This document shows positions 1-64,000 of a stretch of 64,000 bases of DNA, piece by piece. Within the stretch, counting starts at the first letter, position 1; each line of letters begins with the position of its first letter. A program made the position numbers and the translations under genes. The notes below the pieces were generated by a model, which saw only the letters and a list, made by a program, of their open reading frames with translations, ran no database searches and had not been told where the DNA came from. Origin of the DNA: Candidatus Sericytochromatia bacterium S15B-MN24 CBMW_12 (lineage in GTDB: Bacteria; Cyanobacteriota; Sericytochromatia; S15B-MN24; UBA4093). The stretch lies in NCBI GenBank assembly GCA_002083825.1, contig DAZV01000041.1, positions 1-64,000 on the forward strand. Direction: 5' to 3'.

Positions 1-572
1 GGGCGGTGGCCGCTCACTAAATTCTCAATTTATCTGCCTCGAAGTTGTTGACACATTCCGAGGGAAGCGGGGTCTACGACTCGCTCACTTCGGTGCTTTC
101 CGCGTTCAATCGTTCCTCCACCTGATGCGGCGGGGCCGAGATCGTTTGCGGCACCCTCATCCGAAGCCCCCAACACAAGCGAGGATGACTTGCTGGAGCA
201 GGTGCTGTCCCGCGACAAAATGGTCCGGGCGCCGTCACGCGTCAAGGCCAACCGGGGTGCCTTCTCTCACAACCATACGATCGTCTTCTTTTCCCCCATC
301 TCCGCCTCGGATCCAAACTCCGTGAACGAAAAAGACGGCGTAGAGCGGGACCATGGGAGGACCCGGTCGCGTGAAAGCCGTAGACCGGCTCTGTGAGGTC
401 GAAAGCCGAATGGCCGAGCTATGCGAGCTTTGCATCGTCCAACCAGCGTTATTTGCAAACGAGCATTTTCGTGACAAGCTGACGTTCAATGGTTTTGTGA
501 TGTCGCCTAGAGTGAACCCATCCCTGAGCGGTCACGCGACCGGCTCGTTCGGAGAAGGAGGACTTGGTGAAC

Positions 573-1079
573 ATGAAACCCTCGAATGTTGTGAGCATGA
601 TCGCGTTCGTGTCTTTGATGACCGGGTGCGCCGCTCTCCCCACGCAGGATCTTGACGTTCAGGCCTCAAAGCGCGGAAGCTACGGCAAAGTCGCGCAACA
701 ATCAAACTCGGCATCAATCGTGGCAGTGTTTAACAACACCAGCACCGGAGGCTCCGCCAACGGCGGTGCTGGAGGCGGTGGTGGCGCTGGTAGTGGTGGC
801 GCCGGCGGAGCCGGAGGAGCAGGAGGCGCCGGTACCGGTGGAGCTGGCGGAGCCTCTGGCGCTGGTGGAGCCGGAACCGGCGGAGCCGGCGGAGATGGCG
901 GAGCTGGTGGATCCGGCACGGGTGGAGCCGGTGGAGCTGGCGGATCAGGTGGAGTGGGCGGATCCGCCTCCATTGTCGCTGTCAACAGCATAGTGGTTAA
1001 CCAACGTAACTCCGTCGACGGTGGCAGATCTCGATACAATCGGTTCTTCTCCAAGAGCCGTTATTCAGAGAAAGACTAA
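573..1079 (+). CDS. Gly/Ala-rich low-complexity putative lipoprotein
   Basis: Signal peptide with lipobox-like SLMTGC; about 75-residue GGAGG-type repeat flanked by SASIVAV motifs; AGGAGG upstream of ATG 573. Confidence 0.6.
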   Translation: MKPSNVVSMIAFVSLMTGCAALPTQDLDVQASKRGSYGKVAQQSNSASIVAVFNNTSTGGSANGGAGGGGGAGSGGAGGAGGAGGAGTGGAGGASGAGGAGTGGAGGDGGAGGSGTGGAGGAGGSGGVGGSASIVAVNSIVVNQRNSVDGGRSRYNRFFSKSRYSEKD

Positions 1080-1377
1080 GCACCTTTGAAAAAGGCAGGC
1101 GCGCGTTAGGCCTAATAACAGGCTGATTTGGAGACGGGAAGCGGTGCCGGCAGTCCAATCTACTTCCGGCACCGTTTCCATGCAGCTACACGGTCATCGA
1201 CCTCGATCTCTCGAAGTACGATCGCATCAGGCATAGCTGGACCGTTCGAACCGGAGGCCGCCGAAGTCATTTCTCCCGTGCCTCGTCAAGAAGTCAGCGT
1301 ACTCTCGACCGTTTGTTACCGTCGCCTACATATTTCTTTCACCCGCCTGATCCGCGCTGATTGCTGATGAGGTCCTT

Positions 1378-2244
1378 TCAGTTCAACCGGTAGTGGACGA
1401 TCCATTGGGCGGTGCGGAAAACGTCCAGCCCCGCGAACCATTTCACCCAGCCGATGTCTCGAGGGTCCTCATCGAGGAAGGACCACTCATCGAGCAGCTG
1501 GATACCCGGTCCCCATTGCTGCAACTCGTCGCCGTGCCGGATACCGAAGCGAAAGTCCGCATCCGGCCCGAGCCCGAGCTGTCGGCGCAGCTTGAGGCGC
1601 ACGAGCCAGTACATGCGCGGATCGAGCCATCGTCGATTGACGACCTCACAAACCAGCTCGGATCCCGGGAAGTGCTTCTGCAGACGCAGTACCAGCGTTT
1701 TGACGTCGGCTTCAGACAGGTACATGAACAGCCCCTCGCTCAGAAAAAGCATCGGTTGCCCCTGAAACTCAGTGAGATGATCGAGCCAGTGAGGATCGGT
1801 GACGGAGGCGGCCAGGAGCCTGTAACGCTCGGACTCGGTCACGAAGCGATGCTTCAGGGCGATCACGTCGGGCAGGTCCAGGTCGACGAAGCGGACGGAG
1901 CCGTTGTCGACGCGGCTGAACCGTGGGTCCAAGCCGCAGCCGAGGCTGACGACGGTTCCCGACGGTGCCCGATCCATAAAGTCCCTGGCGTACCGGTCGA
2001 AGCGCCGGGCCCGGGCGCTAATATAGGTGACGGCCAGTTCGGGTATTCCATTGGATAGGAGCCGCTTGACCAAGGGATCGAGAGACCCGGCCAGTTCGGG
2101 CTGCAAGGCCTGCCAGATACGAAGGGACTCCGGATCATGCAGAAGGGGGGGCGCGGCGACGCTTGACCGGGCATGGCAGTACAGTGTCAGCAGCATGGTG
2201 GCCGAGACATCGGATAGGGTGATGGCCTTGGACCGATGGGTCAT
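1378..2244 (-). CDS. Class I SAM-dependent methyltransferase, leucine carboxyl methyltransferase (LCMT)-like
   Basis: Motifs VVSLGCGLDPRF and VRFVDLDLPDVIALK. Confidence 0.75.
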   Translation of the reverse strand: MTHRSKAITLSDVSATMLLTLYCHARSSVAAPPLLHDPESLRIWQALQPELAGSLDPLVKRLLSNGIPELAVTYISARARRFDRYARDFMDRAPSGTVVSLGCGLDPRFSRVDNGSVRFVDLDLPDVIALKHRFVTESERYRLLAASVTDPHWLDHLTEFQGQPMLFLSEGLFMYLSEADVKTLVLRLQKHFPGSELVCEVVNRRWLDPRMYWLVRLKLRRQLGLGPDADFRFGIRHGDELQQWGPGIQLLDEWSFLDEDPRDIGWVKWFAGLDVFRTAQWIVHYRLN

Positions 2245-2570
2245 GGCGATCGGCCTTTCTCAGTCGTTCCGCCCGCTCAAGGACGACCATGAACGGGCGA
2301 GTTCAGGGTGAGCCTGGCGCTCGATACGCCCCTCCATCACCACCACGTTCGCTCCCTCCGGGCTGCAGGCCTTACGGGTGTTCGACTTTCACCGGAATCA
2401 GCGATCGGCTTGGACCGGAAAACTCAGTGAGAGTGCGCCCATCCCCGGGAGATCTCCCTGCGGTCGGCTGAACCGACGGATCGGTTGGTGACATGCGTTC
2501 CGAGTCATTTAGAAGTCGGCGGCGGCTGTAGTACCGGAGGCTTGATCAGTTGAAGGGAAGGGCGTGACGG

Positions 2571-5150
2571 TCAGGGCCTCCCTTCCGGCCTGTTTACCTT
2601 GCCGAGAAAGACGATCGCCCGAGTAGCCTGGTCGCAAATGGCAAAGTAAAAGGGTCTGTTCACCACCATGGAAAAGGGCGCCATCGTCTGGGCCGCAGCC
2701 CCAAGTTTTGCCGTCAATATACTCGAGGCCGCGGCCACCGTCCCCTCCTCATCAACCACGACCGTCGTCTTATGGAAGAGCGCCGACAGCTTGGTCCCTT
2801 TGGGGCCGATGCCGCTAAAGTTGGCGCGATCCGAAAATGCGACCTGCAACCCCAAAGCCTTCAGGTCATCCGCGAGATCCCTTTCGAACTGGATCGAGAA
2901 GCGAGGAAGGAAGAGGACCCCCTTGCGGCTGTTCAGGCTCTCGGTGGCACGTTCGAACTGTTCATGGCTCAGGGAGCCGGGTTCGCCCGCCGAATCCTTG
3001 GCAGGGAGTAGGATGATCATCTCATAGGGGCTGTTCTGATAGGGCAAACTGACGATCTGCAGCCCCTCGATCTCCGAGTACTGGAAAGTCCGTGATTGCT
3101 TCATCATGGGGACGCTGGCGGTGGCCGAGGATGAAAGGTGAAAGGTGCGTGGCTGGGTGAGGGCCTTGTCGAAGACATCTTCCCATCGGCCGAAAAAACT
3201 CACCGCGTTGACCAGGCAAAGGTCAATTCCCGCATCCAAGTCTCGGACGGCTTCGGGAATGGCTCCGCTCGTCCTCCGGACGACCCAGGCATTGATCTTC
3301 CGAACCCCATCGGCGCTATCGCGGAACCCTCCTGAATCGGCCTCGAAGCGCCGCGCTACCTCCGCCAGATAGGTTTTACGGAGCGCCGTGCCCTGCTTCC
3401 ACCAGATAGAGTTGGCTGCCTGATAACGAACGCCGTTCTGACCCCTTGTCTCGGGGGGCATCGCTGCATCAATCCAGTCGCCCAAAGCCTTCGGATCGCG
3501 CGGGGGAATATGGAGGAACTGAGCCAGGGCGTCCCGGGTCGATCCTTCGGCGCCAACCATCGCCATCATTAGGACTTGCCCGACGCTCGTCGGTGAAACG
3601 GCCACATTGACGAGGGGATCGGTGGTAACGGCGCGATCGATGAGTTTGAACCCGCCCGCGTTCAGAAACGGCGCGATGGCTCGATTCTTCTCTTGTTTTT
3701 CGGAGATTTTGGCATATTCTGCCTGGTAGGCCTCGTATGAAACGGGGTCGGGACCCAAGACGACCTCGGTTGGCAGTAACGAAGCCCCTTGTCCTGCCAG
3801 GGCCTTCTTCTTGCGGGTTCGGGCGTCGACTGCAATCAAGCCGTACTTGACCTCCCCATAGCCGGATTCCCGGCGAACCAATAACCACTGAGTTCCGCCC
3901 ACGGTCCACGATGAACCCGACGTGAAGTCCCCGCCCGGAAGTTTCTCCTTTTGATCGTCCGTGAAGCGGATTCCCTTGCCAAGGGCGCTCGGTAGCGCGC
4001 GTTCCATGCCGAGGTAGGCATCGTAGGTCAGTTCCTGGGCGAATGCCGACAACCTTTGGTTAAGGAAAATACCGAAACATCTGTCGCCCCTGATGAGATC
4101 GATAGCTCGGATTGGGTGGCCAAGCGCTCTCAAGGCCGTAGAGGTCAGCGTGCCGGACGGCAACGGCAGGCTATCCGCTATTTCCTGGCCCTTCACCAAT
4201 TTGCCGCCCTGGATGGCCGCGGGCGAAATTGCCTTGCCCCACCTGGCGGTGGATAGCCCCTTGCTCGAGGTTGCGGTGAATCCTTCGAGGAGGCTTTGGG
4301 CCTCCGCCTTATTTTTGATGAACGGCCAGGAATCTTTTCCCGCGATCGGAGTCATCACTTTTTCAAGCGTTACGAAGGTGTCCAATGCAACGGACTGGTC
4401 CTGCGGATCGATCGCGAAGCCATTGGTTGCTCGGTAGGCAACGTCGTCCGTCCCCACGAAGTAGGGCGCCGCGGAATTCTTGAGGCGCCAGAAAAAATGC
4501 GGTGAATCAGACCCATGTGGCGGGGTGTCGAATGCCACCCGCTCAAGTTGGCCCGGTGCGGTCACCACGTTCGGCATGAAGCGGTCGAAGATAAGTTTGG
4601 CGCCTTGATAACCGAGAGCCCCGAAATCAGAGCCGGACGCTAACCTCGCCCCAGCATAGCGGTGGCGCTCGACTTCATAGCCAGCTTGCTTTCGCTTCAG
4701 AAGAAACACGTGCGATGGCTGGTCGGTGCGGGGCGGAATACTAAGGACTACCCATGACGTCGTCTCGGAGTTCAGGTCTTTGATTTCGAGGGGGAGCGAT
4801 AGGGCGTTTCCGCGGATCATGGAGGGATGGACTTTCGGTAGAAGCGCATCCAGCACCCGCATGGCATCCGCTGGGTCAATCGGGTCGCGGGCTGATCCGG
4901 CATCCAGGTCGACGAAGTCGGAGGTACCGACCTTCATGACGTAGGGAGGCACGCCAGCAAGCAGGATCCGGCTATCACCGACGGGGATGACCTTTCTCAC
5001 GTCGCGGACCCGGAGAAGTGCTTGAATCAGGGTGATTTGTACTTGGTTGGTGCTGCACCCGAGAAGAAGCAAGCTGGCGAGAAGGGTGGCGAGTAGTCGC
5101 AAGGCCGCATGCCTGCGTCGTTGCGGGGCGTCGGGAGCAAGATCGTTCAT
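2571..5150 (-). CDS. Lipoprotein with C-terminal serpin domain and a ~450-aa N-terminal region of unknown family
   Basis: Lipobox LLLLGC; serpin motifs NVAVSPTSVGQVLMMAMVGAEGST, hinge EEGTVAAASS, C-terminal NRPFYFAICDQATRAIVFLGKVNRP. Confidence 0.8.
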   Translation of the reverse strand: MNDLAPDAPQRRRHAALRLLATLLASLLLLGCSTNQVQITLIQALLRVRDVRKVIPVGDSRILLAGVPPYVMKVGTSDFVDLDAGSARDPIDPADAMRVLDALLPKVHPSMIRGNALSLPLEIKDLNSETTSWVVLSIPPRTDQPSHVFLLKRKQAGYEVERHRYAGARLASGSDFGALGYQGAKLIFDRFMPNVVTAPGQLERVAFDTPPHGSDSPHFFWRLKNSAAPYFVGTDDVAYRATNGFAIDPQDQSVALDTFVTLEKVMTPIAGKDSWPFIKNKAEAQSLLEGFTATSSKGLSTARWGKAISPAAIQGGKLVKGQEIADSLPLPSGTLTSTALRALGHPIRAIDLIRGDRCFGIFLNQRLSAFAQELTYDAYLGMERALPSALGKGIRFTDDQKEKLPGGDFTSGSSWTVGGTQWLLVRRESGYGEVKYGLIAVDARTRKKKALAGQGASLLPTEVVLGPDPVSYEAYQAEYAKISEKQEKNRAIAPFLNAGGFKLIDRAVTTDPLVNVAVSPTSVGQVLMMAMVGAEGSTRDALAQFLHIPPRDPKALGDWIDAAMPPETRGQNGVRYQAANSIWWKQGTALRKTYLAEVARRFEADSGGFRDSADGVRKINAWVVRRTSGAIPEAVRDLDAGIDLCLVNAVSFFGRWEDVFDKALTQPRTFHLSSSATASVPMMKQSRTFQYSEIEGLQIVSLPYQNSPYEMIILLPAKDSAGEPGSLSHEQFERATESLNSRKGVLFLPRFSIQFERDLADDLKALGLQVAFSDRANFSGIGPKGTKLSALFHKTTVVVDEEGTVAAASSILTAKLGAAAQTMAPFSMVVNRPFYFAICDQATRAIVFLGKVNRPEGRP

Positions 5151-5288
5151 CGAGGTTTCTCCATGTCGATGCCGTTGCTAAGAAGGCTCCGGTTGGTATT
5201 GCCGCCTCCTTGCGCTGGCCGAAAAGCCAGGAAGGCCTCCACTGGCTAGCGGAGGCCTTCGGGCGGAAGCGGGAGATTCCGCTTGTGT

Positions 5289-6563
5289 TTAGACCTGCTG
5301 CTCGGCGGGAGCGGCCTTGGGGATGGTGCTGCTTGCCGACGCGGAGGCGACGAGTTCCATCTTCTTCGAGAGGTTTTCGTCGAGCTTGTCGAGGAACTGG
5401 GTGGTGGTCAGCCAGGGTTGGTCCGGGCCGATCAGGATGGCGAGGTCCTTGGTCATGAAGCCGGACTCGACGGTCTCGACGCAGACGCTTTCGAGGGCGT
5501 TGGCGAACTTGGCCACCTCGGGAGTGCCGTCGAACTGGGCGCGGTAGAGGAGGCCGCGGGTCCAGGCGAAGATGGAGGCAATCGGGTTGGTGGAGGTTTC
5601 CTTGCCCTGTTGGTGCTGGCGGTAGTGGCGGGTGACGGTGCCGTGGGCGGCTTCCGCTTCGACGGTCTTGCCGTCGGGGCTGAGGAGCACGGAGGTCATC
5701 AAGCCGAGGGAGCCGAAGCCCTGGGCCACGGTGTCGGACTGGACGTCGCCGTCGTAGTTCTTGCAGGCCCAGACGAAGCCTCCCGACCACTTGAGGGCGG
5801 CGGCGACCATGTCGTCGATCAGGCGGTGCTCGTAGGTGATGCCGGCGGCTTCGAACTGGGACTTGAACTCCGTGTCGAAGACGTCCTGGAAGAGATCCTT
5901 GAAGCGGCCGTCATAGGCCTTGAGGATGGTGTTCTTGGTGGACAGGTAGACGGGCCAGCCCTTGGCCAGACCGTAGTTCATGCATGCCCGCGCGAAGCCG
6001 CGGATGGACTCGTCGAGGTTGTACATGCCCATGGCGACGCCGCCGTTGGGGAAGTTGAAGACTTCATATTCGATGACCTGGCCGTCGGCGCCCTCGAACT
6101 TCATGGTGAGCTTGCCGGGGCCGGGGACGACGAAGTCGGTGGCGCGGTACTGGTCACCGAAGGCATGACGGCCGATGACGATCGGCTGGGTCCAGCCCGG
6201 CACCAGGCGCGGGACGTTCTGGCAGATGATGGGTTCGCGGAAGACGGTGCCGTCGAGGATGTTGCGGATGGTTCCGTTGGGGGACTTCCACATCTTCTTG
6301 AGGCCGAACTCGGCGACGCGCTGCTCATCGGGGGTGATGGTGGCGCACTTGACGCCGACGCCGTACTTCTTGATGGCTTCGGCCGCGTCGATGGTGATCT
6401 GGTCGTCGGTCCGGTCGCGGGACTCGATGCCGAGGTCGTAGTACTTCAGATCGATATCGAGGTAGGGCAGGATCAGCTTTTCCTTGATGAACTGCCAGAT
6501 GATGCGCGTCATCTCATCGCCGTCGAGTTCGACAACGGGGTTGAGTACCTTGATCTTCTGCAT
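5289..6563 (-). CDS. icd: NADP-dependent isocitrate dehydrogenase (eukaryotic-like type)
   Basis: [23 protein letters not shown]...[14 protein letters not shown]; start placed at ATG 6563. Confidence 0.9.
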
Positions 6564-6790
6564 GGGTTCGTTCTCCCTTTTCAAGACACGTAAAGAGCAT
6601 GAGTGAGGCGCATGCGGCCGCCTGCGTTGCCAGCTAGATCGTACCATGAGTACGCTATCGCGCGGGGAACCCATCGTCAACCGGTCATCACCCGCCAGAG
6701 CCCGGAGTGAAAATTTGGCGCGTCGGGGGCGGGAGTACGGGGTGAGAGGGCGGTTTCGCAAAGGAATCCGAGGCAAGGTGGAGATTTCGC

Positions 6791-6819
6791 TTTACATGGG
6801 TTCATGGGTTTGCTATCCT
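6791..6819 (+). promoter_or_regulatory. Sigma70-type promoter upstream of infA
   Basis: TTTACA - 17 nt - TATCCT; implies a 5' UTR of about 100 nt. Confidence 0.5.
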
Positions 6820-6926
6820 AGAAGGAGACATAAGCCCTGAGGATTCAATTCAGTGGCTAGTAGTTGATTGTTAAATGTAGGGTCTGCGTTTAAACAACGC
6901 GGGCCGTTATTTATTTTTGGAGACGA

Positions 6927-7145
6927 ATGAAAGAAGAGACGATCGAAGTCGAGGGCATTGTCCAAGAAGCGCTCTCGAACGGCATGTTCCGCGTGCTACT
7001 CGACAATAACGTGGTTGTCTTGGGTCACTTGGCCGGCAAGATGCGGAAATTCCGCATCAAGGTCCTACAAGGAGACCGCGTCAAGATTGAGCTCTCCCCC
7101 TATGACCTCACCCGAGGTCGCATCAGTTTCCGGAAACGGGCTTAG
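6927..7145 (+). CDS. infA: Translation initiation factor IF-1
   Basis: 72 aa; [62 protein letters not shown]. Confidence 0.95.
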
Positions 7146-7202
7146 TCCCGGAAGCGGGCTTAGTCCCGGTTGTATTCATAACCCATAAGAGGAGAATTCT
7201 CG

Positions 7203-7523
7203 ATGACCATGTTTACCGAACAGACGCTTACCTGTGTCGATTGCGGAACCAGCTTCCCTTTCACCGCCTCCGAGCAGGAGTTCTTTGCGGAGAAGGGTTT
7301 CACCAACCCCCCTCGCCGTTGTAAGCCTTGCCGGATCGAAGCCAAGAACAACCGCGGCGGCGGCGGCTTCAGCGGCGGCGGACGCAGCAGCACCGGCGGC
7401 TTCGGCGCCCCTGCCCGTGAGATGCACGACGTCACCTGCAGCTCCTGCGGCACCGCGACCCAGGTTCCCTTCAAGCCGAACGGCATGAAGCCTGTTTACT
7501 GCCGGGATTGCTTCCGGAAGTAA
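7203..7523 (+). CDS. Zinc-ribbon protein with CxxC-x17-CxxC module
   Basis: CVDCGTSF...CKPC and CSSCGTATQVPFKPNGMKPVYCRDC. Confidence 0.8.
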   Translation: MTMFTEQTLTCVDCGTSFPFTASEQEFFAEKGFTNPPRRCKPCRIEAKNNRGGGGFSGGGRSSTGGFGAPAREMHDVTCSSCGTATQVPFKPNGMKPVYCRDCFRK

Positions 7524-7525
7524 CG

Positions 7526-7813
7526 ATGGGAAAGAACAACACCAAGGCTGAAAAGGCCAAACGGAATCAAGCTTACGCCGCGCTTCACAAGAAGAAGGCC
7601 TCGCCCGCTCGGCGCTTTGCGCGCCCGGCAGCGAGCCCCGCTCCCGCTGGCGGGACGGGAACCGCCCCCTCCGGGATGTCCTCGATGGCGCCTCGGATGA
7701 TGTATCCGGCGGTTTGCAGCAGCTGTGGCATCGAGACCACCGTACCGTTCGAGCCCATCTCGGGCAAACCGGTGCAGTGTCGCGCATGCTTCCAGCCCAA
7801 GCCGCGGATCTAG
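7526..7813 (+). CDS. Zinc-ribbon protein with basic N-terminus and CxxC-x17-CxxC module
   Basis: CSSCGIETTVPFEPISGKPVQCRACF; start 2 nt after the upstream stop. Confidence 0.75.
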   Translation: MGKNNTKAEKAKRNQAYAALHKKKASPARRFARPAASPAPAGGTGTAPSGMSSMAPRMMYPAVCSSCGIETTVPFEPISGKPVQCRACFQPKPRI

Positions 7814-7826
7814 GTAGGAGTTGACG

Positions 7827-8108
7827 ATGAAAGGCCGCGCCAAGGTTCTCGATCCGTTCAAGGACAACTTGTTTCGCCGTGAACTGGATCCCGTAACCGG
7901 TGAAAAGTTCTTGGAAAAGAGCTGCCCCAAATGCTCCAAGAAGGCGGGGACCACGGTCTTTTATCCCGAATCCGCCTTCGGTGAACTCGTTGCCGCCAAC
8001 GGTCAGGTCAAACCGCAACGCGATTGTCAGTTACATCGCAAGCGCCAAGCGGTTCCCAAGCCCCCCGCTGTGGAGAGTATCCCAGCGGAGGACAAGACCC
8101 TGGTTTAA
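7827..8108 (+). CDS. Small Cys-containing protein, putative zinc-ribbon
   Basis: CPKCSKK...QRDCQLH; co-oriented with the two zinc-ribbon genes, followed by a terminator. Confidence 0.65.
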   Translation: MKGRAKVLDPFKDNLFRRELDPVTGEKFLEKSCPKCSKKAGTTVFYPESAFGELVAANGQVKPQRDCQLHRKRQAVPKPPAVESIPAEDKTLV

Positions 8109-8115
8109 GTGACTT

Positions 8116-8152
8116 CCGCCGCGAGACTTCGGTCTCGCGGCGGTTTATTTTT
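8116..8152 (+). terminator. Intrinsic terminator
   Basis: CCGCCGCGAGAC-TTCG-GTCTCGCGGCGG followed by TTTATTTTT. Confidence 0.9.
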
Positions 8153-8158
8153 CAGAAA

Positions 8159-8749
8159 CTAGAGCCCCGTCTCCTTCGACCGAAGGAGACGGGGCTCTGC
8201 CACCAGCCTTTCAGCCAGCTCCTTGACCTGTTTGGCCGTATGAGCGGACGCCAGCGAACCGTCCGGGTTGAAGGCCTCCGCGGCCTTGGCCACGGTGACC
8301 TGCGAAGGAACCAGCCACACGTCCAGCGCCGTCAGGACTTGCCGGAGGTGGGGAATCATGCGCATGCCGCCGGCTCCACCCGGAGACGCGGCCATCAAGG
8401 CCGCGACCTTGCCGCTGAAGACGTCTTCCTCTCCTCGGCTGGCCCAGTCGATGGCGTTCTTGAAGGTCCCGGGAATCGAGAAATTGTACTCGGGGGATGC
8501 GAACATGAAGCCGTCCGCCAGGGCCAGGCGCCGCTTGAAGGCGACCGCTCCCGGCGGCAGGCCCTTCTCGCTTTCCAGGTCGCCGTCGTAAAGGGGCATC
8601 GCAACCTCCTCGAGTTCCAGGAGATCGACTTCGGCTCCCGCCGCCCTCAGGGCCTCCGCCCCGCAACGGATCAACTTCTTGTTGAAGGATTCCCTTCGCA
8701 GGCTGCCGGCCAGTGCCAGCACCCTGGGCTTTCGACCGGCCTCGTCCAT
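8159..8749 (-). CDS. NADPH-dependent FMN reductase family protein
   Basis: LALAGSLRRESFNKKL...SPEYNFSIPGTFKNAIDW; start placed at ATG 8749, longer starts possible. Confidence 0.8.
   Translation of the reverse strand: MDEAGRKPRVLALAGSLRRESFNKKLIRCGAEALRAAGAEVDLLELEEVAMPLYDGDLESEKGLPPGAVAFKRRLALADGFMFASPEYNFSIPGTFKNAIDWASRGEEDVFSGKVAALMAASPGGAGGMRMIPHLRQVLTALDVWLVPSQVTVAKAAEAFNPDGSLASAHTAKQVKELAERLVAEPRLLRSKETGL
8161..8198. repeat. 38-nt inverted repeat overlapping the 3' end of the FMN reductase gene
   Basis: AGAGCCCCGTCTCCTTCG-AC-CGAAGGAGACGGGGCTCT, perfect 18-nt arms. Confidence 0.85.
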
Positions 8750-8908
8750 CTGACCCTCCGCTCCGGCCACGACCGATGTTCGGCTTCGTCGGGCCTTGCC
8801 TCGGTTGGAAGGTCCGACGACTCGCGCCGTGACCACCGCGCCCAGTCTAGTGCGGGAAAGGCCCCGCGTAAACAATCGGCAACCAGGTTGTTCTCGGGCC
8901 GGATGTCC

Positions 8909-9352
8909 CTAGCGCCGCTTGGTGCGGAGTAGCCGCTCGAACGCGTTGGCGAAATTCCCCCGGTCCTTGTTGCTGTAGGTCTTGGGGCCGCCCAGGTCGA
9001 GGCCCTCCTGTCGCAGGGAATTCATCAGGGTCCAGCGGGCCTTGAACTCCCCGATCGTGGACGCGTCGAAGACCTCCCCGCGATGACCCAGGGCGACGCT
9101 CCCCTTTTCCACGATGGCAGCCGCCAGCGGAATGTCGGCGGTGATGACGAGATCGGCTTCCGTCACCGCCTCGACGATCCAGTGATCGGCCTGGTCGGGA
9201 CCTTCCGGGACGATCACCGCGGTGACCCCGTATTCGCTGCCGAAGGCCATGGGGCGATTGCTGACGAGAATCATGGGGACGTTCAGCCGGACGGCCGCGC
9301 GCTGAATCAGGTCCTTGACCGGGCAGGCGTCGCCGTCGACGATGATCCGCAT
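8909..9352 (-). CDS. YaiI/YqxD (DUF188) family protein
   Basis: IIVDGDACPVKDLI...DADHWI-like region; NKDRGNFANAFERLL. Confidence 0.85.
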   Translation of the reverse strand: MRIIVDGDACPVKDLIQRAAVRLNVPMILVSNRPMAFGSEYGVTAVIVPEGPDQADHWIVEAVTEADLVITADIPLAAAIVEKGSVALGHRGEVFDASTIGEFKARWTLMNSLRQEGLDLGGPKTYSNKDRGNFANAFERLLRTKRR

Positions 9353-9358
9353 GCGCGA

Positions 9359-10507
9359 TTACTTGGGGGGCTGCGAAGGGGTCGCGCGAACCGAGCCGTG
9401 AGAGGCCGAGAGCGGCGCGATGGGGATGCCCAGGGCCTTGGAGAATTTTTCGATGACGAAGCGCTCGCGCGCGGTCACGATGGAGACCACGGTACCCGCC
9501 TGACCGCTGCGCCCGGTCCTGCCCGCGCGGTGAAGGTAGTGATCCGCGTCGGTGGGAAGATCCAGGTTGAAGACATGGGTCAAGCCGGGGATATCGAGTC
9601 CGCGGGCGGCCAACTCGGTGGCGAGGAGCATCTGGATCTTGCCGTCTCGGAAGTTCTGAAGCACGGCTCCGCGTTCCAGCTTGTGGGAGCCGCCCTGCAA
9701 GGTGGCCACGCGAAGCCCCTTGAACGACAGCTTGCTCTGGAGTTCGTCCATGCGGCTGGCGTCGTTGACGAAGGCGAGGGCCGCCTTGGGCTGGTAGGCG
9801 TGAAGCAGCCGGCGAAGGGCGTCGAGTTTCTCGCGCTCTTCGACGACGACAAAGCCGTGGGTGATGCCGGCGGGGAGCTTCAGGGGGCCGTCGACGCGCA
9901 GGTGAAGGGGCTCGTTCATCCAGCGGCGGGCGATCTCCTGGACGTCGGGGGGAATGGTCGCCGAGGCGAAGATGGTCTGTCGCTCGCGAGGGATGGCCTT
10001 GAGGATGCGGATGATCTCGTTGCGGAAGGTCGGGTTCAGCATCTGGTCGACCTCGTCGATCACGACGATCTTGGCGTGATGAGCCTTGAGCTTGCCCGTT
10101 GAAATCAGCTCGGCGAGTCGACCCGGCGTGCCGACGACGATGGGGGGACGCTTCTTGAGGCGCTCGATCTGATGGCGGACATTCGCGCCACCGATGAGCT
10201 GCTGGGCGAAGAGGGGGCCGCCCTCGGTCAGGTCGCGAATCACCTGGACGATCTGCATGCTGAGCTCGTGGGTGGGGGCGATGACGATGGCCTGGAGCTC
10301 GGTGCGGTCGGGGTCGAGCTTGGATAGCATCGGCAGAAGGTAGGCGAGCGTTTTCCCGGTCCCGGTCTGGGCCTGGAGGATGGCGTCCTTCCCCTCGAGC
10401 AGGGAGGGGATGGCGGCGGCCTGGATCTCGGTAGGCTCGGTGATCCCCATGGGGGCGAGCTTGGCGAGAAGGGCGGGGGCGATCGCGAGCGTTTCGAAGG
10501 TGGACAC
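9359..10507 (-). CDS. DEAD/DEAH-box RNA helicase
   Basis: AQTGTGKTLAYLLP, VIDEVDQML, SATIP, HRAGRTGRSGQAG; GTG start. Confidence 0.9.
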   Translation of the reverse strand: MSTFETLAIAPALLAKLAPMGITEPTEIQAAAIPSLLEGKDAILQAQTGTGKTLAYLLPMLSKLDPDRTELQAIVIAPTHELSMQIVQVIRDLTEGGPLFAQQLIGGANVRHQIERLKKRPPIVVGTPGRLAELISTGKLKAHHAKIVVIDEVDQMLNPTFRNEIIRILKAIPRERQTIFASATIPPDVQEIARRWMNEPLHLRVDGPLKLPAGITHGFVVVEEREKLDALRRLLHAYQPKAALAFVNDASRMDELQSKLSFKGLRVATLQGGSHKLERGAVLQNFRDGKIQMLLATELAARGLDIPGLTHVFNLDLPTDADHYLHRAGRTGRSGQAGTVVSIVTARERFVIEKFSKALGIPIAPLSASHGSVRATPSQPPK

Positions 10508-10788
10508 GGCAGGCCTTTCAAGAAGTGGTGACTTCTGATCCTACCTCGTCATCCCCCTCGCGTCGACCCTGGATGACCTCTCGATCCCCGACAATCGACT
10601 GAACACGCCCGCTATCCGAAAAAAAATCGTCAAAACGCTCACGATTGGGGAGAAAGTACCGTCTTGGCAGACGGGCCGTCCGCGCATAATGTGCCCAACG
10701 AGCCAGCGCTGAGCCTCTATCAACGGGAAGGATTCCCCGCTCTCGCGGTCCTGAAGAGACATTATTTGCGATAGGAAGGAATGAAACC

Positions 10789-12096
10789 ATGAGTTCGAAG
10801 ACATTTGCCTGGGGAAGTCTGCTGTCGGCCGTGATCCTGGTCGGGATGAGCGCGCCGAGCGACGCGTTGACCCAGGTGTCCAAGACCGACGACGTGGAAA
10901 TCAGCGTCGGTGGCCGCATGAACCTGATGGGACTGGGCGAGATCAGCCATGACACCATCCGGGACAAGTACAAGATCTACCTCTTCCAGAAGAACTCGCG
11001 TCTGGAGTTTGCGGCCAAGCAGGGCGACAACCTCTTCTACTCTCAGCTGGCGCTGGGTGGCGAGGACCTCTACAGCAGCAACAACAACCTGACCCTTCTC
11101 GACATGTATTCCAAGCTCCCCACCCCTTTCGGTAACGTCCTGGCCGGCCAGTTCAAGGTTCCCTTCGGCGGCGAGCAGCTCACCGACGGCGGCAATCTGG
11201 TCTACAACAAGCGTTCGCTCTTGGAGCTCGGGTTCCAGATGGGCCGCGACTACGGTATCGGTCTACAGGGCAGCATGGGGCCGGTCAACGCGGTGACGGG
11301 CGTCTTCGCCGGCGGTGGTCGCGATATTCCCGAGCGCTACATTCCCGTCAAGATGGGCGTGCCCTTGATGGTCGCCCGCGTCGGCGTCGGCGAGCTCGGA
11401 AAGGATCTCTACTCGCTGCCCGAACCCTACGCCGCCCAGGGAGCCGACGGCGGAGAGTTCAAGCAAGGTCTCTACGCGAACGCTCTCTACACCAAGAACA
11501 CCCTGGTCGGGCATGGCAGCACCCTGACCCAGCGCAAGGTCGACAACACCATCTTGCTCAGCGCCAACTGGAACCCCTACTTCTCTGCCAGCAAGAGCGA
11601 CGCCGAGTACTGGGCGGCCGGCGTGGACTACTCCGTGAAGAACGGTCCCTGGGCCGGTGAGGCGGAAGTTCTCCACGGGCAGTTCTCGAACAACAAGGGC
11701 AACCTCCAGATGTCGGGCGCCCGGGCTCAGGCCAGCTACGACATGAACCCGTTCGAGCTCTCGCTGCGCTATTCGGCCCTCTTCCCGGACAAGAAGTTCG
11801 CCGCCTCGAGCACGAACGCCACGACCAAGGTGACCACGACGGTTCCGGTCACCCCCGACGGCAAGGCCATCCAGGAGATAGCCCCCGCCATCACCTGGTT
11901 CATCAACGGGCATAACCTCAAGCTCATGGCGGACCTGCCGATCCAGATCGATGCCCCCGTCGTCACCGAGAAGAACATCGGCGACTACAACCTGATCAAC
12001 CAGCCGGATCAGACGTCTTACCTCGCGAGCGGCGCCGGTACGCTCAGTCGCCAGCTCATCATCCAGGGACGGCTTGGCCTCCAGTACCAGTTCTAG
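10789..12096 (+). CDS. Porin-like outer membrane beta-barrel protein
   Basis: Signal peptide, alternating beta-strand pattern, C-terminal QYQF. Confidence 0.65.
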   Translation: MSSKTFAWGSLLSAVILVGMSAPSDALTQVSKTDDVEISVGGRMNLMGLGEISHDTIRDKYKIYLFQKNSRLEFAAKQGDNLFYSQLALGGEDLYSSNNNLTLLDMYSKLPTPFGNVLAGQFKVPFGGEQLTDGGNLVYNKRSLLELGFQMGRDYGIGLQGSMGPVNAVTGVFAGGGRDIPERYIPVKMGVPLMVARVGVGELGKDLYSLPEPYAAQGADGGEFKQGLYANALYTKNTLVGHGSTLTQRKVDNTILLSANWNPYFSASKSDAEYWAAGVDYSVKNGPWAGEAEVLHGQFSNNKGNLQMSGARAQASYDMNPFELSLRYSALFPDKKFAASSTNATTKVTTTVPVTPDGKAIQEIAPAITWFINGHNLKLMADLPIQIDAPVVTEKNIGDYNLINQPDQTSYLASGAGTLSRQLIIQGRLGLQYQF

Positions 12097-12126
12097 TCAT
12101 CCCGGGGCCGCCAGGGCCTGAAGATT

Positions 12127-12167
12127 GCGCCGGAGGGCCTTCCCGATGCGGGAAGGCCCTCCGGCGC
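12127..12167. terminator. Long perfect hairpin downstream of porin, no U-tract
   Basis: GCGCCGGAGGGCCTTCCCG-ATG-CGGGAAGGCCCTCCGGCGC. Confidence 0.6.
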
Positions 12168-12251
12168 GAGGTCTGACTGCGTGTTGCCGCCGCTCGATCC
12201 CGGAACTATGATTTTCCCGCGCGGAGCTTGGGATTCCAGAGGAGAGTGACG

Positions 12252-12839
12252 ATGAGCTGGGCGGATCAACCGGGTCTCGACGACCGTCCCAAGGGGTGGT
12301 GGGTAAAGGCGGGGCTGGCGGGCCTGATAGGCGGGGTCGCGATGATGCTCTTCTTGATGGCGGCCTACGCGGCCGGAGGTCTGGGCTTCTGGTTTCCGCC
12401 GAATGGGATGGCCACCGTGATACCGGCTTTTCAGCCGGCACCGGGGCAGCTTCCCGCGCCGGACTTCATGATGGGGCCGAGCTTGACCGGCTTGCTGATT
12501 CACGCGGTCACCAGCGTCATCTTGGGCCTGGTCTTCGGCGCCATCGTCGAGGGCTTCATGGCGGACCAAGCCCGCTCCTGGCCGAGGCAGGCCGCAGCGG
12601 GCTTCGTCTACGCCATCTTCGTCTGGATGTTCCTGGGGTACGGGGGCATCTACCTGGCGGGCCTGCAGGCGGTATTCGGCACCGCCACCTTCTTTATCGG
12701 GCATCTCGTCTTCGGCGTCGTCCTCGGCGTGAGCCTCGCTTTGTTGACGAGCAAGAGCGATCTTTTGACCGTTACCTTCGCGCCCGAGGAAAAACCCGCC
12801 GTTGCGCATGACAATCGGCGTTCCGGCTCCGAGCGCTGA
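12252..12839 (+). CDS. Hypothetical multi-pass membrane protein
   Basis: Several hydrophobic segments; GAGGAGAG Shine-Dalgarno. Confidence 0.65.
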   Translation: MSWADQPGLDDRPKGWWVKAGLAGLIGGVAMMLFLMAAYAAGGLGFWFPPNGMATVIPAFQPAPGQLPAPDFMMGPSLTGLLIHAVTSVILGLVFGAIVEGFMADQARSWPRQAAAGFVYAIFVWMFLGYGGIYLAGLQAVFGTATFFIGHLVFGVVLGVSLALLTSKSDLLTVTFAPEEKPAVAHDNRRSGSER

Positions 12840-12854
12840 GGCCGCTTCTCGGGT

Positions 12855-13181
12855 CTACTCGGGCTCAGCGGGATCGACCCAGCCGATGAGGCGCAGATCG
12901 ACGCGATCCTCGGAGTCGAAGACGACTCCTTCGCGCTCCAGCAGGCGGCGTTGCAGGCCAGTTTCTCCTGGATGCCGATCTTTGAGGCTGATCCTCCCCT
13001 GGGCGTTGATCACCCGGTGCCAGGGGACGCTCGTTCCTTCGGGAAGGGCGCTCAGGGCGTAGCCGACGGCCCTGGCGGCCATGGGACGGGCGAGCATGGC
13101 GGCGATCGCCCCGTAGGTGGTCACCCGTCCCGCAGGAATCCGACACGTCACCTGGTAGACGTCCTCGTAAAACTGGCTCAT
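12855..13181 (-). CDS. Alkyltransferase-like protein (ATL), MGMT fold lacking the acceptor Cys
   Basis: VPWHRVINAQGRIS, with Trp where MGMT has PCHRV. Confidence 0.85.
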   Translation of the reverse strand: MSQFYEDVYQVTCRIPAGRVTTYGAIAAMLARPMAARAVGYALSALPEGTSVPWHRVINAQGRISLKDRHPGETGLQRRLLEREGVVFDSEDRVDLRLIGWVDPAEPE

Positions 13182-13221
13182 GGGGTAAGCCGGGTCATGG
13201 TCGCGCGAAGCGGGGTCATGC

Positions 13222-13689
13222 TCATGACGCGCCGAGCATGGCGGCGGCGTGCCCCTTGACCTTCACGTTCCGGGCCGCCATGGCGATCGTTCCGTCCGGC
13301 CGGATCACGAAGCTGGATCGGATGACCCCGAAGTAGGTCTTGCCGTAGTTCTTCTTCTCGCCCCAGGAACCGTAGGCGCTCAGCAGGACCTTGTCCGGGT
13401 CGCTGAGGAGCGGGAAGTTGAGGCCGAACTTGGCCTGGAACTTGCGATGGCTTTCCAGGCTGTCGGGACTCACACCGAGCACGAGGGCGCGATCCGCGGC
13501 GGCGGGACTCAGGTCCCGGAAGTTGCATGCTTCGGTGGTGCAGCCTGGGGTGTCGTCCTTGGGATAGGTGTAGATGACCAGGCTCTTGCCAGTTTCCAGC
13601 AGTTCCGCGAGGCGGTAGGTTCGGGTATTGCCCTGGGGATCTATTCCTTCGAGGGTGAAGTCGGGGGCGCGGCTTCCGGCGTCGATCAT
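13222..13689 (-). CDS. bcp: Peroxiredoxin, BCP/thiol peroxidase type
   Basis: APDFTLEGIDPQGNTRTY...YPKDDTPGCTTEACNFRD. Confidence 0.85.
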   Translation of the reverse strand: MIDAGSRAPDFTLEGIDPQGNTRTYRLAELLETGKSLVIYTYPKDDTPGCTTEACNFRDLSPAAADRALVLGVSPDSLESHRKFQAKFGLNFPLLSDPDKVLLSAYGSWGEKKNYGKTYFGVIRSSFVIRPDGTIAMAARNVKVKGHAAAMLGAS

Positions 13690-13911
13690 GCGAGGTATCT
13701 CCCTGAAAGCGACAGGGGGAAAGGGGCTGCGATGCGAGGCAGGCTCCCGTCTCCCTGGGGTTCACCGTGTTTTGGAATCAGTCTAAGGTGCGTCCGCATG
13801 ATTGTCGAGGGCGGCCGTGCCCGCGTGCGAGGCGCAGGAAGTTCGGGCATTTCGCACTAGCCCCGGGAAAATCCTCCTGAGACGATCGGGGGGTGATGAA
13901 GGAGGCCTATC

Positions 13912-14124
13912 ATGGGCATGCAGAGTAATCCGGATTCCCGGGGCCTGGCGACCGAGGATGAGCGCGCACTCCCGGGCCGCGACCAGGGCGCTGCGGCCGA
14001 AGGGGGCGAACTGGAGGGTTCCGAGGAGTACTTCAGTCGGCATGTCCCCGCGGGTGCCGAGCGGGCGCCGAGCGAGGCGGGGGAGGCGTTGCCGCTTCCT
14101 CAGGACATGGGCGAGGACGGATAG
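13912..14124 (+). CDS. Hypothetical small acidic protein
   Basis: GAAGGAGG before ATG; 70 aa. Confidence 0.45.
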   Translation: MGMQSNPDSRGLATEDERALPGRDQGAAAEGGELEGSEEYFSRHVPAGAERAPSEAGEALPLPQDMGEDG

Positions 14125-14146
14125 GGGGGGCATGCTCGAAAAGGGG

Positions 14147-14177
14147 TTGACGGATTCCAGGTTTAGAACTATTCTAG
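14147..14177 (+). promoter_or_regulatory. Promoter with overlapping Per-box-like inverted repeat
   Basis: TTGACG-N17-TATTCT; TTAGAAC-T-ATTCTAG at 14163-14177. Confidence 0.6.
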
Positions 14178-14181
14178 TTTT

Positions 14182-14628
14182 ATGGTGATTAAAGATTCAT
14201 GTCTCAGCCCCGATCAGATCGAAGCGGTTCTCAAGCGATACGGGATCAACCCGACCGCCCAGCGGATCGCCATTTGTCGCTTCGTGCTCTGCGATGCCGT
14301 GCATCCGAGTGCGGAGGAGGTGAAGGATTGGATCGATCGCAACTTCCCCAAGATGAGCCTGGCGACGGTCTACAACACGCTTCGCATCTTGGTGGAGGCG
14401 GGCCTGCTCCGGGAGCTTCGGCTCCCTCACAGCGAGTCCGTGCTGTACGACAACAACGTCGCCATGCATTATCACTTCCTCGACGAGGCAACCGGTGAAC
14501 TTTTCGACGTCGATCCTGCCGACCTCCGCCTGGAGTTCGCCCAGCAGGTGAACTTCCAGGTTGACTCGGTGGATGTTCTGCTTCGCGGAACGTGGGGCCG
14601 ATCGTCCGGCGGTTTGACGAATACTTAA
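14182..14628 (+). CDS. Fur-family regulator, PerR-like
   Basis: [18 protein letters not shown]...HPSAEEV...[20 protein letters not shown]; adjacent to trxB and a peroxiredoxin gene. Confidence 0.8.
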
Positions 14629-14675
14629 AAAGTCTTTACAATTTGGATTCCAGCATCGACTCACGAGAGGTACCC

Positions 14676-15623
14676 ATGCGCAACAACGTTCTCATCATCG
14701 GAGCAGGTCCCGCCGGCTACACGGCCGCCATCTACGCGGCTCGGGCCAATCTCGACCCCATCCTCTTCGAAGGCAGCGCCCCGGGCGGCCAGCTCATGAT
14801 CACCACCGACGTCGAGAACTATCCCGGCTTCCCCGTGGGCGTTCAGGGCCCCGAGATGATGATGCTCTTCCGCCAGCAGGCCGAGCGCTTCGGGACCCGC
14901 ATCGTCACCGACACCATCGACCGGGTCGACTTCTCCGAGCGCCCCTTCAAGGTCTGGGACAGCAGAAACCAGCTCCACGAGGCGCAGAGCATCATCATCG
15001 CCACCGGAGCGAGCGCCATCTGGCTCGGCATCGAGGCCGAAATGCGCCTGCAGGGCCGCGGGGTCTCCGCCTGCGCCACCTGTGACGGCTTCTTCTTCCG
15101 CGGCAAGGACGTCATCGTCGTCGGCGGCGGGGACACCGCCATGGAGGAAGCCAACTTCCTCGCCAACCTCTGCCACTCGGTCACCGTCGTGCACCGCCGC
15201 GATCAGCTTCGCGCCAGCAAGATCATGCAGCAGCGCGCCTTCGATAACCCCAAGATCTCCTTCGTCTGGAACGCCGCCGTCGAGGACATCCTCGACGAGG
15301 GCACCGGGGCCGTCACGTCCGTCCGCCTTCGCGACACCCAGACCGGCGAGATCTCCGAGCGTCCCACCGACGGCGTCTTCATCGCCATCGGCCACAAGCC
15401 GACCACCAGCCTCTTCAAGGGCCAGCTCGAACTCGATGCCGCCGGATACATCGTCACCCGCGACGGCACCCGGACCAGCGTCGAGGGCGTCTTCGCCTCC
15501 GGCGACGTGCAGGACTCCGTCTACCGTCAGGCGATCACCGCCGCCGGCACCGGCTGCATGGCCGCCATCGACGCCGAGCGCTGGCTGGCCGCCCAGCATG
15601 CTGGGGACACCGCCTCGGTCTAG
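14676..15623 (+). CDS. trxB: Thioredoxin reductase
   Basis: [47 protein letters not shown]. Confidence 0.9.
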
Positions 15624-15664
15624 CTTCCAATCGTCCCGCTTCCACTATCCGCAAGGAGAAAAAC

Positions 15665-16261
15665 ATGTTGCAGCCTCAGATGAAAGCCCCCCTCTTCACC
15701 GCCCCCGCGGTGGTCAACCGTCAGTTCAAGGACGTCTCCTTGGCCGACTTCAAGGGCAAGAACGTCGTCGTTTTCTTCTACCCCCTCGACTTCACCTTCG
15801 TTTGCCCCACCGAGATCCTGGCCTTCTCGGACCGGATCGAGGAGTTCCGCAAGCGGGGCACCGAGGTCATCGGCATCTCGACCGACTCCGTTCACTCGCA
15901 CCTGGCCTGGATCAACACCAAGCGGGCCGATGGCGGTCTCGAGGTGCTGAACTACCCTCTGGTCGCTGACTTCACCAAGCAGATCGCCCGCGACTACGGG
16001 GTGTTGCTGGAGAACGAGGGCGTCGCCTTCCGCGGCCTCTTCCTGATCGACAAGAACGGCGTCATCCAGCACATGGTCGTCAACAACATGCCCCTGGGGC
16101 GTTCGGTCGACGAGACCCTGCGCATGATCGACGCGCTCACGCACTTCGAGCAGCACGGCGAGGTCTGTCCCATCGACTGGAAGCCCGGCAAGGCCACGAT
16201 CATTCCGGACACCGAGAAGTCCAAGGAGTTCTTCAGGAAGACCGCTCCCGCGACCGTCTAG
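15665..16261 (+). CDS. 2-Cys peroxiredoxin (AhpC/Prx family)
   Basis: [33 protein letters not shown]. Confidence 0.9.
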
Positions 16262-16275
16262 CCTGTTCTTCGAGG

Positions 16276-16305
16276 GGCCCCCGGGAAACCGGGGGCCTTG
16301 ATTTT
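16276..16305 (+). terminator. Intrinsic terminator
   Basis: GGCCCCCGG-GAAA-CCGGGGGCC then TTGATTTT. Confidence 0.8.
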
Positions 16306-16472
16306 GGCCTTCGTGCTTTTCCTGTTCGGGGTAGAGCCGAGCGCCTATTCGACGCCGGATTTTTGGCGACCTGGCCGTGGCTCATGGCCGCGTTCCTTTC
16401 TAGCATGGGCATGTCCGCAGCCACCGGTCGGCTCGAGCGGGACCAGAGGGTGGGCCTCGAGAAGGAGAGCGC

Positions 16473-16745
16473 ATGGAGCCGGTATACTTGGTGACCAAGG
16501 TGCGCCAGAAGCTCGCCACGGACTCGCGGGTGGGGCTGACGGACGTGATGGTCCATATTCCCGAGGCGGGCCACGTGGTGGTTTCGGGTTTCGTCTCGAC
16601 GCGCGAGCAGCAGGAGGCCATCTCTCAGGCGCTGCGGGAGATGCCTGAGGTGGTGAAGATCAGCAACCGGACGCATGTCCGGGAGACGCGTCCGACGCAT
16701 CATTCGGAGATCATCGGGAAGGGGAAGCCGGGAGGTTCTCCATGA
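16473..16745 (+). CDS. BON-domain-like protein
   Basis: VRQKLATDSRVGLTDVMVHIPEAGHVVVSGFVSTREQQEAI. Confidence 0.6.
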   Translation: MEPVYLVTKVRQKLATDSRVGLTDVMVHIPEAGHVVVSGFVSTREQQEAISQALREMPEVVKISNRTHVRETRPTHHSEIIGKGKPGGSP

Positions 16746-17476
16746 TCCGGATAGCGGCCGTGGGCGATCTCCATTTGACGGTTCATGGGGCTGGAAGGCT
16801 TCGCCCGCAGTTCGAGGGTATCGAGGCGGAGGCGGACGTCTTGCTTTTGGCCGGCGACCTGACGAACTGGGGCAAGCCCGAGGAGGCGGAGCTTCTGGTG
16901 TCGGAGCTATCCGACATCTCCATCCCGCGGGTGGCCATTTTGGGGAACCATGACTACCATAGCGAGGGTCCGGACCGGGTGCGCGCGATCCTCGAGGCGG
17001 GGGGGGTCACGGTGCTGGAAAACGAATCGATCGTGTTCGAGATAGGTTCCGAGACCCTGGGCATCGTGGGCGGGAAGGGGTTTGGCGGCGGGTTCGGCAA
17101 CACCTGCCTCAGCCCGTTTGGCGAGCGCGAGATCCGGGACTTCCTCAAGAGCACCTACGCCTGTGCCGAGGCGCTCGACCGGGGTCTTTCAAAGTTGAAG
17201 ACCGACTATCGCGTGGTGCTGCTGCACTACTCTCCCGCCGTGGAAACCTTGAAAGGGGAGGCCGTGGCCATCTATCCCTTCCTCGGAAGCTCCATCATGG
17301 GCGAGCCCATCGACGCGCATGGGGCCGACTTGGTCTTGCATGGCCATGCCCACAAGGGCACCGAACACGGATGCACCGCGGGGGGAATCCCGGTCCGCAA
17401 CGTCTCGCTGCCGGTGATCGGCGAGTCTTACGCCCTCTATCAGCTCGAACAAAAGGCGGAGATGCTCGCGCATTGA
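16742..17476 (+). CDS. Metallophosphoesterase
   Basis: AVGDLHLT...LLAGDLTNWG...ILGNHDYH...LHGHAHKGT; overlaps upstream gene by ATGA. Confidence 0.85.
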   Translation: MIRIAAVGDLHLTVHGAGRLRPQFEGIEAEADVLLLAGDLTNWGKPEEAELLVSELSDISIPRVAILGNHDYHSEGPDRVRAILEAGGVTVLENESIVFEIGSETLGIVGGKGFGGGFGNTCLSPFGEREIRDFLKSTYACAEALDRGLSKLKTDYRVVLLHYSPAVETLKGEAVAIYPFLGSSIMGEPIDAHGADLVLHGHAHKGTEHGCTAGGIPVRNVSLPVIGESYALYQLEQKAEMLAH

Positions 17477-17529
17477 TCCCCGCCCTCCGGGATGGTAGCC
17501 TAGTAGGGCCCCCCGATGAGAGGAAAGCC

Positions 17530-17775
17530 ATGGCCACCTGCCCCGAATGCACCAGTTCCCATCCCCCCGATGCCGTCGTCTGTAGCGAGTGCGGCGTCTC
17601 CCTCCCGAAGGTCCCCAAGCCCATTTCCACCGGAGCGAAACCCAAGCCGGCCGATCAAATAGCCGAGTTCATGCTGCGGGGAGCCTCCCTGATTCTCGTC
17701 CTCGTCCTCGTGGCCCTGGTTGCCTTCGTCGGCTGGTCGATCATTAGCCAAGGAATCGAGTCGGGGGCTCCTTGA
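17530..17775 (+). CDS. Small zinc-ribbon membrane protein
   Basis: CPECTSSHPPDAVVCSECG followed by one hydrophobic segment. Confidence 0.7.
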   Translation: MATCPECTSSHPPDAVVCSECGVSLPKVPKPISTGAKPKPADQIAEFMLRGASLILVLVLVALVAFVGWSIISQGIESGAP

Positions 17776-18395
17776 CCCTTCGCAACCTGCTTCCCGGAGC
17801 CCTCTGGCTCGGCTTCGCGCTGGGCTCCGGGACCGCCTACCTTCGCCACGGCTCCCTCCTGAGCCTCGCCATGGCGGTGGTGAACCTCCTCATCGCCGCC
17901 TTGTTCATCCTCCGCCGTCCCGAGGCCCCCGAGGCCTCGCCAGACCTGCGTCCCCAGGAAGACCGAAAGGCCTCGCCCTACTCCCGTCCCACCGAAATTG
18001 CCCTCGCCTGGACCGGCACCTTCCTGCCCTTCCTCTTGCGCCCCGAGGCCACCTTCACCCCCATCGCCCTTTTTCTACAAGTCCTCGGCATGGCAGGCAT
18101 CCTGCTCTCGCTGGGCGCCCTGGGCCGTTCCTTCGGGGTCAGCCCCGCCCGCCGCGGCGTCGTCACCCGAGGCCTCTACGCCTGGGTCCGCCATCCCCTC
18201 TACGCCACCGAACTCCTCTACTTCCTGGGGTTGGTCATCGCGACTCCCCGGCCTTCGAACCTCGTCATCTGGGCCGCGTTGGCCCTGATTCAGCTGCGCC
18301 GTGCCATGAACGAGGAGCGCTGCCTGGCAGAGGATGCCGGTTACCGCGACTATCGCGAAGCCGTTCGCTATCGCTTCGTGCCGGGTCTCGTCTGA
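17772..18395 (+). CDS. Isoprenylcysteine carboxyl methyltransferase (ICMT)-family membrane protein
   Basis: RGLYAWVRHPLYATELLYFLG...EERCLAEDAGYRDYREAVRYRFVP; TTG start overlapping upstream stop. Confidence 0.75.
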   Translation: MTLRNLLPGALWLGFALGSGTAYLRHGSLLSLAMAVVNLLIAALFILRRPEAPEASPDLRPQEDRKASPYSRPTEIALAWTGTFLPFLLRPEATFTPIALFLQVLGMAGILLSLGALGRSFGVSPARRGVVTRGLYAWVRHPLYATELLYFLGLVIATPRPSNLVIWAALALIQLRRAMNEERCLAEDAGYRDYREAVRYRFVPGLV

Positions 18396-18492
18396 AACGT
18401 AGCCCCCGCGCCTGCAGGTTGCAGATCGCGGGGGCCCGGAATGACCCGAGAGACTTCCTGCCCCGACTGTCATCAGGCAGGAGGCCGCTCGG

Positions 18493-18942
18493 CTACTGTT
18501 TCGCGGCGGGATGCGACAGGGTCTTGCTCGATTCTGAAACGCTCGATAGCACCTCCTCGGCGAGACTGCTGATGCCCTTGGCCTCGGCGAGATCCCCCAA
18601 GCTCAGCACCCCGACCAGCCGCTTCTTCTGATCCATGACGAGCATGCGCCGGATCTTGCGCTCCTCCATCACGGCGATCGCGTCCTTCACGTCCTGATCC
18701 TGCTGGATCCAACAGATATCCATCGACATGCTGTCGCGAACCTTGGCCTGGCTCGCATCCGCGCCCTGGGATACGGAACGAACCACCATGTCCCGGTCGG
18801 TGATGACCCCGGTGATGCGATCGCCGTCGCAGACCGGGATGAAGCCCGTGTCGTTGTCCCGCATCATGCAGGCGGCATCCTTGAGGGTCGTCTCCGGACC
18901 GCAGATCTGCGGGTTGGCCGTCATGACGTCGCTGATCCTCAT
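18493..18942 (-). CDS. CBS-domain pair protein
   Basis: MRISDVMTANPQICGPETTLKDAACMM...GVITDRDMVVR...VGVLSLGDLAE. Confidence 0.85.
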   Translation of the reverse strand: MRISDVMTANPQICGPETTLKDAACMMRDNDTGFIPVCDGDRITGVITDRDMVVRSVSQGADASQAKVRDSMSMDICWIQQDQDVKDAIAVMEERKIRRMLVMDQKKRLVGVLSLGDLAEAKGISSLAEEVLSSVSESSKTLSHPAAKQ

Positions 18943-19140
18943 GCGCTCCCCCTTTCAATCAGGGACCCCCATGCAGGGACTCCCGTGCAGGGACTCCCTG
19001 GCCCCTCCTCCCCATGAACGCATGCGAGGAGCAGATGAGCAGCAAGCAGCAGCCACGAGGTTGAGGGGAAAGAATTGGCCAAGCCGCCCAAAGTGGCCCC
19101 TGCGGCCAGGGTGGCGGCGCGGCTAATTGCAGATCAGGAT

Positions 19141-21432
19141 CTACCGGCCCCGCTTGGGCGACCAGTAGTTCCAGTCCCCCAGCACCACCATGGCCGCCGG
19201 CAGGAGCAGCAAGCGGACGATCGTGGCATCGATGAGGATGGCGACGGAAAGCGCCAGCCCGATCTCTTTCATGAGGCCGAAGTCGGCGAAGAGATACGCC
19301 GCGAAGACGCTGAGCAAGATCAGCGCCCCGCCCAGCACGACCCGGCCGGTATGGGTGACCCCTTCGATGACCGCCTGGCGATTGTCGCCGCTCTGGTCGT
19401 AGGCCTCCCGAATCCGGCTCAGGATCATGACCTCGTAGTCCATGCTGATCGCGTAGAGGACGGTCAACAGGATGGTCGGCGTGAAGAGCATCACGTAGCC
19501 GTTGGCCGTGGCGCCGATGAGTCCGGCTCCCCAGCCCCACTGGAAGACCATCACCACCACCCCGAACGCCGCCATGATGGGCAGAAGGTTCGTGAGGATG
19601 GCCTTGACGGGTAGGATGGCCGAACGCAGCAACCGTGCAAGCAAGAGACCGATGACCAGGAAGTTCAGCCCCAGCATCAAAGGCATCGCCTGGTTGAAGG
19701 CATTGAAGATGTCGACGAACTTGGCCTGCTGTCCCCCCACGGAGATATCGGCTCGCAACGGTCCCGCATGCGCCGGGAAGACCTTCCCGCGCAGATCCTC
19801 GACCAGCACGCGGGCCGCGTCGGAATCCGGGGAGGAGGATGGCGCTATCCGCAGGACCGTGGCCGTCGCGCCCTGGGAGCGGTTGATCAAGGGCGCCGCC
19901 ACGTTCCCGCGGGTGAAGGGGTTCATGTAGAGTGCCATGCTCTCCCGCAACGTGAAGTCGTCGCGGAAGCTCACCATGGAGTCGACGCTGGCGATGCGCG
20001 GATCCTGTCGCATCTCCGTCACGAGGCGGTCGAGCTCCGTCAGGAAGGTCGGATCGTAAACCCCGTTGACGCGCCCGGTTTCCACCACCGCCACGATGGG
20101 GCTGATCTGGCCGGGTTGCGCGTGTTCCGTGAGCCAAGCGACTCCTCGAGCGGATTCCAGGCTCTTGGGAATGAGCGAGACCGTGGGCGACCAGAACCGG
20201 CTCTGGAAAACGGGAATGGCGAGCGCCCCCAGAAAGATCAGGCATCCGAGCAGCACGGGAACCGGGCGGGCCACCACCTTGGACACGAAGCCTTCCCAGC
20301 GCGAGTCGGAGTTCCGATAGCGGAAGCGGTTGCGCAAGAGGTCATGAGCGTTCCAGCGACGGTGACAAAGCACGATCAGGGCCGGCAGGAAGGTCATCGC
20401 GACCAGCCAGGAGAGCGCCACGGTCGCCGAGGCGTTGATGGCCGCCGGCCGAAGTCCGTAGACGTCCACGGTCGCCATGCAGGCGGCCGCCGCCATGACG
20501 ACGCCGCCGCTCGCGAGTAGCGCCTTGCCGGTCGTCCGGGCCATCTCCTCCAAGGCGAAGTTCAGGCTTCGGCCCAGGGCGAGTTCCTCGCGCAGGCGGG
20601 CTATCATGAACAAGGGATAGTCGATGCCGAGCGCCAGGGCGAGGACGGCGGTCAAGAGCTGGTTGATGGTGGAGGTCTCGAAGAAGTTCGCCAGGATCAT
20701 CAGGATGCCGTTGGAAACTGCCAGCACGAGCGCCCCGGAGATCAGGGGCAGGAGCGCGGGAAACCACCCGCCGAAGACGTAAAGCAGGACGAAGAGGCTG
20801 AGCAGCAGGCCAATCCTCTCGACCTTGGTAATTTCGGCGGTGACGTGCGTGTAACCGTCGTAGGAGACCGAGATCTCGCCGGTCAGGGCCGTCGATACTC
20901 CCACCGGCGGCTCGGCGGCTTTGATGCGCCGGCGCAGTTCGGGGACCAGCTTGGTCTGATCCAGGGGGACGTGCTTGAAGGTGATGAGCACGGCGGTGGT
21001 CTTGTCGCCGAGGTGCCCCTGGGAGCCCAGTTCGTCGGGAAGGAGGACGCGGTCCACCTCGGCGACGCTTTCGAGCTGGTTCTTGAGGCGTTCGTAGAAG
21101 GAATCCGGCAGGGAGAGACCGGGATGGCGAAGCAGGACCAGGGCGTTGGCCGCGGTCATGTCGGGAAACTCGCTGGCGAGAAGGGCGTCCACCCGCGAGG
21201 ATTCGCTGCCCTGCGGTCCCGAGAAGGTGTTGGTGACGACCGAGCCCAGGTTGCCGGTTCCCCAGATGCCGCCCATCACGAGCAAGGCCCAGATGGCCAG
21301 GGTCAGGATGGGATGAGCGATCGCGCTGCGAACGAGGCCGACCAGGAGGACTTCGATTCGTCCCAGGGGACGATCAGATGCAGGATCGCTGGCGGAATCG
21401 AAGTCGGTGCGGACGCCGGGATCCTTCAACAC
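19141..21432 (-). CDS. MMPL/RND family transporter
   Basis: 763 aa; SGPQGSESSRVDALL...ALGIDYPLFMIARLREE...SMDYEVMILSRIREAY. Confidence 0.85.
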   Translation of the reverse strand: MLKDPGVRTDFDSASDPASDRPLGRIEVLLVGLVRSAIAHPILTLAIWALLVMGGIWGTGNLGSVVTNTFSGPQGSESSRVDALLASEFPDMTAANALVLLRHPGLSLPDSFYERLKNQLESVAEVDRVLLPDELGSQGHLGDKTTAVLITFKHVPLDQTKLVPELRRRIKAAEPPVGVSTALTGEISVSYDGYTHVTAEITKVERIGLLLSLFVLLYVFGGWFPALLPLISGALVLAVSNGILMILANFFETSTINQLLTAVLALALGIDYPLFMIARLREELALGRSLNFALEEMARTTGKALLASGGVVMAAAACMATVDVYGLRPAAINASATVALSWLVAMTFLPALIVLCHRRWNAHDLLRNRFRYRNSDSRWEGFVSKVVARPVPVLLGCLIFLGALAIPVFQSRFWSPTVSLIPKSLESARGVAWLTEHAQPGQISPIVAVVETGRVNGVYDPTFLTELDRLVTEMRQDPRIASVDSMVSFRDDFTLRESMALYMNPFTRGNVAAPLINRSQGATATVLRIAPSSSPDSDAARVLVEDLRGKVFPAHAGPLRADISVGGQQAKFVDIFNAFNQAMPLMLGLNFLVIGLLLARLLRSAILPVKAILTNLLPIMAAFGVVVMVFQWGWGAGLIGATANGYVMLFTPTILLTVLYAISMDYEVMILSRIREAYDQSGDNRQAVIEGVTHTGRVVLGGALILLSVFAAYLFADFGLMKEIGLALSVAILIDATIVRLLLLPAAMVVLGDWNYWSPKRGR

Positions 21433-21600
21433 ATGGGGCTCCTAGAATTCGGGTCGGAAAGCCAGCTCGCTCGATTAGCGATGGCACAGGCTCGGTATTA
21501 TAACACCTTCGGCATCTGGAATGCAGGCCCGCGACCTCAATTCGGGACCTCGGGGCGGCCAGGAGGGCGCGACCACGAGAACCCTTGCCGGCATGCGCGA

Positions 21601-21632
21601 ACGGTGCTTCCAGCGATCGCTGGAAGCACCGT
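21601..21632. repeat. 32-nt perfect palindrome 5 nt past the tRNA 3' end
   Basis: ACGGTGCTTCCAGCGATCGCTGGAAGCACCGT. Confidence 0.9.
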
Positions 21633-21637
21633 CGAAG

Positions 21638-21724
21638 CGGAGGAGGTCGGATTCGAACCGACGGTGGCTGTGACACCACGCTTGTTTTCAAGACAAGAGC
21701 CTTAAACCGCTCGGCCACTCCTCC
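21638..21724 (-). tRNA. tRNA-Ser(UGA)
   Basis: Acceptor GGAGGAG/CTCCTCC; anticodon arm CTTGT-CTTGAAA-ACAAG; long variable arm; T-arm GTCGGTTCGAATCCGAC; CCA not encoded. Confidence 0.95.
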
Positions 21725-21759
21725 CGAGGGCCCCAGTTTAGCAAACCGGGATCCGCGCG

Positions 21760-22779
21760 TCAAATCCCGATCTTGAAGCCGAAGACCCCGATCAGGAAGA
21801 CCAAATAGAACGCGCCGCCCGCCAGCAGAATGAAGGGATTGAGCGTTCCCGTCCGCTTGAGCTGTAGCCAGATAAGAGAGGCGGAGGCGACCGCGAGGGC
21901 TGCCGAGAAGAGCGACGTGGCGTCGAGCGTCCAGGGAGTCATCCAGAGGCCCACCGCCGGCGGAATGCAGCTCTGGAAAACCATCGCGCCCGTGACGTTT
22001 CCCAGGGCCAAGGTATCCTTCTTGACGCGAACCCAGAGCACCGAGTTGAACTTCTCGGGAAGCTCGGTGGCGATGGGAGTGATGATCAGCGAGAGGATCA
22101 GGGCGGGAAGGCCGAACTCGGCGGCCAGGTGCTCCACCTGATGGATGAAGAAGTGAGCCCCGACCACGATGCCGATGAGCGCGGCCACGACTTGCGCCAT
22201 GACGATCGGCAGGCCCGGAGCCTCCTCGCGTCGGGCGAAGTAGAGGGGAGCGAGATCCTCTCCCAGCTCGCCCGGGTGCTTCAGGGTCTCGAAGACATAC
22301 CAGCCGTAGAGGGCCAGGAGCACGAAGCCTCCCGCCACCTTGATGCCGTGGCTGGGGATGAAGCTCGCGAGGATGGCCGAGGAGAAGGTGATGATGAAGA
22401 AACGCAAGTCGCGCAGCATGACGCCGGCATCGACGGTCATCTGCTCGGTACGGCGCCCCTGGCGGACGAAGACGATGACGGCGGTGCCTATCACGAACAT
22501 CGCGAGCGTGCTGAGCATGAAGGGGGCGCCCACGATGGCGCCGATGCCGATGTCGGTTCCGGTAAGGCTTCCGCTGCGCCAGGCGCCGACGATGGCGATG
22601 ATCGGGATGATGGTCTCGGGAAGGGCCGTCCCGACGGCCGCGAGCACCGAGCCGACCGCGCCTTCCGAGAGGTTGAGCTTCTTTCCGACCCATTCGATCG
22701 AGTTCACGAAGGCCTCGCAGGCCAGGATGATTCCCGCGATCGACAGCAGGGCGTAAATGATGGTCAAGAAGAGATCCAT
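21760..22779 (-). CDS. Sodium/calcium exchanger family membrane protein
   Basis: LNLSEGAVGSVLAAVGTALPETIIPI and second alpha repeat LSLIITPIATELPEKFNSV. Confidence 0.75.
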   Translation of the reverse strand: MDLFLTIIYALLSIAGIILACEAFVNSIEWVGKKLNLSEGAVGSVLAAVGTALPETIIPIIAIVGAWRSGSLTGTDIGIGAIVGAPFMLSTLAMFVIGTAVIVFVRQGRRTEQMTVDAGVMLRDLRFFIITFSSAILASFIPSHGIKVAGGFVLLALYGWYVFETLKHPGELGEDLAPLYFARREEAPGLPIVMAQVVAALIGIVVGAHFFIHQVEHLAAEFGLPALILSLIITPIATELPEKFNSVLWVRVKKDTLALGNVTGAMVFQSCIPPAVGLWMTPWTLDATSLFSAALAVASASLIWLQLKRTGTLNPFILLAGGAFYLVFLIGVFGFKIGI

Positions 22780-22808
22780 GAGTTCCTCGAGTTCCTCAAA
22801 AAAATAGA

Positions 22809-22849
22809 GAGCAAGACGTTCACCCGCAGAGCGGGCGAAGGTCTTGCTC
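22809..22849 (-). terminator. Terminator downstream of UvrD-like gene
   Basis: On minus strand GAGCAAGAC...GTCTTGCTC hairpin followed by TCTATTTTTTT. Confidence 0.7.
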
Positions 22850-23021
22850 CCGAGTCCAGTGGACAGGGCGGCGGACCGAGGGTCACGAGGACCCTGGGAA
22901 TGTCGATCCGATCGTCGGGATACTTCCCGAAGCTACTCCCCTTCAGCTCGCTTCAGCGTAACAAAGGCGTCAAGCGTCGTCAAGTGAGCGCTGCAATGCG
23001 GACGAGGCCTCGGGGCGCGCG

Positions 23022-24944
23022 TCAGGTGGCGGGAGCGGTCATCATCTCCGAGAGGAAGCGCGAGGGGGTCATGGTTTGACTCTGGCCGAAGCGCTTGCGT
23101 TCTCGAACGTACGAGAGTTGGAGAAAGCGCTTCGCGCGAGTGATGGCCACGTAGCAGAGTCGCCGCTCCTCGGAGAGCTCGCCATCGTCGAGCGCGATCT
23201 GGTAGGGAAGCGTGCCCTCCTCCATGCCGATCACGAACACCGCTTCCCATTCCAGGCCCTTGCTTGCATGGATGGACAGCAACTGGACGGCCTCGGACTT
23301 CTTGGTCTTGCGAGGGCGGGTCTGGTTGTCGATCTGCCGGAAAAGCTCGTAGAGCGAGGGGGAATTCCACCGTTTGAACTGTTCGTGCAGGGTGCTCAGG
23401 GTGTCGAGCTTTTGGCGGGCCCGTTCGCCCTTCATGCCTTCCAGACTGCGTTTGAAGCCGGTTTCTTGCAGGATGCGCATGGTGAGATCGGCGGGCGTCA
23501 TGCTGGACTTGCGCCAGCCCACCACCAGGGCCACGGCGTGCTGCACCTGGATGCGCTGCTGCAGCGTCGAGAGGGGGATGCGCTGCACGCGGCAAGCCGC
23601 TTCCCAGAGCGAGATTTCCTCGCGCTCGGATTCGACCTTGAGCATCGACAGGCTTTCCTTGGTGACCCCCACGCGGCGGGTGAGGTTCTCGAAGGCCACG
23701 TCCGCCAGGGGATGCGGCCTGGGAAGGGCGAGGCGCAGGAAGTTGAGCACGTCGACGATCTCGGCTTGCTCCCAGAAGCTGCCGCTCGATTTGACGACGT
23801 AGGGAATTTCGTGGGTGATCAGCTCTTCGATGATGATGGCCGACTGGGCGTGCGTCCGGTAGAGGACGGCGATCTCCGCGGCCGGCGTACCCTGCAGGAT
23901 CAGATCCTTGATCTGAGCGACGACTTCCTGGGCTTCGGCAAACTGATCGGGGGCCTGCACCTGTCGAACCTTTTGCCCCACCGAGGTGCGCTGGGCTTCG
24001 ATGGTCTTCTTGATCTGCTTGGCGTTGTGCGCGATCAGGCGGTTGGCGAGCTTGACGATGGCGGGGGCCGAACGGTAGTTCTTCGCGAGGAAGATGCTCT
24101 TGGCCTCGGGGAAGTCCCGGTTGAAGGAGAGGATGTTGTCGAGATCCGCGGCTCTGAACCCGTAGATGCCCTGGGCGTCGTCTCCCACGGCGAAGAGGTT
24201 GTTCTGGGGAGCCGAGAGCAGGCGCAAGAGGGTGTACTGGGCCTTGTTGGTGTCCTGATACTCGTCGACCAGGACGTGGCTGTACTTGGCCTGGATCTCG
24301 TCGCGGACGTCGTCATGGAGTTGCAAGAGGTCGATCGAGAGGCGAATCTGGTCATCGAAGTCGATGAGGTTCTGCTTGAGCATGCGCTTCAGGTAGGCGG
24401 TGTATAGGGCGGCCATCCGGCCCTCGTTGGGATCCGCCGAGACGCGCTTGACCTGGGAGGGGCTGGTCATGGTGCTCTTGGCCCAGGAGATGTAGGCCGC
24501 GAGGTCCTCGTAGCGGATGTCTTCGGCGCCATGCTCGCGCAGAAGGACGTCAAAGATGGACTGCTGGGTGCTTCCCAGCAGCAGATGGGGCTTCGGGACG
24601 GTGAAGCCCAGTTTCTCGTAGCGTCCTTCGAGGAGTTTGAGGCCGAGGGAGTTGAAGGTGGCGGAGGTGAGCCTGGCGGCGATTTCCTTGCCGACGAGCT
24701 TGGCAAGACGCCCGGTCATCTCGAGAGCGGCCTTCTTGGTGAAGGTGACGGCGAGAATGCGGTCGGGTGAGACGCCGTTCTGGACGAGGTAGGCGAGCCG
24801 TCGGGTGAGCACGGTGGTCTTGCCGGAGCCGGGGGCGGCGACGACGAGGACGGAGCCGTTCAGGGTTGCGACGGCGTCGTGCTGCTCCGGGTTTAGCCCA
24901 TCGAGCAGGGGATTTGTGAAGCTGAGTTGGGACATGATGGTCAC
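23022..24944 (-). CDS. UvrD/PcrA-like superfamily 1 DNA helicase
   Basis: LNPEQHDAV, VVAAPGSGKTTVLTRR, VDEYQDTN, AITRAKRFL. Confidence 0.9.
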   Translation of the reverse strand: MTIMSQLSFTNPLLDGLNPEQHDAVATLNGSVLVVAAPGSGKTTVLTRRLAYLVQNGVSPDRILAVTFTKKAALEMTGRLAKLVGKEIAARLTSATFNSLGLKLLEGRYEKLGFTVPKPHLLLGSTQQSIFDVLLREHGAEDIRYEDLAAYISWAKSTMTSPSQVKRVSADPNEGRMAALYTAYLKRMLKQNLIDFDDQIRLSIDLLQLHDDVRDEIQAKYSHVLVDEYQDTNKAQYTLLRLLSAPQNNLFAVGDDAQGIYGFRAADLDNILSFNRDFPEAKSIFLAKNYRSAPAIVKLANRLIAHNAKQIKKTIEAQRTSVGQKVRQVQAPDQFAEAQEVVAQIKDLILQGTPAAEIAVLYRTHAQSAIIIEELITHEIPYVVKSSGSFWEQAEIVDVLNFLRLALPRPHPLADVAFENLTRRVGVTKESLSMLKVESEREEISLWEAACRVQRIPLSTLQQRIQVQHAVALVVGWRKSSMTPADLTMRILQETGFKRSLEGMKGERARQKLDTLSTLHEQFKRWNSPSLYELFRQIDNQTRPRKTKKSEAVQLLSIHASKGLEWEAVFVIGMEEGTLPYQIALDDGELSEERRLCYVAITRAKRFLQLSYVRERKRFGQSQTMTPSRFLSEMMTAPAT

Positions 24945-25037
24945 GGCTTGCGAGGATGGGGCAGGTCGATCGTAGCACGATCGGCTTGGGAGGACAACCG
25001 CCGCGCTCCTTGGGGTACAATGCGGTCAGGAGGAGCC

Positions 25038-25475
25038 ATGATTCGCGTTGGAGACAACTCCCAGGATCCCAAGCTATTCTCGGCCATTCCGGGGCTCTCT
25101 CAGCGGCCCGGGGTGGAGCGGGTTTCGTTCGGCCAGCAGTTGCAAGGGGCTCAGCATTCGGCGGATGCCCAGACCTTGCAGGGCATGATCGAGAAGATCG
25201 ACGCGCAGGCCCAGCGCCTGGCGAAGCATCCGATCCCCGCGGAGGTTGCGGCCTATCGCGAGGCGGTCAGGCGCTTCATGAAGGAAGCGAACGAACGCCT
25301 CGGTAAGGCCGAGAAGCGCACCGATCGGCGAAACCGAACCCTCATCCTGCTTCGAGAGGTGGACGCCAAGCTCGCGAAACTGGTCGAGGACGTGCTGGGC
25401 GGGCAGCTTGACTCCATGGAACTGGCCGCCTCGATCAGCGAGCTGAGGGGACTTTTAGCGGATTTATTCATCTAG
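25038..25475 (+). CDS. YaaR/DUF327-family protein
   Basis: MIEKIDAQAQRLAKHP...YREAVRRFMKEA...RNRTLILLREVDAKLAKLVEDVLGGQLDSMEL. Confidence 0.7.
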   Translation: MIRVGDNSQDPKLFSAIPGLSQRPGVERVSFGQQLQGAQHSADAQTLQGMIEKIDAQAQRLAKHPIPAEVAAYREAVRRFMKEANERLGKAEKRTDRRNRTLILLREVDAKLAKLVEDVLGGQLDSMELAASISELRGLLADLFI

Positions 25476-25506
25476 CGGAATGCCAGCGAGTAGCCGAAAA
25501 TCAGAC

Positions 25507-25540
25507 AGCCAGTCCAGGTAATGGGCTGGCTATTTGCTTG
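25507..25540 (+). terminator. Terminator after YaaR-like gene
   Basis: AGCCAGTCC-AGGTAAT-GGGCTGGCT then ATTTGCTTG. Confidence 0.6.
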
Positions 25541-25629
25541 CCTAAGAGTCCAAAAGGTTGGACGATCATGAAAGTGATTTTTGATTTATAATGGAAACCG
25601 ATCCCTCGGTTGCTTAGTGAGAGTGCGTC

Positions 25630-25803
25630 GTGATCCATCCACCTGATTGCCCCACGTGCCATGTATTGATGAAGCAGGTCACCCCGTTCGGCTACTTCTG
25701 CTTGTCATGCATGACGACGGTGACCCTGCTTGATGAGGGCTGGGTTCACATCTTGACCCCGGATTTCCGGGAGAAGCGGGTACGCGAGGAGAGCGTTTTC
25801 TAG
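25630..25803 (+). CDS. 57-aa zinc-ribbon protein, absent from the ORF track
   Basis: GTG start; MIHPPDCPTCHVLMKQVTPFGYFCLSCMTTVTLLDEGWVHILTPDFREKRVREESVF; CX2C-X13-CX2C. Confidence 0.6.
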   Translation: MIHPPDCPTCHVLMKQVTPFGYFCLSCMTTVTLLDEGWVHILTPDFREKRVREESVF

Positions 25804-25812
25804 CGGGTAGGC

Positions 25813-26235
25813 CTAGACCTTGAGCTGGTCGAGCGCCGAGTTGCGGTCCAGCCAGAGCTGCTTGAGGTCGGGGGTAAACGCATGAAGCAGCGTGACGACC
25901 GCGGGATCGGCGAGGGCCTCGTCGAGGACGACGAAGGTGGCCAGTACCGCCAGGCGGGCGTCCGATAGGCCTGTTGCCGCCTTTACGTTCGCGATCACGG
26001 TGGCCGCGTCCGGACGCGGGAACTTGAAGTCCTCGGCGAGCGGATCGGTCGCGAGGGGGCCCCAGAGCTCTCGCAGGGGTTCGGGCAACTGCTGGCGGAC
26101 GTAATTAGCTTCTCCAGGCGCCACCACGGCCCTCAACTCGGAGAGAACGCTGACGGCGAGCTTGCGAAGCGCATGATGATCGGCTATTCCGGAGATGGTG
26201 GCGAGGCGGGTGAAGAAGAGGTGGGGGGTCTCCAC
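25813..26235 (-). CDS. Hypothetical protein, possibly DUF2267-like
   Basis: Helical, LSELRAVVAPGEANYVRQQLPEPLRELW. Confidence 0.5.
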   Translation of the reverse strand: METPHLFFTRLATISGIADHHALRKLAVSVLSELRAVVAPGEANYVRQQLPEPLRELWGPLATDPLAEDFKFPRPDAATVIANVKAATGLSDARLAVLATFVVLDEALADPAVVTLLHAFTPDLKQLWLDRNSALDQLKV

Positions 26236-26245
26236 GAGTGTCTCC

Positions 26246-26692
26246 TTATGATTTGAATGCGATGTTCGAATCGGCGAGGGTGGCGGTCTTGGGGCCGCTG
26301 GCCGTCTGCTCGGTCACCTTCCATGAATCGTCGACCTTGGTCAACTGCAGGTAGGAGCAACCGCCACAGGAATTGGGGTCGGACGTGATGGGTTCGTTGT
26401 CGTCCCAGCGATTGTTTCCGTTGAGATCCTCGAAGGCGGCCAGGTACGCGGTGGTCTGGGAAGACGGCAGGTCGTAGGTGAACTGCCGATTCGAGACGTC
26501 GAGGACCTTGGCGTCGGAGAAGTCGAGCCCGGCCGAGCCCTCGATGACGGCGACCTTGGTCTGGGCGGAGACGTTGCCCGAAACCTCTCCTCGGAGCGAT
26601 TCTCCGGGCAAGTTGAGGTTGGGGATGCCGTCGCAGGCCGTCAAGGTCAGGGCGAGCGCCGCGATGGCCAGTTTGCGTGGAAATAGAGCCAC
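26246..26692 (-). CDS. Putative lipoprotein
   Basis: Lipobox TLTAC; Ca-binding-like EDLNGNNRWDDNEP. Confidence 0.65.
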   Translation of the reverse strand: MALFPRKLAIAALALTLTACDGIPNLNLPGESLRGEVSGNVSAQTKVAVIEGSAGLDFSDAKVLDVSNRQFTYDLPSSQTTAYLAAFEDLNGNNRWDDNEPITSDPNSCGGCSYLQLTKVDDSWKVTEQTASGPKTATLADSNIAFKS

Positions 26693-26852
26693 GGGGAAAT
26701 CCTCCTTCCGCGGGGACTTTGCCGGTTCCCGAACCCCTCGACGACGGGCTGTTGGCCTGCATCGACGCAGGGTTCCGGGAGATGCGAGTTAGTACATGGC
26801 GCTTCGCGATCTTACCACGAATCCGAAGTGGCGCTTGTGGTAGGATGGGGGG

Positions 26853-27332
26853 ATGATTAGTGAGCTTGAGACGAAGGGCCACATGCGCTTCCGCTTCGGG
26901 AGACGCGATCAACTCGTGCTTTACAAGCAAAAAGGCGAGTCGATGGCGCATGTCTACCTGAAGGCTGCTGCCTACGCGATCTTCTTCCGGGATGTCGAGG
27001 GTCTGGCGGTCGATCCGAAGCTTCGCTTCAAATTTCCGGCGGATCTCGCGGCGGTCGACGCCACCGGGGATCCGCGCTTCTGGGTGATCGTCGAGGACAC
27101 GTCCCTTGCGCGTCTGGAGTGGTCGCTCAAGCACGTTCCCGCGTCCGAGGTGATCCTCATGACCGAGGGCGGCGATCTCGATCGGCTGGTGGCTCAGATC
27201 CGCCGGGGGATTCATTATCGCTACACGCATAAGCGTCTGGCCATTTATCACTTCCTGAAGCCCGTGGAGGAATGGATCGATCCTGAAGGGGTCGAGGTGC
27301 CCGAGGGGGCCTACGACATTTTCCACTTCTAG
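26853..27332 (+). CDS. Hypothetical protein, weakly YaeQ-like
   Basis: Coherent 159-aa ORF; promoter-like TAGGAT 6 nt before ATG. Confidence 0.5.
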   Translation: MISELETKGHMRFRFGRRDQLVLYKQKGESMAHVYLKAAAYAIFFRDVEGLAVDPKLRFKFPADLAAVDATGDPRFWVIVEDTSLARLEWSLKHVPASEVILMTEGGDLDRLVAQIRRGIHYRYTHKRLAIYHFLKPVEEWIDPEGVEVPEGAYDIFHF

Positions 27333-27376
27333 CTTCTCGCAGGCTTCCCCCCGGAAGCTCACCCGAAACGGATGCC

Positions 27377-27412
27377 TGGGAGCCGGCCACGCGCCGGCTC
27401 CCATAATTTTTT
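27377..27412 (+). terminator. Intrinsic terminator
   Basis: TGGGAGCCGGC-CACGC-GCCGGCTCCCA then TAATTTTTT. Confidence 0.85.
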
Positions 27413-27486
27413 CTTGACAGCGTTTTCATTCGCCGGCAATGCGGCTCGACGACCATGGCAGCATCCCCTTGACGAGAGGAGTTCCC

Positions 27487-27783
27487 ATGTCTGAAATGCT
27501 ATCCACGGAAATCTGCGCCCGCGAGCTCGTGGCCCTATCCAACCTCTGCCAGCAAGGCATGAGCCTGGTCATGATTCAGATATCGCCGGTCGCTGCCGCT
27601 GCGGGAACGTCGGTTCCCGACCTCGAACTTCCGCGTGACTGCGTGCTCATCGCCGTGATCCGCGGCGAAGTCGTGCACTACCCGCGCGGCGACACCCGCT
27701 TGCAGCCCTGGGATCGAGTCTTCGCCCTGGTCGACCGGGCCTCCGAGGATGGCCTGAGGGACGTTCTAAGTCGACTGCGCTAG
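27487..27783 (+). CDS. Stand-alone TrkA-C (RCK_C) domain protein
   Basis: DLELPRDCVLIAVIRGEVVHYPRGDTRLQPWDRVFALV. Confidence 0.75.
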   Translation: MSEMLSTEICARELVALSNLCQQGMSLVMIQISPVAAAAGTSVPDLELPRDCVLIAVIRGEVVHYPRGDTRLQPWDRVFALVDRASEDGLRDVLSRLR

Positions 27784-27844
27784 CGCTTGCCAACCCTCGC
27801 TCTCTCTTTCATACTGATGTAACGATTTGTGAAAGGAGCGAGAC

Positions 27845-29077
27845 GTGCGCCGAGTCGACGTGGCGATCGTCGGGGCAGGGCCTTCGGGTTCTGCCTCAGC
27901 GCTCTTTCTGAGCGGTCACGGCCTGCAGATCCTGCTGGTCGATAGGGCCGTCTTTCCGCGTGACAAGGTTTGCGGCGAGGCGATAAGCCCTGGGGCCCTG
28001 TCCTTTCTCGATGAATTCGGTCTCCTGGCGGAAATTGAGCGCCAGGGGGCCTTTCCCTACCGCGGTGTCCTTCTGGCGACGGCCGACGGCCTCGTGGCCG
28101 AGGCATGTTACCCCGATCATCGATACGGGCTGGCCTTCCCGCGGGAAGGCCTGGACTACCTGCTCTTGAAAAGCGCCGCTTCTCGCGTGGAGGTCCTCCA
28201 GGGTACGGCGGTCGAAGGCGTTTCTCCCCAGGATGGGGGGTATCGGCTGGCCTTGAAGGGCAAGGGCGTGACGGACGCCGTCTGGGCCCGGGTGGTTATT
28301 TCGGCGGAGGGGCGTTTCGCTCGCGTTTTGACCGAGCCTTCGCGGGATCCGGGCCCCCCTGCTCGCTTCGCCGTGGTTAGCGTGCTCGAAGGGGTTGCGG
28401 GCCTCGGCAAGTTGCTTGAATTTCATTTGCTCGAGAGCGCCATGCAGGTCGTGATCAGCGCCCAGTCACCGGATCGTGCGGCGATCGCCGTGGTCCTCGA
28501 CGGCCCGCAAGCCAGTCGACGCGCTCCCGAGGCCATCAAGGACTTCCTGAGCGTGCTGAAGCGGGATCCGCTGCTCGCCGACCGAATTCGCGGCGCGCGA
28601 CTGCTCAAGCCCCCGCGGGGGATGGGACTCGAGGGCTACCGGCCCGCGGCGATCGCGGGGGACGGCTGGCTCGCCGTCGGCGACGCCGTGGGCAACATGG
28701 ATCCCATCACCGGTGAAGGCATGTTCCGCGCCTTCCGAACCGCTCAACTGGCTGCCGAGACCCTGCTGTTGGCCTTCGAGCGAGGCGACCTCGGCGCCGC
28801 GCGGCTGAGCCCCTACGTCCGGGCCGTCAATCGCGAGTTCCTGCCGACCTATCGCTTCATCGACATGGTGGTGGCCTTGAGCCGCCGCCCAAAGCTGACT
28901 CGGTTCGCCCTGCGGGCGATCGCCACGGACCCGGTTTTGGCCGAACGCATGGCTGCCTATCAGGGTGCGCTCGCGCCGGCATCGGGCTTATTCTCACCCC
29001 GGACACTCGGGCGCCTGGCCTTGGCGGGCGCTCACGCCTCGGTGACCGCTGGAACGGGCCTGGGGCCCCATACGTAG
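27845..29077 (+). CDS. FAD-dependent oxidoreductase, geranylgeranyl-reductase-like family
   Basis: DVAIVGAGPSGSASALFLSGHG; GDGWLAVGDAVGNMDPITGEGMFRAF. Confidence 0.85.
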   Translation: MRRVDVAIVGAGPSGSASALFLSGHGLQILLVDRAVFPRDKVCGEAISPGALSFLDEFGLLAEIERQGAFPYRGVLLATADGLVAEACYPDHRYGLAFPREGLDYLLLKSAASRVEVLQGTAVEGVSPQDGGYRLALKGKGVTDAVWARVVISAEGRFARVLTEPSRDPGPPARFAVVSVLEGVAGLGKLLEFHLLESAMQVVISAQSPDRAAIAVVLDGPQASRRAPEAIKDFLSVLKRDPLLADRIRGARLLKPPRGMGLEGYRPAAIAGDGWLAVGDAVGNMDPITGEGMFRAFRTAQLAAETLLLAFERGDLGAARLSPYVRAVNREFLPTYRFIDMVVALSRRPKLTRFALRAIATDPVLAERMAAYQGALAPASGLFSPRTLGRLALAGAHASVTAGTGLGPHT

Positions 29078-29090
29078 AACGGAGACCGAC

Positions 29091-30134
29091 ATGCCGAAAA
29101 TCACCGCCCTCGCGACCGCCGTTCCCCCTCGTCGCTTCGAGCAGATGAGCGCCTACCATGACCACCTGGCCCGGTTTCTGGGTGGAAATCCGATGGCAGA
29201 GCGCATTTTCGCCGGCTCGGCGATCGCCCACCGCCATGCCGTCATCGATCCCGAAACCTTCTTCGAATCCAACCTCACCACCCGGGAACGCAACGACCTC
29301 TACGTCCTTCACGCCAATCCGCTCGGCGAGGAGACCCTCCGCCGCTGCCTGGAGCGCTCCGCCACCCGCCCCGAGGAAATCGACTACTTCTTCGTGATCT
29401 CCTGCACCGGCTTCGAGATTCCGGGCCTCGACATCACCCTCGCCAAGCGCATCGGCATGCGCCCCGATGTCCAGAGAACCTGCATCCTGGGGATGGGCTG
29501 CTATGCGGCATTTCCAGGCATCAACCGCGCTCGCGAGGCCGTGCTCGCCTTCCCGGACGCCAAGGTGCTCGTGCTCGCCATCGAACTCTGCTCCCTCCAT
29601 TTCCAGACGGATGCCACCGACGAGATCGTCGTGAGCAGCGCCCTCTTCGCTGACGGCGCCGCCGCCTTCCTGCTCGAAGGACGCTCCGACGGGCCCTCCA
29701 TCGCCATCGTGGACACCCTGACCCGGACCCAGTACGATACCCTCGAGCACATGGCCTTCCGCGTCACCGACCATGGCTTCCGCATGGCCCTCTCGTCGTA
29801 CGTCCCCAAGCTCCTGGGGGAAGAGATCGAGACGTTCGCCGATCAATTACTCGAGCGCAACGGGCTCACGCGGGATCAGATCGCCTTCTGGGCCATTCAC
29901 CCCGGAGGAAAGAAGATCCTCGACCATCTGCAGGAACGCCTGGGGCTCGACGACTCCAAGCTACGGTTCTCGCGCGACGTCATGCGCGATCACGGCAACA
30001 TGTCGAGCCCCACGGTCCTCTTCGTTCTCGAGGCCATCGCCCGATCCGGCGAGCCGAAGCCGGGAGACTTCGGCGTGATGATGGCCTTCGGCCCGGGGCT
30101 CACCATGGAGTCTTGCCTCGTCCGCTGGGAATAA
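29091..30134 (+). CDS. Type III polyketide synthase (chalcone/stilbene synthase family)
   Basis: Cys in ILGMGCYAAFPG, His in WAIHPGGKKIL, Asn in DHGNMSSPTVLFVL; C-terminal AFGPGLTMES. Confidence 0.9.
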   Translation: MPKITALATAVPPRRFEQMSAYHDHLARFLGGNPMAERIFAGSAIAHRHAVIDPETFFESNLTTRERNDLYVLHANPLGEETLRRCLERSATRPEEIDYFFVISCTGFEIPGLDITLAKRIGMRPDVQRTCILGMGCYAAFPGINRAREAVLAFPDAKVLVLAIELCSLHFQTDATDEIVVSSALFADGAAAFLLEGRSDGPSIAIVDTLTRTQYDTLEHMAFRVTDHGFRMALSSYVPKLLGEEIETFADQLLERNGLTRDQIAFWAIHPGGKKILDHLQERLGLDDSKLRFSRDVMRDHGNMSSPTVLFVLEAIARSGEPKPGDFGVMMAFGPGLTMESCLVRWE

Positions 30135-30166
30135 TCTTCATGGCCCCCTCGGGGAAGGAGGAAGCA

Positions 30167-30739
30167 ATGGTGAACGCGCTGCGAAAGCATCTGGCCATGC
30201 GCGAAGGCTTGAGGATGGATCGACCGGGACTCGTGCCCAGCGCCGTCCTGGTGCCGATCGTGCTGGGACCTGGCGGACCGTCCGTGCTCTATACCAAGCG
30301 AAGCGAGCATTTGAACCAGCATCGCGGGCAGATTTCCTTTCCCGGAGGAAAATGGTCGCCGGAGGACGGGACCCTGCTTTCCACGGCCCTCCGGGAGTCC
30401 CACGAGGAGGTCGGGCTCGACCCTCGCGACATCGAGGTCCTGGGGGAACTCGACGAGGTCTGGACGCCGACCGGCTTCACCATTCGCCCCTACGTGGGCC
30501 TGGTCCAGGGGCCCTATCCCTATCGGGTCAATCCCCACGAGATCGATCGCTTGATCGAGGTCCCCTGGGGACGACTCCCGCATGCCGAGGCCTTCGGCTG
30601 CGAGATCAAGATGGTGAACGGCGAACCGCTGGAACTCTGTCATTTCACCGTGAACGACGATCTCATCTGGGGAGCGACCGCCCGGATCACGCGCAACCTC
30701 ATGCGCCTCTTGGCGCGGGTCGACGGCGAGATCGCCTGA
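30167..30739 (+). CDS. NUDIX hydrolase, CoA pyrophosphatase-like
   Basis: GQISFPGGKWSPEDGTLLSTALRESHEEVGL. Confidence 0.85.
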   Translation: MVNALRKHLAMREGLRMDRPGLVPSAVLVPIVLGPGGPSVLYTKRSEHLNQHRGQISFPGGKWSPEDGTLLSTALRESHEEVGLDPRDIEVLGELDEVWTPTGFTIRPYVGLVQGPYPYRVNPHEIDRLIEVPWGRLPHAEAFGCEIKMVNGEPLELCHFTVNDDLIWGATARITRNLMRLLARVDGEIA

Positions 30740-30743
30740 AGGT

Positions 30744-31577
30744 CTAGGATCCCGTGCCCTGATAGCGGTTGACGCCTTTTTTCCAGACGAGATAAGCCAG
30801 CCCGAACCAGACGACGCCGACCAGCGGTGTCAAGAGTCCCAGTTGCTGGGCGGGGAGCAAAGAACCGTCGGACTTCCCGAGGATCGTCGTGGTCGGGTAG
30901 TAGGTGGTGAAGGCGACCGGCAGGGCCACGGTCAGGATCAGCTGCACGCCCTTTCCGTAGATACTGATCGGATAGCGGACCAATTCGTTCTGGATCTGCT
31001 GCACCGTCCACGTCAGCCCCGAGACCTTGACGATCCAGAACGACGCGCACGCCACCAGGAGCGAGACCGCCGCCTGGATGAGTCCCGCCCCGATGACCAC
31101 GGCCACGAGGAAAGCGATCAGCGGCAGGCTCCAGCTGATCTCCACCACCCGGATCGCCTGCGAGAAGACGACCAGTCCCACGATCATGTCGTTGAGGGAG
31201 GTGGCGGTTCCCTGGAGGAGAATTTGAAAGAGCGGATTGAGGGGGCGGATCAGGTACCGGTCGAAGGTCCCCTGGCGAACCGCATGCGGGATGCGCAGGA
31301 TCGGAAAGAAGAAGGTGGTGTAGACGCCGCGCGCGAGCAGTCCCAGGGCGTAGAGGAAGATCATCTCGCGGAAGTTCCAGCCGTTGAGAGAGGGGAAGCG
31401 ACTCAACAGCGCCCAGATGATGCCGATCGACACGGCATGGAAGGCGACCGTGTTGCCGAACCAGAGCAAGAAGCTGACCCGGTACTCCATGCGGCTTCTC
31501 AGATTGGCCATCCAGAACGTGCCGTAGATCCGAATGAGTTCGGAGACGCGCCATGGGCGCCAGGGCGTGCTAGCCAC
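30744..31577 (-). CDS. ABC-2 type permease (COG3694-like)
   Basis: Multi-pass; overlaps and co-oriented with a second permease and an ATPase. Confidence 0.7.
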   Translation of the reverse strand: MASTPWRPWRVSELIRIYGTFWMANLRSRMEYRVSFLLWFGNTVAFHAVSIGIIWALLSRFPSLNGWNFREMIFLYALGLLARGVYTTFFFPILRIPHAVRQGTFDRYLIRPLNPLFQILLQGTATSLNDMIVGLVVFSQAIRVVEISWSLPLIAFLVAVVIGAGLIQAAVSLLVACASFWIVKVSGLTWTVQQIQNELVRYPISIYGKGVQLILTVALPVAFTTYYPTTTILGKSDGSLLPAQQLGLLTPLVGVVWFGLAYLVWKKGVNRYQGTGS

Positions 31578-32391
31578 CTTGCACCACGACTTTGCGAACT
31601 CCCCGCATCCACATCACCGCGCAGATTCCCCCCAGCGCCAGCACCCAGAGTGCTTGAATGCCGAGAAATGCCAGGGCGGCGGTGCCCTGAAGCTTGCCGA
31701 CGTAGATGGAGAGCGGTGTGCTGTAGATGGCCTGAAAGGGGAGAGCGAGGGCGAGCGACTGGAACGATCCCGGGAAGAACCAGACGGGCACGACGGCGCC
31801 CGACAGGGCCATGGAAACCCAGCGGAGGATCATCTGGATGCCGAAGGTCTCGATGATCCAGAAGGCGGTGAGGTTGAGCATGAGCGTCATGCCGAAGTTG
31901 ACGGCCACTCCCAGGAGCGCGCTGAGCACGAAGAGTCCGCTCGCCATGGGAGTGGGAGGAGCCACGAGGTGAATCAGCGGCGTCAGCACGACGAGGGCTG
32001 GAATCACCTGCAGGAGCCCGAATCCCATCGCGCCTGCACCGTCGGCGACGAGCGTCAAGGGGTACCTGACGGGGCGGAAAAGATCGGTGGCGATGTCCCC
32101 GTCCCGGATCTTGTCCTCGACTTGATCCGCCGACTCCGCGGCGGCGTTCACCACCAGCCCGTAGAGCAAGGAGACTGCCGAATAGGTCACGATCAGCGGC
32201 AGGGTGAAGCCTTCAGGGGCCGCCTCGCTGCCCCGCGACTGGTAGAGCGCCGTCCAAAGCGCATAGAGCAAGTACAGCCGGGCGCCGACCCCGAAAAGGC
32301 TGGTGAGCACGTCGACCCGGTAGGTGGTCTCACGCTTGAAGGCTAGGCGGGTGAAGGCCAGGTAAGCGTCGATTCCGGCCCTTTCCCTCAC
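31570..32391 (-). CDS. ABC-2 type permease (COG4587-like)
   Basis: Multi-pass, DQVEDKIRDGDIATDLFRPVRYPL. Confidence 0.7.
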   Translation of the reverse strand: MRERAGIDAYLAFTRLAFKRETTYRVDVLTSLFGVGARLYLLYALWTALYQSRGSEAAPEGFTLPLIVTYSAVSLLYGLVVNAAAESADQVEDKIRDGDIATDLFRPVRYPLTLVADGAGAMGFGLLQVIPALVVLTPLIHLVAPPTPMASGLFVLSALLGVAVNFGMTLMLNLTAFWIIETFGIQMILRWVSMALSGAVVPVWFFPGSFQSLALALPFQAIYSTPLSIYVGKLQGTAALAFLGIQALWVLALGGICAVMWMRGVRKVVVQGG

Positions 32392-33374
32392 GGCATGAGC
32401 CCCTTCTGGTAAATGGAGCGGATGATGTCCTCCAGGGGCGCTTCCTGGATCATGAGGTCCACCACGGGGTACTGGGCGCTCAAGCGGCCGACGAGTTCCT
32501 GGGAGGAGATGCGGTTTCGGTCGAACCTCAGCGTGGCGACGGCCCCTTCGCGCATGACGACTTCGGTTCCGGGAATGTCGAGGTCAGCGGGCGGCTCGGC
32601 GAAGACCACGGTCATGAGGCGTTCGCGCCCCGAGCGATCCTTGAGCTTCTCGACGGTTCCGTCGTAGAGCACCTGCCCCTTGTCAATCAGGATCATGCGC
32701 CGGCAGAGCCTTTCGATGTCCTGCATGTCGTGGGTGGTGAGGATCACCGTCACCTGGCGCTCTCGGTTGATGAGCTGGATGAACTCCCGGATGCGCTCCT
32801 TGGCGACCACGTCCAGGCCGATGGTCGGCTCGTCGAGGAAGAGGATGGGCGGATCATGCATGAGGGCTGCGGCCAGGTCTCCGCGCATCCGCTGGCCGAG
32901 GGAGAGCTGCCTCACCGGGGTCTTGATGAACTCCGAGAGCCCCAGGACGTCGTCGAAGCGCTTGAGGTTGGCCTGGTATCGCGCCTCGTCCACCCGGTAG
33001 ATGTGCTTCAAGAGCTCGAAAGACTGCCCCAGCGGCAGATCCCACCAGAGCTGGGTGCGCTGGCCGAAGACGACCCCGATCTGGTGGGCGTTTCGTTCGC
33101 GCTCTTTCCAGGGCACCAGGCCCCCGATCCGGACTTCCCCCGAGGTGGGGGTGAGAATGCCGGTGAGCATCTTGATGGTGGTGGACTTGCCGGCTCCGTT
33201 GGGGCCGACGTAGCCGACCAGTTCGCCGGGCTCGACGGTGAAGGAGACGCCGCGGACGGCGGCCTTCTCCTCGTGCTCGGTGGTGAAAAGGGTGCGGAAG
33301 GCTCCCCCGCGACCTTCGAAGCGCTTGGGGACCCGGAAGGTCTTGGTGAGGTCTTTGGCGATGATCTGGGGCAT
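32388..33374 (-). CDS. ABC transporter ATP-binding protein (COG4586-like)
   Basis: VGPNGAGKSTTIKMLTG, LSLGQRMRGDLAAALMHDPPILFLDEPTIGLD. Confidence 0.9.
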   Translation of the reverse strand: MPQIIAKDLTKTFRVPKRFEGRGGAFRTLFTTEHEEKAAVRGVSFTVEPGELVGYVGPNGAGKSTTIKMLTGILTPTSGEVRIGGLVPWKERERNAHQIGVVFGQRTQLWWDLPLGQSFELLKHIYRVDEARYQANLKRFDDVLGLSEFIKTPVRQLSLGQRMRGDLAAALMHDPPILFLDEPTIGLDVVAKERIREFIQLINRERQVTVILTTHDMQDIERLCRRMILIDKGQVLYDGTVEKLKDRSGRERLMTVVFAEPPADLDIPGTEVVMREGAVATLRFDRNRISSQELVGRLSAQYPVVDLMIQEAPLEDIIRSIYQKGLMP

Positions 33375-33453
33375 GCCCTCCAGTATAACCCGCAATCAGG
33401 CGACCGCCACGAAGCGCCATGACGGAATCCGAGATCATGCGAGCGGTCTACGG

Positions 33454-35145
33454 TCATCGGCTCGGGCGGGCGCGCTGGGTCGGGTCGGTCTCGGACGCGA
33501 GGCTCTGGCGGGCGGTTTCGGACCGGGTGGAACTGAGGATCCAGCGCTGGACGATGGCCATCCCCTGGGCGCTATCCCTCGACTGAAGGGCATGCTGTAA
33601 GCGGGTGGCCTGGCGCTCGAACTCGGATGCCTTCGCAAGGGCATCTCGGTAGACGCCCTGGGTTTCCAGCGTGAGTTCGGCGGCCTTCTCCAGCGCGATC
33701 ATGGCGTTGGCGGAGTCCATGCTGGCCAGGAGGCCTGATCCCATGGCGAGGACGCCCCGGGCGCGATCGCCGCTGGAGACGTTGAAGTCCCTGGCCTGCT
33801 TCATGAGCGCGGTCAGCTGCGTCATGGCTCGGCTGAGTTCACCGCCGGCTATCGTTTGCTGAAGCTGGTTGGCGAGGGCGGGCAGCGCTTGGGCCTGATC
33901 GATCTGCTCCTGGTTGATGAGGCCCGCGTCCTTGGCGATTTCCCCCGCGAGGGCCGCGGCGCGTCCAAAATCCTTGGCCTGCAGGGATTGATTCAGCCGG
34001 CGGCAAGACTCGGCGAAAGTCCGGGCTTTTTGGACGGTCGACGCGGGGAGAATGCCCGTGTTCATGGCCAGTTGCAAGGCTGCCGAGGCGTGATCTCCCG
34101 AGCGGAGCGCGCCCGAGACATCCCTGGCTCCCTTGGCGTAGTCCGCGGCCATGGCCAGGGTGTCGGACACCTTTTGGTCGCCTCCGAATTCGGTGTTGGC
34201 GGTACTTCCCAGGGCGGCGGTGACGGCGATGCCGCCCAGGAGGTCGCCGTTGGTGAAGGCCGTCCAAGCCAGCTCGGACCGCTTGGCATAGGTGGCGGCT
34301 GTCTGAGCCATCGCGCTCGCCTTCAATACCACCTGGTCGGCGGTGGTCCCGAGGGCCTCGGCCCCGGCGCCGAGCAGGCCGGCTGCGGATCCGGCGAGGG
34401 CTCCCCAGTTGCCGGTTTCTATCGCGCTGGCCGTGGCCACGACTCCCTTTGCGACCTTGGAGACTTCTCCCGCTGTCCTGGCGAGGGCCATGGCGGTGCT
34501 TCCCACTGCCTTGGCTCCCAAGGCGCCGAGCCCGCCGGCCGCCGCGCCCGATACCGAGGCCAGGCCCGTCATGGCTTTTTTCAAGTCGCCGGTCTTGATT
34601 CCGTCCACGACGAGCCGGGCGCCGTCGAAGGCTTGCAGAGCGGCCAAACCGAGGGTCACGACCTGCATGCCCGGGATGACCATGCAGGCGATCGAAGAGG
34701 CCATCACCAGATAGGAGCCATGGGCGTCCCAGAGGTCCCCCGCCACCTTTCCGGCATCCTTGATGGCGTCCCAGGCCTTGGCGCCGACGTCCTGGACCTG
34801 CTTCACCGCGGCTTCGAGGGATTCCCGGGGGTGGGTGACGACCCTGGCGGCATTCCCGAGGAACGTGGTCACGCCCGCAAAGGCGCCGCCTAGAAGGGAG
34901 CCGAGGGTGGGGGCTTTTTTCCGCGATGGGGTCCTGCTTTTGGGGCGGCCGGCCTCGGCCCTGAGGACTCCTTTGCCGTTGGTCCGCGCGCGGCGGGTAT
35001 CCGCGCGGGAGCCTGAGGGCGCGGCCTGGTCCGGTGTTTCGAGCGGGGCCGGTTCCGGGTGGCGAACGTGGCGTTGCCGGTCAACACGCCTGTAAAGTTG
35101 CATCAATTTTTCCAGCTGGGCCAGGTCGATTCCGGGATCGCTCAT
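33454..35145 (-). CDS. Ala-rich repeat-containing hypothetical protein
   Basis: 563 aa; recurrent G-(D/N/E)-x3-A helical units; hydrophobic segment ASSIACMVIPGMQVVTLGLAAL. Confidence 0.6.
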   Translation of the reverse strand: MSDPGIDLAQLEKLMQLYRRVDRQRHVRHPEPAPLETPDQAAPSGSRADTRRARTNGKGVLRAEAGRPKSRTPSRKKAPTLGSLLGGAFAGVTTFLGNAARVVTHPRESLEAAVKQVQDVGAKAWDAIKDAGKVAGDLWDAHGSYLVMASSIACMVIPGMQVVTLGLAALQAFDGARLVVDGIKTGDLKKAMTGLASVSGAAAGGLGALGAKAVGSTAMALARTAGEVSKVAKGVVATASAIETGNWGALAGSAAGLLGAGAEALGTTADQVVLKASAMAQTAATYAKRSELAWTAFTNGDLLGGIAVTAALGSTANTEFGGDQKVSDTLAMAADYAKGARDVSGALRSGDHASAALQLAMNTGILPASTVQKARTFAESCRRLNQSLQAKDFGRAAALAGEIAKDAGLINQEQIDQAQALPALANQLQQTIAGGELSRAMTQLTALMKQARDFNVSSGDRARGVLAMGSGLLASMDSANAMIALEKAAELTLETQGVYRDALAKASEFERQATRLQHALQSRDSAQGMAIVQRWILSSTRSETARQSLASETDPTQRARPSR

Positions 35146-35267
35146 GGGGTGACCCTCCTGACGTGACGTCGAGTCGCCGGCATCCTCCCCTGGACGAAGC
35201 CATGGGGGGGCTGCAGGCCGGGGCTACCGGGCTAGCGAGGTGTCGAAGCTCGAGGGTTATTCGGGGC

Positions 35268-35537
35268 TCATCGCCGGGGCTCCGGCATGGAGCCGAGCGG
35301 GCGCGCGGCGGGTCGCGACGCGGATTTTGGGTCGTTCACCGGCTTGAAGCAGTGGTGGCAGAGCCGTTGACCTACTCGAACGGCCGAGTCGCAGCGGGGG
35401 CAGCGCTCGAAAATGCTTGCGAGCCAGTTGAGAAACTTGGCGGTCAGCAAGAGCAGCGCGAGCGTGATGACGGCTCCCCAGAGCCAGCGCTCGTGGATCG
35501 TGGCGGCCATGAGGACGGCGGAAGGGTCGATGGACAA
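35268..35537 (-). CDS. Small membrane protein with C-terminal zinc ribbon
   Basis: Hydrophobic segment then CPRCDSAVRVGQRLCHHC; TTG start with AAAGGAGG. Confidence 0.65.
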   Translation of the reverse strand: MSIDPSAVLMAATIHERWLWGAVITLALLLLTAKFLNWLASIFERCPRCDSAVRVGQRLCHHCFKPVNDPKSASRPAARPLGSMPEPRR

Positions 35538-35678
35538 GCAGGACCTCCTTTGCGCGAAAAAGAGGCAGCAAAGTGCTGTCCAGGGTCATGTACCCGACGG
35601 AGTTAACTTGATAACGAGGTGTCGCTATCAAGTCCATATCGGGTCAAGCCGGCTGATGTCGGGTGTTTCAGACTGGTC

Positions 35679-35999
35679 TTACTCCCATGACTCGATTTGG
35701 CGCTTCTTTTCGGGGGAGTGGAAGACCGATTCGGCGCTCAGGTAGATGACGTCGTTGCCGTGGGCGTTGAAGTGGGCGACGGCTTTCGAGATATCTTCGG
35801 TTTCCCGTTCGAGGAGGATCAGGTCCTTGCTGGGGTAGTATCGCTTGGCGACCTTGATGGCGAGATCCTCGTCCTGGAAGCCGAGGATGGCGTTGACGAG
35901 GCCCTCGGGGCGCGTGATGCGCATGACGACGGGATGAAAGCCCTCTTGAGGTTCTCCGAAGCGTTCTTCGATGATCCAGGCAGAGCCGGGGCGGGCCAT
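35679..35999 (-). CDS. Hypothetical protein
   Basis: 106 aa, AAGGAGG Shine-Dalgarno. Confidence 0.55.
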   Translation of the reverse strand: MARPGSAWIIEERFGEPQEGFHPVVMRITRPEGLVNAILGFQDEDLAIKVAKRYYPSKDLILLERETEDISKAVAHFNAHGNDVIYLSAESVFHSPEKKRQIESWE

Positions 36000-36107
36000 G
36001 GGGACCTCCTTCGATGGTCGGTTGCGGGTTTGCGTCTAAACCGGGGCATGGTACCCCGGATGCACGAAGCCCGCCAGCAATGAGCCCTCTCGCGAGCTGA
36101 AACTCAC

Positions 36108-36473
36108 TCAGCGCTGGGCGCGACGGAAGGGGAGGATCTCGGCTGCTGGGCGAGCAGGAAGATCGAGGGGGATGAAGTGGTCGGAGGCCACCACCTGGGC
36201 CAACATCGACGAGAGTTCGAAGACCTCGATGACCTGTTCGAGCGCTTCGGCCGACTGAAAGCGGGGATGAGCGAGGAGTTCCCCGAGGTCCTGGCGGTCG
36301 AACGCAATCCAGCCCTCTTCGAGAAGGCGGAATCGGGCGCGACGCATGGCGCCGGCATAGGCGGTGACGAGATCCAGCGCGTGATCGAGACTGCCGCTCT
36401 CCTGCCGGATCACTTCCAGCAGCGGGGCCAAGTCCAGTTTCAGCGCGAAGCGAGGGCGGAAGGTCGGGGGCAT
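36108..36473 (-). CDS. Hypothetical protein
   Basis: 121 aa; CAGGAGT upstream, TAGAAT further upstream. Confidence 0.5.
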   Translation of the reverse strand: MPPTFRPRFALKLDLAPLLEVIRQESGSLDHALDLVTAYAGAMRRARFRLLEEGWIAFDRQDLGELLAHPRFQSAEALEQVIEVFELSSMLAQVVASDHFIPLDLPARPAAEILPFRRAQR

Positions 36474-36662
36474 CGGGTACTCCTGTTTGGGCTAAGGTTC
36501 CCTATTCTAGCTGCTTACAGAGCGAAGAACTGTGCGCCACGCACTTGATCGAGAGGTCTTCCCTTCTGCTTTCGCCATCTGGGGCTAAAGCCTCCGGCGA
36601 TTCCGGCCAAGGCCTGTGGCTCGAAAAGCGCTAGGATTCCTGGCGAACGACGAGGAGGTGCC

Positions 36663-37889
36663 ATGAAATCGAGCAAGCGCGCATTCAGTCCGGGGCCACG
36701 TTCAAGGGGGGGGCCGCCGCTACCGTCTTTGCCGCGATTTCCTGTCTCAATGCCGCGGGTGCTGGCCACATCGCTGGCTGTGGCCGTCGCGGCCTGCTCG
36801 GCGCCGTCAAAGCCCCCGCCCCAGGTGCCCGCAGAAATTCACCTGGTACCGGGCCAGCATGCGCCCGAGCTGAGGTTCGTCGAATACGGCGCAGGTTTGA
36901 GCCGGCCGCGATGGAGTCATACGGCCGATGCGATTGGCGGCTGGCTCTACGTGGTGGGTGGGGCCGATGGGGAGGGCCAGATGGCCTCGGTGGAGCGCGC
37001 GCCCATCCTGGCGAGCGGAGACCTGGGGGCGTTCCGTCCGGCGGCTTCGAGCCTGCGTACCCCCCGGGATTGCCATGCAAGCCTGACGATCGGTTCCTGG
37101 CTCTACGTCTTCGGAGGCGACCGCCAGGGTTCCCTCGACAGCGTCGAGCGAGCCCCCATTCTATCCGGCGGCGATCTGGGCGACTTCAAGGCGGCTGGGA
37201 CTCGCCTCATGCTGGCGCGCGACGAGCATACCGCGACCCGGATAGGGCGCTATGTCTACGTGATAGGCGGCATCCGCGGGCCCGTTCAACTGGATAGCGT
37301 CGAACGGGCCGAAATTAGAGCGGATGGCAGCCTGGGAGACTTCACGCGCTACGGTCGGTCGCTCACGGCGCATCGCTACGGACACTGGGTCGTGGTCCAC
37401 GGGAACCATCTCTACGTGGTCGGCGGCCTGAGCGATAACGGCGACTCCGGGGAGGTCGAGCGAGCGCGAATCACCCCGGACGGCGAGCTTGAAGCCTTCG
37501 AGCGGATCGGCGTCGCGCTTCGAGAGCGCCGTGACAGCCCGATAGCCATCATCCTCAACGGCTGGCTATACGCCATTGCTGGGGCCCGCGAGCATGCCGG
37601 GCACATCAAGCTGAGCTCGATAGAGGCCGCCCCGCTGACGGAAAAGGGACTGGGGAGCTTTGTCGAGGGGGGAGCGCTTCAGGTGGGACGAGACTATCAC
37701 ACGGTGACACGGGTGGGGAACTGGCTTTATGCGATCGCCGGCGAGAAAACCGGCGGCGGAGCCATCGCCTCGGTGGAACGTGCCAGGATCCCGTCCGCTG
37801 AACCCGGGCCGATCGAGACTCCGCCTGAGGAGTCCCCCCCGAGCGCCTACGAGGATCCGTACGAGGATCCCTACGAAGACTACGACTAG
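36663..37889 (+). CDS. Kelch-like beta-propeller secreted protein or lipoprotein
   Basis: Repeats such as IGGWLYVVGGAD, IGSWLYVFGGDR, IGRYVYVIGGIR, HGNHLYVVGGLS; lipobox-like VAAC; start could be 36750. Confidence 0.75.
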   Translation: MKSSKRAFSPGPRSRGGPPLPSLPRFPVSMPRVLATSLAVAVAACSAPSKPPPQVPAEIHLVPGQHAPELRFVEYGAGLSRPRWSHTADAIGGWLYVVGGADGEGQMASVERAPILASGDLGAFRPAASSLRTPRDCHASLTIGSWLYVFGGDRQGSLDSVERAPILSGGDLGDFKAAGTRLMLARDEHTATRIGRYVYVIGGIRGPVQLDSVERAEIRADGSLGDFTRYGRSLTAHRYGHWVVVHGNHLYVVGGLSDNGDSGEVERARITPDGELEAFERIGVALRERRDSPIAIILNGWLYAIAGAREHAGHIKLSSIEAAPLTEKGLGSFVEGGALQVGRDYHTVTRVGNWLYAIAGEKTGGGAIASVERARIPSAEPGPIETPPEESPPSAYEDPYEDPYEDYD

Positions 37890-37914
37890 GCCGGAATTCG
37901 GGCGACGGGCCGAG

Positions 37915-38652
37915 TTACAAGGGCTTCTCGGGGCCGAGCACCTCGGGAAGCCTCTCGGCTATTGCCCTGACGAGGGCCGCCTCGTGAGGATCCAGGCGCG
38001 TGCGGCTCAGGATTCGCCGCAGCGTGTGGAGCTTGCTCGAACGATCCTTGGCATGCAGGACCCCCGAACGCTCGAGTCCGGCAGCCAGCCGCTCTCCGAG
38101 CACGTCCAGGTCGTCGGCGCTCGCCAGGAGAGGCACGTCAGCGCTTTGGGCATCATCGGCGCCCGCCAGGTACCACTCGTAGGCGAAGATGTTCACCGAC
38201 ATCGCCAGGTTCAAGCACATGCCCTCATCGCCGGGAATATGCGCGATCTGATGGCAGCGGCGCAACTGTTCCCGGCTGAGCCCATGTTTCTCCGTGCCGA
38301 ATACCAGCGCGATCGCCCCAACGTTCGACATGTCCCGGGCCAGCATCGCCACGGTCCGGGGATCTTGGGGCTGCATGGCGATTGACTGCACCGAGCGCGC
38401 CGTCGTGCCCACCGCGAAAACCACCCCCGATAGCGCTTCCTCCAGGGTATCGACCCGCAACGCCCGCTCGAGTACGTCCTCCGCTCCGGCCGAAACCCTC
38501 AAGGCCAGGGGATGAAGCGGATCGACGCCCCCCTCCGCGATCACCAGATTCTTCAGGCCGAAGTGCCGCATCGCCCGCGCCACCGACCCGACGTTCTCCG
38601 GCAACGTCGGGTGCATGAGGATGATCCGGGTCTCGGAAAGCAACAAGGACAT
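37915..38652 (-). CDS. SpoU/TrmH-family RNA methyltransferase, TrmJ-like
   Basis: LPENVGSVARAMRHFGLKNLVI...LVFGTEKHGLS...CLNLAMSVNIFAYE; ATG 38652 with GAAAGGA. Confidence 0.85.
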   Translation of the reverse strand: MSLLLSETRIILMHPTLPENVGSVARAMRHFGLKNLVIAEGGVDPLHPLALRVSAGAEDVLERALRVDTLEEALSGVVFAVGTTARSVQSIAMQPQDPRTVAMLARDMSNVGAIALVFGTEKHGLSREQLRRCHQIAHIPGDEGMCLNLAMSVNIFAYEWYLAGADDAQSADVPLLASADDLDVLGERLAAGLERSGVLHAKDRSSKLHTLRRILSRTRLDPHEAALVRAIAERLPEVLGPEKPL

Positions 38653-38838
38653 GAACGGCTTCCTTTCGGTCGCGAGGCTGAGCGCAAGGACCCCCCCATG
38701 ATACCAGCCCCGGTACCAGCCCCGGGGGACTGCCAATAAACGCACAAGCCGTGGTAAAGTAGGAAAAACGGCCCCCGCGGCTCCATGGCCTGCGTCCGCG
38801 GCCAATCGGGATGCCGTCCCAGGATTCAGGAGAATGAC

Positions 38839-39288
38839 ATGTACGTAGACAACGCAACCATGCAAGAGCGGATTGCCCAGTCCTTGAGCGACTGCGCAGA
38901 GGCAGTCCGCCACGCGAACCCCCGCCAGATTCGCCGCGTGATCGAGGCCACTTACCGCCAGATCATGAACGAACTGCCTGAGGATCTCCTCGACGAAGAA
39001 GCGGTCATGCCCAAGATCGTGGGTTACCTCGACGTCATGGTGCTCGCAGGCGGGACCCTCGGCAAGCGTGCTGACCAGCTCCTGATCGCCAAGATCTTCG
39101 GAGATGACGCCGCAGCCGTCACGGCCTGGCTGCGCAAGCGCAGCTACGTCGCCGAAAACGAGGAAGGCGCCCAGGAAATCACCGACGAAGGTATTGCCTT
39201 CCTGGACTCCAGCCTGGCAGATGTCGCACCGGCTCCCCGCCAGGCGGGCCCCCGCGGCGCCCGTCGCCGCGGTCCCCGCAACGGCTAG
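38839..39288 (+). CDS. Hypothetical protein with Arg/Gly-rich C-terminus
   Basis: CAGGAGAATGAC before ATG; followed by a strong terminator. Confidence 0.65.
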   Translation: MYVDNATMQERIAQSLSDCAEAVRHANPRQIRRVIEATYRQIMNELPEDLLDEEAVMPKIVGYLDVMVLAGGTLGKRADQLLIAKIFGDDAAAVTAWLRKRSYVAENEEGAQEITDEGIAFLDSSLADVAPAPRQAGPRGARRRGPRNG

Positions 39289-39300
39289 TTTCCCCCTTCG

Positions 39301-39329
39301 ACGGGCGGCCTTCGGGCCGCCCGTTTTTA
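39301..39329 (+). terminator. Intrinsic terminator
   Basis: ACGGGCGGCC-TTCG-GGCCGCCCGT then TTTTATT. Confidence 0.9.
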
Positions 39330-39380
39330 TTGAAATCATGAACCCGACATCCGCATCCTGGCGTCGTAGGAGGCCCGTCC

Positions 39381-39596
39381 ATGCCGTATCCCATTCGACT
39401 CGAGGTCACGGGCACCGACAGCCCGAACGTCAGCCTCCACGCCCCGCTCTCCGACCGCTTCCCAGTATCGGTGAAACGACCCTACGGGGCGCCGGAGCGC
39501 TACCTCGTCATTCCAGCCTCGGCCCCGAGGTCATGCGAGAAGAGGTCTTTATCCCGCTACACCCGGCAACGCTTGCCGCTCATCTTGGAGGCTTGA
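39381..39596 (+). CDS. Hypothetical small protein
   Basis: AGGAGG before ATG; 71 aa, no recognisable motif. Confidence 0.3.
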   Translation: MPYPIRLEVTGTDSPNVSLHAPLSDRFPVSVKRPYGAPERYLVIPASAPRSCEKRSLSRYTRQRLPLILEA

Positions 39597-39598
39597 TC

Positions 39599-40384
39599 AT
39601 GTCCTTGCCCGTCGTCCTCGACATTTCAGGGGTGATCGCCACCCTGACGCTCAACCGTCCCGACAAGCTCAATGCCCTGACCCACGAAATGGGAGACATG
39701 GTGGTCGAGGCCGTTCGAACGATCAACGCCATCCCCGACATCCGGGCCCTGGTGGTCAAAGGCGCGGGGCGCGCCTTTTCCGCCGGCGGCGACCTCGACT
39801 GGCTACTCGACAATGCCCGCAGAACGGAAGCCGAGAACCGCGAGGGAATGGAGGCCTTTTACAAGAAGTTCCTGTCGCTGCGGGATCTCAACGTGCCGAC
39901 GATCGCCATGATTCACGGTCGGGCCACCGGAGCTGGCTTCTGCTTCGCCCTGGGCTGCGATCTTCGGGTGGCTTCCCATGACGCCATCTTCTCCGCGAAC
40001 TTCGTCAGGGTGGGACTCAATCCCGGTATGGGCGGTTCCTACGCCTTGACCCGCATGCTGGGGCCGGGGCTGGCGAGCGAACTGGTGCTCACCGGACGGG
40101 AGGTCTTTGCCGACGAGGCCCTGACCTTGGGTCTCGTCTCCCGGATGGTCACCCCCGAGGAACTGGAGGCCACCACGTTTGCCCTGGCCGGACAGATTGC
40201 CGCCAATGCGCCACTGGCCGTCCGACATGCCAAGGCTTCCCTGCGGCTGGCCCAGACGGAAACCCTCGATCGGGTTCTGGCGCGCGAGGCTCACGGGCAG
40301 GCCGTTTGCTTTGCGTCCCAAGACCTGATCGAGGGCGTCGAGGCGGCTCGCTCCCGCAGAGCGCCCGCATTCCAAGGGAGATAG
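39599..40384 (+). CDS. Enoyl-CoA hydratase/isomerase family protein
   Basis: LNRPDKLNALT...GAGRAFSAGGDLDWL...GRATGAGFCFALGCDLRVA. Confidence 0.9.
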   Translation: MSLPVVLDISGVIATLTLNRPDKLNALTHEMGDMVVEAVRTINAIPDIRALVVKGAGRAFSAGGDLDWLLDNARRTEAENREGMEAFYKKFLSLRDLNVPTIAMIHGRATGAGFCFALGCDLRVASHDAIFSANFVRVGLNPGMGGSYALTRMLGPGLASELVLTGREVFADEALTLGLVSRMVTPEELEATTFALAGQIAANAPLAVRHAKASLRLAQTETLDRVLAREAHGQAVCFASQDLIEGVEAARSRRAPAFQGR

Positions 40385-40391
40385 AGCGAGC

Positions 40392-41981
40392 TCAGAAGCC
40401 GGGGGCGAAGTCCAGGAACTCGACGGACGGGTTCTTTTCGATTTCCCAGTTGAGGGACCATTCGTCCCGGATGAGCACGACGGGGTTGCCGTCGCGATCC
40501 TCGACCAGGATCGAGCCGCCGTATTTCCCGAAGGCCATGGGATCGTGCGTTCCTCTCAGCCACCGGGCGATCTCGTAGTTCAGTCGGTCGAGAATGATGT
40601 CCACGCCGTATTCTTGCTTGAGGCGGTGGCTCAGAACGTCGAACTGCAAGACGCCGACGGCGCCCAGGATGGGCTCCATCTCCCCGACGCCGGGCTTGTG
40701 GAAGATCTGGACCGCTCCTTCCTCGAGAAGTTGCTCCAGCCCTTTCTTGAGTTGCTTGCGCTTGGAGGGATCCTTGAGGCGCAGGGCGCTGAAGTGTTCG
40801 GGGGCGAAGCGCGGAATGCCTTCGAAGCGGAAGGATCCGCTCTCGGTCAGGGTGTCCCCGATGCGGAAGTTGCCTGAATCGTAGAGGCCGACGATATCGC
40901 CGGGATAGGCCGTCTCGATCTCGGAACGGTCGGCAGCCAGGAACTGGTGCGATTTGCCCAGGCGAATGTCGCGGCCGGCGCGAACGTTCTTGACCGTCAT
41001 TCCCTTGTTGAAGACGCCCGAGCAGATGCGCATGAAGGCGATGCAGTCCCGGTGCGCGGGGTTCATGTTGGCCTGGATCTTGAAGACGAAGGCCGAGAAG
41101 CGATTCTCGGTGGGTTCCACCGTTCCTTCGCTGGATTGGTGCGACGAGGGCGGAGGCGCGATGTGAACGAAGGCATCCAGGAAGGGCTGGACGCCGAAGT
41201 TCGTCATGGCGGACCCGAAGAACAAGGGGGTCAGTTCTCCGCGCAGCACCCGATCCAGGTCGAAAGCGTCGCCGGCCAGGTCGAGCATCTCGATGTCGTC
41301 GAGTAACTGCTTGTGGAAGTGTTCGCCAAGCAGCGCGGGGACGCGGGGATCGGCGAGGGGAACCCGGCGGAGGGCGCCTTCTCGGGTTCCGTGGTCGGTG
41401 CCCTCGAAGAGGATGACTTCTTCGCGCTGGCGATCGTAGACGCCCTTGAACTCCTTGCCCTGTCCGATGGGCCAGTTCAGGGGGCATGACCGAATGCCCA
41501 GGACCTTCTCGAGCTCGTCCATGATGTCGAGGGGCTCGCGGCCGAAGCGGTCCAGCTTGTTGACGAAGGTGAAGATGGGAATCTTCCGCATCCGACAGAC
41601 GTGAAAGAGCTTCTTGGTCTGGGCTTCGACGCCCTTGGCCGAGTCGATCAGCATGACGGCGGCGTCGACCGCGGTGAGGGTCCGATAGGTGTCTTCGGAG
41701 AAGTCCTCGTGTCCGGGGGTGTCGAGCAGGTTGATCTGGAAACCCTGGTAGGGGAACTGGAGGACGCTCGACGTGATCGAGATGCCCCGCTGGCGCTCCA
41801 GCTCCATCCAGTCGGAGGTGGCGTGGCGCTGCGCCCGGCGTGCTTTGACCGAGCCCGCCATGTGGATGGCGCCTCCGTAGAGCAAGAGCTTTTCGGTGAG
41901 GGTGGTCTTGCCGGCGTCGGGGTGGGCGATAATGGCGAAGGTGCGGCGGCGTTTGACTTCAGCGTCGATCGTGGCGTTCAA
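40392..41981 (-). CDS. prfC: Peptide chain release factor 3
   Basis: IIAHPDAGKTTLTEKLLLYGGAI...RQRGISITSSVLQF...LDTPGHEDFSEDTYRTL; TTG start. Confidence 0.9.
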   Translation of the reverse strand: MNATIDAEVKRRRTFAIIAHPDAGKTTLTEKLLLYGGAIHMAGSVKARRAQRHATSDWMELERQRGISITSSVLQFPYQGFQINLLDTPGHEDFSEDTYRTLTAVDAAVMLIDSAKGVEAQTKKLFHVCRMRKIPIFTFVNKLDRFGREPLDIMDELEKVLGIRSCPLNWPIGQGKEFKGVYDRQREEVILFEGTDHGTREGALRRVPLADPRVPALLGEHFHKQLLDDIEMLDLAGDAFDLDRVLRGELTPLFFGSAMTNFGVQPFLDAFVHIAPPPSSHQSSEGTVEPTENRFSAFVFKIQANMNPAHRDCIAFMRICSGVFNKGMTVKNVRAGRDIRLGKSHQFLAADRSEIETAYPGDIVGLYDSGNFRIGDTLTESGSFRFEGIPRFAPEHFSALRLKDPSKRKQLKKGLEQLLEEGAVQIFHKPGVGEMEPILGAVGVLQFDVLSHRLKQEYGVDIILDRLNYEIARWLRGTHDPMAFGKYGGSILVEDRDGNPVVLIRDEWSLNWEIEKNPSVEFLDFAPGF

Positions 41982-42022
41982 CCGGGACTCCTTTCGGGCA
42001 GAATCTTCACCCTACCACAGGA

Positions 42023-42568
42023 TTAGTGGCGCCGGAAGTAGTCCGTGATGACGCGCGAGTACCGAGACCGGGTGATGCCGCGGCTGGTGACGGCTCGCGG
42101 CCCCATGTTATAGGCCACCAGCGTCCGATGGCGAAGCCCGGCTTGGTCGAGCTTGGGGTAGCGCCGCTTCATTTCCCGCTTGTAGTAGGCGTAGATTCGA
42201 CAGCCGAGATCGATGTTGATGGCGGGGTCGAACCACTTGGCCTTGGGGATGCGGCGGCGCTGGAAGTGGGTGGGCATGACCTGCATGAGGCCGATGGCGC
42301 CCGCGTCGGAGACTTCCCGGGTGTTGAAGTAGCTCTCGACGCGCATGATGTCGGTGACGAGCATGGGACTGAGCCCGTGTCGCTGGGACGACTTCAGGAT
42401 CAGCGGGGTGAGACGCTTGGCCGAGGTCGTCCCCTTGAGGGACCGGATGTAATTGAAGACCTGGTTGTAGTCGGAATCGGGCTCGGCGAGAGCGGGGGGC
42501 GTCGGAAGGACGAGTGTGAAGGCGATCGCCAGCAGCAAGAGAAATCGAAGATAGAAAACCATGACCAT
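42023..42568 (-). CDS. Lytic transglycosylase (SLT domain)
   Basis: DIMRVESYFNTREVSDAGAIGLMQVMPTHF; LVAYNMGPRAV; signal peptide. Confidence 0.85.
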   Translation of the reverse strand: MVMVFYLRFLLLLAIAFTLVLPTPPALAEPDSDYNQVFNYIRSLKGTTSAKRLTPLILKSSQRHGLSPMLVTDIMRVESYFNTREVSDAGAIGLMQVMPTHFQRRRIPKAKWFDPAINIDLGCRIYAYYKREMKRRYPKLDQAGLRHRTLVAYNMGPRAVTSRGITRSRYSRVITDYFRRH

Positions 42569-42671
42569 CTCAGTGACGCATCACGGGGGGCAAAACGGAC
42601 CCCCCTCTATTGGGCTCCGATAAGCTTGTACCGCGTCTCTCGGCCGTCCGTCAAGTTAGGGAAAGCAGAAA

Positions 42672-42710
42672 AGGCGCATGCCTCGGGCGTTTGGCCCGCT
42701 GCATGCGCCT
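42672..42710 (-). terminator. Terminator of the cNMP-binding gene
   Basis: Outer stem AGGCGCATGC/GCATGCGCCT; minus-strand tail TTTTCTGCTTT. Confidence 0.7.
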
Positions 42711-42718
42711 CAAATCAG

Positions 42719-43186
42719 CTAATTGTCGGCTTCGTGAAGAATGTTAGCGTACTCCACGGTGGTCTTTCGGAGCCTCAGCGCCAGCAGGCGATTGAGCTTC
42801 TTGAGGAGCTTGATTGCCACGGCGGGCTCGTCTTCGCAGAGGCGCTCGAAGTCGGAGTGATTGAGGCCGATTCCGAGGGAGTCCCGGTCGGCGATGGCGG
42901 TGGCGGATCGCAGGGATCTTTCGATGAAGCCCATTTCGCCGAGCACGGAGCGATCGCCGACCGTGGCGATTTCCTTGTACTGGCGATTCTTGTCCTTCTT
43001 GAAGATCTTCACTTCGCCCGACATGACGAAGTAGAGCGCCTGGCAAGGCTCGCCCTCCGCGAAGAGCGTCTCGCCCTTATCCCAGCTCTTGGGATGGAAG
43101 AGGTTCGCCAGAACGTCGACGTCGCGGCGGGTGAGGTCGGAAAAGATGGGGAGCTTGTCTATCGCTTGTATGATGGCTTCGGTCAC
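42719..43186 (-). CDS. Cyclic nucleotide-binding domain protein
   Basis: PIFSDLTRRDVDVLANLF...GETLFAEGEPCQALYFVMSGEVKIF. Confidence 0.85.
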   Translation of the reverse strand: MTEAIIQAIDKLPIFSDLTRRDVDVLANLFHPKSWDKGETLFAEGEPCQALYFVMSGEVKIFKKDKNRQYKEIATVGDRSVLGEMGFIERSLRSATAIADRDSLGIGLNHSDFERLCEDEPAVAIKLLKKLNRLLALRLRKTTVEYANILHEADN

Positions 43187-43226
43187 TCGAACCTCCTCTG
43201 TTTCAGGCGTATTGTTCCCACGCTCC

Positions 43227-44018
43227 TCATGGGCCTAACCGGTCTTCCCAGCATAGATCGGCCATGAGACCGAAGTGATCGGAGACGAAACCCCGGGCGG
43301 GATCGTCGAAGCGCAGTTGCACCCGGGCGATGGTCGCCCGGGCATCCACGAAGAGGTAGTCCAGCCGCCGGTCGGGCATGGAGTAGTTGCCGGTGAGCGG
43401 GTTGGCCTGAGACCAAGTATGCCCGTCGAGCTGGGGGTTTGCGTGCTGCCATGCGTCCTGGAGGAGTTTGGCCACCTCGGCGATGCCGGCTTCGTCGGGG
43501 GGGGCGTTGAGGTCGCCGGCCAGCACGAAGCGTTCGGGGGGCTCGAGCCAGCCGTAATCGCGCGCCCGCGCCAGAATGGCATCGAGCTGCCGCGCGCGCC
43601 GAAAGGCGTCCTCGGGGGGCCAGGAGAGGTGGGTGACGGCCATATGCAGGGCTCGCGGCGGCTGCATGACCGTGGCGAGTATCGCGACCCGGTTGTCGGG
43701 ATGTCTCTGACCCGGCGGCAAATGCCGGTTTTCGACCAGTTGAAGGGGCCAGCGGGAAAGCAGCGCCACTCCCCCCTGTTCTTCGCTATGCACCTCGGCC
43801 GGATTGCCGTAGGGAGCGTAGACCAGCGACGGAAGCCCCAACCGGATCCCGAGGTCGAGCGCCTGGTGGTAAAAGGGCTTTTTCAAGATGGCGACTTCCT
43901 GAAGGGCCAGCACGTCCAACTCCCAGCCTTGCAACTGCTCCAGCAGCAGGGATCGCCGGCGTTCGAACCACGCCGACTCGACGCCCTTCAGGTTGAGAGT
44001 CAGGATCCGAAGTTCCAT
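43227..44018 (-). CDS. Endonuclease/exonuclease/phosphatase family protein
   Basis: LRILTLNLKG...LALQEVAI...LAGDLNAPPDEAG...RRLDYLFV...VSDHFGLMADL. Confidence 0.85.
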   Translation of the reverse strand: MELRILTLNLKGVESAWFERRRSLLLEQLQGWELDVLALQEVAILKKPFYHQALDLGIRLGLPSLVYAPYGNPAEVHSEEQGGVALLSRWPLQLVENRHLPPGQRHPDNRVAILATVMQPPRALHMAVTHLSWPPEDAFRRARQLDAILARARDYGWLEPPERFVLAGDLNAPPDEAGIAEVAKLLQDAWQHANPQLDGHTWSQANPLTGNYSMPDRRLDYLFVDARATIARVQLRFDDPARGFVSDHFGLMADLCWEDRLGP

Positions 44019-44117
44019 GGCCCTACTCTAGTTCGGATGGCCCCAAGGAACCAGGGTCAGTCGAGCCAAAATGCCGCTATACTGGATCAATGTCCCCCAT
44101 AGAGAGGAGATCCCGAT

Positions 44118-44570
44118 TTGAAACCGATGAAACGGAACGCCTGGGCCGCAGCCCTCATCTTGGCCCTCGCCATGATGGGCTGCCAGAAAGAGGCGTCCTC
44201 CGCCGACGGATCCCAAGCTGAGAAAGGAAGCAACGACGTGGCAACCACCGAACTCAAGATCGAAGACCTGAAAGTGGGCACCGGCGACTCGCCCAAGACG
44301 GGCGATGTCGTCTCGGTTCACTATACCGGCTGGCTCGTGGACGGGACGAAGTTCGACTCCTCGGTCGACCGTGGCGAACCCTTCGAGTTCGCGATCGGCC
44401 AAGGCCAGGTGATCAAGGGCTGGGACGAAGGCGTCATGACCATGAAGGAAGGCGGCAAGCGGAAACTCACGATTCCGCCCGAACTCGGCTACGGCGCGCG
44501 CGGAGCCGGCGGGGTCATTCCCCCCAACGCGACCCTGGTCTTCGAGGTGGAACTCCTCGACGTCAAGTAA
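44118..44570 (+). CDS. FKBP-type peptidyl-prolyl isomerase, lipoprotein
   Basis: ALAMMGCQK lipobox; [44 protein letters not shown] start. Confidence 0.9.
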
Positions 44571-44644
44571 CCCCGAAGATCGTCGCCGACCCTTCAAAGC
44601 CGGGCCCCATTCGGGGCTCGGCATGTTAGCATGAAGGGTAGCGT

Positions 44645-45826
44645 ATGCCCCCGACCGCCCCGATCTCGAAGGAGAACGTCATCCGCGTCGCCCTGATCTA
44701 CCTCGCCATCCTCGCCGGCTTTCTCAACCTCTTCCTGCAGTTGCCCTTGACCCCGGTCTACGCCCGGCAACTGACCTCGGACCTCGGATGGGTGGCCTTC
44801 GCGGTTGCCGCCTACTCCGTCACCAACTTGGCCGGTAACCTCTTCGCAGGCTTCCTCGTCGATCGAGCCCCCAAGGGCCTCGTCATCGCCCTCGGCCTCG
44901 CCCTGGGAGCCCTGGCGCTCGCCTGGGCCTCGGCCACCACGACCGTCCAGGGACTCATCGCGGCCTTGATGCTCAACGGTGCCGCCCTCTCGGTCGTGAC
45001 CCCCGCCGCCTTCGCCCTCCTCAGCCAATCCCTCGCCGAGAATTCCAAAGCCGCGGGCATGGCGCGCTCGGGAGCCACCATCGGCCTCGCCGCCATGATC
45101 GGCCCCCCCGTCGGCGGCCTCCTCGCCGACCGTCTCGGCTACCCCAACGCCTACCTCTCCATCGGAGCCTTCCTCATGGCGGTGGCCATCGTCTGTCTCG
45201 TCACCCTCCGCCGCAGCTCGCCCGTTCCCCCGGAGTCCCTCGGCTGGACCGACTTCTGGGCCTTGCTCGTCGAGAAGAGACTCCTCATGGCCTACCTGGG
45301 CGCTTTCACCCTGATGTTCGCCAACGGGAGCCTGGTCTTCGCGCTTCCGCCCTTCATCAAGGAGCTCGGCCTCCCTGGCGTCATGCTCGGAGGCCTCTTC
45401 AGCAGCTTCGCCATGAGCGCCATGGTCGTCTTCCTCTCCCCGCTCGGCACCCTCCCCAGACGATGGGGCGCCGCCTGGAGCTTGACGGTCGGCGCGCTTT
45501 TGCTGGCGGTCGGGGTGGGCGCCATCGCCTCTTTGACCGCTCTACCCGCTCTCTTCGGCGCCATGATCGTCTACGGCCTGGGCTTCGGCCTGGTCTTCCC
45601 GTCCGCTATCGCCGCCCTGGTGGCCCATGTCCCCGAAGGAAAACGGGGCACCGGCTTCGGCATCTTCTACGCGGTCTTCTCGCTCGGAGCGATCGCCGGC
45701 CCCATGGTCCTTTCCCACGCGCGGGACCTCGGCATCTCGCCCTTCCACCTGGCGGCTACCGTTCCCGCCATGCTCGCCCTCGGCCTGCTGCTCCGGCGTC
45801 AGTCCACCCAGAGGGAGCCTAGGTAG
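44645..45826 (+). CDS. MFS transporter
   Basis: 12-segment hydrophobic profile; GNLFAGFLVDRAPKG motif. Confidence 0.8.
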   Translation: MPPTAPISKENVIRVALIYLAILAGFLNLFLQLPLTPVYARQLTSDLGWVAFAVAAYSVTNLAGNLFAGFLVDRAPKGLVIALGLALGALALAWASATTTVQGLIAALMLNGAALSVVTPAAFALLSQSLAENSKAAGMARSGATIGLAAMIGPPVGGLLADRLGYPNAYLSIGAFLMAVAIVCLVTLRRSSPVPPESLGWTDFWALLVEKRLLMAYLGAFTLMFANGSLVFALPPFIKELGLPGVMLGGLFSSFAMSAMVVFLSPLGTLPRRWGAAWSLTVGALLLAVGVGAIASLTALPALFGAMIVYGLGFGLVFPSAIAALVAHVPEGKRGTGFGIFYAVFSLGAIAGPMVLSHARDLGISPFHLAATVPAMLALGLLLRRQSTQREPR

Positions 45827-46242
45827 CGTATCTCGCTCGGATAGGCGTTGCGATGGGCCATGACGAGCTGGGGCGCGACCGCGGGGTACAGGACCAGCCC
45901 CTCCAAGTCGCTGATCGGATGAAATGCGACCTCCTCGATCACGTCTCCCTCCGGGATCAGCAGGGAACCTCCCTCGAGGGAGGCGAGCATGAAGATGTTG
46001 AGCACGTGACGGCTGCCGCGCGGACAGATAGCCTCCGATAGGTAGACCACGCGATCGGCCTTGATCGTCAGGCCCGTTTCCTCGTGCACTTCGCGTTCGG
46101 CACACTGGGCGAACGTCTCGCCGTAGTCCAGTCCCCCGCCTGGAAGCATCCAGTAGGTCTTTTCGCCCTTGCGATGGCGCACCAGCAGGATCTGATCGTC
46201 GTGAGGGATGATGACTCCGACCCTGACTCGGGGCTGCGTCAT
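45799..46242 (-). CDS. NUDIX hydrolase
   Basis: LPGGGLDYGETFAQCAEREVHEETGL. Confidence 0.85.
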   Translation of the reverse strand: MTQPRVRVGVIIPHDDQILLVRHRKGEKTYWMLPGGGLDYGETFAQCAEREVHEETGLTIKADRVVYLSEAICPRGSRHVLNIFMLASLEGGSLLIPEGDVIEEVAFHPISDLEGLVLYPAVAPQLVMAHRNAYPSEIRYLGSLWVD

Positions 46243-47486
46243 TCCTTGACCTCCTTCATGCGTTCGAGCACCGCTTCCATGGCGATCCGGCAGTGGGAGT
46301 AGGTGAGACCCCCTTGAATGTAGGCCACGTACGGTTCGCGTAGGGGACCATCGGCCGACAACTCGAGCGTGGACCCTTCGATGAAGGTCCCTCCGGCCAT
46401 GACCACGTCGTCGGCGTATCCCGGCACGATATCCGGTTCAGGCCTCACGTAGGAGTGGACGGGCGACCATTCTTGCACGCCGCGACAGAGGGCGACCAGT
46501 TTCTCGGCGCTGCCCAGTTTGACGGCCTGGATGATGTCGGTTCGAGGCGCGTCCCAGGCGGGATCCACCGGGTATCCGAGGTCGTGGAAGAGTCGCGCCG
46601 CGAGGGTCGCGCCCTTGAGGGCCTCGGAGACCACGTTGCTTGCCAGGAACAGGCCCTGGAAGAGCAGGCGGTTCATGTCGAGACTGGCTCCTCCCTCGCG
46701 CCCGATGCCGGGGGCGGTGAGCCGGCAGGCGGCGCGGTGAACCAGGTCGGCGCGTCCCGCCACGTAACCGCCCATGGGGACGATCCCGCCGCCGGGGTTC
46801 TTGATGAGCGAGCCCGCGATGAGATCCGCTCCGACCTGGGGCGGTTCGAGCGTTTCGGTGAACTCGCCGTAGCAGTTGTCGACGAAGCAAATGATGTCGG
46901 GGCGCCGCGCCTTCACCAGCCGGATGATCGCGCCGATCTCCTCGATCCTGAGGGAGGGGCGCCAGTCGTAGCCGCGGGAGCGCTGGATGGTGACGACCTT
47001 GGTTTCGGGGCGCAGGGCGTCGGGGATGGCCGCCATGTCGACGCGTCCTTCGGGGTCGAGGGGGAGTTCCCGGTAGGTGACGCCCCATTCCATGAGCGAC
47101 CCCTGGTTTTCGCCGCGCAGGCCGATGACTTCCTCGAGGGTGTCATAGGGAGCGCCGGCGATGGAAAGCAACTCGTCGCCCGGCCGAAGGGCGCCGAAAA
47201 GGGCGACGGCCAAGGCGTGCGTTCCCGAAGCGAACTGCTGGCGGACCATGGCGGCTTGGGTCCCGAAGATCTGGGCGAAAACGGCTTCCAGCGCTTCGCG
47301 GCCCAGGTCTCCGTGACCGTAGCCGGTGGTGCCGGCGAAATGCTGTTCGCCGATCTGATGATCTCGAAAGGCCAGCAGGACTTTCTTCTGGTTGAAGTGG
47401 CGCGTGCGGTCGATCTCGGCCCAGACAGGGGCGAGGGCGGCTTCGGCGGCGTCGATCGCGGTGGCGGTAGCGGTCAGGGTGGCCAT
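46239..47486 (-). CDS. Methionine gamma-lyase family / COG4100 aluminium-resistance-like PLP enzyme
   Basis: NQKKVLLAFRDHQIGEQHFAGTTGYGHGDLGREALE...IAGSLIKNPGGGIVPMGGYVAG. Confidence 0.85.
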   Translation of the reverse strand: MATLTATATAIDAAEAALAPVWAEIDRTRHFNQKKVLLAFRDHQIGEQHFAGTTGYGHGDLGREALEAVFAQIFGTQAAMVRQQFASGTHALAVALFGALRPGDELLSIAGAPYDTLEEVIGLRGENQGSLMEWGVTYRELPLDPEGRVDMAAIPDALRPETKVVTIQRSRGYDWRPSLRIEEIGAIIRLVKARRPDIICFVDNCYGEFTETLEPPQVGADLIAGSLIKNPGGGIVPMGGYVAGRADLVHRAACRLTAPGIGREGGASLDMNRLLFQGLFLASNVVSEALKGATLAARLFHDLGYPVDPAWDAPRTDIIQAVKLGSAEKLVALCRGVQEWSPVHSYVRPEPDIVPGYADDVVMAGGTFIEGSTLELSADGPLREPYVAYIQGGLTYSHCRIAMEAVLERMKEVKE

Positions 47487-47697
47487 AAGGGGGCAGATTC
47501 TCCTCGTGCATGGGTGGCGTTCTTATTATATTCCCGTTTCACGGCGGAACTAGCGACCGAAGCCTCGCGGTCATCTGCGGGCAGGCGACAATTTGCCGAG
47601 CGAAACCTTGTCTGAGGAGCGGCTACCTCTCGGCGGGGCGATCGAGATAAGGTCGATTCGGAGAGTCGCGCCGCATTCGAGCTGGCGTGGGTCATGG

Positions 47698-47733
47698 AAA
47701 AAGCATGAGAAGAAGCATGAGAAAAAGCGTGAG
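47698..47733 (+). repeat. 12-bp unit x3 in the 5' region before the RBS
   Basis: AAAAAGCATGAG AAGAAGCATGAG AAAAAGCGTGAG. Confidence 0.8.
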
Positions 47734-47744
47734 GAGGTGCCTGC

Positions 47745-48473
47745 ATGCATTCACAGCGCCGGAGGCTGGTATCGGGGTTGGCATTCACCTTGGCGTTATC
47801 CCTGTCTATGACGGCATGTGGGCAGCCGGCGACGGTTCCGACGGCCCAGGCGGATCAGGGCATGAGTCAGGCCATGAGTCAGGCCATGAGTCAGGCTCAG
47901 CTGCCGGAGTCGCCTGAGGATCGGGACCTACTGCGATTGCCGTCGGCCTTGCTGCAGGGGGACGTCTCGGAGGGATTCGGAACCCAGCAGGTCCGGGCCT
48001 TGAGCCGGCAGTATCAGTACGTTCGGCAGGGGAACCGGTATTTCGCCTATCGTCGGGTCGGGGGGCGCAACGAGCCGGTCGTCATTATGCGGCGCGGGCG
48101 GCCCTTCCGGGTGATCTTCGTCTACATCGCCCCTTACTACCATTACCGCCTGGTTCCGTTTTACGGGCAGTACACCTTCCCGGGCCGCATGCAGGTGATT
48201 GCGACGATCCAGAACTACTCCTATCGTCCGAGCGTCGTGCGCGTTCGGCAGGATGGCCGGGTGACCTGGATCAACCAGGATGCGGTCGCGCATACCGCGA
48301 CCGGGCCCTTGCCCGGCATGGTGACGACGGAGGGGGCCTGGGACCTGGTCATGCAGCCGGGTCAATCCGCCAGTCGCCGCTTCATGATTCCGGGGCGGTT
48401 CGACTACTACTGCCGCTTCCACCCCAGCATGCGGGGCGCGGTGGTCGTGGAGGCGGGGAACGTGACGCCGTAG
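47745..48473 (+). CDS. Secreted cupredoxin-domain protein
   Basis: SMTACGQ lipobox; MSQAMSQAMSQAQ; AHTATG...YYCRFHPSMRGAVVVEAG. Confidence 0.75.
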   Translation: MHSQRRRLVSGLAFTLALSLSMTACGQPATVPTAQADQGMSQAMSQAMSQAQLPESPEDRDLLRLPSALLQGDVSEGFGTQQVRALSRQYQYVRQGNRYFAYRRVGGRNEPVVIMRRGRPFRVIFVYIAPYYHYRLVPFYGQYTFPGRMQVIATIQNYSYRPSVVRVRQDGRVTWINQDAVAHTATGPLPGMVTTEGAWDLVMQPGQSASRRFMIPGRFDYYCRFHPSMRGAVVVEAGNVTP

Positions 48474-48541
48474 GGCGGGCGATTTGCGGCTGAACTGGGG
48501 GCTGCTGCCTGCTCGTGGGAGTCGAGAACGAGGAGGATCGT

Positions 48542-48961
48542 TTGAAGGCTGCGTTGCACGGGGGAATCCTGCTGCTCGTCTTGGCCGGCGTCGCATGTCA
48601 GCATCAAGCTGCGGGCCCCCAGGCCTTACCCGATCATGCGCATGCGGCACCGGAAGCCGGTACGGACGCCGGCATTCGGCGGGAGAATCCTGCCGTCAAG
48701 CCTCCCGAGGTGGGGGTGCACGAGGTATCGATTCGCAACTTTATCTACGAGCCGGCGAGTCTGTCGATCCGAGTGGGGGAGTCGGTGAGGTGGACGAACT
48801 ACGACGTGGCTCTCCACGATGCGGCGGCCTACACGGGGAGTTGGAAGACGCCGTTGCTCAAGGTGAACGAGTCGGCGACCCGGGTCTTCGGGGAGCCGGG
48901 AGTATTCCCCTATTACTGCACGATTCACCCCGCGATGCGGGGGACGGTCGAGGTCAAGTGA
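48542..48961 (+). CDS. Cupredoxin (plastocyanin-like) lipoprotein
   Basis: LAGVACQH lipobox; ALHDAAAY...VFPYYCTIHPAMRGTVEVK; TTG start. Confidence 0.75.
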   Translation: MKAALHGGILLLVLAGVACQHQAAGPQALPDHAHAAPEAGTDAGIRRENPAVKPPEVGVHEVSIRNFIYEPASLSIRVGESVRWTNYDVALHDAAAYTGSWKTPLLKVNESATRVFGEPGVFPYYCTIHPAMRGTVEVK

Positions 48962-48975
48962 AAGAGGGTAATCGA

Positions 48976-49437
48976 ATGAGAAGAAACTTACTGACACTCA
49001 CGATGCTCGGGGCGAGCATGGTCGGCATGCTGGGGTGCTCGGCGATGGCCCCGCCTCAGTCGCCGGTGGACGTCGCGGCTGCCCAGGGCAGGGACCTTCC
49101 CCTGCGGGCCGATTTCAGAGATGCGACCCCCGAGCTGAACAGCTCGGCCTACGAGGTCCAGCAGCGCAGAGGCCGGCGTTACCGCCACCGGCGGATCATC
49201 GTTTCGGGGCGACCCTATTTCATCCCCTACTTCGCCTACCAGAACTATTACCTGCCCAATTATCTCCGCTATGATCCGTACTGGTACTACGTTTACGCTT
49301 ACTCGGGTCCCGGATTCACCGGCAGCCGGCGGCTGATCCGGGTGCGGCGCGACCGCGACCGCGATCGCCGCTGGACCGATAGGCGCGACTGGGATCGCGA
49401 TGATCGCAGCGACTGGCGGGACCGGGACCGGGATTAG
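48976..49437 (+). CDS. Tyr-rich/Arg-Asp-repeat lipoprotein
   Basis: GMLGCSA lipobox; YFAYQNYYLPNYLRYDPYWYYVYAY; RDRDRDRRW...RDRDRD tail. Confidence 0.65.
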   Translation: MRRNLLTLTMLGASMVGMLGCSAMAPPQSPVDVAAAQGRDLPLRADFRDATPELNSSAYEVQQRRGRRYRHRRIIVSGRPYFIPYFAYQNYYLPNYLRYDPYWYYVYAYSGPGFTGSRRLIRVRRDRDRDRRWTDRRDWDRDDRSDWRDRDRD

Positions 49438-49458
49438 CCGCGTTTCCGGGCGCTGAAG

Positions 49459-49480
49459 GGGCGGGGGGCATCCCCCGCCC
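49459..49480. terminator. Hairpin between convergent genes
   Basis: GGGCGGGGG-GCAT-CCCCCGCCC, no U-tract. Confidence 0.55.
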
Positions 49481-49776
49481 TACTCGAATACATACTCGGT
49501 CTCGTACTGGACGTCGGTAATCTCGGCGTCCCAGTGCCCCCCCTCGACGTAGCGAACGGCTTTCTGCAAGACCTCGCTCGCGTGGGGGGCGCTGTTGCTC
49601 ACCACCACGAAGCCCAGCTGGGCGCTGCGCCAATGGTCGAGATCCCCCACCTCGGCGACCGAAATCTTGAACTGGTTCTGTACCCGGGCGAGAATGGACC
49701 TGACCACCGATCGCTTGTCTTTGAGCGACTGGGCACCGGGAATGTCGAGATCGATCAAGCAAGAACCCACGATCAT
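49480..49776 (-). CDS. DUF503 family protein
   Basis: GSCLIDLDIPGAQSLKDKRSVVRSILARVQNQFKISVAEVGDLDHW. Confidence 0.85.
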   Translation of the reverse strand: MIVGSCLIDLDIPGAQSLKDKRSVVRSILARVQNQFKISVAEVGDLDHWRSAQLGFVVVSNSAPHASEVLQKAVRYVEGGHWDAEITDVQYETEYVFE

Positions 49777-50183
49777 ACGCGGGCGCGCTCCTTGACGGCC
49801 CCCTGAATGAACCCCACCACCTCGTCCGTCGGTGTCCCAGGCCCGAAAACCGCGTGAGCGCCAGCGTCCCGAAGGGCGGCGATGTCGTCATCGGGAATGA
49901 TCCCGCCCACCATGACCACGACATCCTCGGCGCTCTGCGCCTTGAGCGCATCGATGATCTGGGGGACGAGCGTCAAATGGGCCCCCGAGAGTAGGCTGAG
50001 GCCCACCACGTCCACGTCCTCCTGGATGGCGACGCTGACGATGGCTTCGGGAGTCTGATGCAAACCGGTATAGATCACTTCCATCCCCGCATCACGCAGG
50101 GCGCGGGCGATCACCTTGGCCCCCCGGTCATGCCCGTCCAGGCCGGGCTTGCCCACCAGGACGCGAATCGGACGTTGAATCAT
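49773..50183 (-). CDS. Cobalamin-binding subunit, methylmalonyl-CoA mutase C-terminal domain type
   Basis: RVLVGKPGLDGHDRGAKVIARALRDAGMEVIYTG (DxHxxG); GLSLLSGAH; VVMVGGIIPDDD. Confidence 0.9.
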   Translation of the reverse strand: MIQRPIRVLVGKPGLDGHDRGAKVIARALRDAGMEVIYTGLHQTPEAIVSVAIQEDVDVVGLSLLSGAHLTLVPQIIDALKAQSAEDVVVMVGGIIPDDDIAALRDAGAHAVFGPGTPTDEVVGFIQGAVKERARV

Positions 50184-50377
50184 GTTTCTTCTCCCTCTCC
50201 AACCCCATGCCCGCTACCGGTAGCAGCGGACCGGAGCTCCTTGAGATTCCTTCCCATTATACCGGAGCCCGCGGATCTGGAGCGCCGGGCAATCCTTTAT
50301 AATGGCGACGAGCGATCAGTTGCCCGTCATCCCTCCTGCCCTGTCATCCCACCTTCGATCCCGAGAGGACATCCCGC

Positions 50378-51391
50378 ATGTTCAAGCCACTCGACGCGAT
50401 CCTGGTTTCCGACGCGCCGGTCCGCGACCGCGAAACCCTTCGGATCCTCCTCAACCACAACATCCACCTCGAACATGGCGCCATCGTCCAGTACCTCCAG
50501 CACGCCTACGCCATGGGCGAAGGAGGAATCGGCACCGAGGTCATCTCCATCGCCCGCGCCGAGATGCGCCACATGAAGTACTTCGCCGACCTGCTCGTCG
50601 ACCTGGGAGGCAAACCCACGCTCGATCGCGGCAATATCTACTTCGAAGCCTCCTCGCCGACCGCCATGATGACCAACGGCATCCGCGCCGAAGAGGATGC
50701 CCTGAGGGAGTACCGCCTGCAACTCGAGCGGGTGGACTTCGCGCCGATGCAGCGCCTGCTGGAAAGGGTCCTGGCCGACGAAGAGTACCACCATGGCCAG
50801 TTCCAGGGCTTCGAGGAAGCCTTCCTCTCCGGGGCCGCCCAGGCCAAGCCCGATGCGGCTTTTCCCTCGCCCGGCCCCGTCGAGGATCCCGAGGCCATGG
50901 CCCTGCTCGGCTCCTCCTTCACGGCCCGCTACAACCAGATCCTCGAATATGTCCAGTACTACTTCGAGAGCCGGGACTACCATGCCCGCGATTTCCTCGA
51001 AGAGACCTGGACCTGGGCCATGCGGGGCATGGCGCTTTTCGCCGATGAGCTGTCGGAACATGGCGCCGATCCCGCCTTCACGAACGCCCCGATGCCCGTG
51101 ACCGGTGACCTGCGCGTCCATCTCGATCGGGCGATCGCCCTCGAAAAAGCCAACGTCACCACCCGCTCGGAGCAACTGCGCTGCCCGCTCTCCTCCGATC
51201 TCAAGGCCATGCTCAAGAACATCCAGTCCCACGAGGCCTACAACGTCATGCGCCTCGAAGACTACAAAGCCAAGGACCTGTCGCTCGAACCCGCTCCCGC
51301 CACGCCACCCCCCGATCGCCAACCGGAGATCCCTCTTCCACCCGTGCGCTCGCGAGCCAGCTTGACGGTCGGAAGCTTGATCCAGCCGTGA
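50378..51391 (+). CDS. Tandem ferritin-like protein
   Basis: Half 1 LEHGAIVQYLQ/EMRHMKYFADLL/EEDALREY/DEEYHHGQF; half 2 YNQILEYVQ/AMRGMALFADEL/HEAYNVMRLED. Confidence 0.7.
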   Translation: MFKPLDAILVSDAPVRDRETLRILLNHNIHLEHGAIVQYLQHAYAMGEGGIGTEVISIARAEMRHMKYFADLLVDLGGKPTLDRGNIYFEASSPTAMMTNGIRAEEDALREYRLQLERVDFAPMQRLLERVLADEEYHHGQFQGFEEAFLSGAAQAKPDAAFPSPGPVEDPEAMALLGSSFTARYNQILEYVQYYFESRDYHARDFLEETWTWAMRGMALFADELSEHGADPAFTNAPMPVTGDLRVHLDRAIALEKANVTTRSEQLRCPLSSDLKAMLKNIQSHEAYNVMRLEDYKAKDLSLEPAPATPPPDRQPEIPLPPVRSRASLTVGSLIQP

Positions 51392-51485
51392 CTCCGCTTA
51401 CAGGCTCGGGTGATCCCTTGCGACGCGAGGCCTTGCCCACGCCCGTACGCGCGAACTGCGATCCTCCGCGGGGTATGATTCCCTG

Positions 51486-52676
51486 GTGAGAAACGATGGT
51501 CGACAAGAAGAACAATTGGCCGAGGCCCTGATTCGGCTGGAATCGGGCGACGCGCTCGGTGCCGAGGCGCTGCTCCATGGTCTGAAGGGATCGCAGGCCC
51601 AGAAGCTCCGAGCTCGCTTGGCTTGCGCGCGCGGGCAGCATCTCGAGGCTATCAAGCTGCTTCGCGCCGGGGCCTTCGAGCAGGAAAGCGCCGAGCAGCA
51701 TGTCCTGCTGGGGACATGCTGGCAGCACCTGACGCAGTGGGAATCCGCGGAGAAGGCCTTGCGTCGGGCGGTCCTGCTCGATCCCGCCCGCACCGAGGCT
51801 TTCGTCCTGCTAGGAACGACACTCTACCAGCAGGAGCGGCACCGAGAGGCCGTGCAGGCGATGGAACGTGCGCTGAGCATCGATTCGCGCGCGCTCTTGG
51901 CCCGGTACCACCTCGCCCAGATCTGCATGGAACTCGGCGATTTCAAGCGAGCCCTGTCTCAGCTTCATATCCTGAGGAGCCTCAAGCCGGATGATGCTCC
52001 GGTTCATCGCTTGCAGGCCGCCATCTTCCTCCAGGTGAAGGATTTCCGGCAAGCCCTGGTGGAGCTCTGCTGGCTGGTCGAGGCCGGTCACGCCGATACC
52101 TGGTGTTTCAGCACGATGGGCGGAGCGTATCGGGCCATCGGGGAGAACGTGCAGGCGCTCAAGGCCTATGAGTATGCCTTGAAGCTCGATGCCACCCTGA
52201 GCGACGAGTCCGCCTTCGCCGCTCAACTCAACGAGGAGCTCGGGCAGTTCGAGGCGGCACTGCGGGGGTATCGAACCTTGCGGCGGGATCTGACCTGGGG
52301 AGAGCGTGCTCGGGCAGCAGTCGAGCGGCTCGAAAGTCACCTGGCCGTTCTGCCGCTCTCGGCGAATCCGGCTGTCGATCTTCCCGACTTTCAGGGGTTT
52401 CAGCCACCGCCGGTCTCAAAGCAAGGCAACTTGCCGTTGGAGCGCGAATCGCGAGTCGGGACGCCGATCGGCATGGCTGAGGTCGGCTACGAGGGCCCGC
52501 CGCCGATCCTCGAGCGTTTGAAGCGAAATCTCGCGGAGCTTGCCGAGCGATTGGGCCTGAAGGCGCGCTCGCAAGAGGTCCTGGACCGGATTGCGCCGGC
52601 GACCGTGAAGGAGGGGGTCGCCGTGGCGCTGCGGAAATTCCCCCTCAAACGCTTCTTTGGAGACCGGAAGCCATGA
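51486..52676 (+). CDS. TPR-repeat protein
   Basis: Repeated helical pairs, e.g. WESAEKALRRAVLLDPARTEAFVLLGTTLYQQERHREAVQAMERALSIDSRALLARYHLA; GTG start. Confidence 0.8.
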   Translation: MRNDGRQEEQLAEALIRLESGDALGAEALLHGLKGSQAQKLRARLACARGQHLEAIKLLRAGAFEQESAEQHVLLGTCWQHLTQWESAEKALRRAVLLDPARTEAFVLLGTTLYQQERHREAVQAMERALSIDSRALLARYHLAQICMELGDFKRALSQLHILRSLKPDDAPVHRLQAAIFLQVKDFRQALVELCWLVEAGHADTWCFSTMGGAYRAIGENVQALKAYEYALKLDATLSDESAFAAQLNEELGQFEAALRGYRTLRRDLTWGERARAAVERLESHLAVLPLSANPAVDLPDFQGFQPPPVSKQGNLPLERESRVGTPIGMAEVGYEGPPPILERLKRNLAELAERLGLKARSQEVLDRIAPATVKEGVAVALRKFPLKRFFGDRKP

Positions 52677-52742
52677 CGGACGGCGCTTCAGCGGGCGACC
52701 CTTCACCCGGTCAGGAACGGCAGGGTCGTCTCCGCCTGCGCG

Positions 52743-53594
52743 CTAGACGGCCCACTTGTCTCCCGGTTGGTAGAAGGTCGTTCGGGCGGCCATCGCCTGG
52801 GTGGGAGTGGCCTGCCAGAAGCTGAGCTTTCGGAGGATCCCCCACGTGCGGTAGGCGCGGAGCAGTTCGATCGGGTTGCGGAGCTTCCAGGCGCGATCGC
52901 GCGCGACGCTCCAGAGCGAGGCCTTGGCCTTTTCGGGCTGAATGAACTGCGAGAACGAGAGGTTCATCGCCCAGTAGCGCTTGAAGGCTTCCTCTTGGCT
53001 CAGGGGGGCGACGTCGTGCATGCGCCCTTCGTAGTCGAGTACGACGTGGTAGCCTTCGCAGAGCAGTCGGTAGGCCCATTGCCGGTCGGCGCAGATTGCG
53101 AGACGTTCGTCGAAGGTGTAGAGGGCCCAGAGTTCCCGGCGGACGGCGAGGTTTTCGAGGCAGAGCCCGAACTGGGGTGCGGCGAGGAAGTTCGCGAGGT
53201 CCTGGGGGTAACTGGGTTGCTTGAGGGAGATTTGGGCGGGATCCCAGCCTTCGCCGGAAACTGCGGCGACCTTGGGGTTTTCGAAGTGCTTGAGCATGTG
53301 GAAGATCCACTGGCGATCGCGCGGCATGCGCCGGTTGCTGAGGATCAAGATGGCGTCGGAGTCACCTCGCTGGGCGGCCCGGTTTATGGCGGAGCCGGGG
53401 GTCGTATTGGGGGGGAGGGCGAGGGTCGAGATGGGAAACTCGGCCTGAACCGAGGCGAGATCGACGGGGGCCTCGTGGTAGGTGACGACGACTTCCATGG
53501 AGGGGTGTCGCTGGTCGTAAAGGTAGGCTACTAGGGGCTGAATCCCCAGTTGGGGACGATCCACGCGAAGGATGATCTGTAGCGAAGGTGTCAT
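52743..53594 (-). CDS. Glycosyltransferase family 2-like protein
   Basis: PGSAINRAAQRGDSDAILILSNRRMPRDRQWIFHML...CADRQWAYRLLCEGYHVVLDYEGRMHDV. Confidence 0.65.
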   Translation of the reverse strand: MTPSLQIILRVDRPQLGIQPLVAYLYDQRHPSMEVVVTYHEAPVDLASVQAEFPISTLALPPNTTPGSAINRAAQRGDSDAILILSNRRMPRDRQWIFHMLKHFENPKVAAVSGEGWDPAQISLKQPSYPQDLANFLAAPQFGLCLENLAVRRELWALYTFDERLAICADRQWAYRLLCEGYHVVLDYEGRMHDVAPLSQEEAFKRYWAMNLSFSQFIQPEKAKASLWSVARDRAWKLRNPIELLRAYRTWGILRKLSFWQATPTQAMAARTTFYQPGDKWAV

Positions 53595-53704
53595 GATTGC
53601 CCCTCCTCATCGATTGCTCGGATGGTGCTTTAGCCCATCATCGTCGAGGGGGCAAGCGAGAGGATAGGGCGGGATGCCAGAGAGAGTTCGGCCTTACCGG
53701 CACC

Positions 53705-53816
53705 TAGCGCCGGCGGCTGTTGATTAAGGCCGCGAGAGAACGCCGTAACGAGCTTTGCTCTAGCGCCAGCGGCTGTTTCGTAAGGCAGCGAGAGAACGCC
53801 GTGACGAGCTTTGCTC
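53705..53816. repeat. Two tandem 56-bp imperfect repeats, intergenic
   Basis: Units 53705-53760 and 53761-53816, 6 mismatches by eye. Confidence 0.85.
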
Positions 53817-54313
53817 TAAGGTGACGACGTGATCACACCGTCTTGGCGAAGGCCGGCGATCGCCTCGGGGGTGTAGCCCAACCGGAAAAGGAGGTCGTTG
53901 GGAACGAGCCTCGGCGGCGGGGCGGGTTCGAAGGCCGAGAATCGCGGGCCCTCGAGTTCGTCGAGGGTGAGCTGCTGGCCTAGGCCCGAGCGGTCCCGGT
54001 GCCGCAGAGCTGCGAGGATGCCGCTGACGGTCGCCCAAGGGGAAGTCGCGTCGGGCGCGATGCAGACGATCAGCATGGGGTTGTAATCGTGAAGCATGGC
54101 GACGTCGACGAGCGCCGAGCTTTCGACCAGGACGTCCGATTCTTGGACGAGAAGTAGCAAGATGCGCATGCCTTCCGGGTGATCGAGTCGGAGTCCCGGG
54201 GGCAGGGGAAGCAGCTCAGCGCCCCAGGCGGCGAGGGTTCTCGCTGCGGGGGAAACCTCGCTGCTTGGGGCGAGGTCGAGGATCTTGACTCCGGTTAACG
54301 GCAAGAATGACAT
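53816..54313 (-). CDS. Shortened CoA-transferase family III (CaiB/BaiF)-like protein
   Basis: PLTGVKILDLA...AARTLAAWGAELLPL; VSGILAALRHRDRSGLGQ; C-terminal LGYTPEAIAGLRQDGVI; only 165 aa. Confidence 0.55.
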   Translation of the reverse strand: MSFLPLTGVKILDLAPSSEVSPAARTLAAWGAELLPLPPGLRLDHPEGMRILLLLVQESDVLVESSALVDVAMLHDYNPMLIVCIAPDATSPWATVSGILAALRHRDRSGLGQQLTLDELEGPRFSAFEPAPPPRLVPNDLLFRLGYTPEAIAGLRQDGVITSSP

Positions 54314-54502
54314 TATCCCTCTCTCTCGTCAGCTTTTTCTTTGTATACCCTGGTCCTGCCTTTTCGGCGGGACCTCCGCCTGCTGCTAGCTAGGGGATCG
54401 GGAATGACATGCGGACGCCCAGCGGGTTTGAGCGGCGCGGAAGGTGAAGATTCGGCAAGGGTATGGTACGCTTCTGGATAAGCAAAGAAAGGGGACTCAG
54501 CC

Positions 54503-54760
54503 ATGGCATTGCTCGAACTCAACCGCAATGAACAAAAGCTTCTTCAGGAGGCGGTCCAGAAGTTCATGGACCGGCACCGTACCCCGGACGTTTGGCTTCC
54601 GGGCCAGCAGGCCCTCGCGGCTCTGAACGTCCGGCCCAAGGGCCCGGCGGTCATCAAGGCGCTGTTGCCGACGCAAGCCATCGCGCTCATCCGGGCGGCG
54701 ATTGCTGGGAATGACGGGGCCGAGGCCGCCAGCATTCTCGCCAAGCTTCCACAGAAGTAA
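54503..54760 (+). CDS. Hypothetical protein
   Basis: 85 aa, AAAGGGG upstream. Confidence 0.55.
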   Translation: MALLELNRNEQKLLQEAVQKFMDRHRTPDVWLPGQQALAALNVRPKGPAVIKALLPTQAIALIRAAIAGNDGAEAASILAKLPQK

Positions 54761-54807
54761 GGGGCGAACCTCCGGTACCGAACCTGCGAGCGCCGATTCC
54801 GGCGTCC

Positions 54808-54846
54808 AAGAACGAAGCCCCGAGCATGGCTCGGGGCTTCGTTCTT
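54808..54846. terminator. Bidirectional hairpin between convergent genes
   Basis: AAGAACGAAGCCCCGAGC-ATG-GCTCGGGGCTTCGTTCTT. Confidence 0.8.
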
Positions 54847-54859
54847 TTCGGGGGATTTA

Positions 54860-55750
54860 CTAGACGGAGGCGAGCTGCTTCATCCGCTCGACGACCAGGT
54901 CGCCGATTTGCGCGGTGGTGTCGGCCACGGGTACTCCTGCTGCCAGGAGAGCGTCGACCTTGCCCTGCGCGGTGCCCTTGTTGCCGGAAACCAGCGCGCC
55001 GGCATGGCCCATGCGCTTGCCTTCGGGAGCGGTGCGTCCGCCGATGAAGCCCACGACCGGCTTGGTCATGAAGTTCTTGATGTACTCGGCGGCGTCCTCT
55101 TCGTCCGAACCGCCGATTTCACCGGCCATGACGACCAGTTCGGTATCGGGATCTTCCTGGAAGGCCTTCAGCACGTCGACGAAGTTGGTCCCGATGATGG
55201 GATCGCCGCCGATGCCCACGATGGTGGACTGGCCGTAGCCGCGGTTGGTCAGGTCCGCGGCGATCTCGTAGGTCAGGGTGCCGGAGCGCGAAACCACGCC
55301 GACTTTCCCCTTCTTGAAGATCATCGCGGGCATGATGCCGAGCTTCGCTTCGTCGGGGGTGGTGAGGCCGGGGCAGTTGGGGCCGATGAGGCGGCTCTTG
55401 GACTTCGCCAGCACCGGGTAGACCCGCATCATGTCGAGGGTGGGGATGCCCTCGGTGATGCAGACGATCAGGGGGATCCCCGCGTCGATGGCTTCGAGGA
55501 TCGAGTCGGCCGCGAACGGGGGTGGAACGAAGATGATGCTGGCGTTTATCTCGGGATGCGCCACCAGCGCCTGCTTGGCCGTGTCGTAGACGGGCACGCC
55601 GTGGGTTGAGGTCATGCCGCCCTTGCCGGGGGTCAAGCCCGCCACCACCTGGGTGCCGTATTCGATCATCTGGGAGGTGTGGAAGGACCCTTCGCGGCCC
55701 GTGACGCCGTGCACCAGCAGGCGCGTGTCTTTGTTGATGAAGATGCTCAT
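54860..55750 (-). CDS. sucD: Succinyl-CoA ligase alpha subunit
   Basis: [45 protein letters not shown]...[10 protein letters not shown]. Confidence 0.95.
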
Positions 55751-55780
55751 TCGTTAAACCTCAAATTTCAAAGTTGAAAG

Positions 55781-56926
55781 CTAGCGGACTGCTGCGCCGT
55801 ATGCGACTTCGACCACCTTGCGGGCGGCTTCCTGCATACTCGCCGCGGGAATGAGCTTCGTGCCTTCCAGCAGCATGCGGCCTTCTTCCTCGCGAGTTCC
55901 CGAGAAACGGACCACGATGGGCACCTTGATGTCCATGGTGCTGGTGGCCTCGAGGATGCCCTTGGCCACTTCGTCGCAACGGGTGATGCCGCCGAAGATG
56001 TTGATGAGCACCGCCTTGACCTTGGTTTCCATCAGCACGACGTCGAGGGCGTTGCGAACGACCTCGGCCTTGGCGCCGCCGCCGATGTCCAGGAAGTTGG
56101 AAGGCTGGCCGCCCTCGCGGCTCACGGCGTCGAGGGTGGTCATGACCAGGCCCGCGCCGTTGCCGATGATGCCGATGTCACCCGAGAGGTGAACGTAGGT
56201 GAGGCCCCGCAAGCGCGCCTCGTCCTCGATCGCGTTGTCGTCCTCGGACTCCTGCCACTGAGCGAGCTCCGGCTGACGGAAGAGGGCGTTGTCGTCGATG
56301 TCCATCTTGCAGTCGGCGGCGATGACTTCGCCTTCCTTGGTGATGACCAGGGGGTTGATCTCGGCGAGCGTCGCATCCGAGCCCACGAAGGCGTTGTAGA
56401 GGCCGCGCAGGAACTTGGTGATGGGCTTGACGTAGGCCTTGTCGAGGTTGGCTCCGAAGATCAGGTCGCGGATCTGGAAGTCCTGAAGTCCCAGGGTCGG
56501 ATCCACCCAGACGCGGGAAATCTTCTCGGGGGTCTTCTCGTTGACTTCCTCGATGTCCATGCCGCCCTCGGCCGAGACCATCACGATGATCTGCTTGGTA
56601 TCCCGATCGAAGAGCATCCCGAGGTAGTATTCCTTGTCGATGTTGATCGCGCCCTCGACCAGCACCTTCTTGACCTTCAATCCCTTGAGGTCCATGCCCA
56701 GGATCTGCTTGCCGACTTCAAAAGCCTCGGTCGGGGTCTTGCCAAGCTTGACGCCGCCCGCTTTTCCGCGGCCGCCGACGTGGACCTGGGCCTTCACGAC
56801 CACGGTCCCGCCAATTTGCTCGGCGATTTCCTTGACCTGGTCATTGGTGAAGGCAACCTGACCCTTGGTGGTAGGCACTCCATATTTCTGGAGGACCAGC
56901 TTGCCCTGAAATTCGTGGATCTTCAT
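55781..56926 (-). CDS. sucC: Succinyl-CoA ligase beta subunit
   Basis: MKIHEFQGKLVLQKYGVPTTKGQVA...VKAQVHVGGRGKAGGVKL. Confidence 0.95.
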   Translation of the reverse strand: MKIHEFQGKLVLQKYGVPTTKGQVAFTNDQVKEIAEQIGGTVVVKAQVHVGGRGKAGGVKLGKTPTEAFEVGKQILGMDLKGLKVKKVLVEGAINIDKEYYLGMLFDRDTKQIIVMVSAEGGMDIEEVNEKTPEKISRVWVDPTLGLQDFQIRDLIFGANLDKAYVKPITKFLRGLYNAFVGSDATLAEINPLVITKEGEVIAADCKMDIDDNALFRQPELAQWQESEDDNAIEDEARLRGLTYVHLSGDIGIIGNGAGLVMTTLDAVSREGGQPSNFLDIGGGAKAEVVRNALDVVLMETKVKAVLINIFGGITRCDEVAKGILEATSTMDIKVPIVVRFSGTREEEGRMLLEGTKLIPAASMQEAARKVVEVAYGAAVR

Positions 56927-57144
56927 CCTGTCGATCTCCTTGTGGTGCGATGGAGGAGCGATCGGCCTAGCTGCCGAGGCTTGCTTCCTCATGATACCAA
57001 CAAGACGCAGTCTAGGCCAGGGTTCCGGGGAGGTAAAGAACCATATCCCCGCTGATTCGACAGGGAGCGACGCATCGTTGTTCTCGCGAGGGAACTGCTC
57101 TAGACTCGCTGCCACGGATCCCCAATCCTATCAAGGGAGGAATC

Positions 57145-57435
57145 ATGAAGCGTCAAACTGTGAAGAACCTCAGCTACGTGGCCTTGTGGGCAGGGGCCGC
57201 CTCGGTGCTCGTCTCCGGCGGCATCTACGCGGCGGATCTCATGCGCGCCGAAAAAACCAGCAAGCGGCGTGAGGGCAGCCTCTTCATCGGACTCTGGGCT
57301 CCCTCGTTCTTCGCCCTCTCCGAGATGCTCGATCGGATCGCCGAGCAAGACGATCGCTACATGGGCGTAAGAATCACCGACCGAGAAGAGCGGATGCCGA
57401 TCGCCAAGCATGCCCGCGAACTGATTCAGCGCTGA
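57145..57435 (+). CDS. Hypothetical membrane-anchored protein
   Basis: GGGAGGAATC before ATG; one N-terminal hydrophobic segment. Confidence 0.6.
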   Translation: MKRQTVKNLSYVALWAGAASVLVSGGIYAADLMRAEKTSKRREGSLFIGLWAPSFFALSEMLDRIAEQDDRYMGVRITDREERMPIAKHARELIQR

Positions 57436-57442
57436 CCGGTCC

Positions 57443-57468
57443 GGGAGGGAGCCGAAAGGTTCCCTCCC
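57443..57468. terminator. Hairpin downstream of the 96-aa gene, no U-tract
   Basis: GGGAGGGAGCC-GAAA-GGTTCCCTCCC, one G-U pair. Confidence 0.5.
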
Positions 57469-57502
57469 GCTTCGGGACCTTGGCCGCAGGAAGGAGGACG
57501 CC

Positions 57503-57583
57503 ATGCGCGCGAGAGCCGTCAACGGTTTCGAGCTCGGACCGAACGCCGAGCGCCTTTTTGCGATCGCGGGGGGTCTGTCATGA
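57503..57583 (+). CDS. 26-aa uORF/leader peptide coupled to the SDR gene
   Basis: AGGAAGGAGGACGCC-ATG; MRARAVNGFELGPNAERLFAIAGGLS; stop TGA overlaps next ATG as ATGA. Confidence 0.5.
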   Translation: MRARAVNGFELGPNAERLFAIAGGLS

Positions 57584-58674
57584 GAGCGTCGAAAAAAGCG
57601 CGGTTGTGGCTGAACGCCTTGGGTGGAGCCTATCTCGTCTACCGGATGCTCAGGCCGAAGCCGCGGATCTCGCTGGAGGATCAGGTGGTGCTGATTACCG
57701 GAGGATCGCGAGGACTGGGCTTGCTGATGGCCCGGGAGTTCGCGCTTCAAGGGGCCCGGCTGGCGATTTGCGCCCGCGATTGCATCGAGCTCGAGCACGC
57801 GCGCCACGATCTCGAAAGTCGGGGAGCGGAGGTCTTCGCCGTCGCATGCGACGTCGCTCGGCAGGAAGAGGTGAACCGGATGGTCGCTTCGGTCGAGGCC
57901 CATTACGGTCGCATCGACGTTTTGGTCAACAATGCGGGGATCATCCAGGTCGGTCCCCTCGAGAGCATGACCGCCCAGGACTTCGAGCAGATCATGGCGA
58001 TCAATTTCTTCGGGGCGGTGTACACGACGCTCGCCGTGACCCCGGGGATGCGCCGACGGGGATACGGTCGGCTCGTGACCATCGATTCCATCGGGGGGCG
58101 AGTTGCCACGCCGCACTTGATTCCCTACGACGCCTCCAAGTTCGCGCTGCGCGGATTCTCCGAGGGGATTCGCACGGAACTGGCCCAGCATGGGATCACG
58201 GTGACGACGATCCTGCCGGGGCTCATGCGCACCGGATCGCCGGTCAACGCGCTCTTCAAGGGCCGTCAGGAGTGGGAGTTCACGTGGTTCACCATCGCGG
58301 ACTCGCTGCCTTGGCTCTCCATGGATGCTCGCGAGGCTGCCGAGCGGATCGTGCTGGCATGCCAGCGCGGGGAGGCGGAGATCACGTTGAGCGCCCGCGC
58401 TCGAATCATCGGGCTGGTCCATGATCTCGCCCCTCCTTTCGCCATGAGCATGCTCACCCTAGCCAACCGTTTGCTACCCAGCGCCGACGGCAGGGGAACG
58501 GAATCCGCGCGAGGCATGGAGTTGGTGAGCCCGCTGGCGCCGTCCTGGTTGACCCACTGGACCAACGAGGCTGCCAAGCGAAACAATCAGTTCGGCGGTC
58601 AGTATGCTCCCGCTCCCGAGCATGCCCGTAAGGTCGGTCTGACGCATGATGGGGGCAAGCGCGACGGAGCTTGA
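57580..58674 (+). CDS. Short-chain dehydrogenase/reductase
   Basis: VVLITGGSRGLGLLMAREFA...VLVNNAGI...PYDASKFALRGFSEG. Confidence 0.9.
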   Translation: MRASKKARLWLNALGGAYLVYRMLRPKPRISLEDQVVLITGGSRGLGLLMAREFALQGARLAICARDCIELEHARHDLESRGAEVFAVACDVARQEEVNRMVASVEAHYGRIDVLVNNAGIIQVGPLESMTAQDFEQIMAINFFGAVYTTLAVTPGMRRRGYGRLVTIDSIGGRVATPHLIPYDASKFALRGFSEGIRTELAQHGITVTTILPGLMRTGSPVNALFKGRQEWEFTWFTIADSLPWLSMDAREAAERIVLACQRGEAEITLSARARIIGLVHDLAPPFAMSMLTLANRLLPSADGRGTESARGMELVSPLAPSWLTHWTNEAAKRNNQFGGQYAPAPEHARKVGLTHDGGKRDGA

Positions 58675-58675
58675 G

Positions 58676-58711
58676 CGCGAGGCCGCCGTTCCGAAGAATG
58701 GCGGCCTCGCG
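58676..58711. terminator. Hairpin between convergent genes, no U-tract
   Basis: CGCGAGGCCGCC...GGCGGCCTCGCG. Confidence 0.55.
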
Positions 58712-58743
58712 AGGACTGGATGGGACGACGGGCGAATTCGGGG

Positions 58744-59163
58744 TCAGCGCTGGCAGAGCTCCAGGAGCACTCCTCCGGTCGACTTCGGGTGAACGAAGGC
58801 TATCATGGCGCCTCCGGCTCCCTTGCGGGGGGTTTCATCGATGAGGCGAACGCCTTCGGCCTTGAGTCGCGCGAGCGCCATGACCACGTCATCGACGCCG
58901 AGGGCGACGTGATGGATGCCTTCACCGCGCTTTTCGAGAAACTTGGCCACCGGGCTGTCCGGGGTGGTGGGTTCGAGCAACTCGATCCGGCTCTCACCGA
59001 GCGCGAACACGGCCGTTCGCACCCCTTGATCGGGCACATCCTCGATTTCATGCAGCTTTAGCCCGAGCATCCCAGCATAAAGGGGGAGGGCTGCGTCGAT
59101 TGAGCGGACGGCGATGCCCAGGTGATCGATCTTGCCGATCTGCGTGAACTTGGGATCCAGCAT
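58744..59163 (-). CDS. mce: Methylmalonyl-CoA epimerase (VOC fold)
   Basis: [27 protein letters not shown]...[13 protein letters not shown]. Confidence 0.9.
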
Positions 59164-59164
59164 G

Positions 59165-60822
<1,658 letters not shown>

Positions 60823-60823
<1 letters not shown>

Positions 60824-62571
60824 CAGGCAATCACCACGAGCGCCGCGCCTCCTTCGACCGTCTGGCCCGCGGCGCAGCCGAGCGTCTCGACGATGCCCGC
60901 CATGGGAGCCAGGATTTCGGTTTCCATTTTCATCGCTTCGAGTACCAGCAGGACGGTGCCGACCTCCACTGCCTGTCCCACGTCAACCAGGACGCGCTGA
61001 ACCATGGCATGCATGGGGGCGGTGACTTTTCCCGAGGCCGCGCCGGCGGAGAGCGCGGAGCCCGAATGGCTGCTCGGACGCTTGGGTTTGGCGACGGTCG
61101 CGGTGGCCGTCCCCCCCTTCTCAGAGACCGAAACGGTGAAGAGCTGGCGATTGACCTCGACCCGGAATTCCCGGGCCTGGCCGAAGACGGGGCCCTCCGC
61201 CGCGGTCATCGCCGTGGGGGCTGTCGGAGTCAGGGCCGCGAGATCCTCGCGGGTCAGGTCCGTCCCGATGAAGTGGGTCGACATGTCGCCCGCGATGAAC
61301 TTGGGGTGCTCGAGGATGCGCTTGAAAAGCGGAATGGTGGTGGGCACTCCTTCGATTTCGAACTCGGCGAGGGCGCGCTTCATGCGGGCGATCGCCTCCT
61401 GGCGATCGGAGCCCCAGGTGATGAGCTTCGCGAGCAGCGAATCGTACATCTCGGGTACCTTCCAGCCCGCGTAAACCGCGGCGTCCACCCGGATTCCGGG
61501 ACCTTCGGGCGGAACGTACCGCGTGATCAGTCCGGGGTTCGGGCGAAAGTTCTGAGCGGGATCCTCGGCGTTGATCCGGCATTCGAGCGACCAACCCATG
61601 GGTTGGAGATCTTTCAGCCGCTCGGGAACGTGGCCGCCCGCGGCGATCCGGATCTGCTCCTTGACGAGATCTACCCCGTAGACCATCTCGGTGACGGTAT
61701 GCTCGACCTGGATGCGGGTGTTCATTTCGAGGAAGTAGAAAGCGCCATCCTGGAAGAGGAACTCGCAGGTGCCGGCTGAGTCGTAGCCCACCGCCTGAGC
61801 CATGCGAACGGCCGTGTCCCCCATGTCGCGCCGCATCTCGGGCGTGAGCGCCACGCTCGGCGCCTCCTCGACCAGCTTCTGGTGGCGGCGTTGGATGGAG
61901 CACTCCCGTTCGCCGAGGTGAATGACCGTGCCGTGCTTGTCGGCGAGGATCTGCACCTCGATGTGGCGCGGCTGGCCGAGGTAGCGTTCCATGTAGACTT
62001 CGCCGTTGCCGAAGTAGCTCTCGCCTTCGCGAATCGCCTTGGCGAGGGCGGCTTCGGCTTCGGCGGGGCCGTTGACGACGACGAGTCCGCGCCCGCCGCC
62101 GCCGGCGGCGGCCTTGATGGCGATGGGCCAGCCGTGTTCGTCACCGAATGTCATGACGGCGGCGGCTTCGGTCACGGGCTCGGTGGTGCCTGGGACGATG
62201 GGGACGCCGGCTTTCTGGGCGAGGCGGCGGCTGACTGTCTTCGAGCCCATGAGGGCGATCGCTTCGGCATGCGGGCCGATCCAGGTGAGGCCGGCGTTTT
62301 GGCAGGCGCGGGCGAAGTCGGGGCTTTCGGCGAGGAAGCCATAGCCGGGGTGGACGGCGTCGGCTCCGGCGCGCTTGGCTATGGCTATCAGGGCCTCCTG
62401 GTCGAGGTAGGAGGTGTCGAGGTGGAAGGCTTGGTCGGCGAGGCGGACGTGGCGGGCCTCTTGGTCGGGGGCGGTGTAGACGGCTGCGGTGGCGACGCCG
62501 AGCTCTTGGCAGGCGCGGATCACGCGCAGGGCGATTTCTCCACGGTTGGCGATGAGCACTTTCGAGAACAT
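60823..62571 (-). CDS. Biotin-dependent acyl-CoA carboxylase alpha subunit (biotin carboxylase + BCCP)
   Basis: [25 protein letters not shown]...C-terminal [17 protein letters not shown]. Confidence 0.9.
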
Positions 62572-62815
62572 GTTGGCTATCCTATCCGCGGGCTGCGTCG
62601 TCGCAGCCGTTTGCGCTAGAGTCGTCAGGTTACCAGGCGGATGGCCCCGGGGGGGCGAGAGGGACCGAGCCCCATGATACCAGCAGAAGCGCGGCTTGGC
62701 GTCGTGTCGGCGTAAATTTCCCGGGGGATCCCCTCAACCCTAGCCCGTCACCCTCCAATCGCCCTTGGTCAAAGCGCTCTCGGCAGTCGCGGGTCCGGGG
62801 TTTATGCTGGAGGCG

Positions 62816-63061
62816 ATGAAGCGACGAGACGTGCCGCGCCAGGCGGCCAGTTGGCTGGTTTTCTTGGGTTCGGTCGTGCTCTTGGGGGCTTGCGGGGCAT
62901 TTCCGGGTTTGCCCGATTCCCATGGGTTGCCGAACGAGACGCCTGCCTTTCCTGGACCCTTCGAGAAGTATGATAGCGCGCGGCCGGCGGCCTTCAAGCG
63001 CGCTCCCGATCCGGTCGCGTCCCCGTCTCCGCCGGCGAGCGGGAGCGTGGGCCTGCGCTGA
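62816..63061 (+). CDS. Small putative lipoprotein
   Basis: MKRRDVPRQAASWLVFLGSVVLLGACGAFPG. Confidence 0.6.
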   Translation: MKRRDVPRQAASWLVFLGSVVLLGACGAFPGLPDSHGLPNETPAFPGPFEKYDSARPAAFKRAPDPVASPSPPASGSVGLR

Positions 63062-63104
63062 TCGGCGCTTGCGGGGAGGCGCGACGGCGCGCTAGCATGG
63101 CGCC

Positions 63105-64000
63105 ATGCCAACGATCAACGACGCGCACCTCGCACCGGAGGCCTTTTCCGACCCCTTACTGAGCTGGTTTCGCGCAGAGCAGCGGGCCATGCCGTGGCGC
63201 GGGGGGCGCGATCCCTATTTCATCTGGGTTTCCGAGGTCATGCTCCAGCAAACCCAGGTGGCCACCGTCATCCCCTACTACGAACGCTTCATCTCGCGTT
63301 TTCCGACGATTCAGGCCCTGGCAAACGCTCCGATGGACGACTTGCTCAAGTGCTGGCAAGGCCTGGGCTACTACTCGCGGGCCCGGAATCTGCAAAAGGC
63401 CGCCCAACAGGTCGTTTCGGAGCACGGGGGGGTCTTCCCGCGAGACTTCAAGGCCATCCGTTCGCTATCGGGGATCGGAGACTACACGGCGGGGGCCATC
63501 GCCTCGATCGCCTTCAACCAGCCGCATCCCGCGGTCGACGGCAACGTGATGAGGGTCCTGTCCCGCTGGTTCCGCATCTCCGAGAACGTCGCCAAGCCCC
63601 AGACCAAGCGCCGCTTCGAGGAGATCGCGCTTCGCTTGATTCCCGAGGGGCGCGCCTGGGAATTCAACCAGGCCTTGATGGAACTCGGAGCCTTGGTCTG
63701 CCTGCCGCGCAGTCCGCGCTGCGAGTCCTGCCCCGTGGCCAGCATCTGCCGAGCCTGGTTCCATGGGGATAGCGAGGCGTACCCCGTGAAAACGAAGAAG
63801 GCCCCGCCCAGGCCCGTCAGCTTCGCCGTCGCCGTCCCGATTCGCGACGGCTCGGTGTATCTTTGTCGCCGTCCGGTTGACGGCCTCCTGGGGGGGCTCT
63901 GGGAGTTCCCCGCCTTCCCGCTCGAAGTCGGAGAACGACCCGCCCAGGTCATCCAGGTGGCCTTGAACCTCCCGGAACTGGACTGGATCCCGCTTTGCAC
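63105..64000 (+). CDS. mutY: A/G-specific adenine glycosylase, partial at the window edge
   Basis: Read by hand: VSEVMLQQTQVATVIPYYERF...GIGDYTAGAIASIAF...VDGNVMRVLSRW...CLPRSPRCESCPVASIC. Confidence 0.9.
   Translation, partial: MPTINDAHLAPEAFSDPLLSWFRAEQRAMPWRGGRDPYFIWVSEVMLQQTQVATVIPYYERFISRFPTIQALANAPMDDLLKCWQGLGYYSRARNLQKAAQQVVSEHGGVFPRDFKAIRSLSGIGDYTAGAIASIAFNQPHPAVDGNVMRVLSRWFRISENVAKPQTKRRFEEIALRLIPEGRAWEFNQALMELGALVCLPRSPRCESCPVASICRAWFHGDSEAYPVKTKKAPPRPVSFAVAVPIRDGSVYLCRRPVDGLLGGLWEFPAFPLEVGERPAQVIQVALNLPELDWIPLC

What the first reader, a model, noticed from the sequence alone, without database searches (positions are those of the whole stretch)
26841..63107. Recurrent TANNNT-N6/7-start-codon architecture predicting leaderless genes
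Gene starts on both strands have a -10-like hexamer exactly 6-7 nt before the start codon. N6 cases: TATTCT/ATG 14182 (fur), TAGGAT/ATG 26853, TAGAGT/ATG 44018(-), TATGAT/GTG 51486, TAGCAT/ATG 63105 (mutY, with TTGCGG 18 nt upstream). N7 cases: TAGGAT/ATG 62571(-), TATACT/ATG 33374(-), TATGCT/ATG 62816; the last two also carry GGAGG. A transcript from such a -10 would begin at or next to the start codon. Most other genes here have ordinary Shine-Dalgarno sites, so two initiation modes seem to coexist.
Basis: partly seen in the sequence, partly recalled or inferred. Interest (0 to 1): 0.7.

Follow-up and report, generated by a model that had tools for sequence, protein, structure and literature searches.

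The report
Genes starting right at their promoters
In this little-studied relative of the cyanobacteria, a few percent of genes have their promoter so close to the start codon that the messenger RNA should begin at the start codon itself, a known but minor way of starting protein synthesis that I found no earlier description of for this group.

Summary
All eight motif/start pairs are in the sequence as described. A start caller that ignores upstream sequence recovered seven of them in the window (1.7 expected by chance); the eighth (62816) lies in a small ORF it did not call.

In a 1.14 Mb sample of the genome, TANNNT is enriched only at first-T positions -12 and -13. At -12 there are 22 cases against 7.8 expected. 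In-frame versus out-of-frame ATG/GTG gives OR 3.2 (p 7e-4) at -12 and p 0.05 at -13. Two of three relatives of the same class show both enrichments; E. coli shows none at -12.

The architecture is kept between orthologues more than chance. It is very clear for the Fur-family gene (TTGAC-17-TANNNT-N6-start in several genomes). Orthologues also keep it for 26853, 62816 and 51486, and partly for 33374 and mutY. It is weak for 44018 and absent for 62571. The GGAGG at 33374 and 62816 sits too close to the ATG to be this genome's normal SD.

Best reading: roughly 3-4% of genes are leaderless, transcribed from sigma-70-type -10 boxes, beside a dominant SD mode. This is the known bacterial TA-led leaderless class in a new lineage. 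Start-site mapping is missing.

The parts
14147..14152 (+). -35 box TTGACG of the Fur-family gene, 17 nt before the -10
   Evidence: read directly; TTGAC invariant in G000, G001, G004, G010
14162..14176 (+). inverted repeat TTTAGAA-CTA-TTCTA overlapping the -10; probable operator of a Fur-family regulator
   Evidence: one of two exact TAGAANNNTTCTA sites in the genome; operator role inferred
14170..14175 (+). -10 box TATTCT, N6 before ATG 14182
   Evidence: same spacing in G001, G004, G010, G008; N7 with GTG in G007
14182..14628 (+). Fur-family regulator, PerRB/Irr-like, predicted leaderless
   Evidence: PF01475 64.7 bits; NF047461 PerRB 160 bits, below its cut-off of 250
26841..26846 (+). -10 box TAGGAT, N6 before ATG 26853
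   Evidence: orthologues: N6 in G001, G005, G009; N7 in G007, G008, G011
26853..27332 (+). 159-aa conserved protein of unknown family, predicted leaderless
   Evidence: orthologues in 12 other genomes of the class; no Pfam or NCBIfam match
33382..33387 (-). -10 box TATACT, N7 before ATG 33374; a GGAGG follows at -7..-3
   Evidence: homologue G016 has TATACT at N7, G015 at N8; GGAGG out of the genome's SD register
32388..33374 (-). ABC transporter ATP-binding protein, predicted leaderless
   Evidence: PF00005 98 bits
44025..44030 (-). -10 box TAGAGT, N6 before ATG 44018
   Evidence: read directly; weak conservation, only G001 has TACCAT at N7
43227..44018 (-). endonuclease/exonuclease/phosphatase family protein, possibly leaderless
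   Evidence: PF03372 75 bits
51474..51479 (+). -10 box TATGAT, N6 before GTG 51486
   Evidence: homologues: TAAGAT N6 in G008, TACAAT N7 in G010
51486..52676 (+). TPR-repeat protein, predicted leaderless, GTG start
   Evidence: TPR families
62579..62584 (-). TAGGAT, N7 before ATG 62571; probably chance or an auxiliary promoter
   Evidence: orthologues have SD sites (for example agaagga in G001) and no motif at the aligned start
62803..62808 (+). -10 box TATGCT, N7 before ATG 62816; a GGAGG follows at -7..-3
   Evidence: small lipoprotein at the same place in G001 has TAGAAT-N7-ATG
62816..63061 (+). 81-aa probable lipoprotein (LLGAC lipobox read by eye), predicted leaderless
   Evidence: no family match
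63093..63098 (+). -10 box TAGCAT, N6 before ATG 63105, with TTGCGG 63069-63074
   Evidence: TACGAT-N6-GTG in G007 and G008, nothing similar in G001, G003, G004
63105..64000 (+). mutY, A/G-specific adenine glycosylase, predicted leaderless; the gene runs on to contig position 64235
   Evidence: TIGR01084 352 bits, over its cut-off

Best explanation
A minority of genes in this organism, about 3-4% overall and mostly first genes of a transcription unit, are leaderless. The housekeeping sigma factor recognises a -10 box TANNNT (often TANNAT) whose last base lies 6-7 nt before the start codon, with a weak -35 in most cases, so transcription starts on or one base before the A/G of the start codon. 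Such an mRNA has no Shine-Dalgarno site, and the ribosome (by analogy the 70S particle) begins on the 5'-terminal start codon. Most other genes use SD-led initiation. In the Fur-family gene the same -10 box is also half of an inverted repeat, so the repressor probably controls its own leaderless promoter. Shown: motif position, its enrichment, orthologue conservation, genomic context. Inferred: start site, 70S initiation, autoregulation.
For: Enrichment at -12 only, and at -13 more weakly. Repeats in G009 (-12 p 2e-3, -13 p 1e-4) and G015 (p 3e-3, p 0.04). E. coli has none at -12. Orthologue pairs share the state: OR 14, p 1.3e-4, control offsets p 0.25. Fur promoter: conserved -35, -10 and N6 spacing with varying spacer letters in four aligned genomes. 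Orthologue contexts for 26853, 51486, 33374 and 62816. SD-like sites 42% versus 70%. GGAGG at 33374 and 62816 starts at -7, where only 6 of 950 genes have one starting at -8 to -5; the norm is -12 to -9. Divergent starts with under 200 nt between genes are favoured: OR 3.7, p 2e-9. In C1:169676-169722 two divergent genes are 47 nt apart, each with its own -10 at N6/N7.
Against: No transcript data. The enriched class is small, so about 40% of single hits (24 of 59) could be chance. In G001 the in-frame versus out-of-frame test was not significant (p 0.63 at -12; small sample). Part of the divergent-gene preference is base composition: control offsets also show OR 2.2, p 0.003. -35 boxes are only slightly better than in controls (25% versus 14% with >=4 matches). 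62571 is not conserved and 44018 weakly so.
Confidence: 0.83

Rival explanations
1. The hexamers are chance TANNNT matches in AT-richer intergenic DNA; the genes are SD-led or start elsewhere.
For: Background rate is about 0.7% per position and start; the out-of-frame control predicts about 24 of the 59 in-frame hits. Likely right for 62571.
Against: Enrichment at only two adjacent offsets, depletion at neighbours, conservation between orthologues, and seven in the window against 1.7 expected.
Confidence: 0.08
2. The -10 boxes are real, but the true start codon is downstream, giving a short leader; the reader's start is only an in-frame ATG.
For: For 26853 and 51486 the coding model preferred a start 30 nt downstream. 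A second TANNNT peak at -43 marks ordinary leadered promoters.
Against: For 26853, orthologue sequence extends to the upstream start and the motif-start spacing is kept. Enrichment is against in-frame starts specifically, not out-of-frame ones.
Confidence: 0.06
3. The conserved element upstream of the Fur-family gene is a repressor operator, with no bearing on leaderless initiation.
For: Inverted repeat TTTAGAA-CTA-TTCTA, conserved in relatives.
Against: The fixed N6 distance to the start, the TTGAC at 17 nt and the lack of an SD are not needed for an operator. Operator and leaderless promoter are compatible. Other genes lack the repeat.
Confidence: 0.03

Closest known systems
TA-led leaderless genes of bacteria (Zheng et al. 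2011, PMC3160421)
   Same: TANNNT about 12 bp before the start codon, read as a sigma-70 -10 box; found in high-GC genomes with little information in the middle letters; coexists with SD-led genes.
   Different: Their Table 2 has no Cyanobacteria row, and they say many cyanobacterial genomes use neither SD-led nor leaderless genes. Here SD use is high and a small leaderless class is present.
-10 motif of Deinococcus-Thermus (Zhong et al. 2025, PMC12340547)
   Same: Same motif and position; there shown by mutation and reporters to drive leaderless mRNA.
   Different: About 30% of ORFs carry it there; here about 3-4% after correction for chance.
Leaderless mRNAs of photosynthetic cyanobacteria (CvkR/cas12k in Anabaena, PMC9938897; Synechococcus UTEX 2973, PMC6091082)
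   Same: Same phylum. CvkR is a repressor from a leaderless mRNA, 82 nt from its divergent target cas12k. 51 leaderless mRNAs cited for Synechocystis and 19 start sites called leaderless in UTEX 2973.
   Different: Those rest on mapped start sites; here only sequence evidence, in a different, unstudied class.
Irr / PerR boxes of Fur-family regulators
   Same: The fur promoter repeat resembles the Irr box (ICE, TTTAGAA-N3-TTCTAAA) as I recall it; Irr boxes can span the start site.
   Different: The protein is below the NCBIfam cut-offs for Irr and PerRB; binding untested; only one promoter in the genome has the exact repeat.

Membership tests
Bacterial TA-led leaderless genes | TANNNT box with first T at about -12 to the start codon, above shuffled controls | tested here: met
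   22 versus 7.8 expected at -12; in-frame versus out-of-frame p 7e-4
Bacterial TA-led leaderless genes | enrichment confined to the offsets that put the start site on the start codon | tested here: met
   only -12 and -13 of offsets -8 to -19
Bacterial TA-led leaderless genes | no SD site in the usual register | tested here: inconclusive
   SD-like 42% versus 70%, but the motif itself displaces the SD zone; GGAGG cases are out of register
Bacterial TA-led leaderless genes | mostly first genes of transcription units | tested here: met
   divergent gaps under 200 nt OR 3.7; rate 2.4% for inner genes versus 27% in divergent gaps under 100 nt in G000
Bacterial TA-led leaderless genes | architecture kept in orthologues | tested here: met
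   OR 14, p 1.3e-4; fur alignment
Bacterial TA-led leaderless genes | mRNA 5' end at the start codon; translation without a leader | not testable with these tools
   needs dRNA-seq/Cappable-seq and a reporter
Irr or PerRB (Fur family), for the 14182 protein | score over the curated NCBIfam cut-off | tested here: not met
   PerRB 160 of 250 bits, IrrA 75.6 of 150 bits; it is a Fur-family member by Pfam

The most novel reading that the evidence does not exclude
The non-photosynthetic sister classes of Cyanobacteria keep a genome-wide, Deinococcus-like leaderless class beside strong SD use, inherited from the phylum's ancestor and mostly lost in photosynthetic cyanobacteria. In this class, regulators such as the Fur-family gene combine -10 box, operator and translation start in about 20 bp, so one repressor site closes both promoter and mRNA start.
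Probability: 0.22. Interest if true: 0.5.

Novelty: new member of a known kind. Interest (0 to 1): 0.36.

Why it matters
It adds an unstudied class of Cyanobacteriota to the lineages with a detectable leaderless gene set, in a phylum where earlier sequence surveys found little. Practically, gene finders that expect an SD site may misplace starts here; 62816 and 26853 are examples. It also marks a conserved, testable set of leaderless genes, with the Fur-family promoter as the best single case.

Tried and rejected
Plain upstream base composition: dominated by SD purines and C at -1, not informative for leaderless starts. Regulon of the fur palindrome: only one other exact site, in an AT-rich stretch, so dropped. 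accC-like 62571 as leaderless: rejected because orthologues have SD sites. E. coli -13 count (11 versus 5, p 0.057) taken as noise, but it warns that N7 alone is weaker evidence than N6. ICE consensus paper not held.

Full report
Where the window lies. It is G000:C38:1-64000 of a 3.9 Mb, 61-contig genome, 97% complete with 6.7% contamination. A genome of the same order (G006) has a contig of the same length as JACQUT010000019.1, 'Cyanobacteria bacterium NC_groundwater_1444', carrying the same orthologue. The organism therefore belongs to Cyanobacteriota, in a small class of which 18 species are held. I infer a non-photosynthetic class such as Sericytochromatia; this was not tested.

Observation. 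Every listed hexamer, spacing and start is there. To ask whether this beats chance I wrote a dicodon-based gene caller that picks starts from coding score and start codon only, and ran it on 1.14 Mb. TANNNT with its first T at -12 occurs 22 times in 963 genes, against 7.8 (sd 2.6) when columns are shuffled between genes. The flanking positions are depleted, as expected where SD sequences sit.

A stricter control compares in-frame plausible ATG/GTG starts with out-of-frame ATG/GTG in the same regions. Only two of twelve offsets are enriched: -12 (35/1688 versus 9/1351, p 7e-4) and -13 (24 versus 10, p 0.05). The excess over control is about 35 genes of 950, hence my 3-4% estimate.

Other genomes. 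The same test gives -12 p 2e-3 and -13 p 1e-4 in G009 (same order), and p 3e-3 and 0.04 in G015 (same class, 51% GC). G001 (same family) is too small a sample to be significant. E. coli K-12, treated identically, has no -12 excess and a borderline -13.

Orthologues. Among reciprocal best hits between the four sampled genomes, a gene with the motif in one tends to have it in the other: 6 shared where independence predicts about 1, OR 14, p 1.3e-4. Control offsets show no significant effect (p 0.25). The pairs are few and not all independent.

Gene by gene. The Fur-family gene at 14182 is the strongest. TTGAC, 17 nt, TANNCT, 6 nt, start is kept in G000, G001, G004, G010 and G008, and with 7 nt and GTG in G007. 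Its -10 is half of TTTAGAA-CTA-TTCTA, a probable Fur-family operator. 26853 keeps N6 in G001, G005 and G009, and N7 in G007, G008 and G011; 51486 has N6/N7 in G008 and G010; mutY has N6 in G007 and G008 but not in G001, G003 or G004; 33374 has TATACT at N7 in G016 and N8 in G015. 62816 has a small lipoprotein counterpart at the same place in G001 with TAGAAT-N7-ATG. 44018 is weak. 62571 is not supported, because its orthologues carry SD sites.

The GGAGG puzzle. At 33374 and 62816 GGAGG begins at -7, leaving two bases before ATG. In this genome GGAGG begins at -12 to -9 in 144 cases and at -8 to -5 in only 6. These two are therefore unlikely to work as normal SD sites, and leaderless initiation remains the better reading.

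Context. Motif-bearing starts are favoured in divergent gaps under 200 nt (43 of 305 versus 66 of 1560, OR 3.7, p 2e-9), although control offsets also show a smaller effect from base composition (OR 2.2). A telling example lies at C1:169676-169722, where divergent rsmG-like and exonuclease-like genes (named from their protein starts only) are 47 nt apart and each has its own -10 at N6 or N7, leaving little room for leaders.

Mechanism and standing. The anatomy matches the known TA-led leaderless class: Zheng et al. 2011 and Zhong et al. 2025, who proved the motif to be a promoter -10 in Deinococcus. Leaderless mRNAs are known in photosynthetic cyanobacteria too, including the repressor CvkR. 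What is added is the lineage, the size of the class, and a conserved set of genes. Transcription starts were not measured; everything about the RNA is inference.

Noticed in passing
window 14162-14176: Inverted repeat TTTAGAA-CTA-TTCTA overlaps the -10 of the Fur-family gene; related repeats (TAGACTTAGTCTA and similar) sit at the same place in G010, G008 and G007. Probable autoregulatory operator.
   Followed up: partly
G000 sample, upstream of starts: Second TANNNT peak at first-T position -43 (20 versus 7.5 expected): ordinary promoters with leaders of roughly 32 nt, often with AGGAG-type sites.
   Followed up: no
G000 sample, positions -1 and -2 of starts: C at -1 in 52% of genes (T only 6%) and C at -2 in 41%, in operon-internal genes as well; recalls the dipyrimidine before starts that Zheng et al. 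report for Cyanobacteria.
   Followed up: no
G000:C14:371570(-), C19:83788(-), C19:22548(+): Three TnpB-like (IS200/IS605 type, named from their N-terminal sequence) paralogues, each with TAGAAT-N6-ATG: a mobile element carrying its own leaderless start.
   Followed up: partly
G000:C1:169676-169722: 47-nt gap between two divergent genes with two back-to-back -10 boxes, 22 bp apart, at N7 and N6 from their starts.
   Followed up: partly
window 62816-63061: Small probable lipoprotein gene between the accC-like gene and mutY, with a counterpart at the same place in G001; missed by the coding model.
   Followed up: partly
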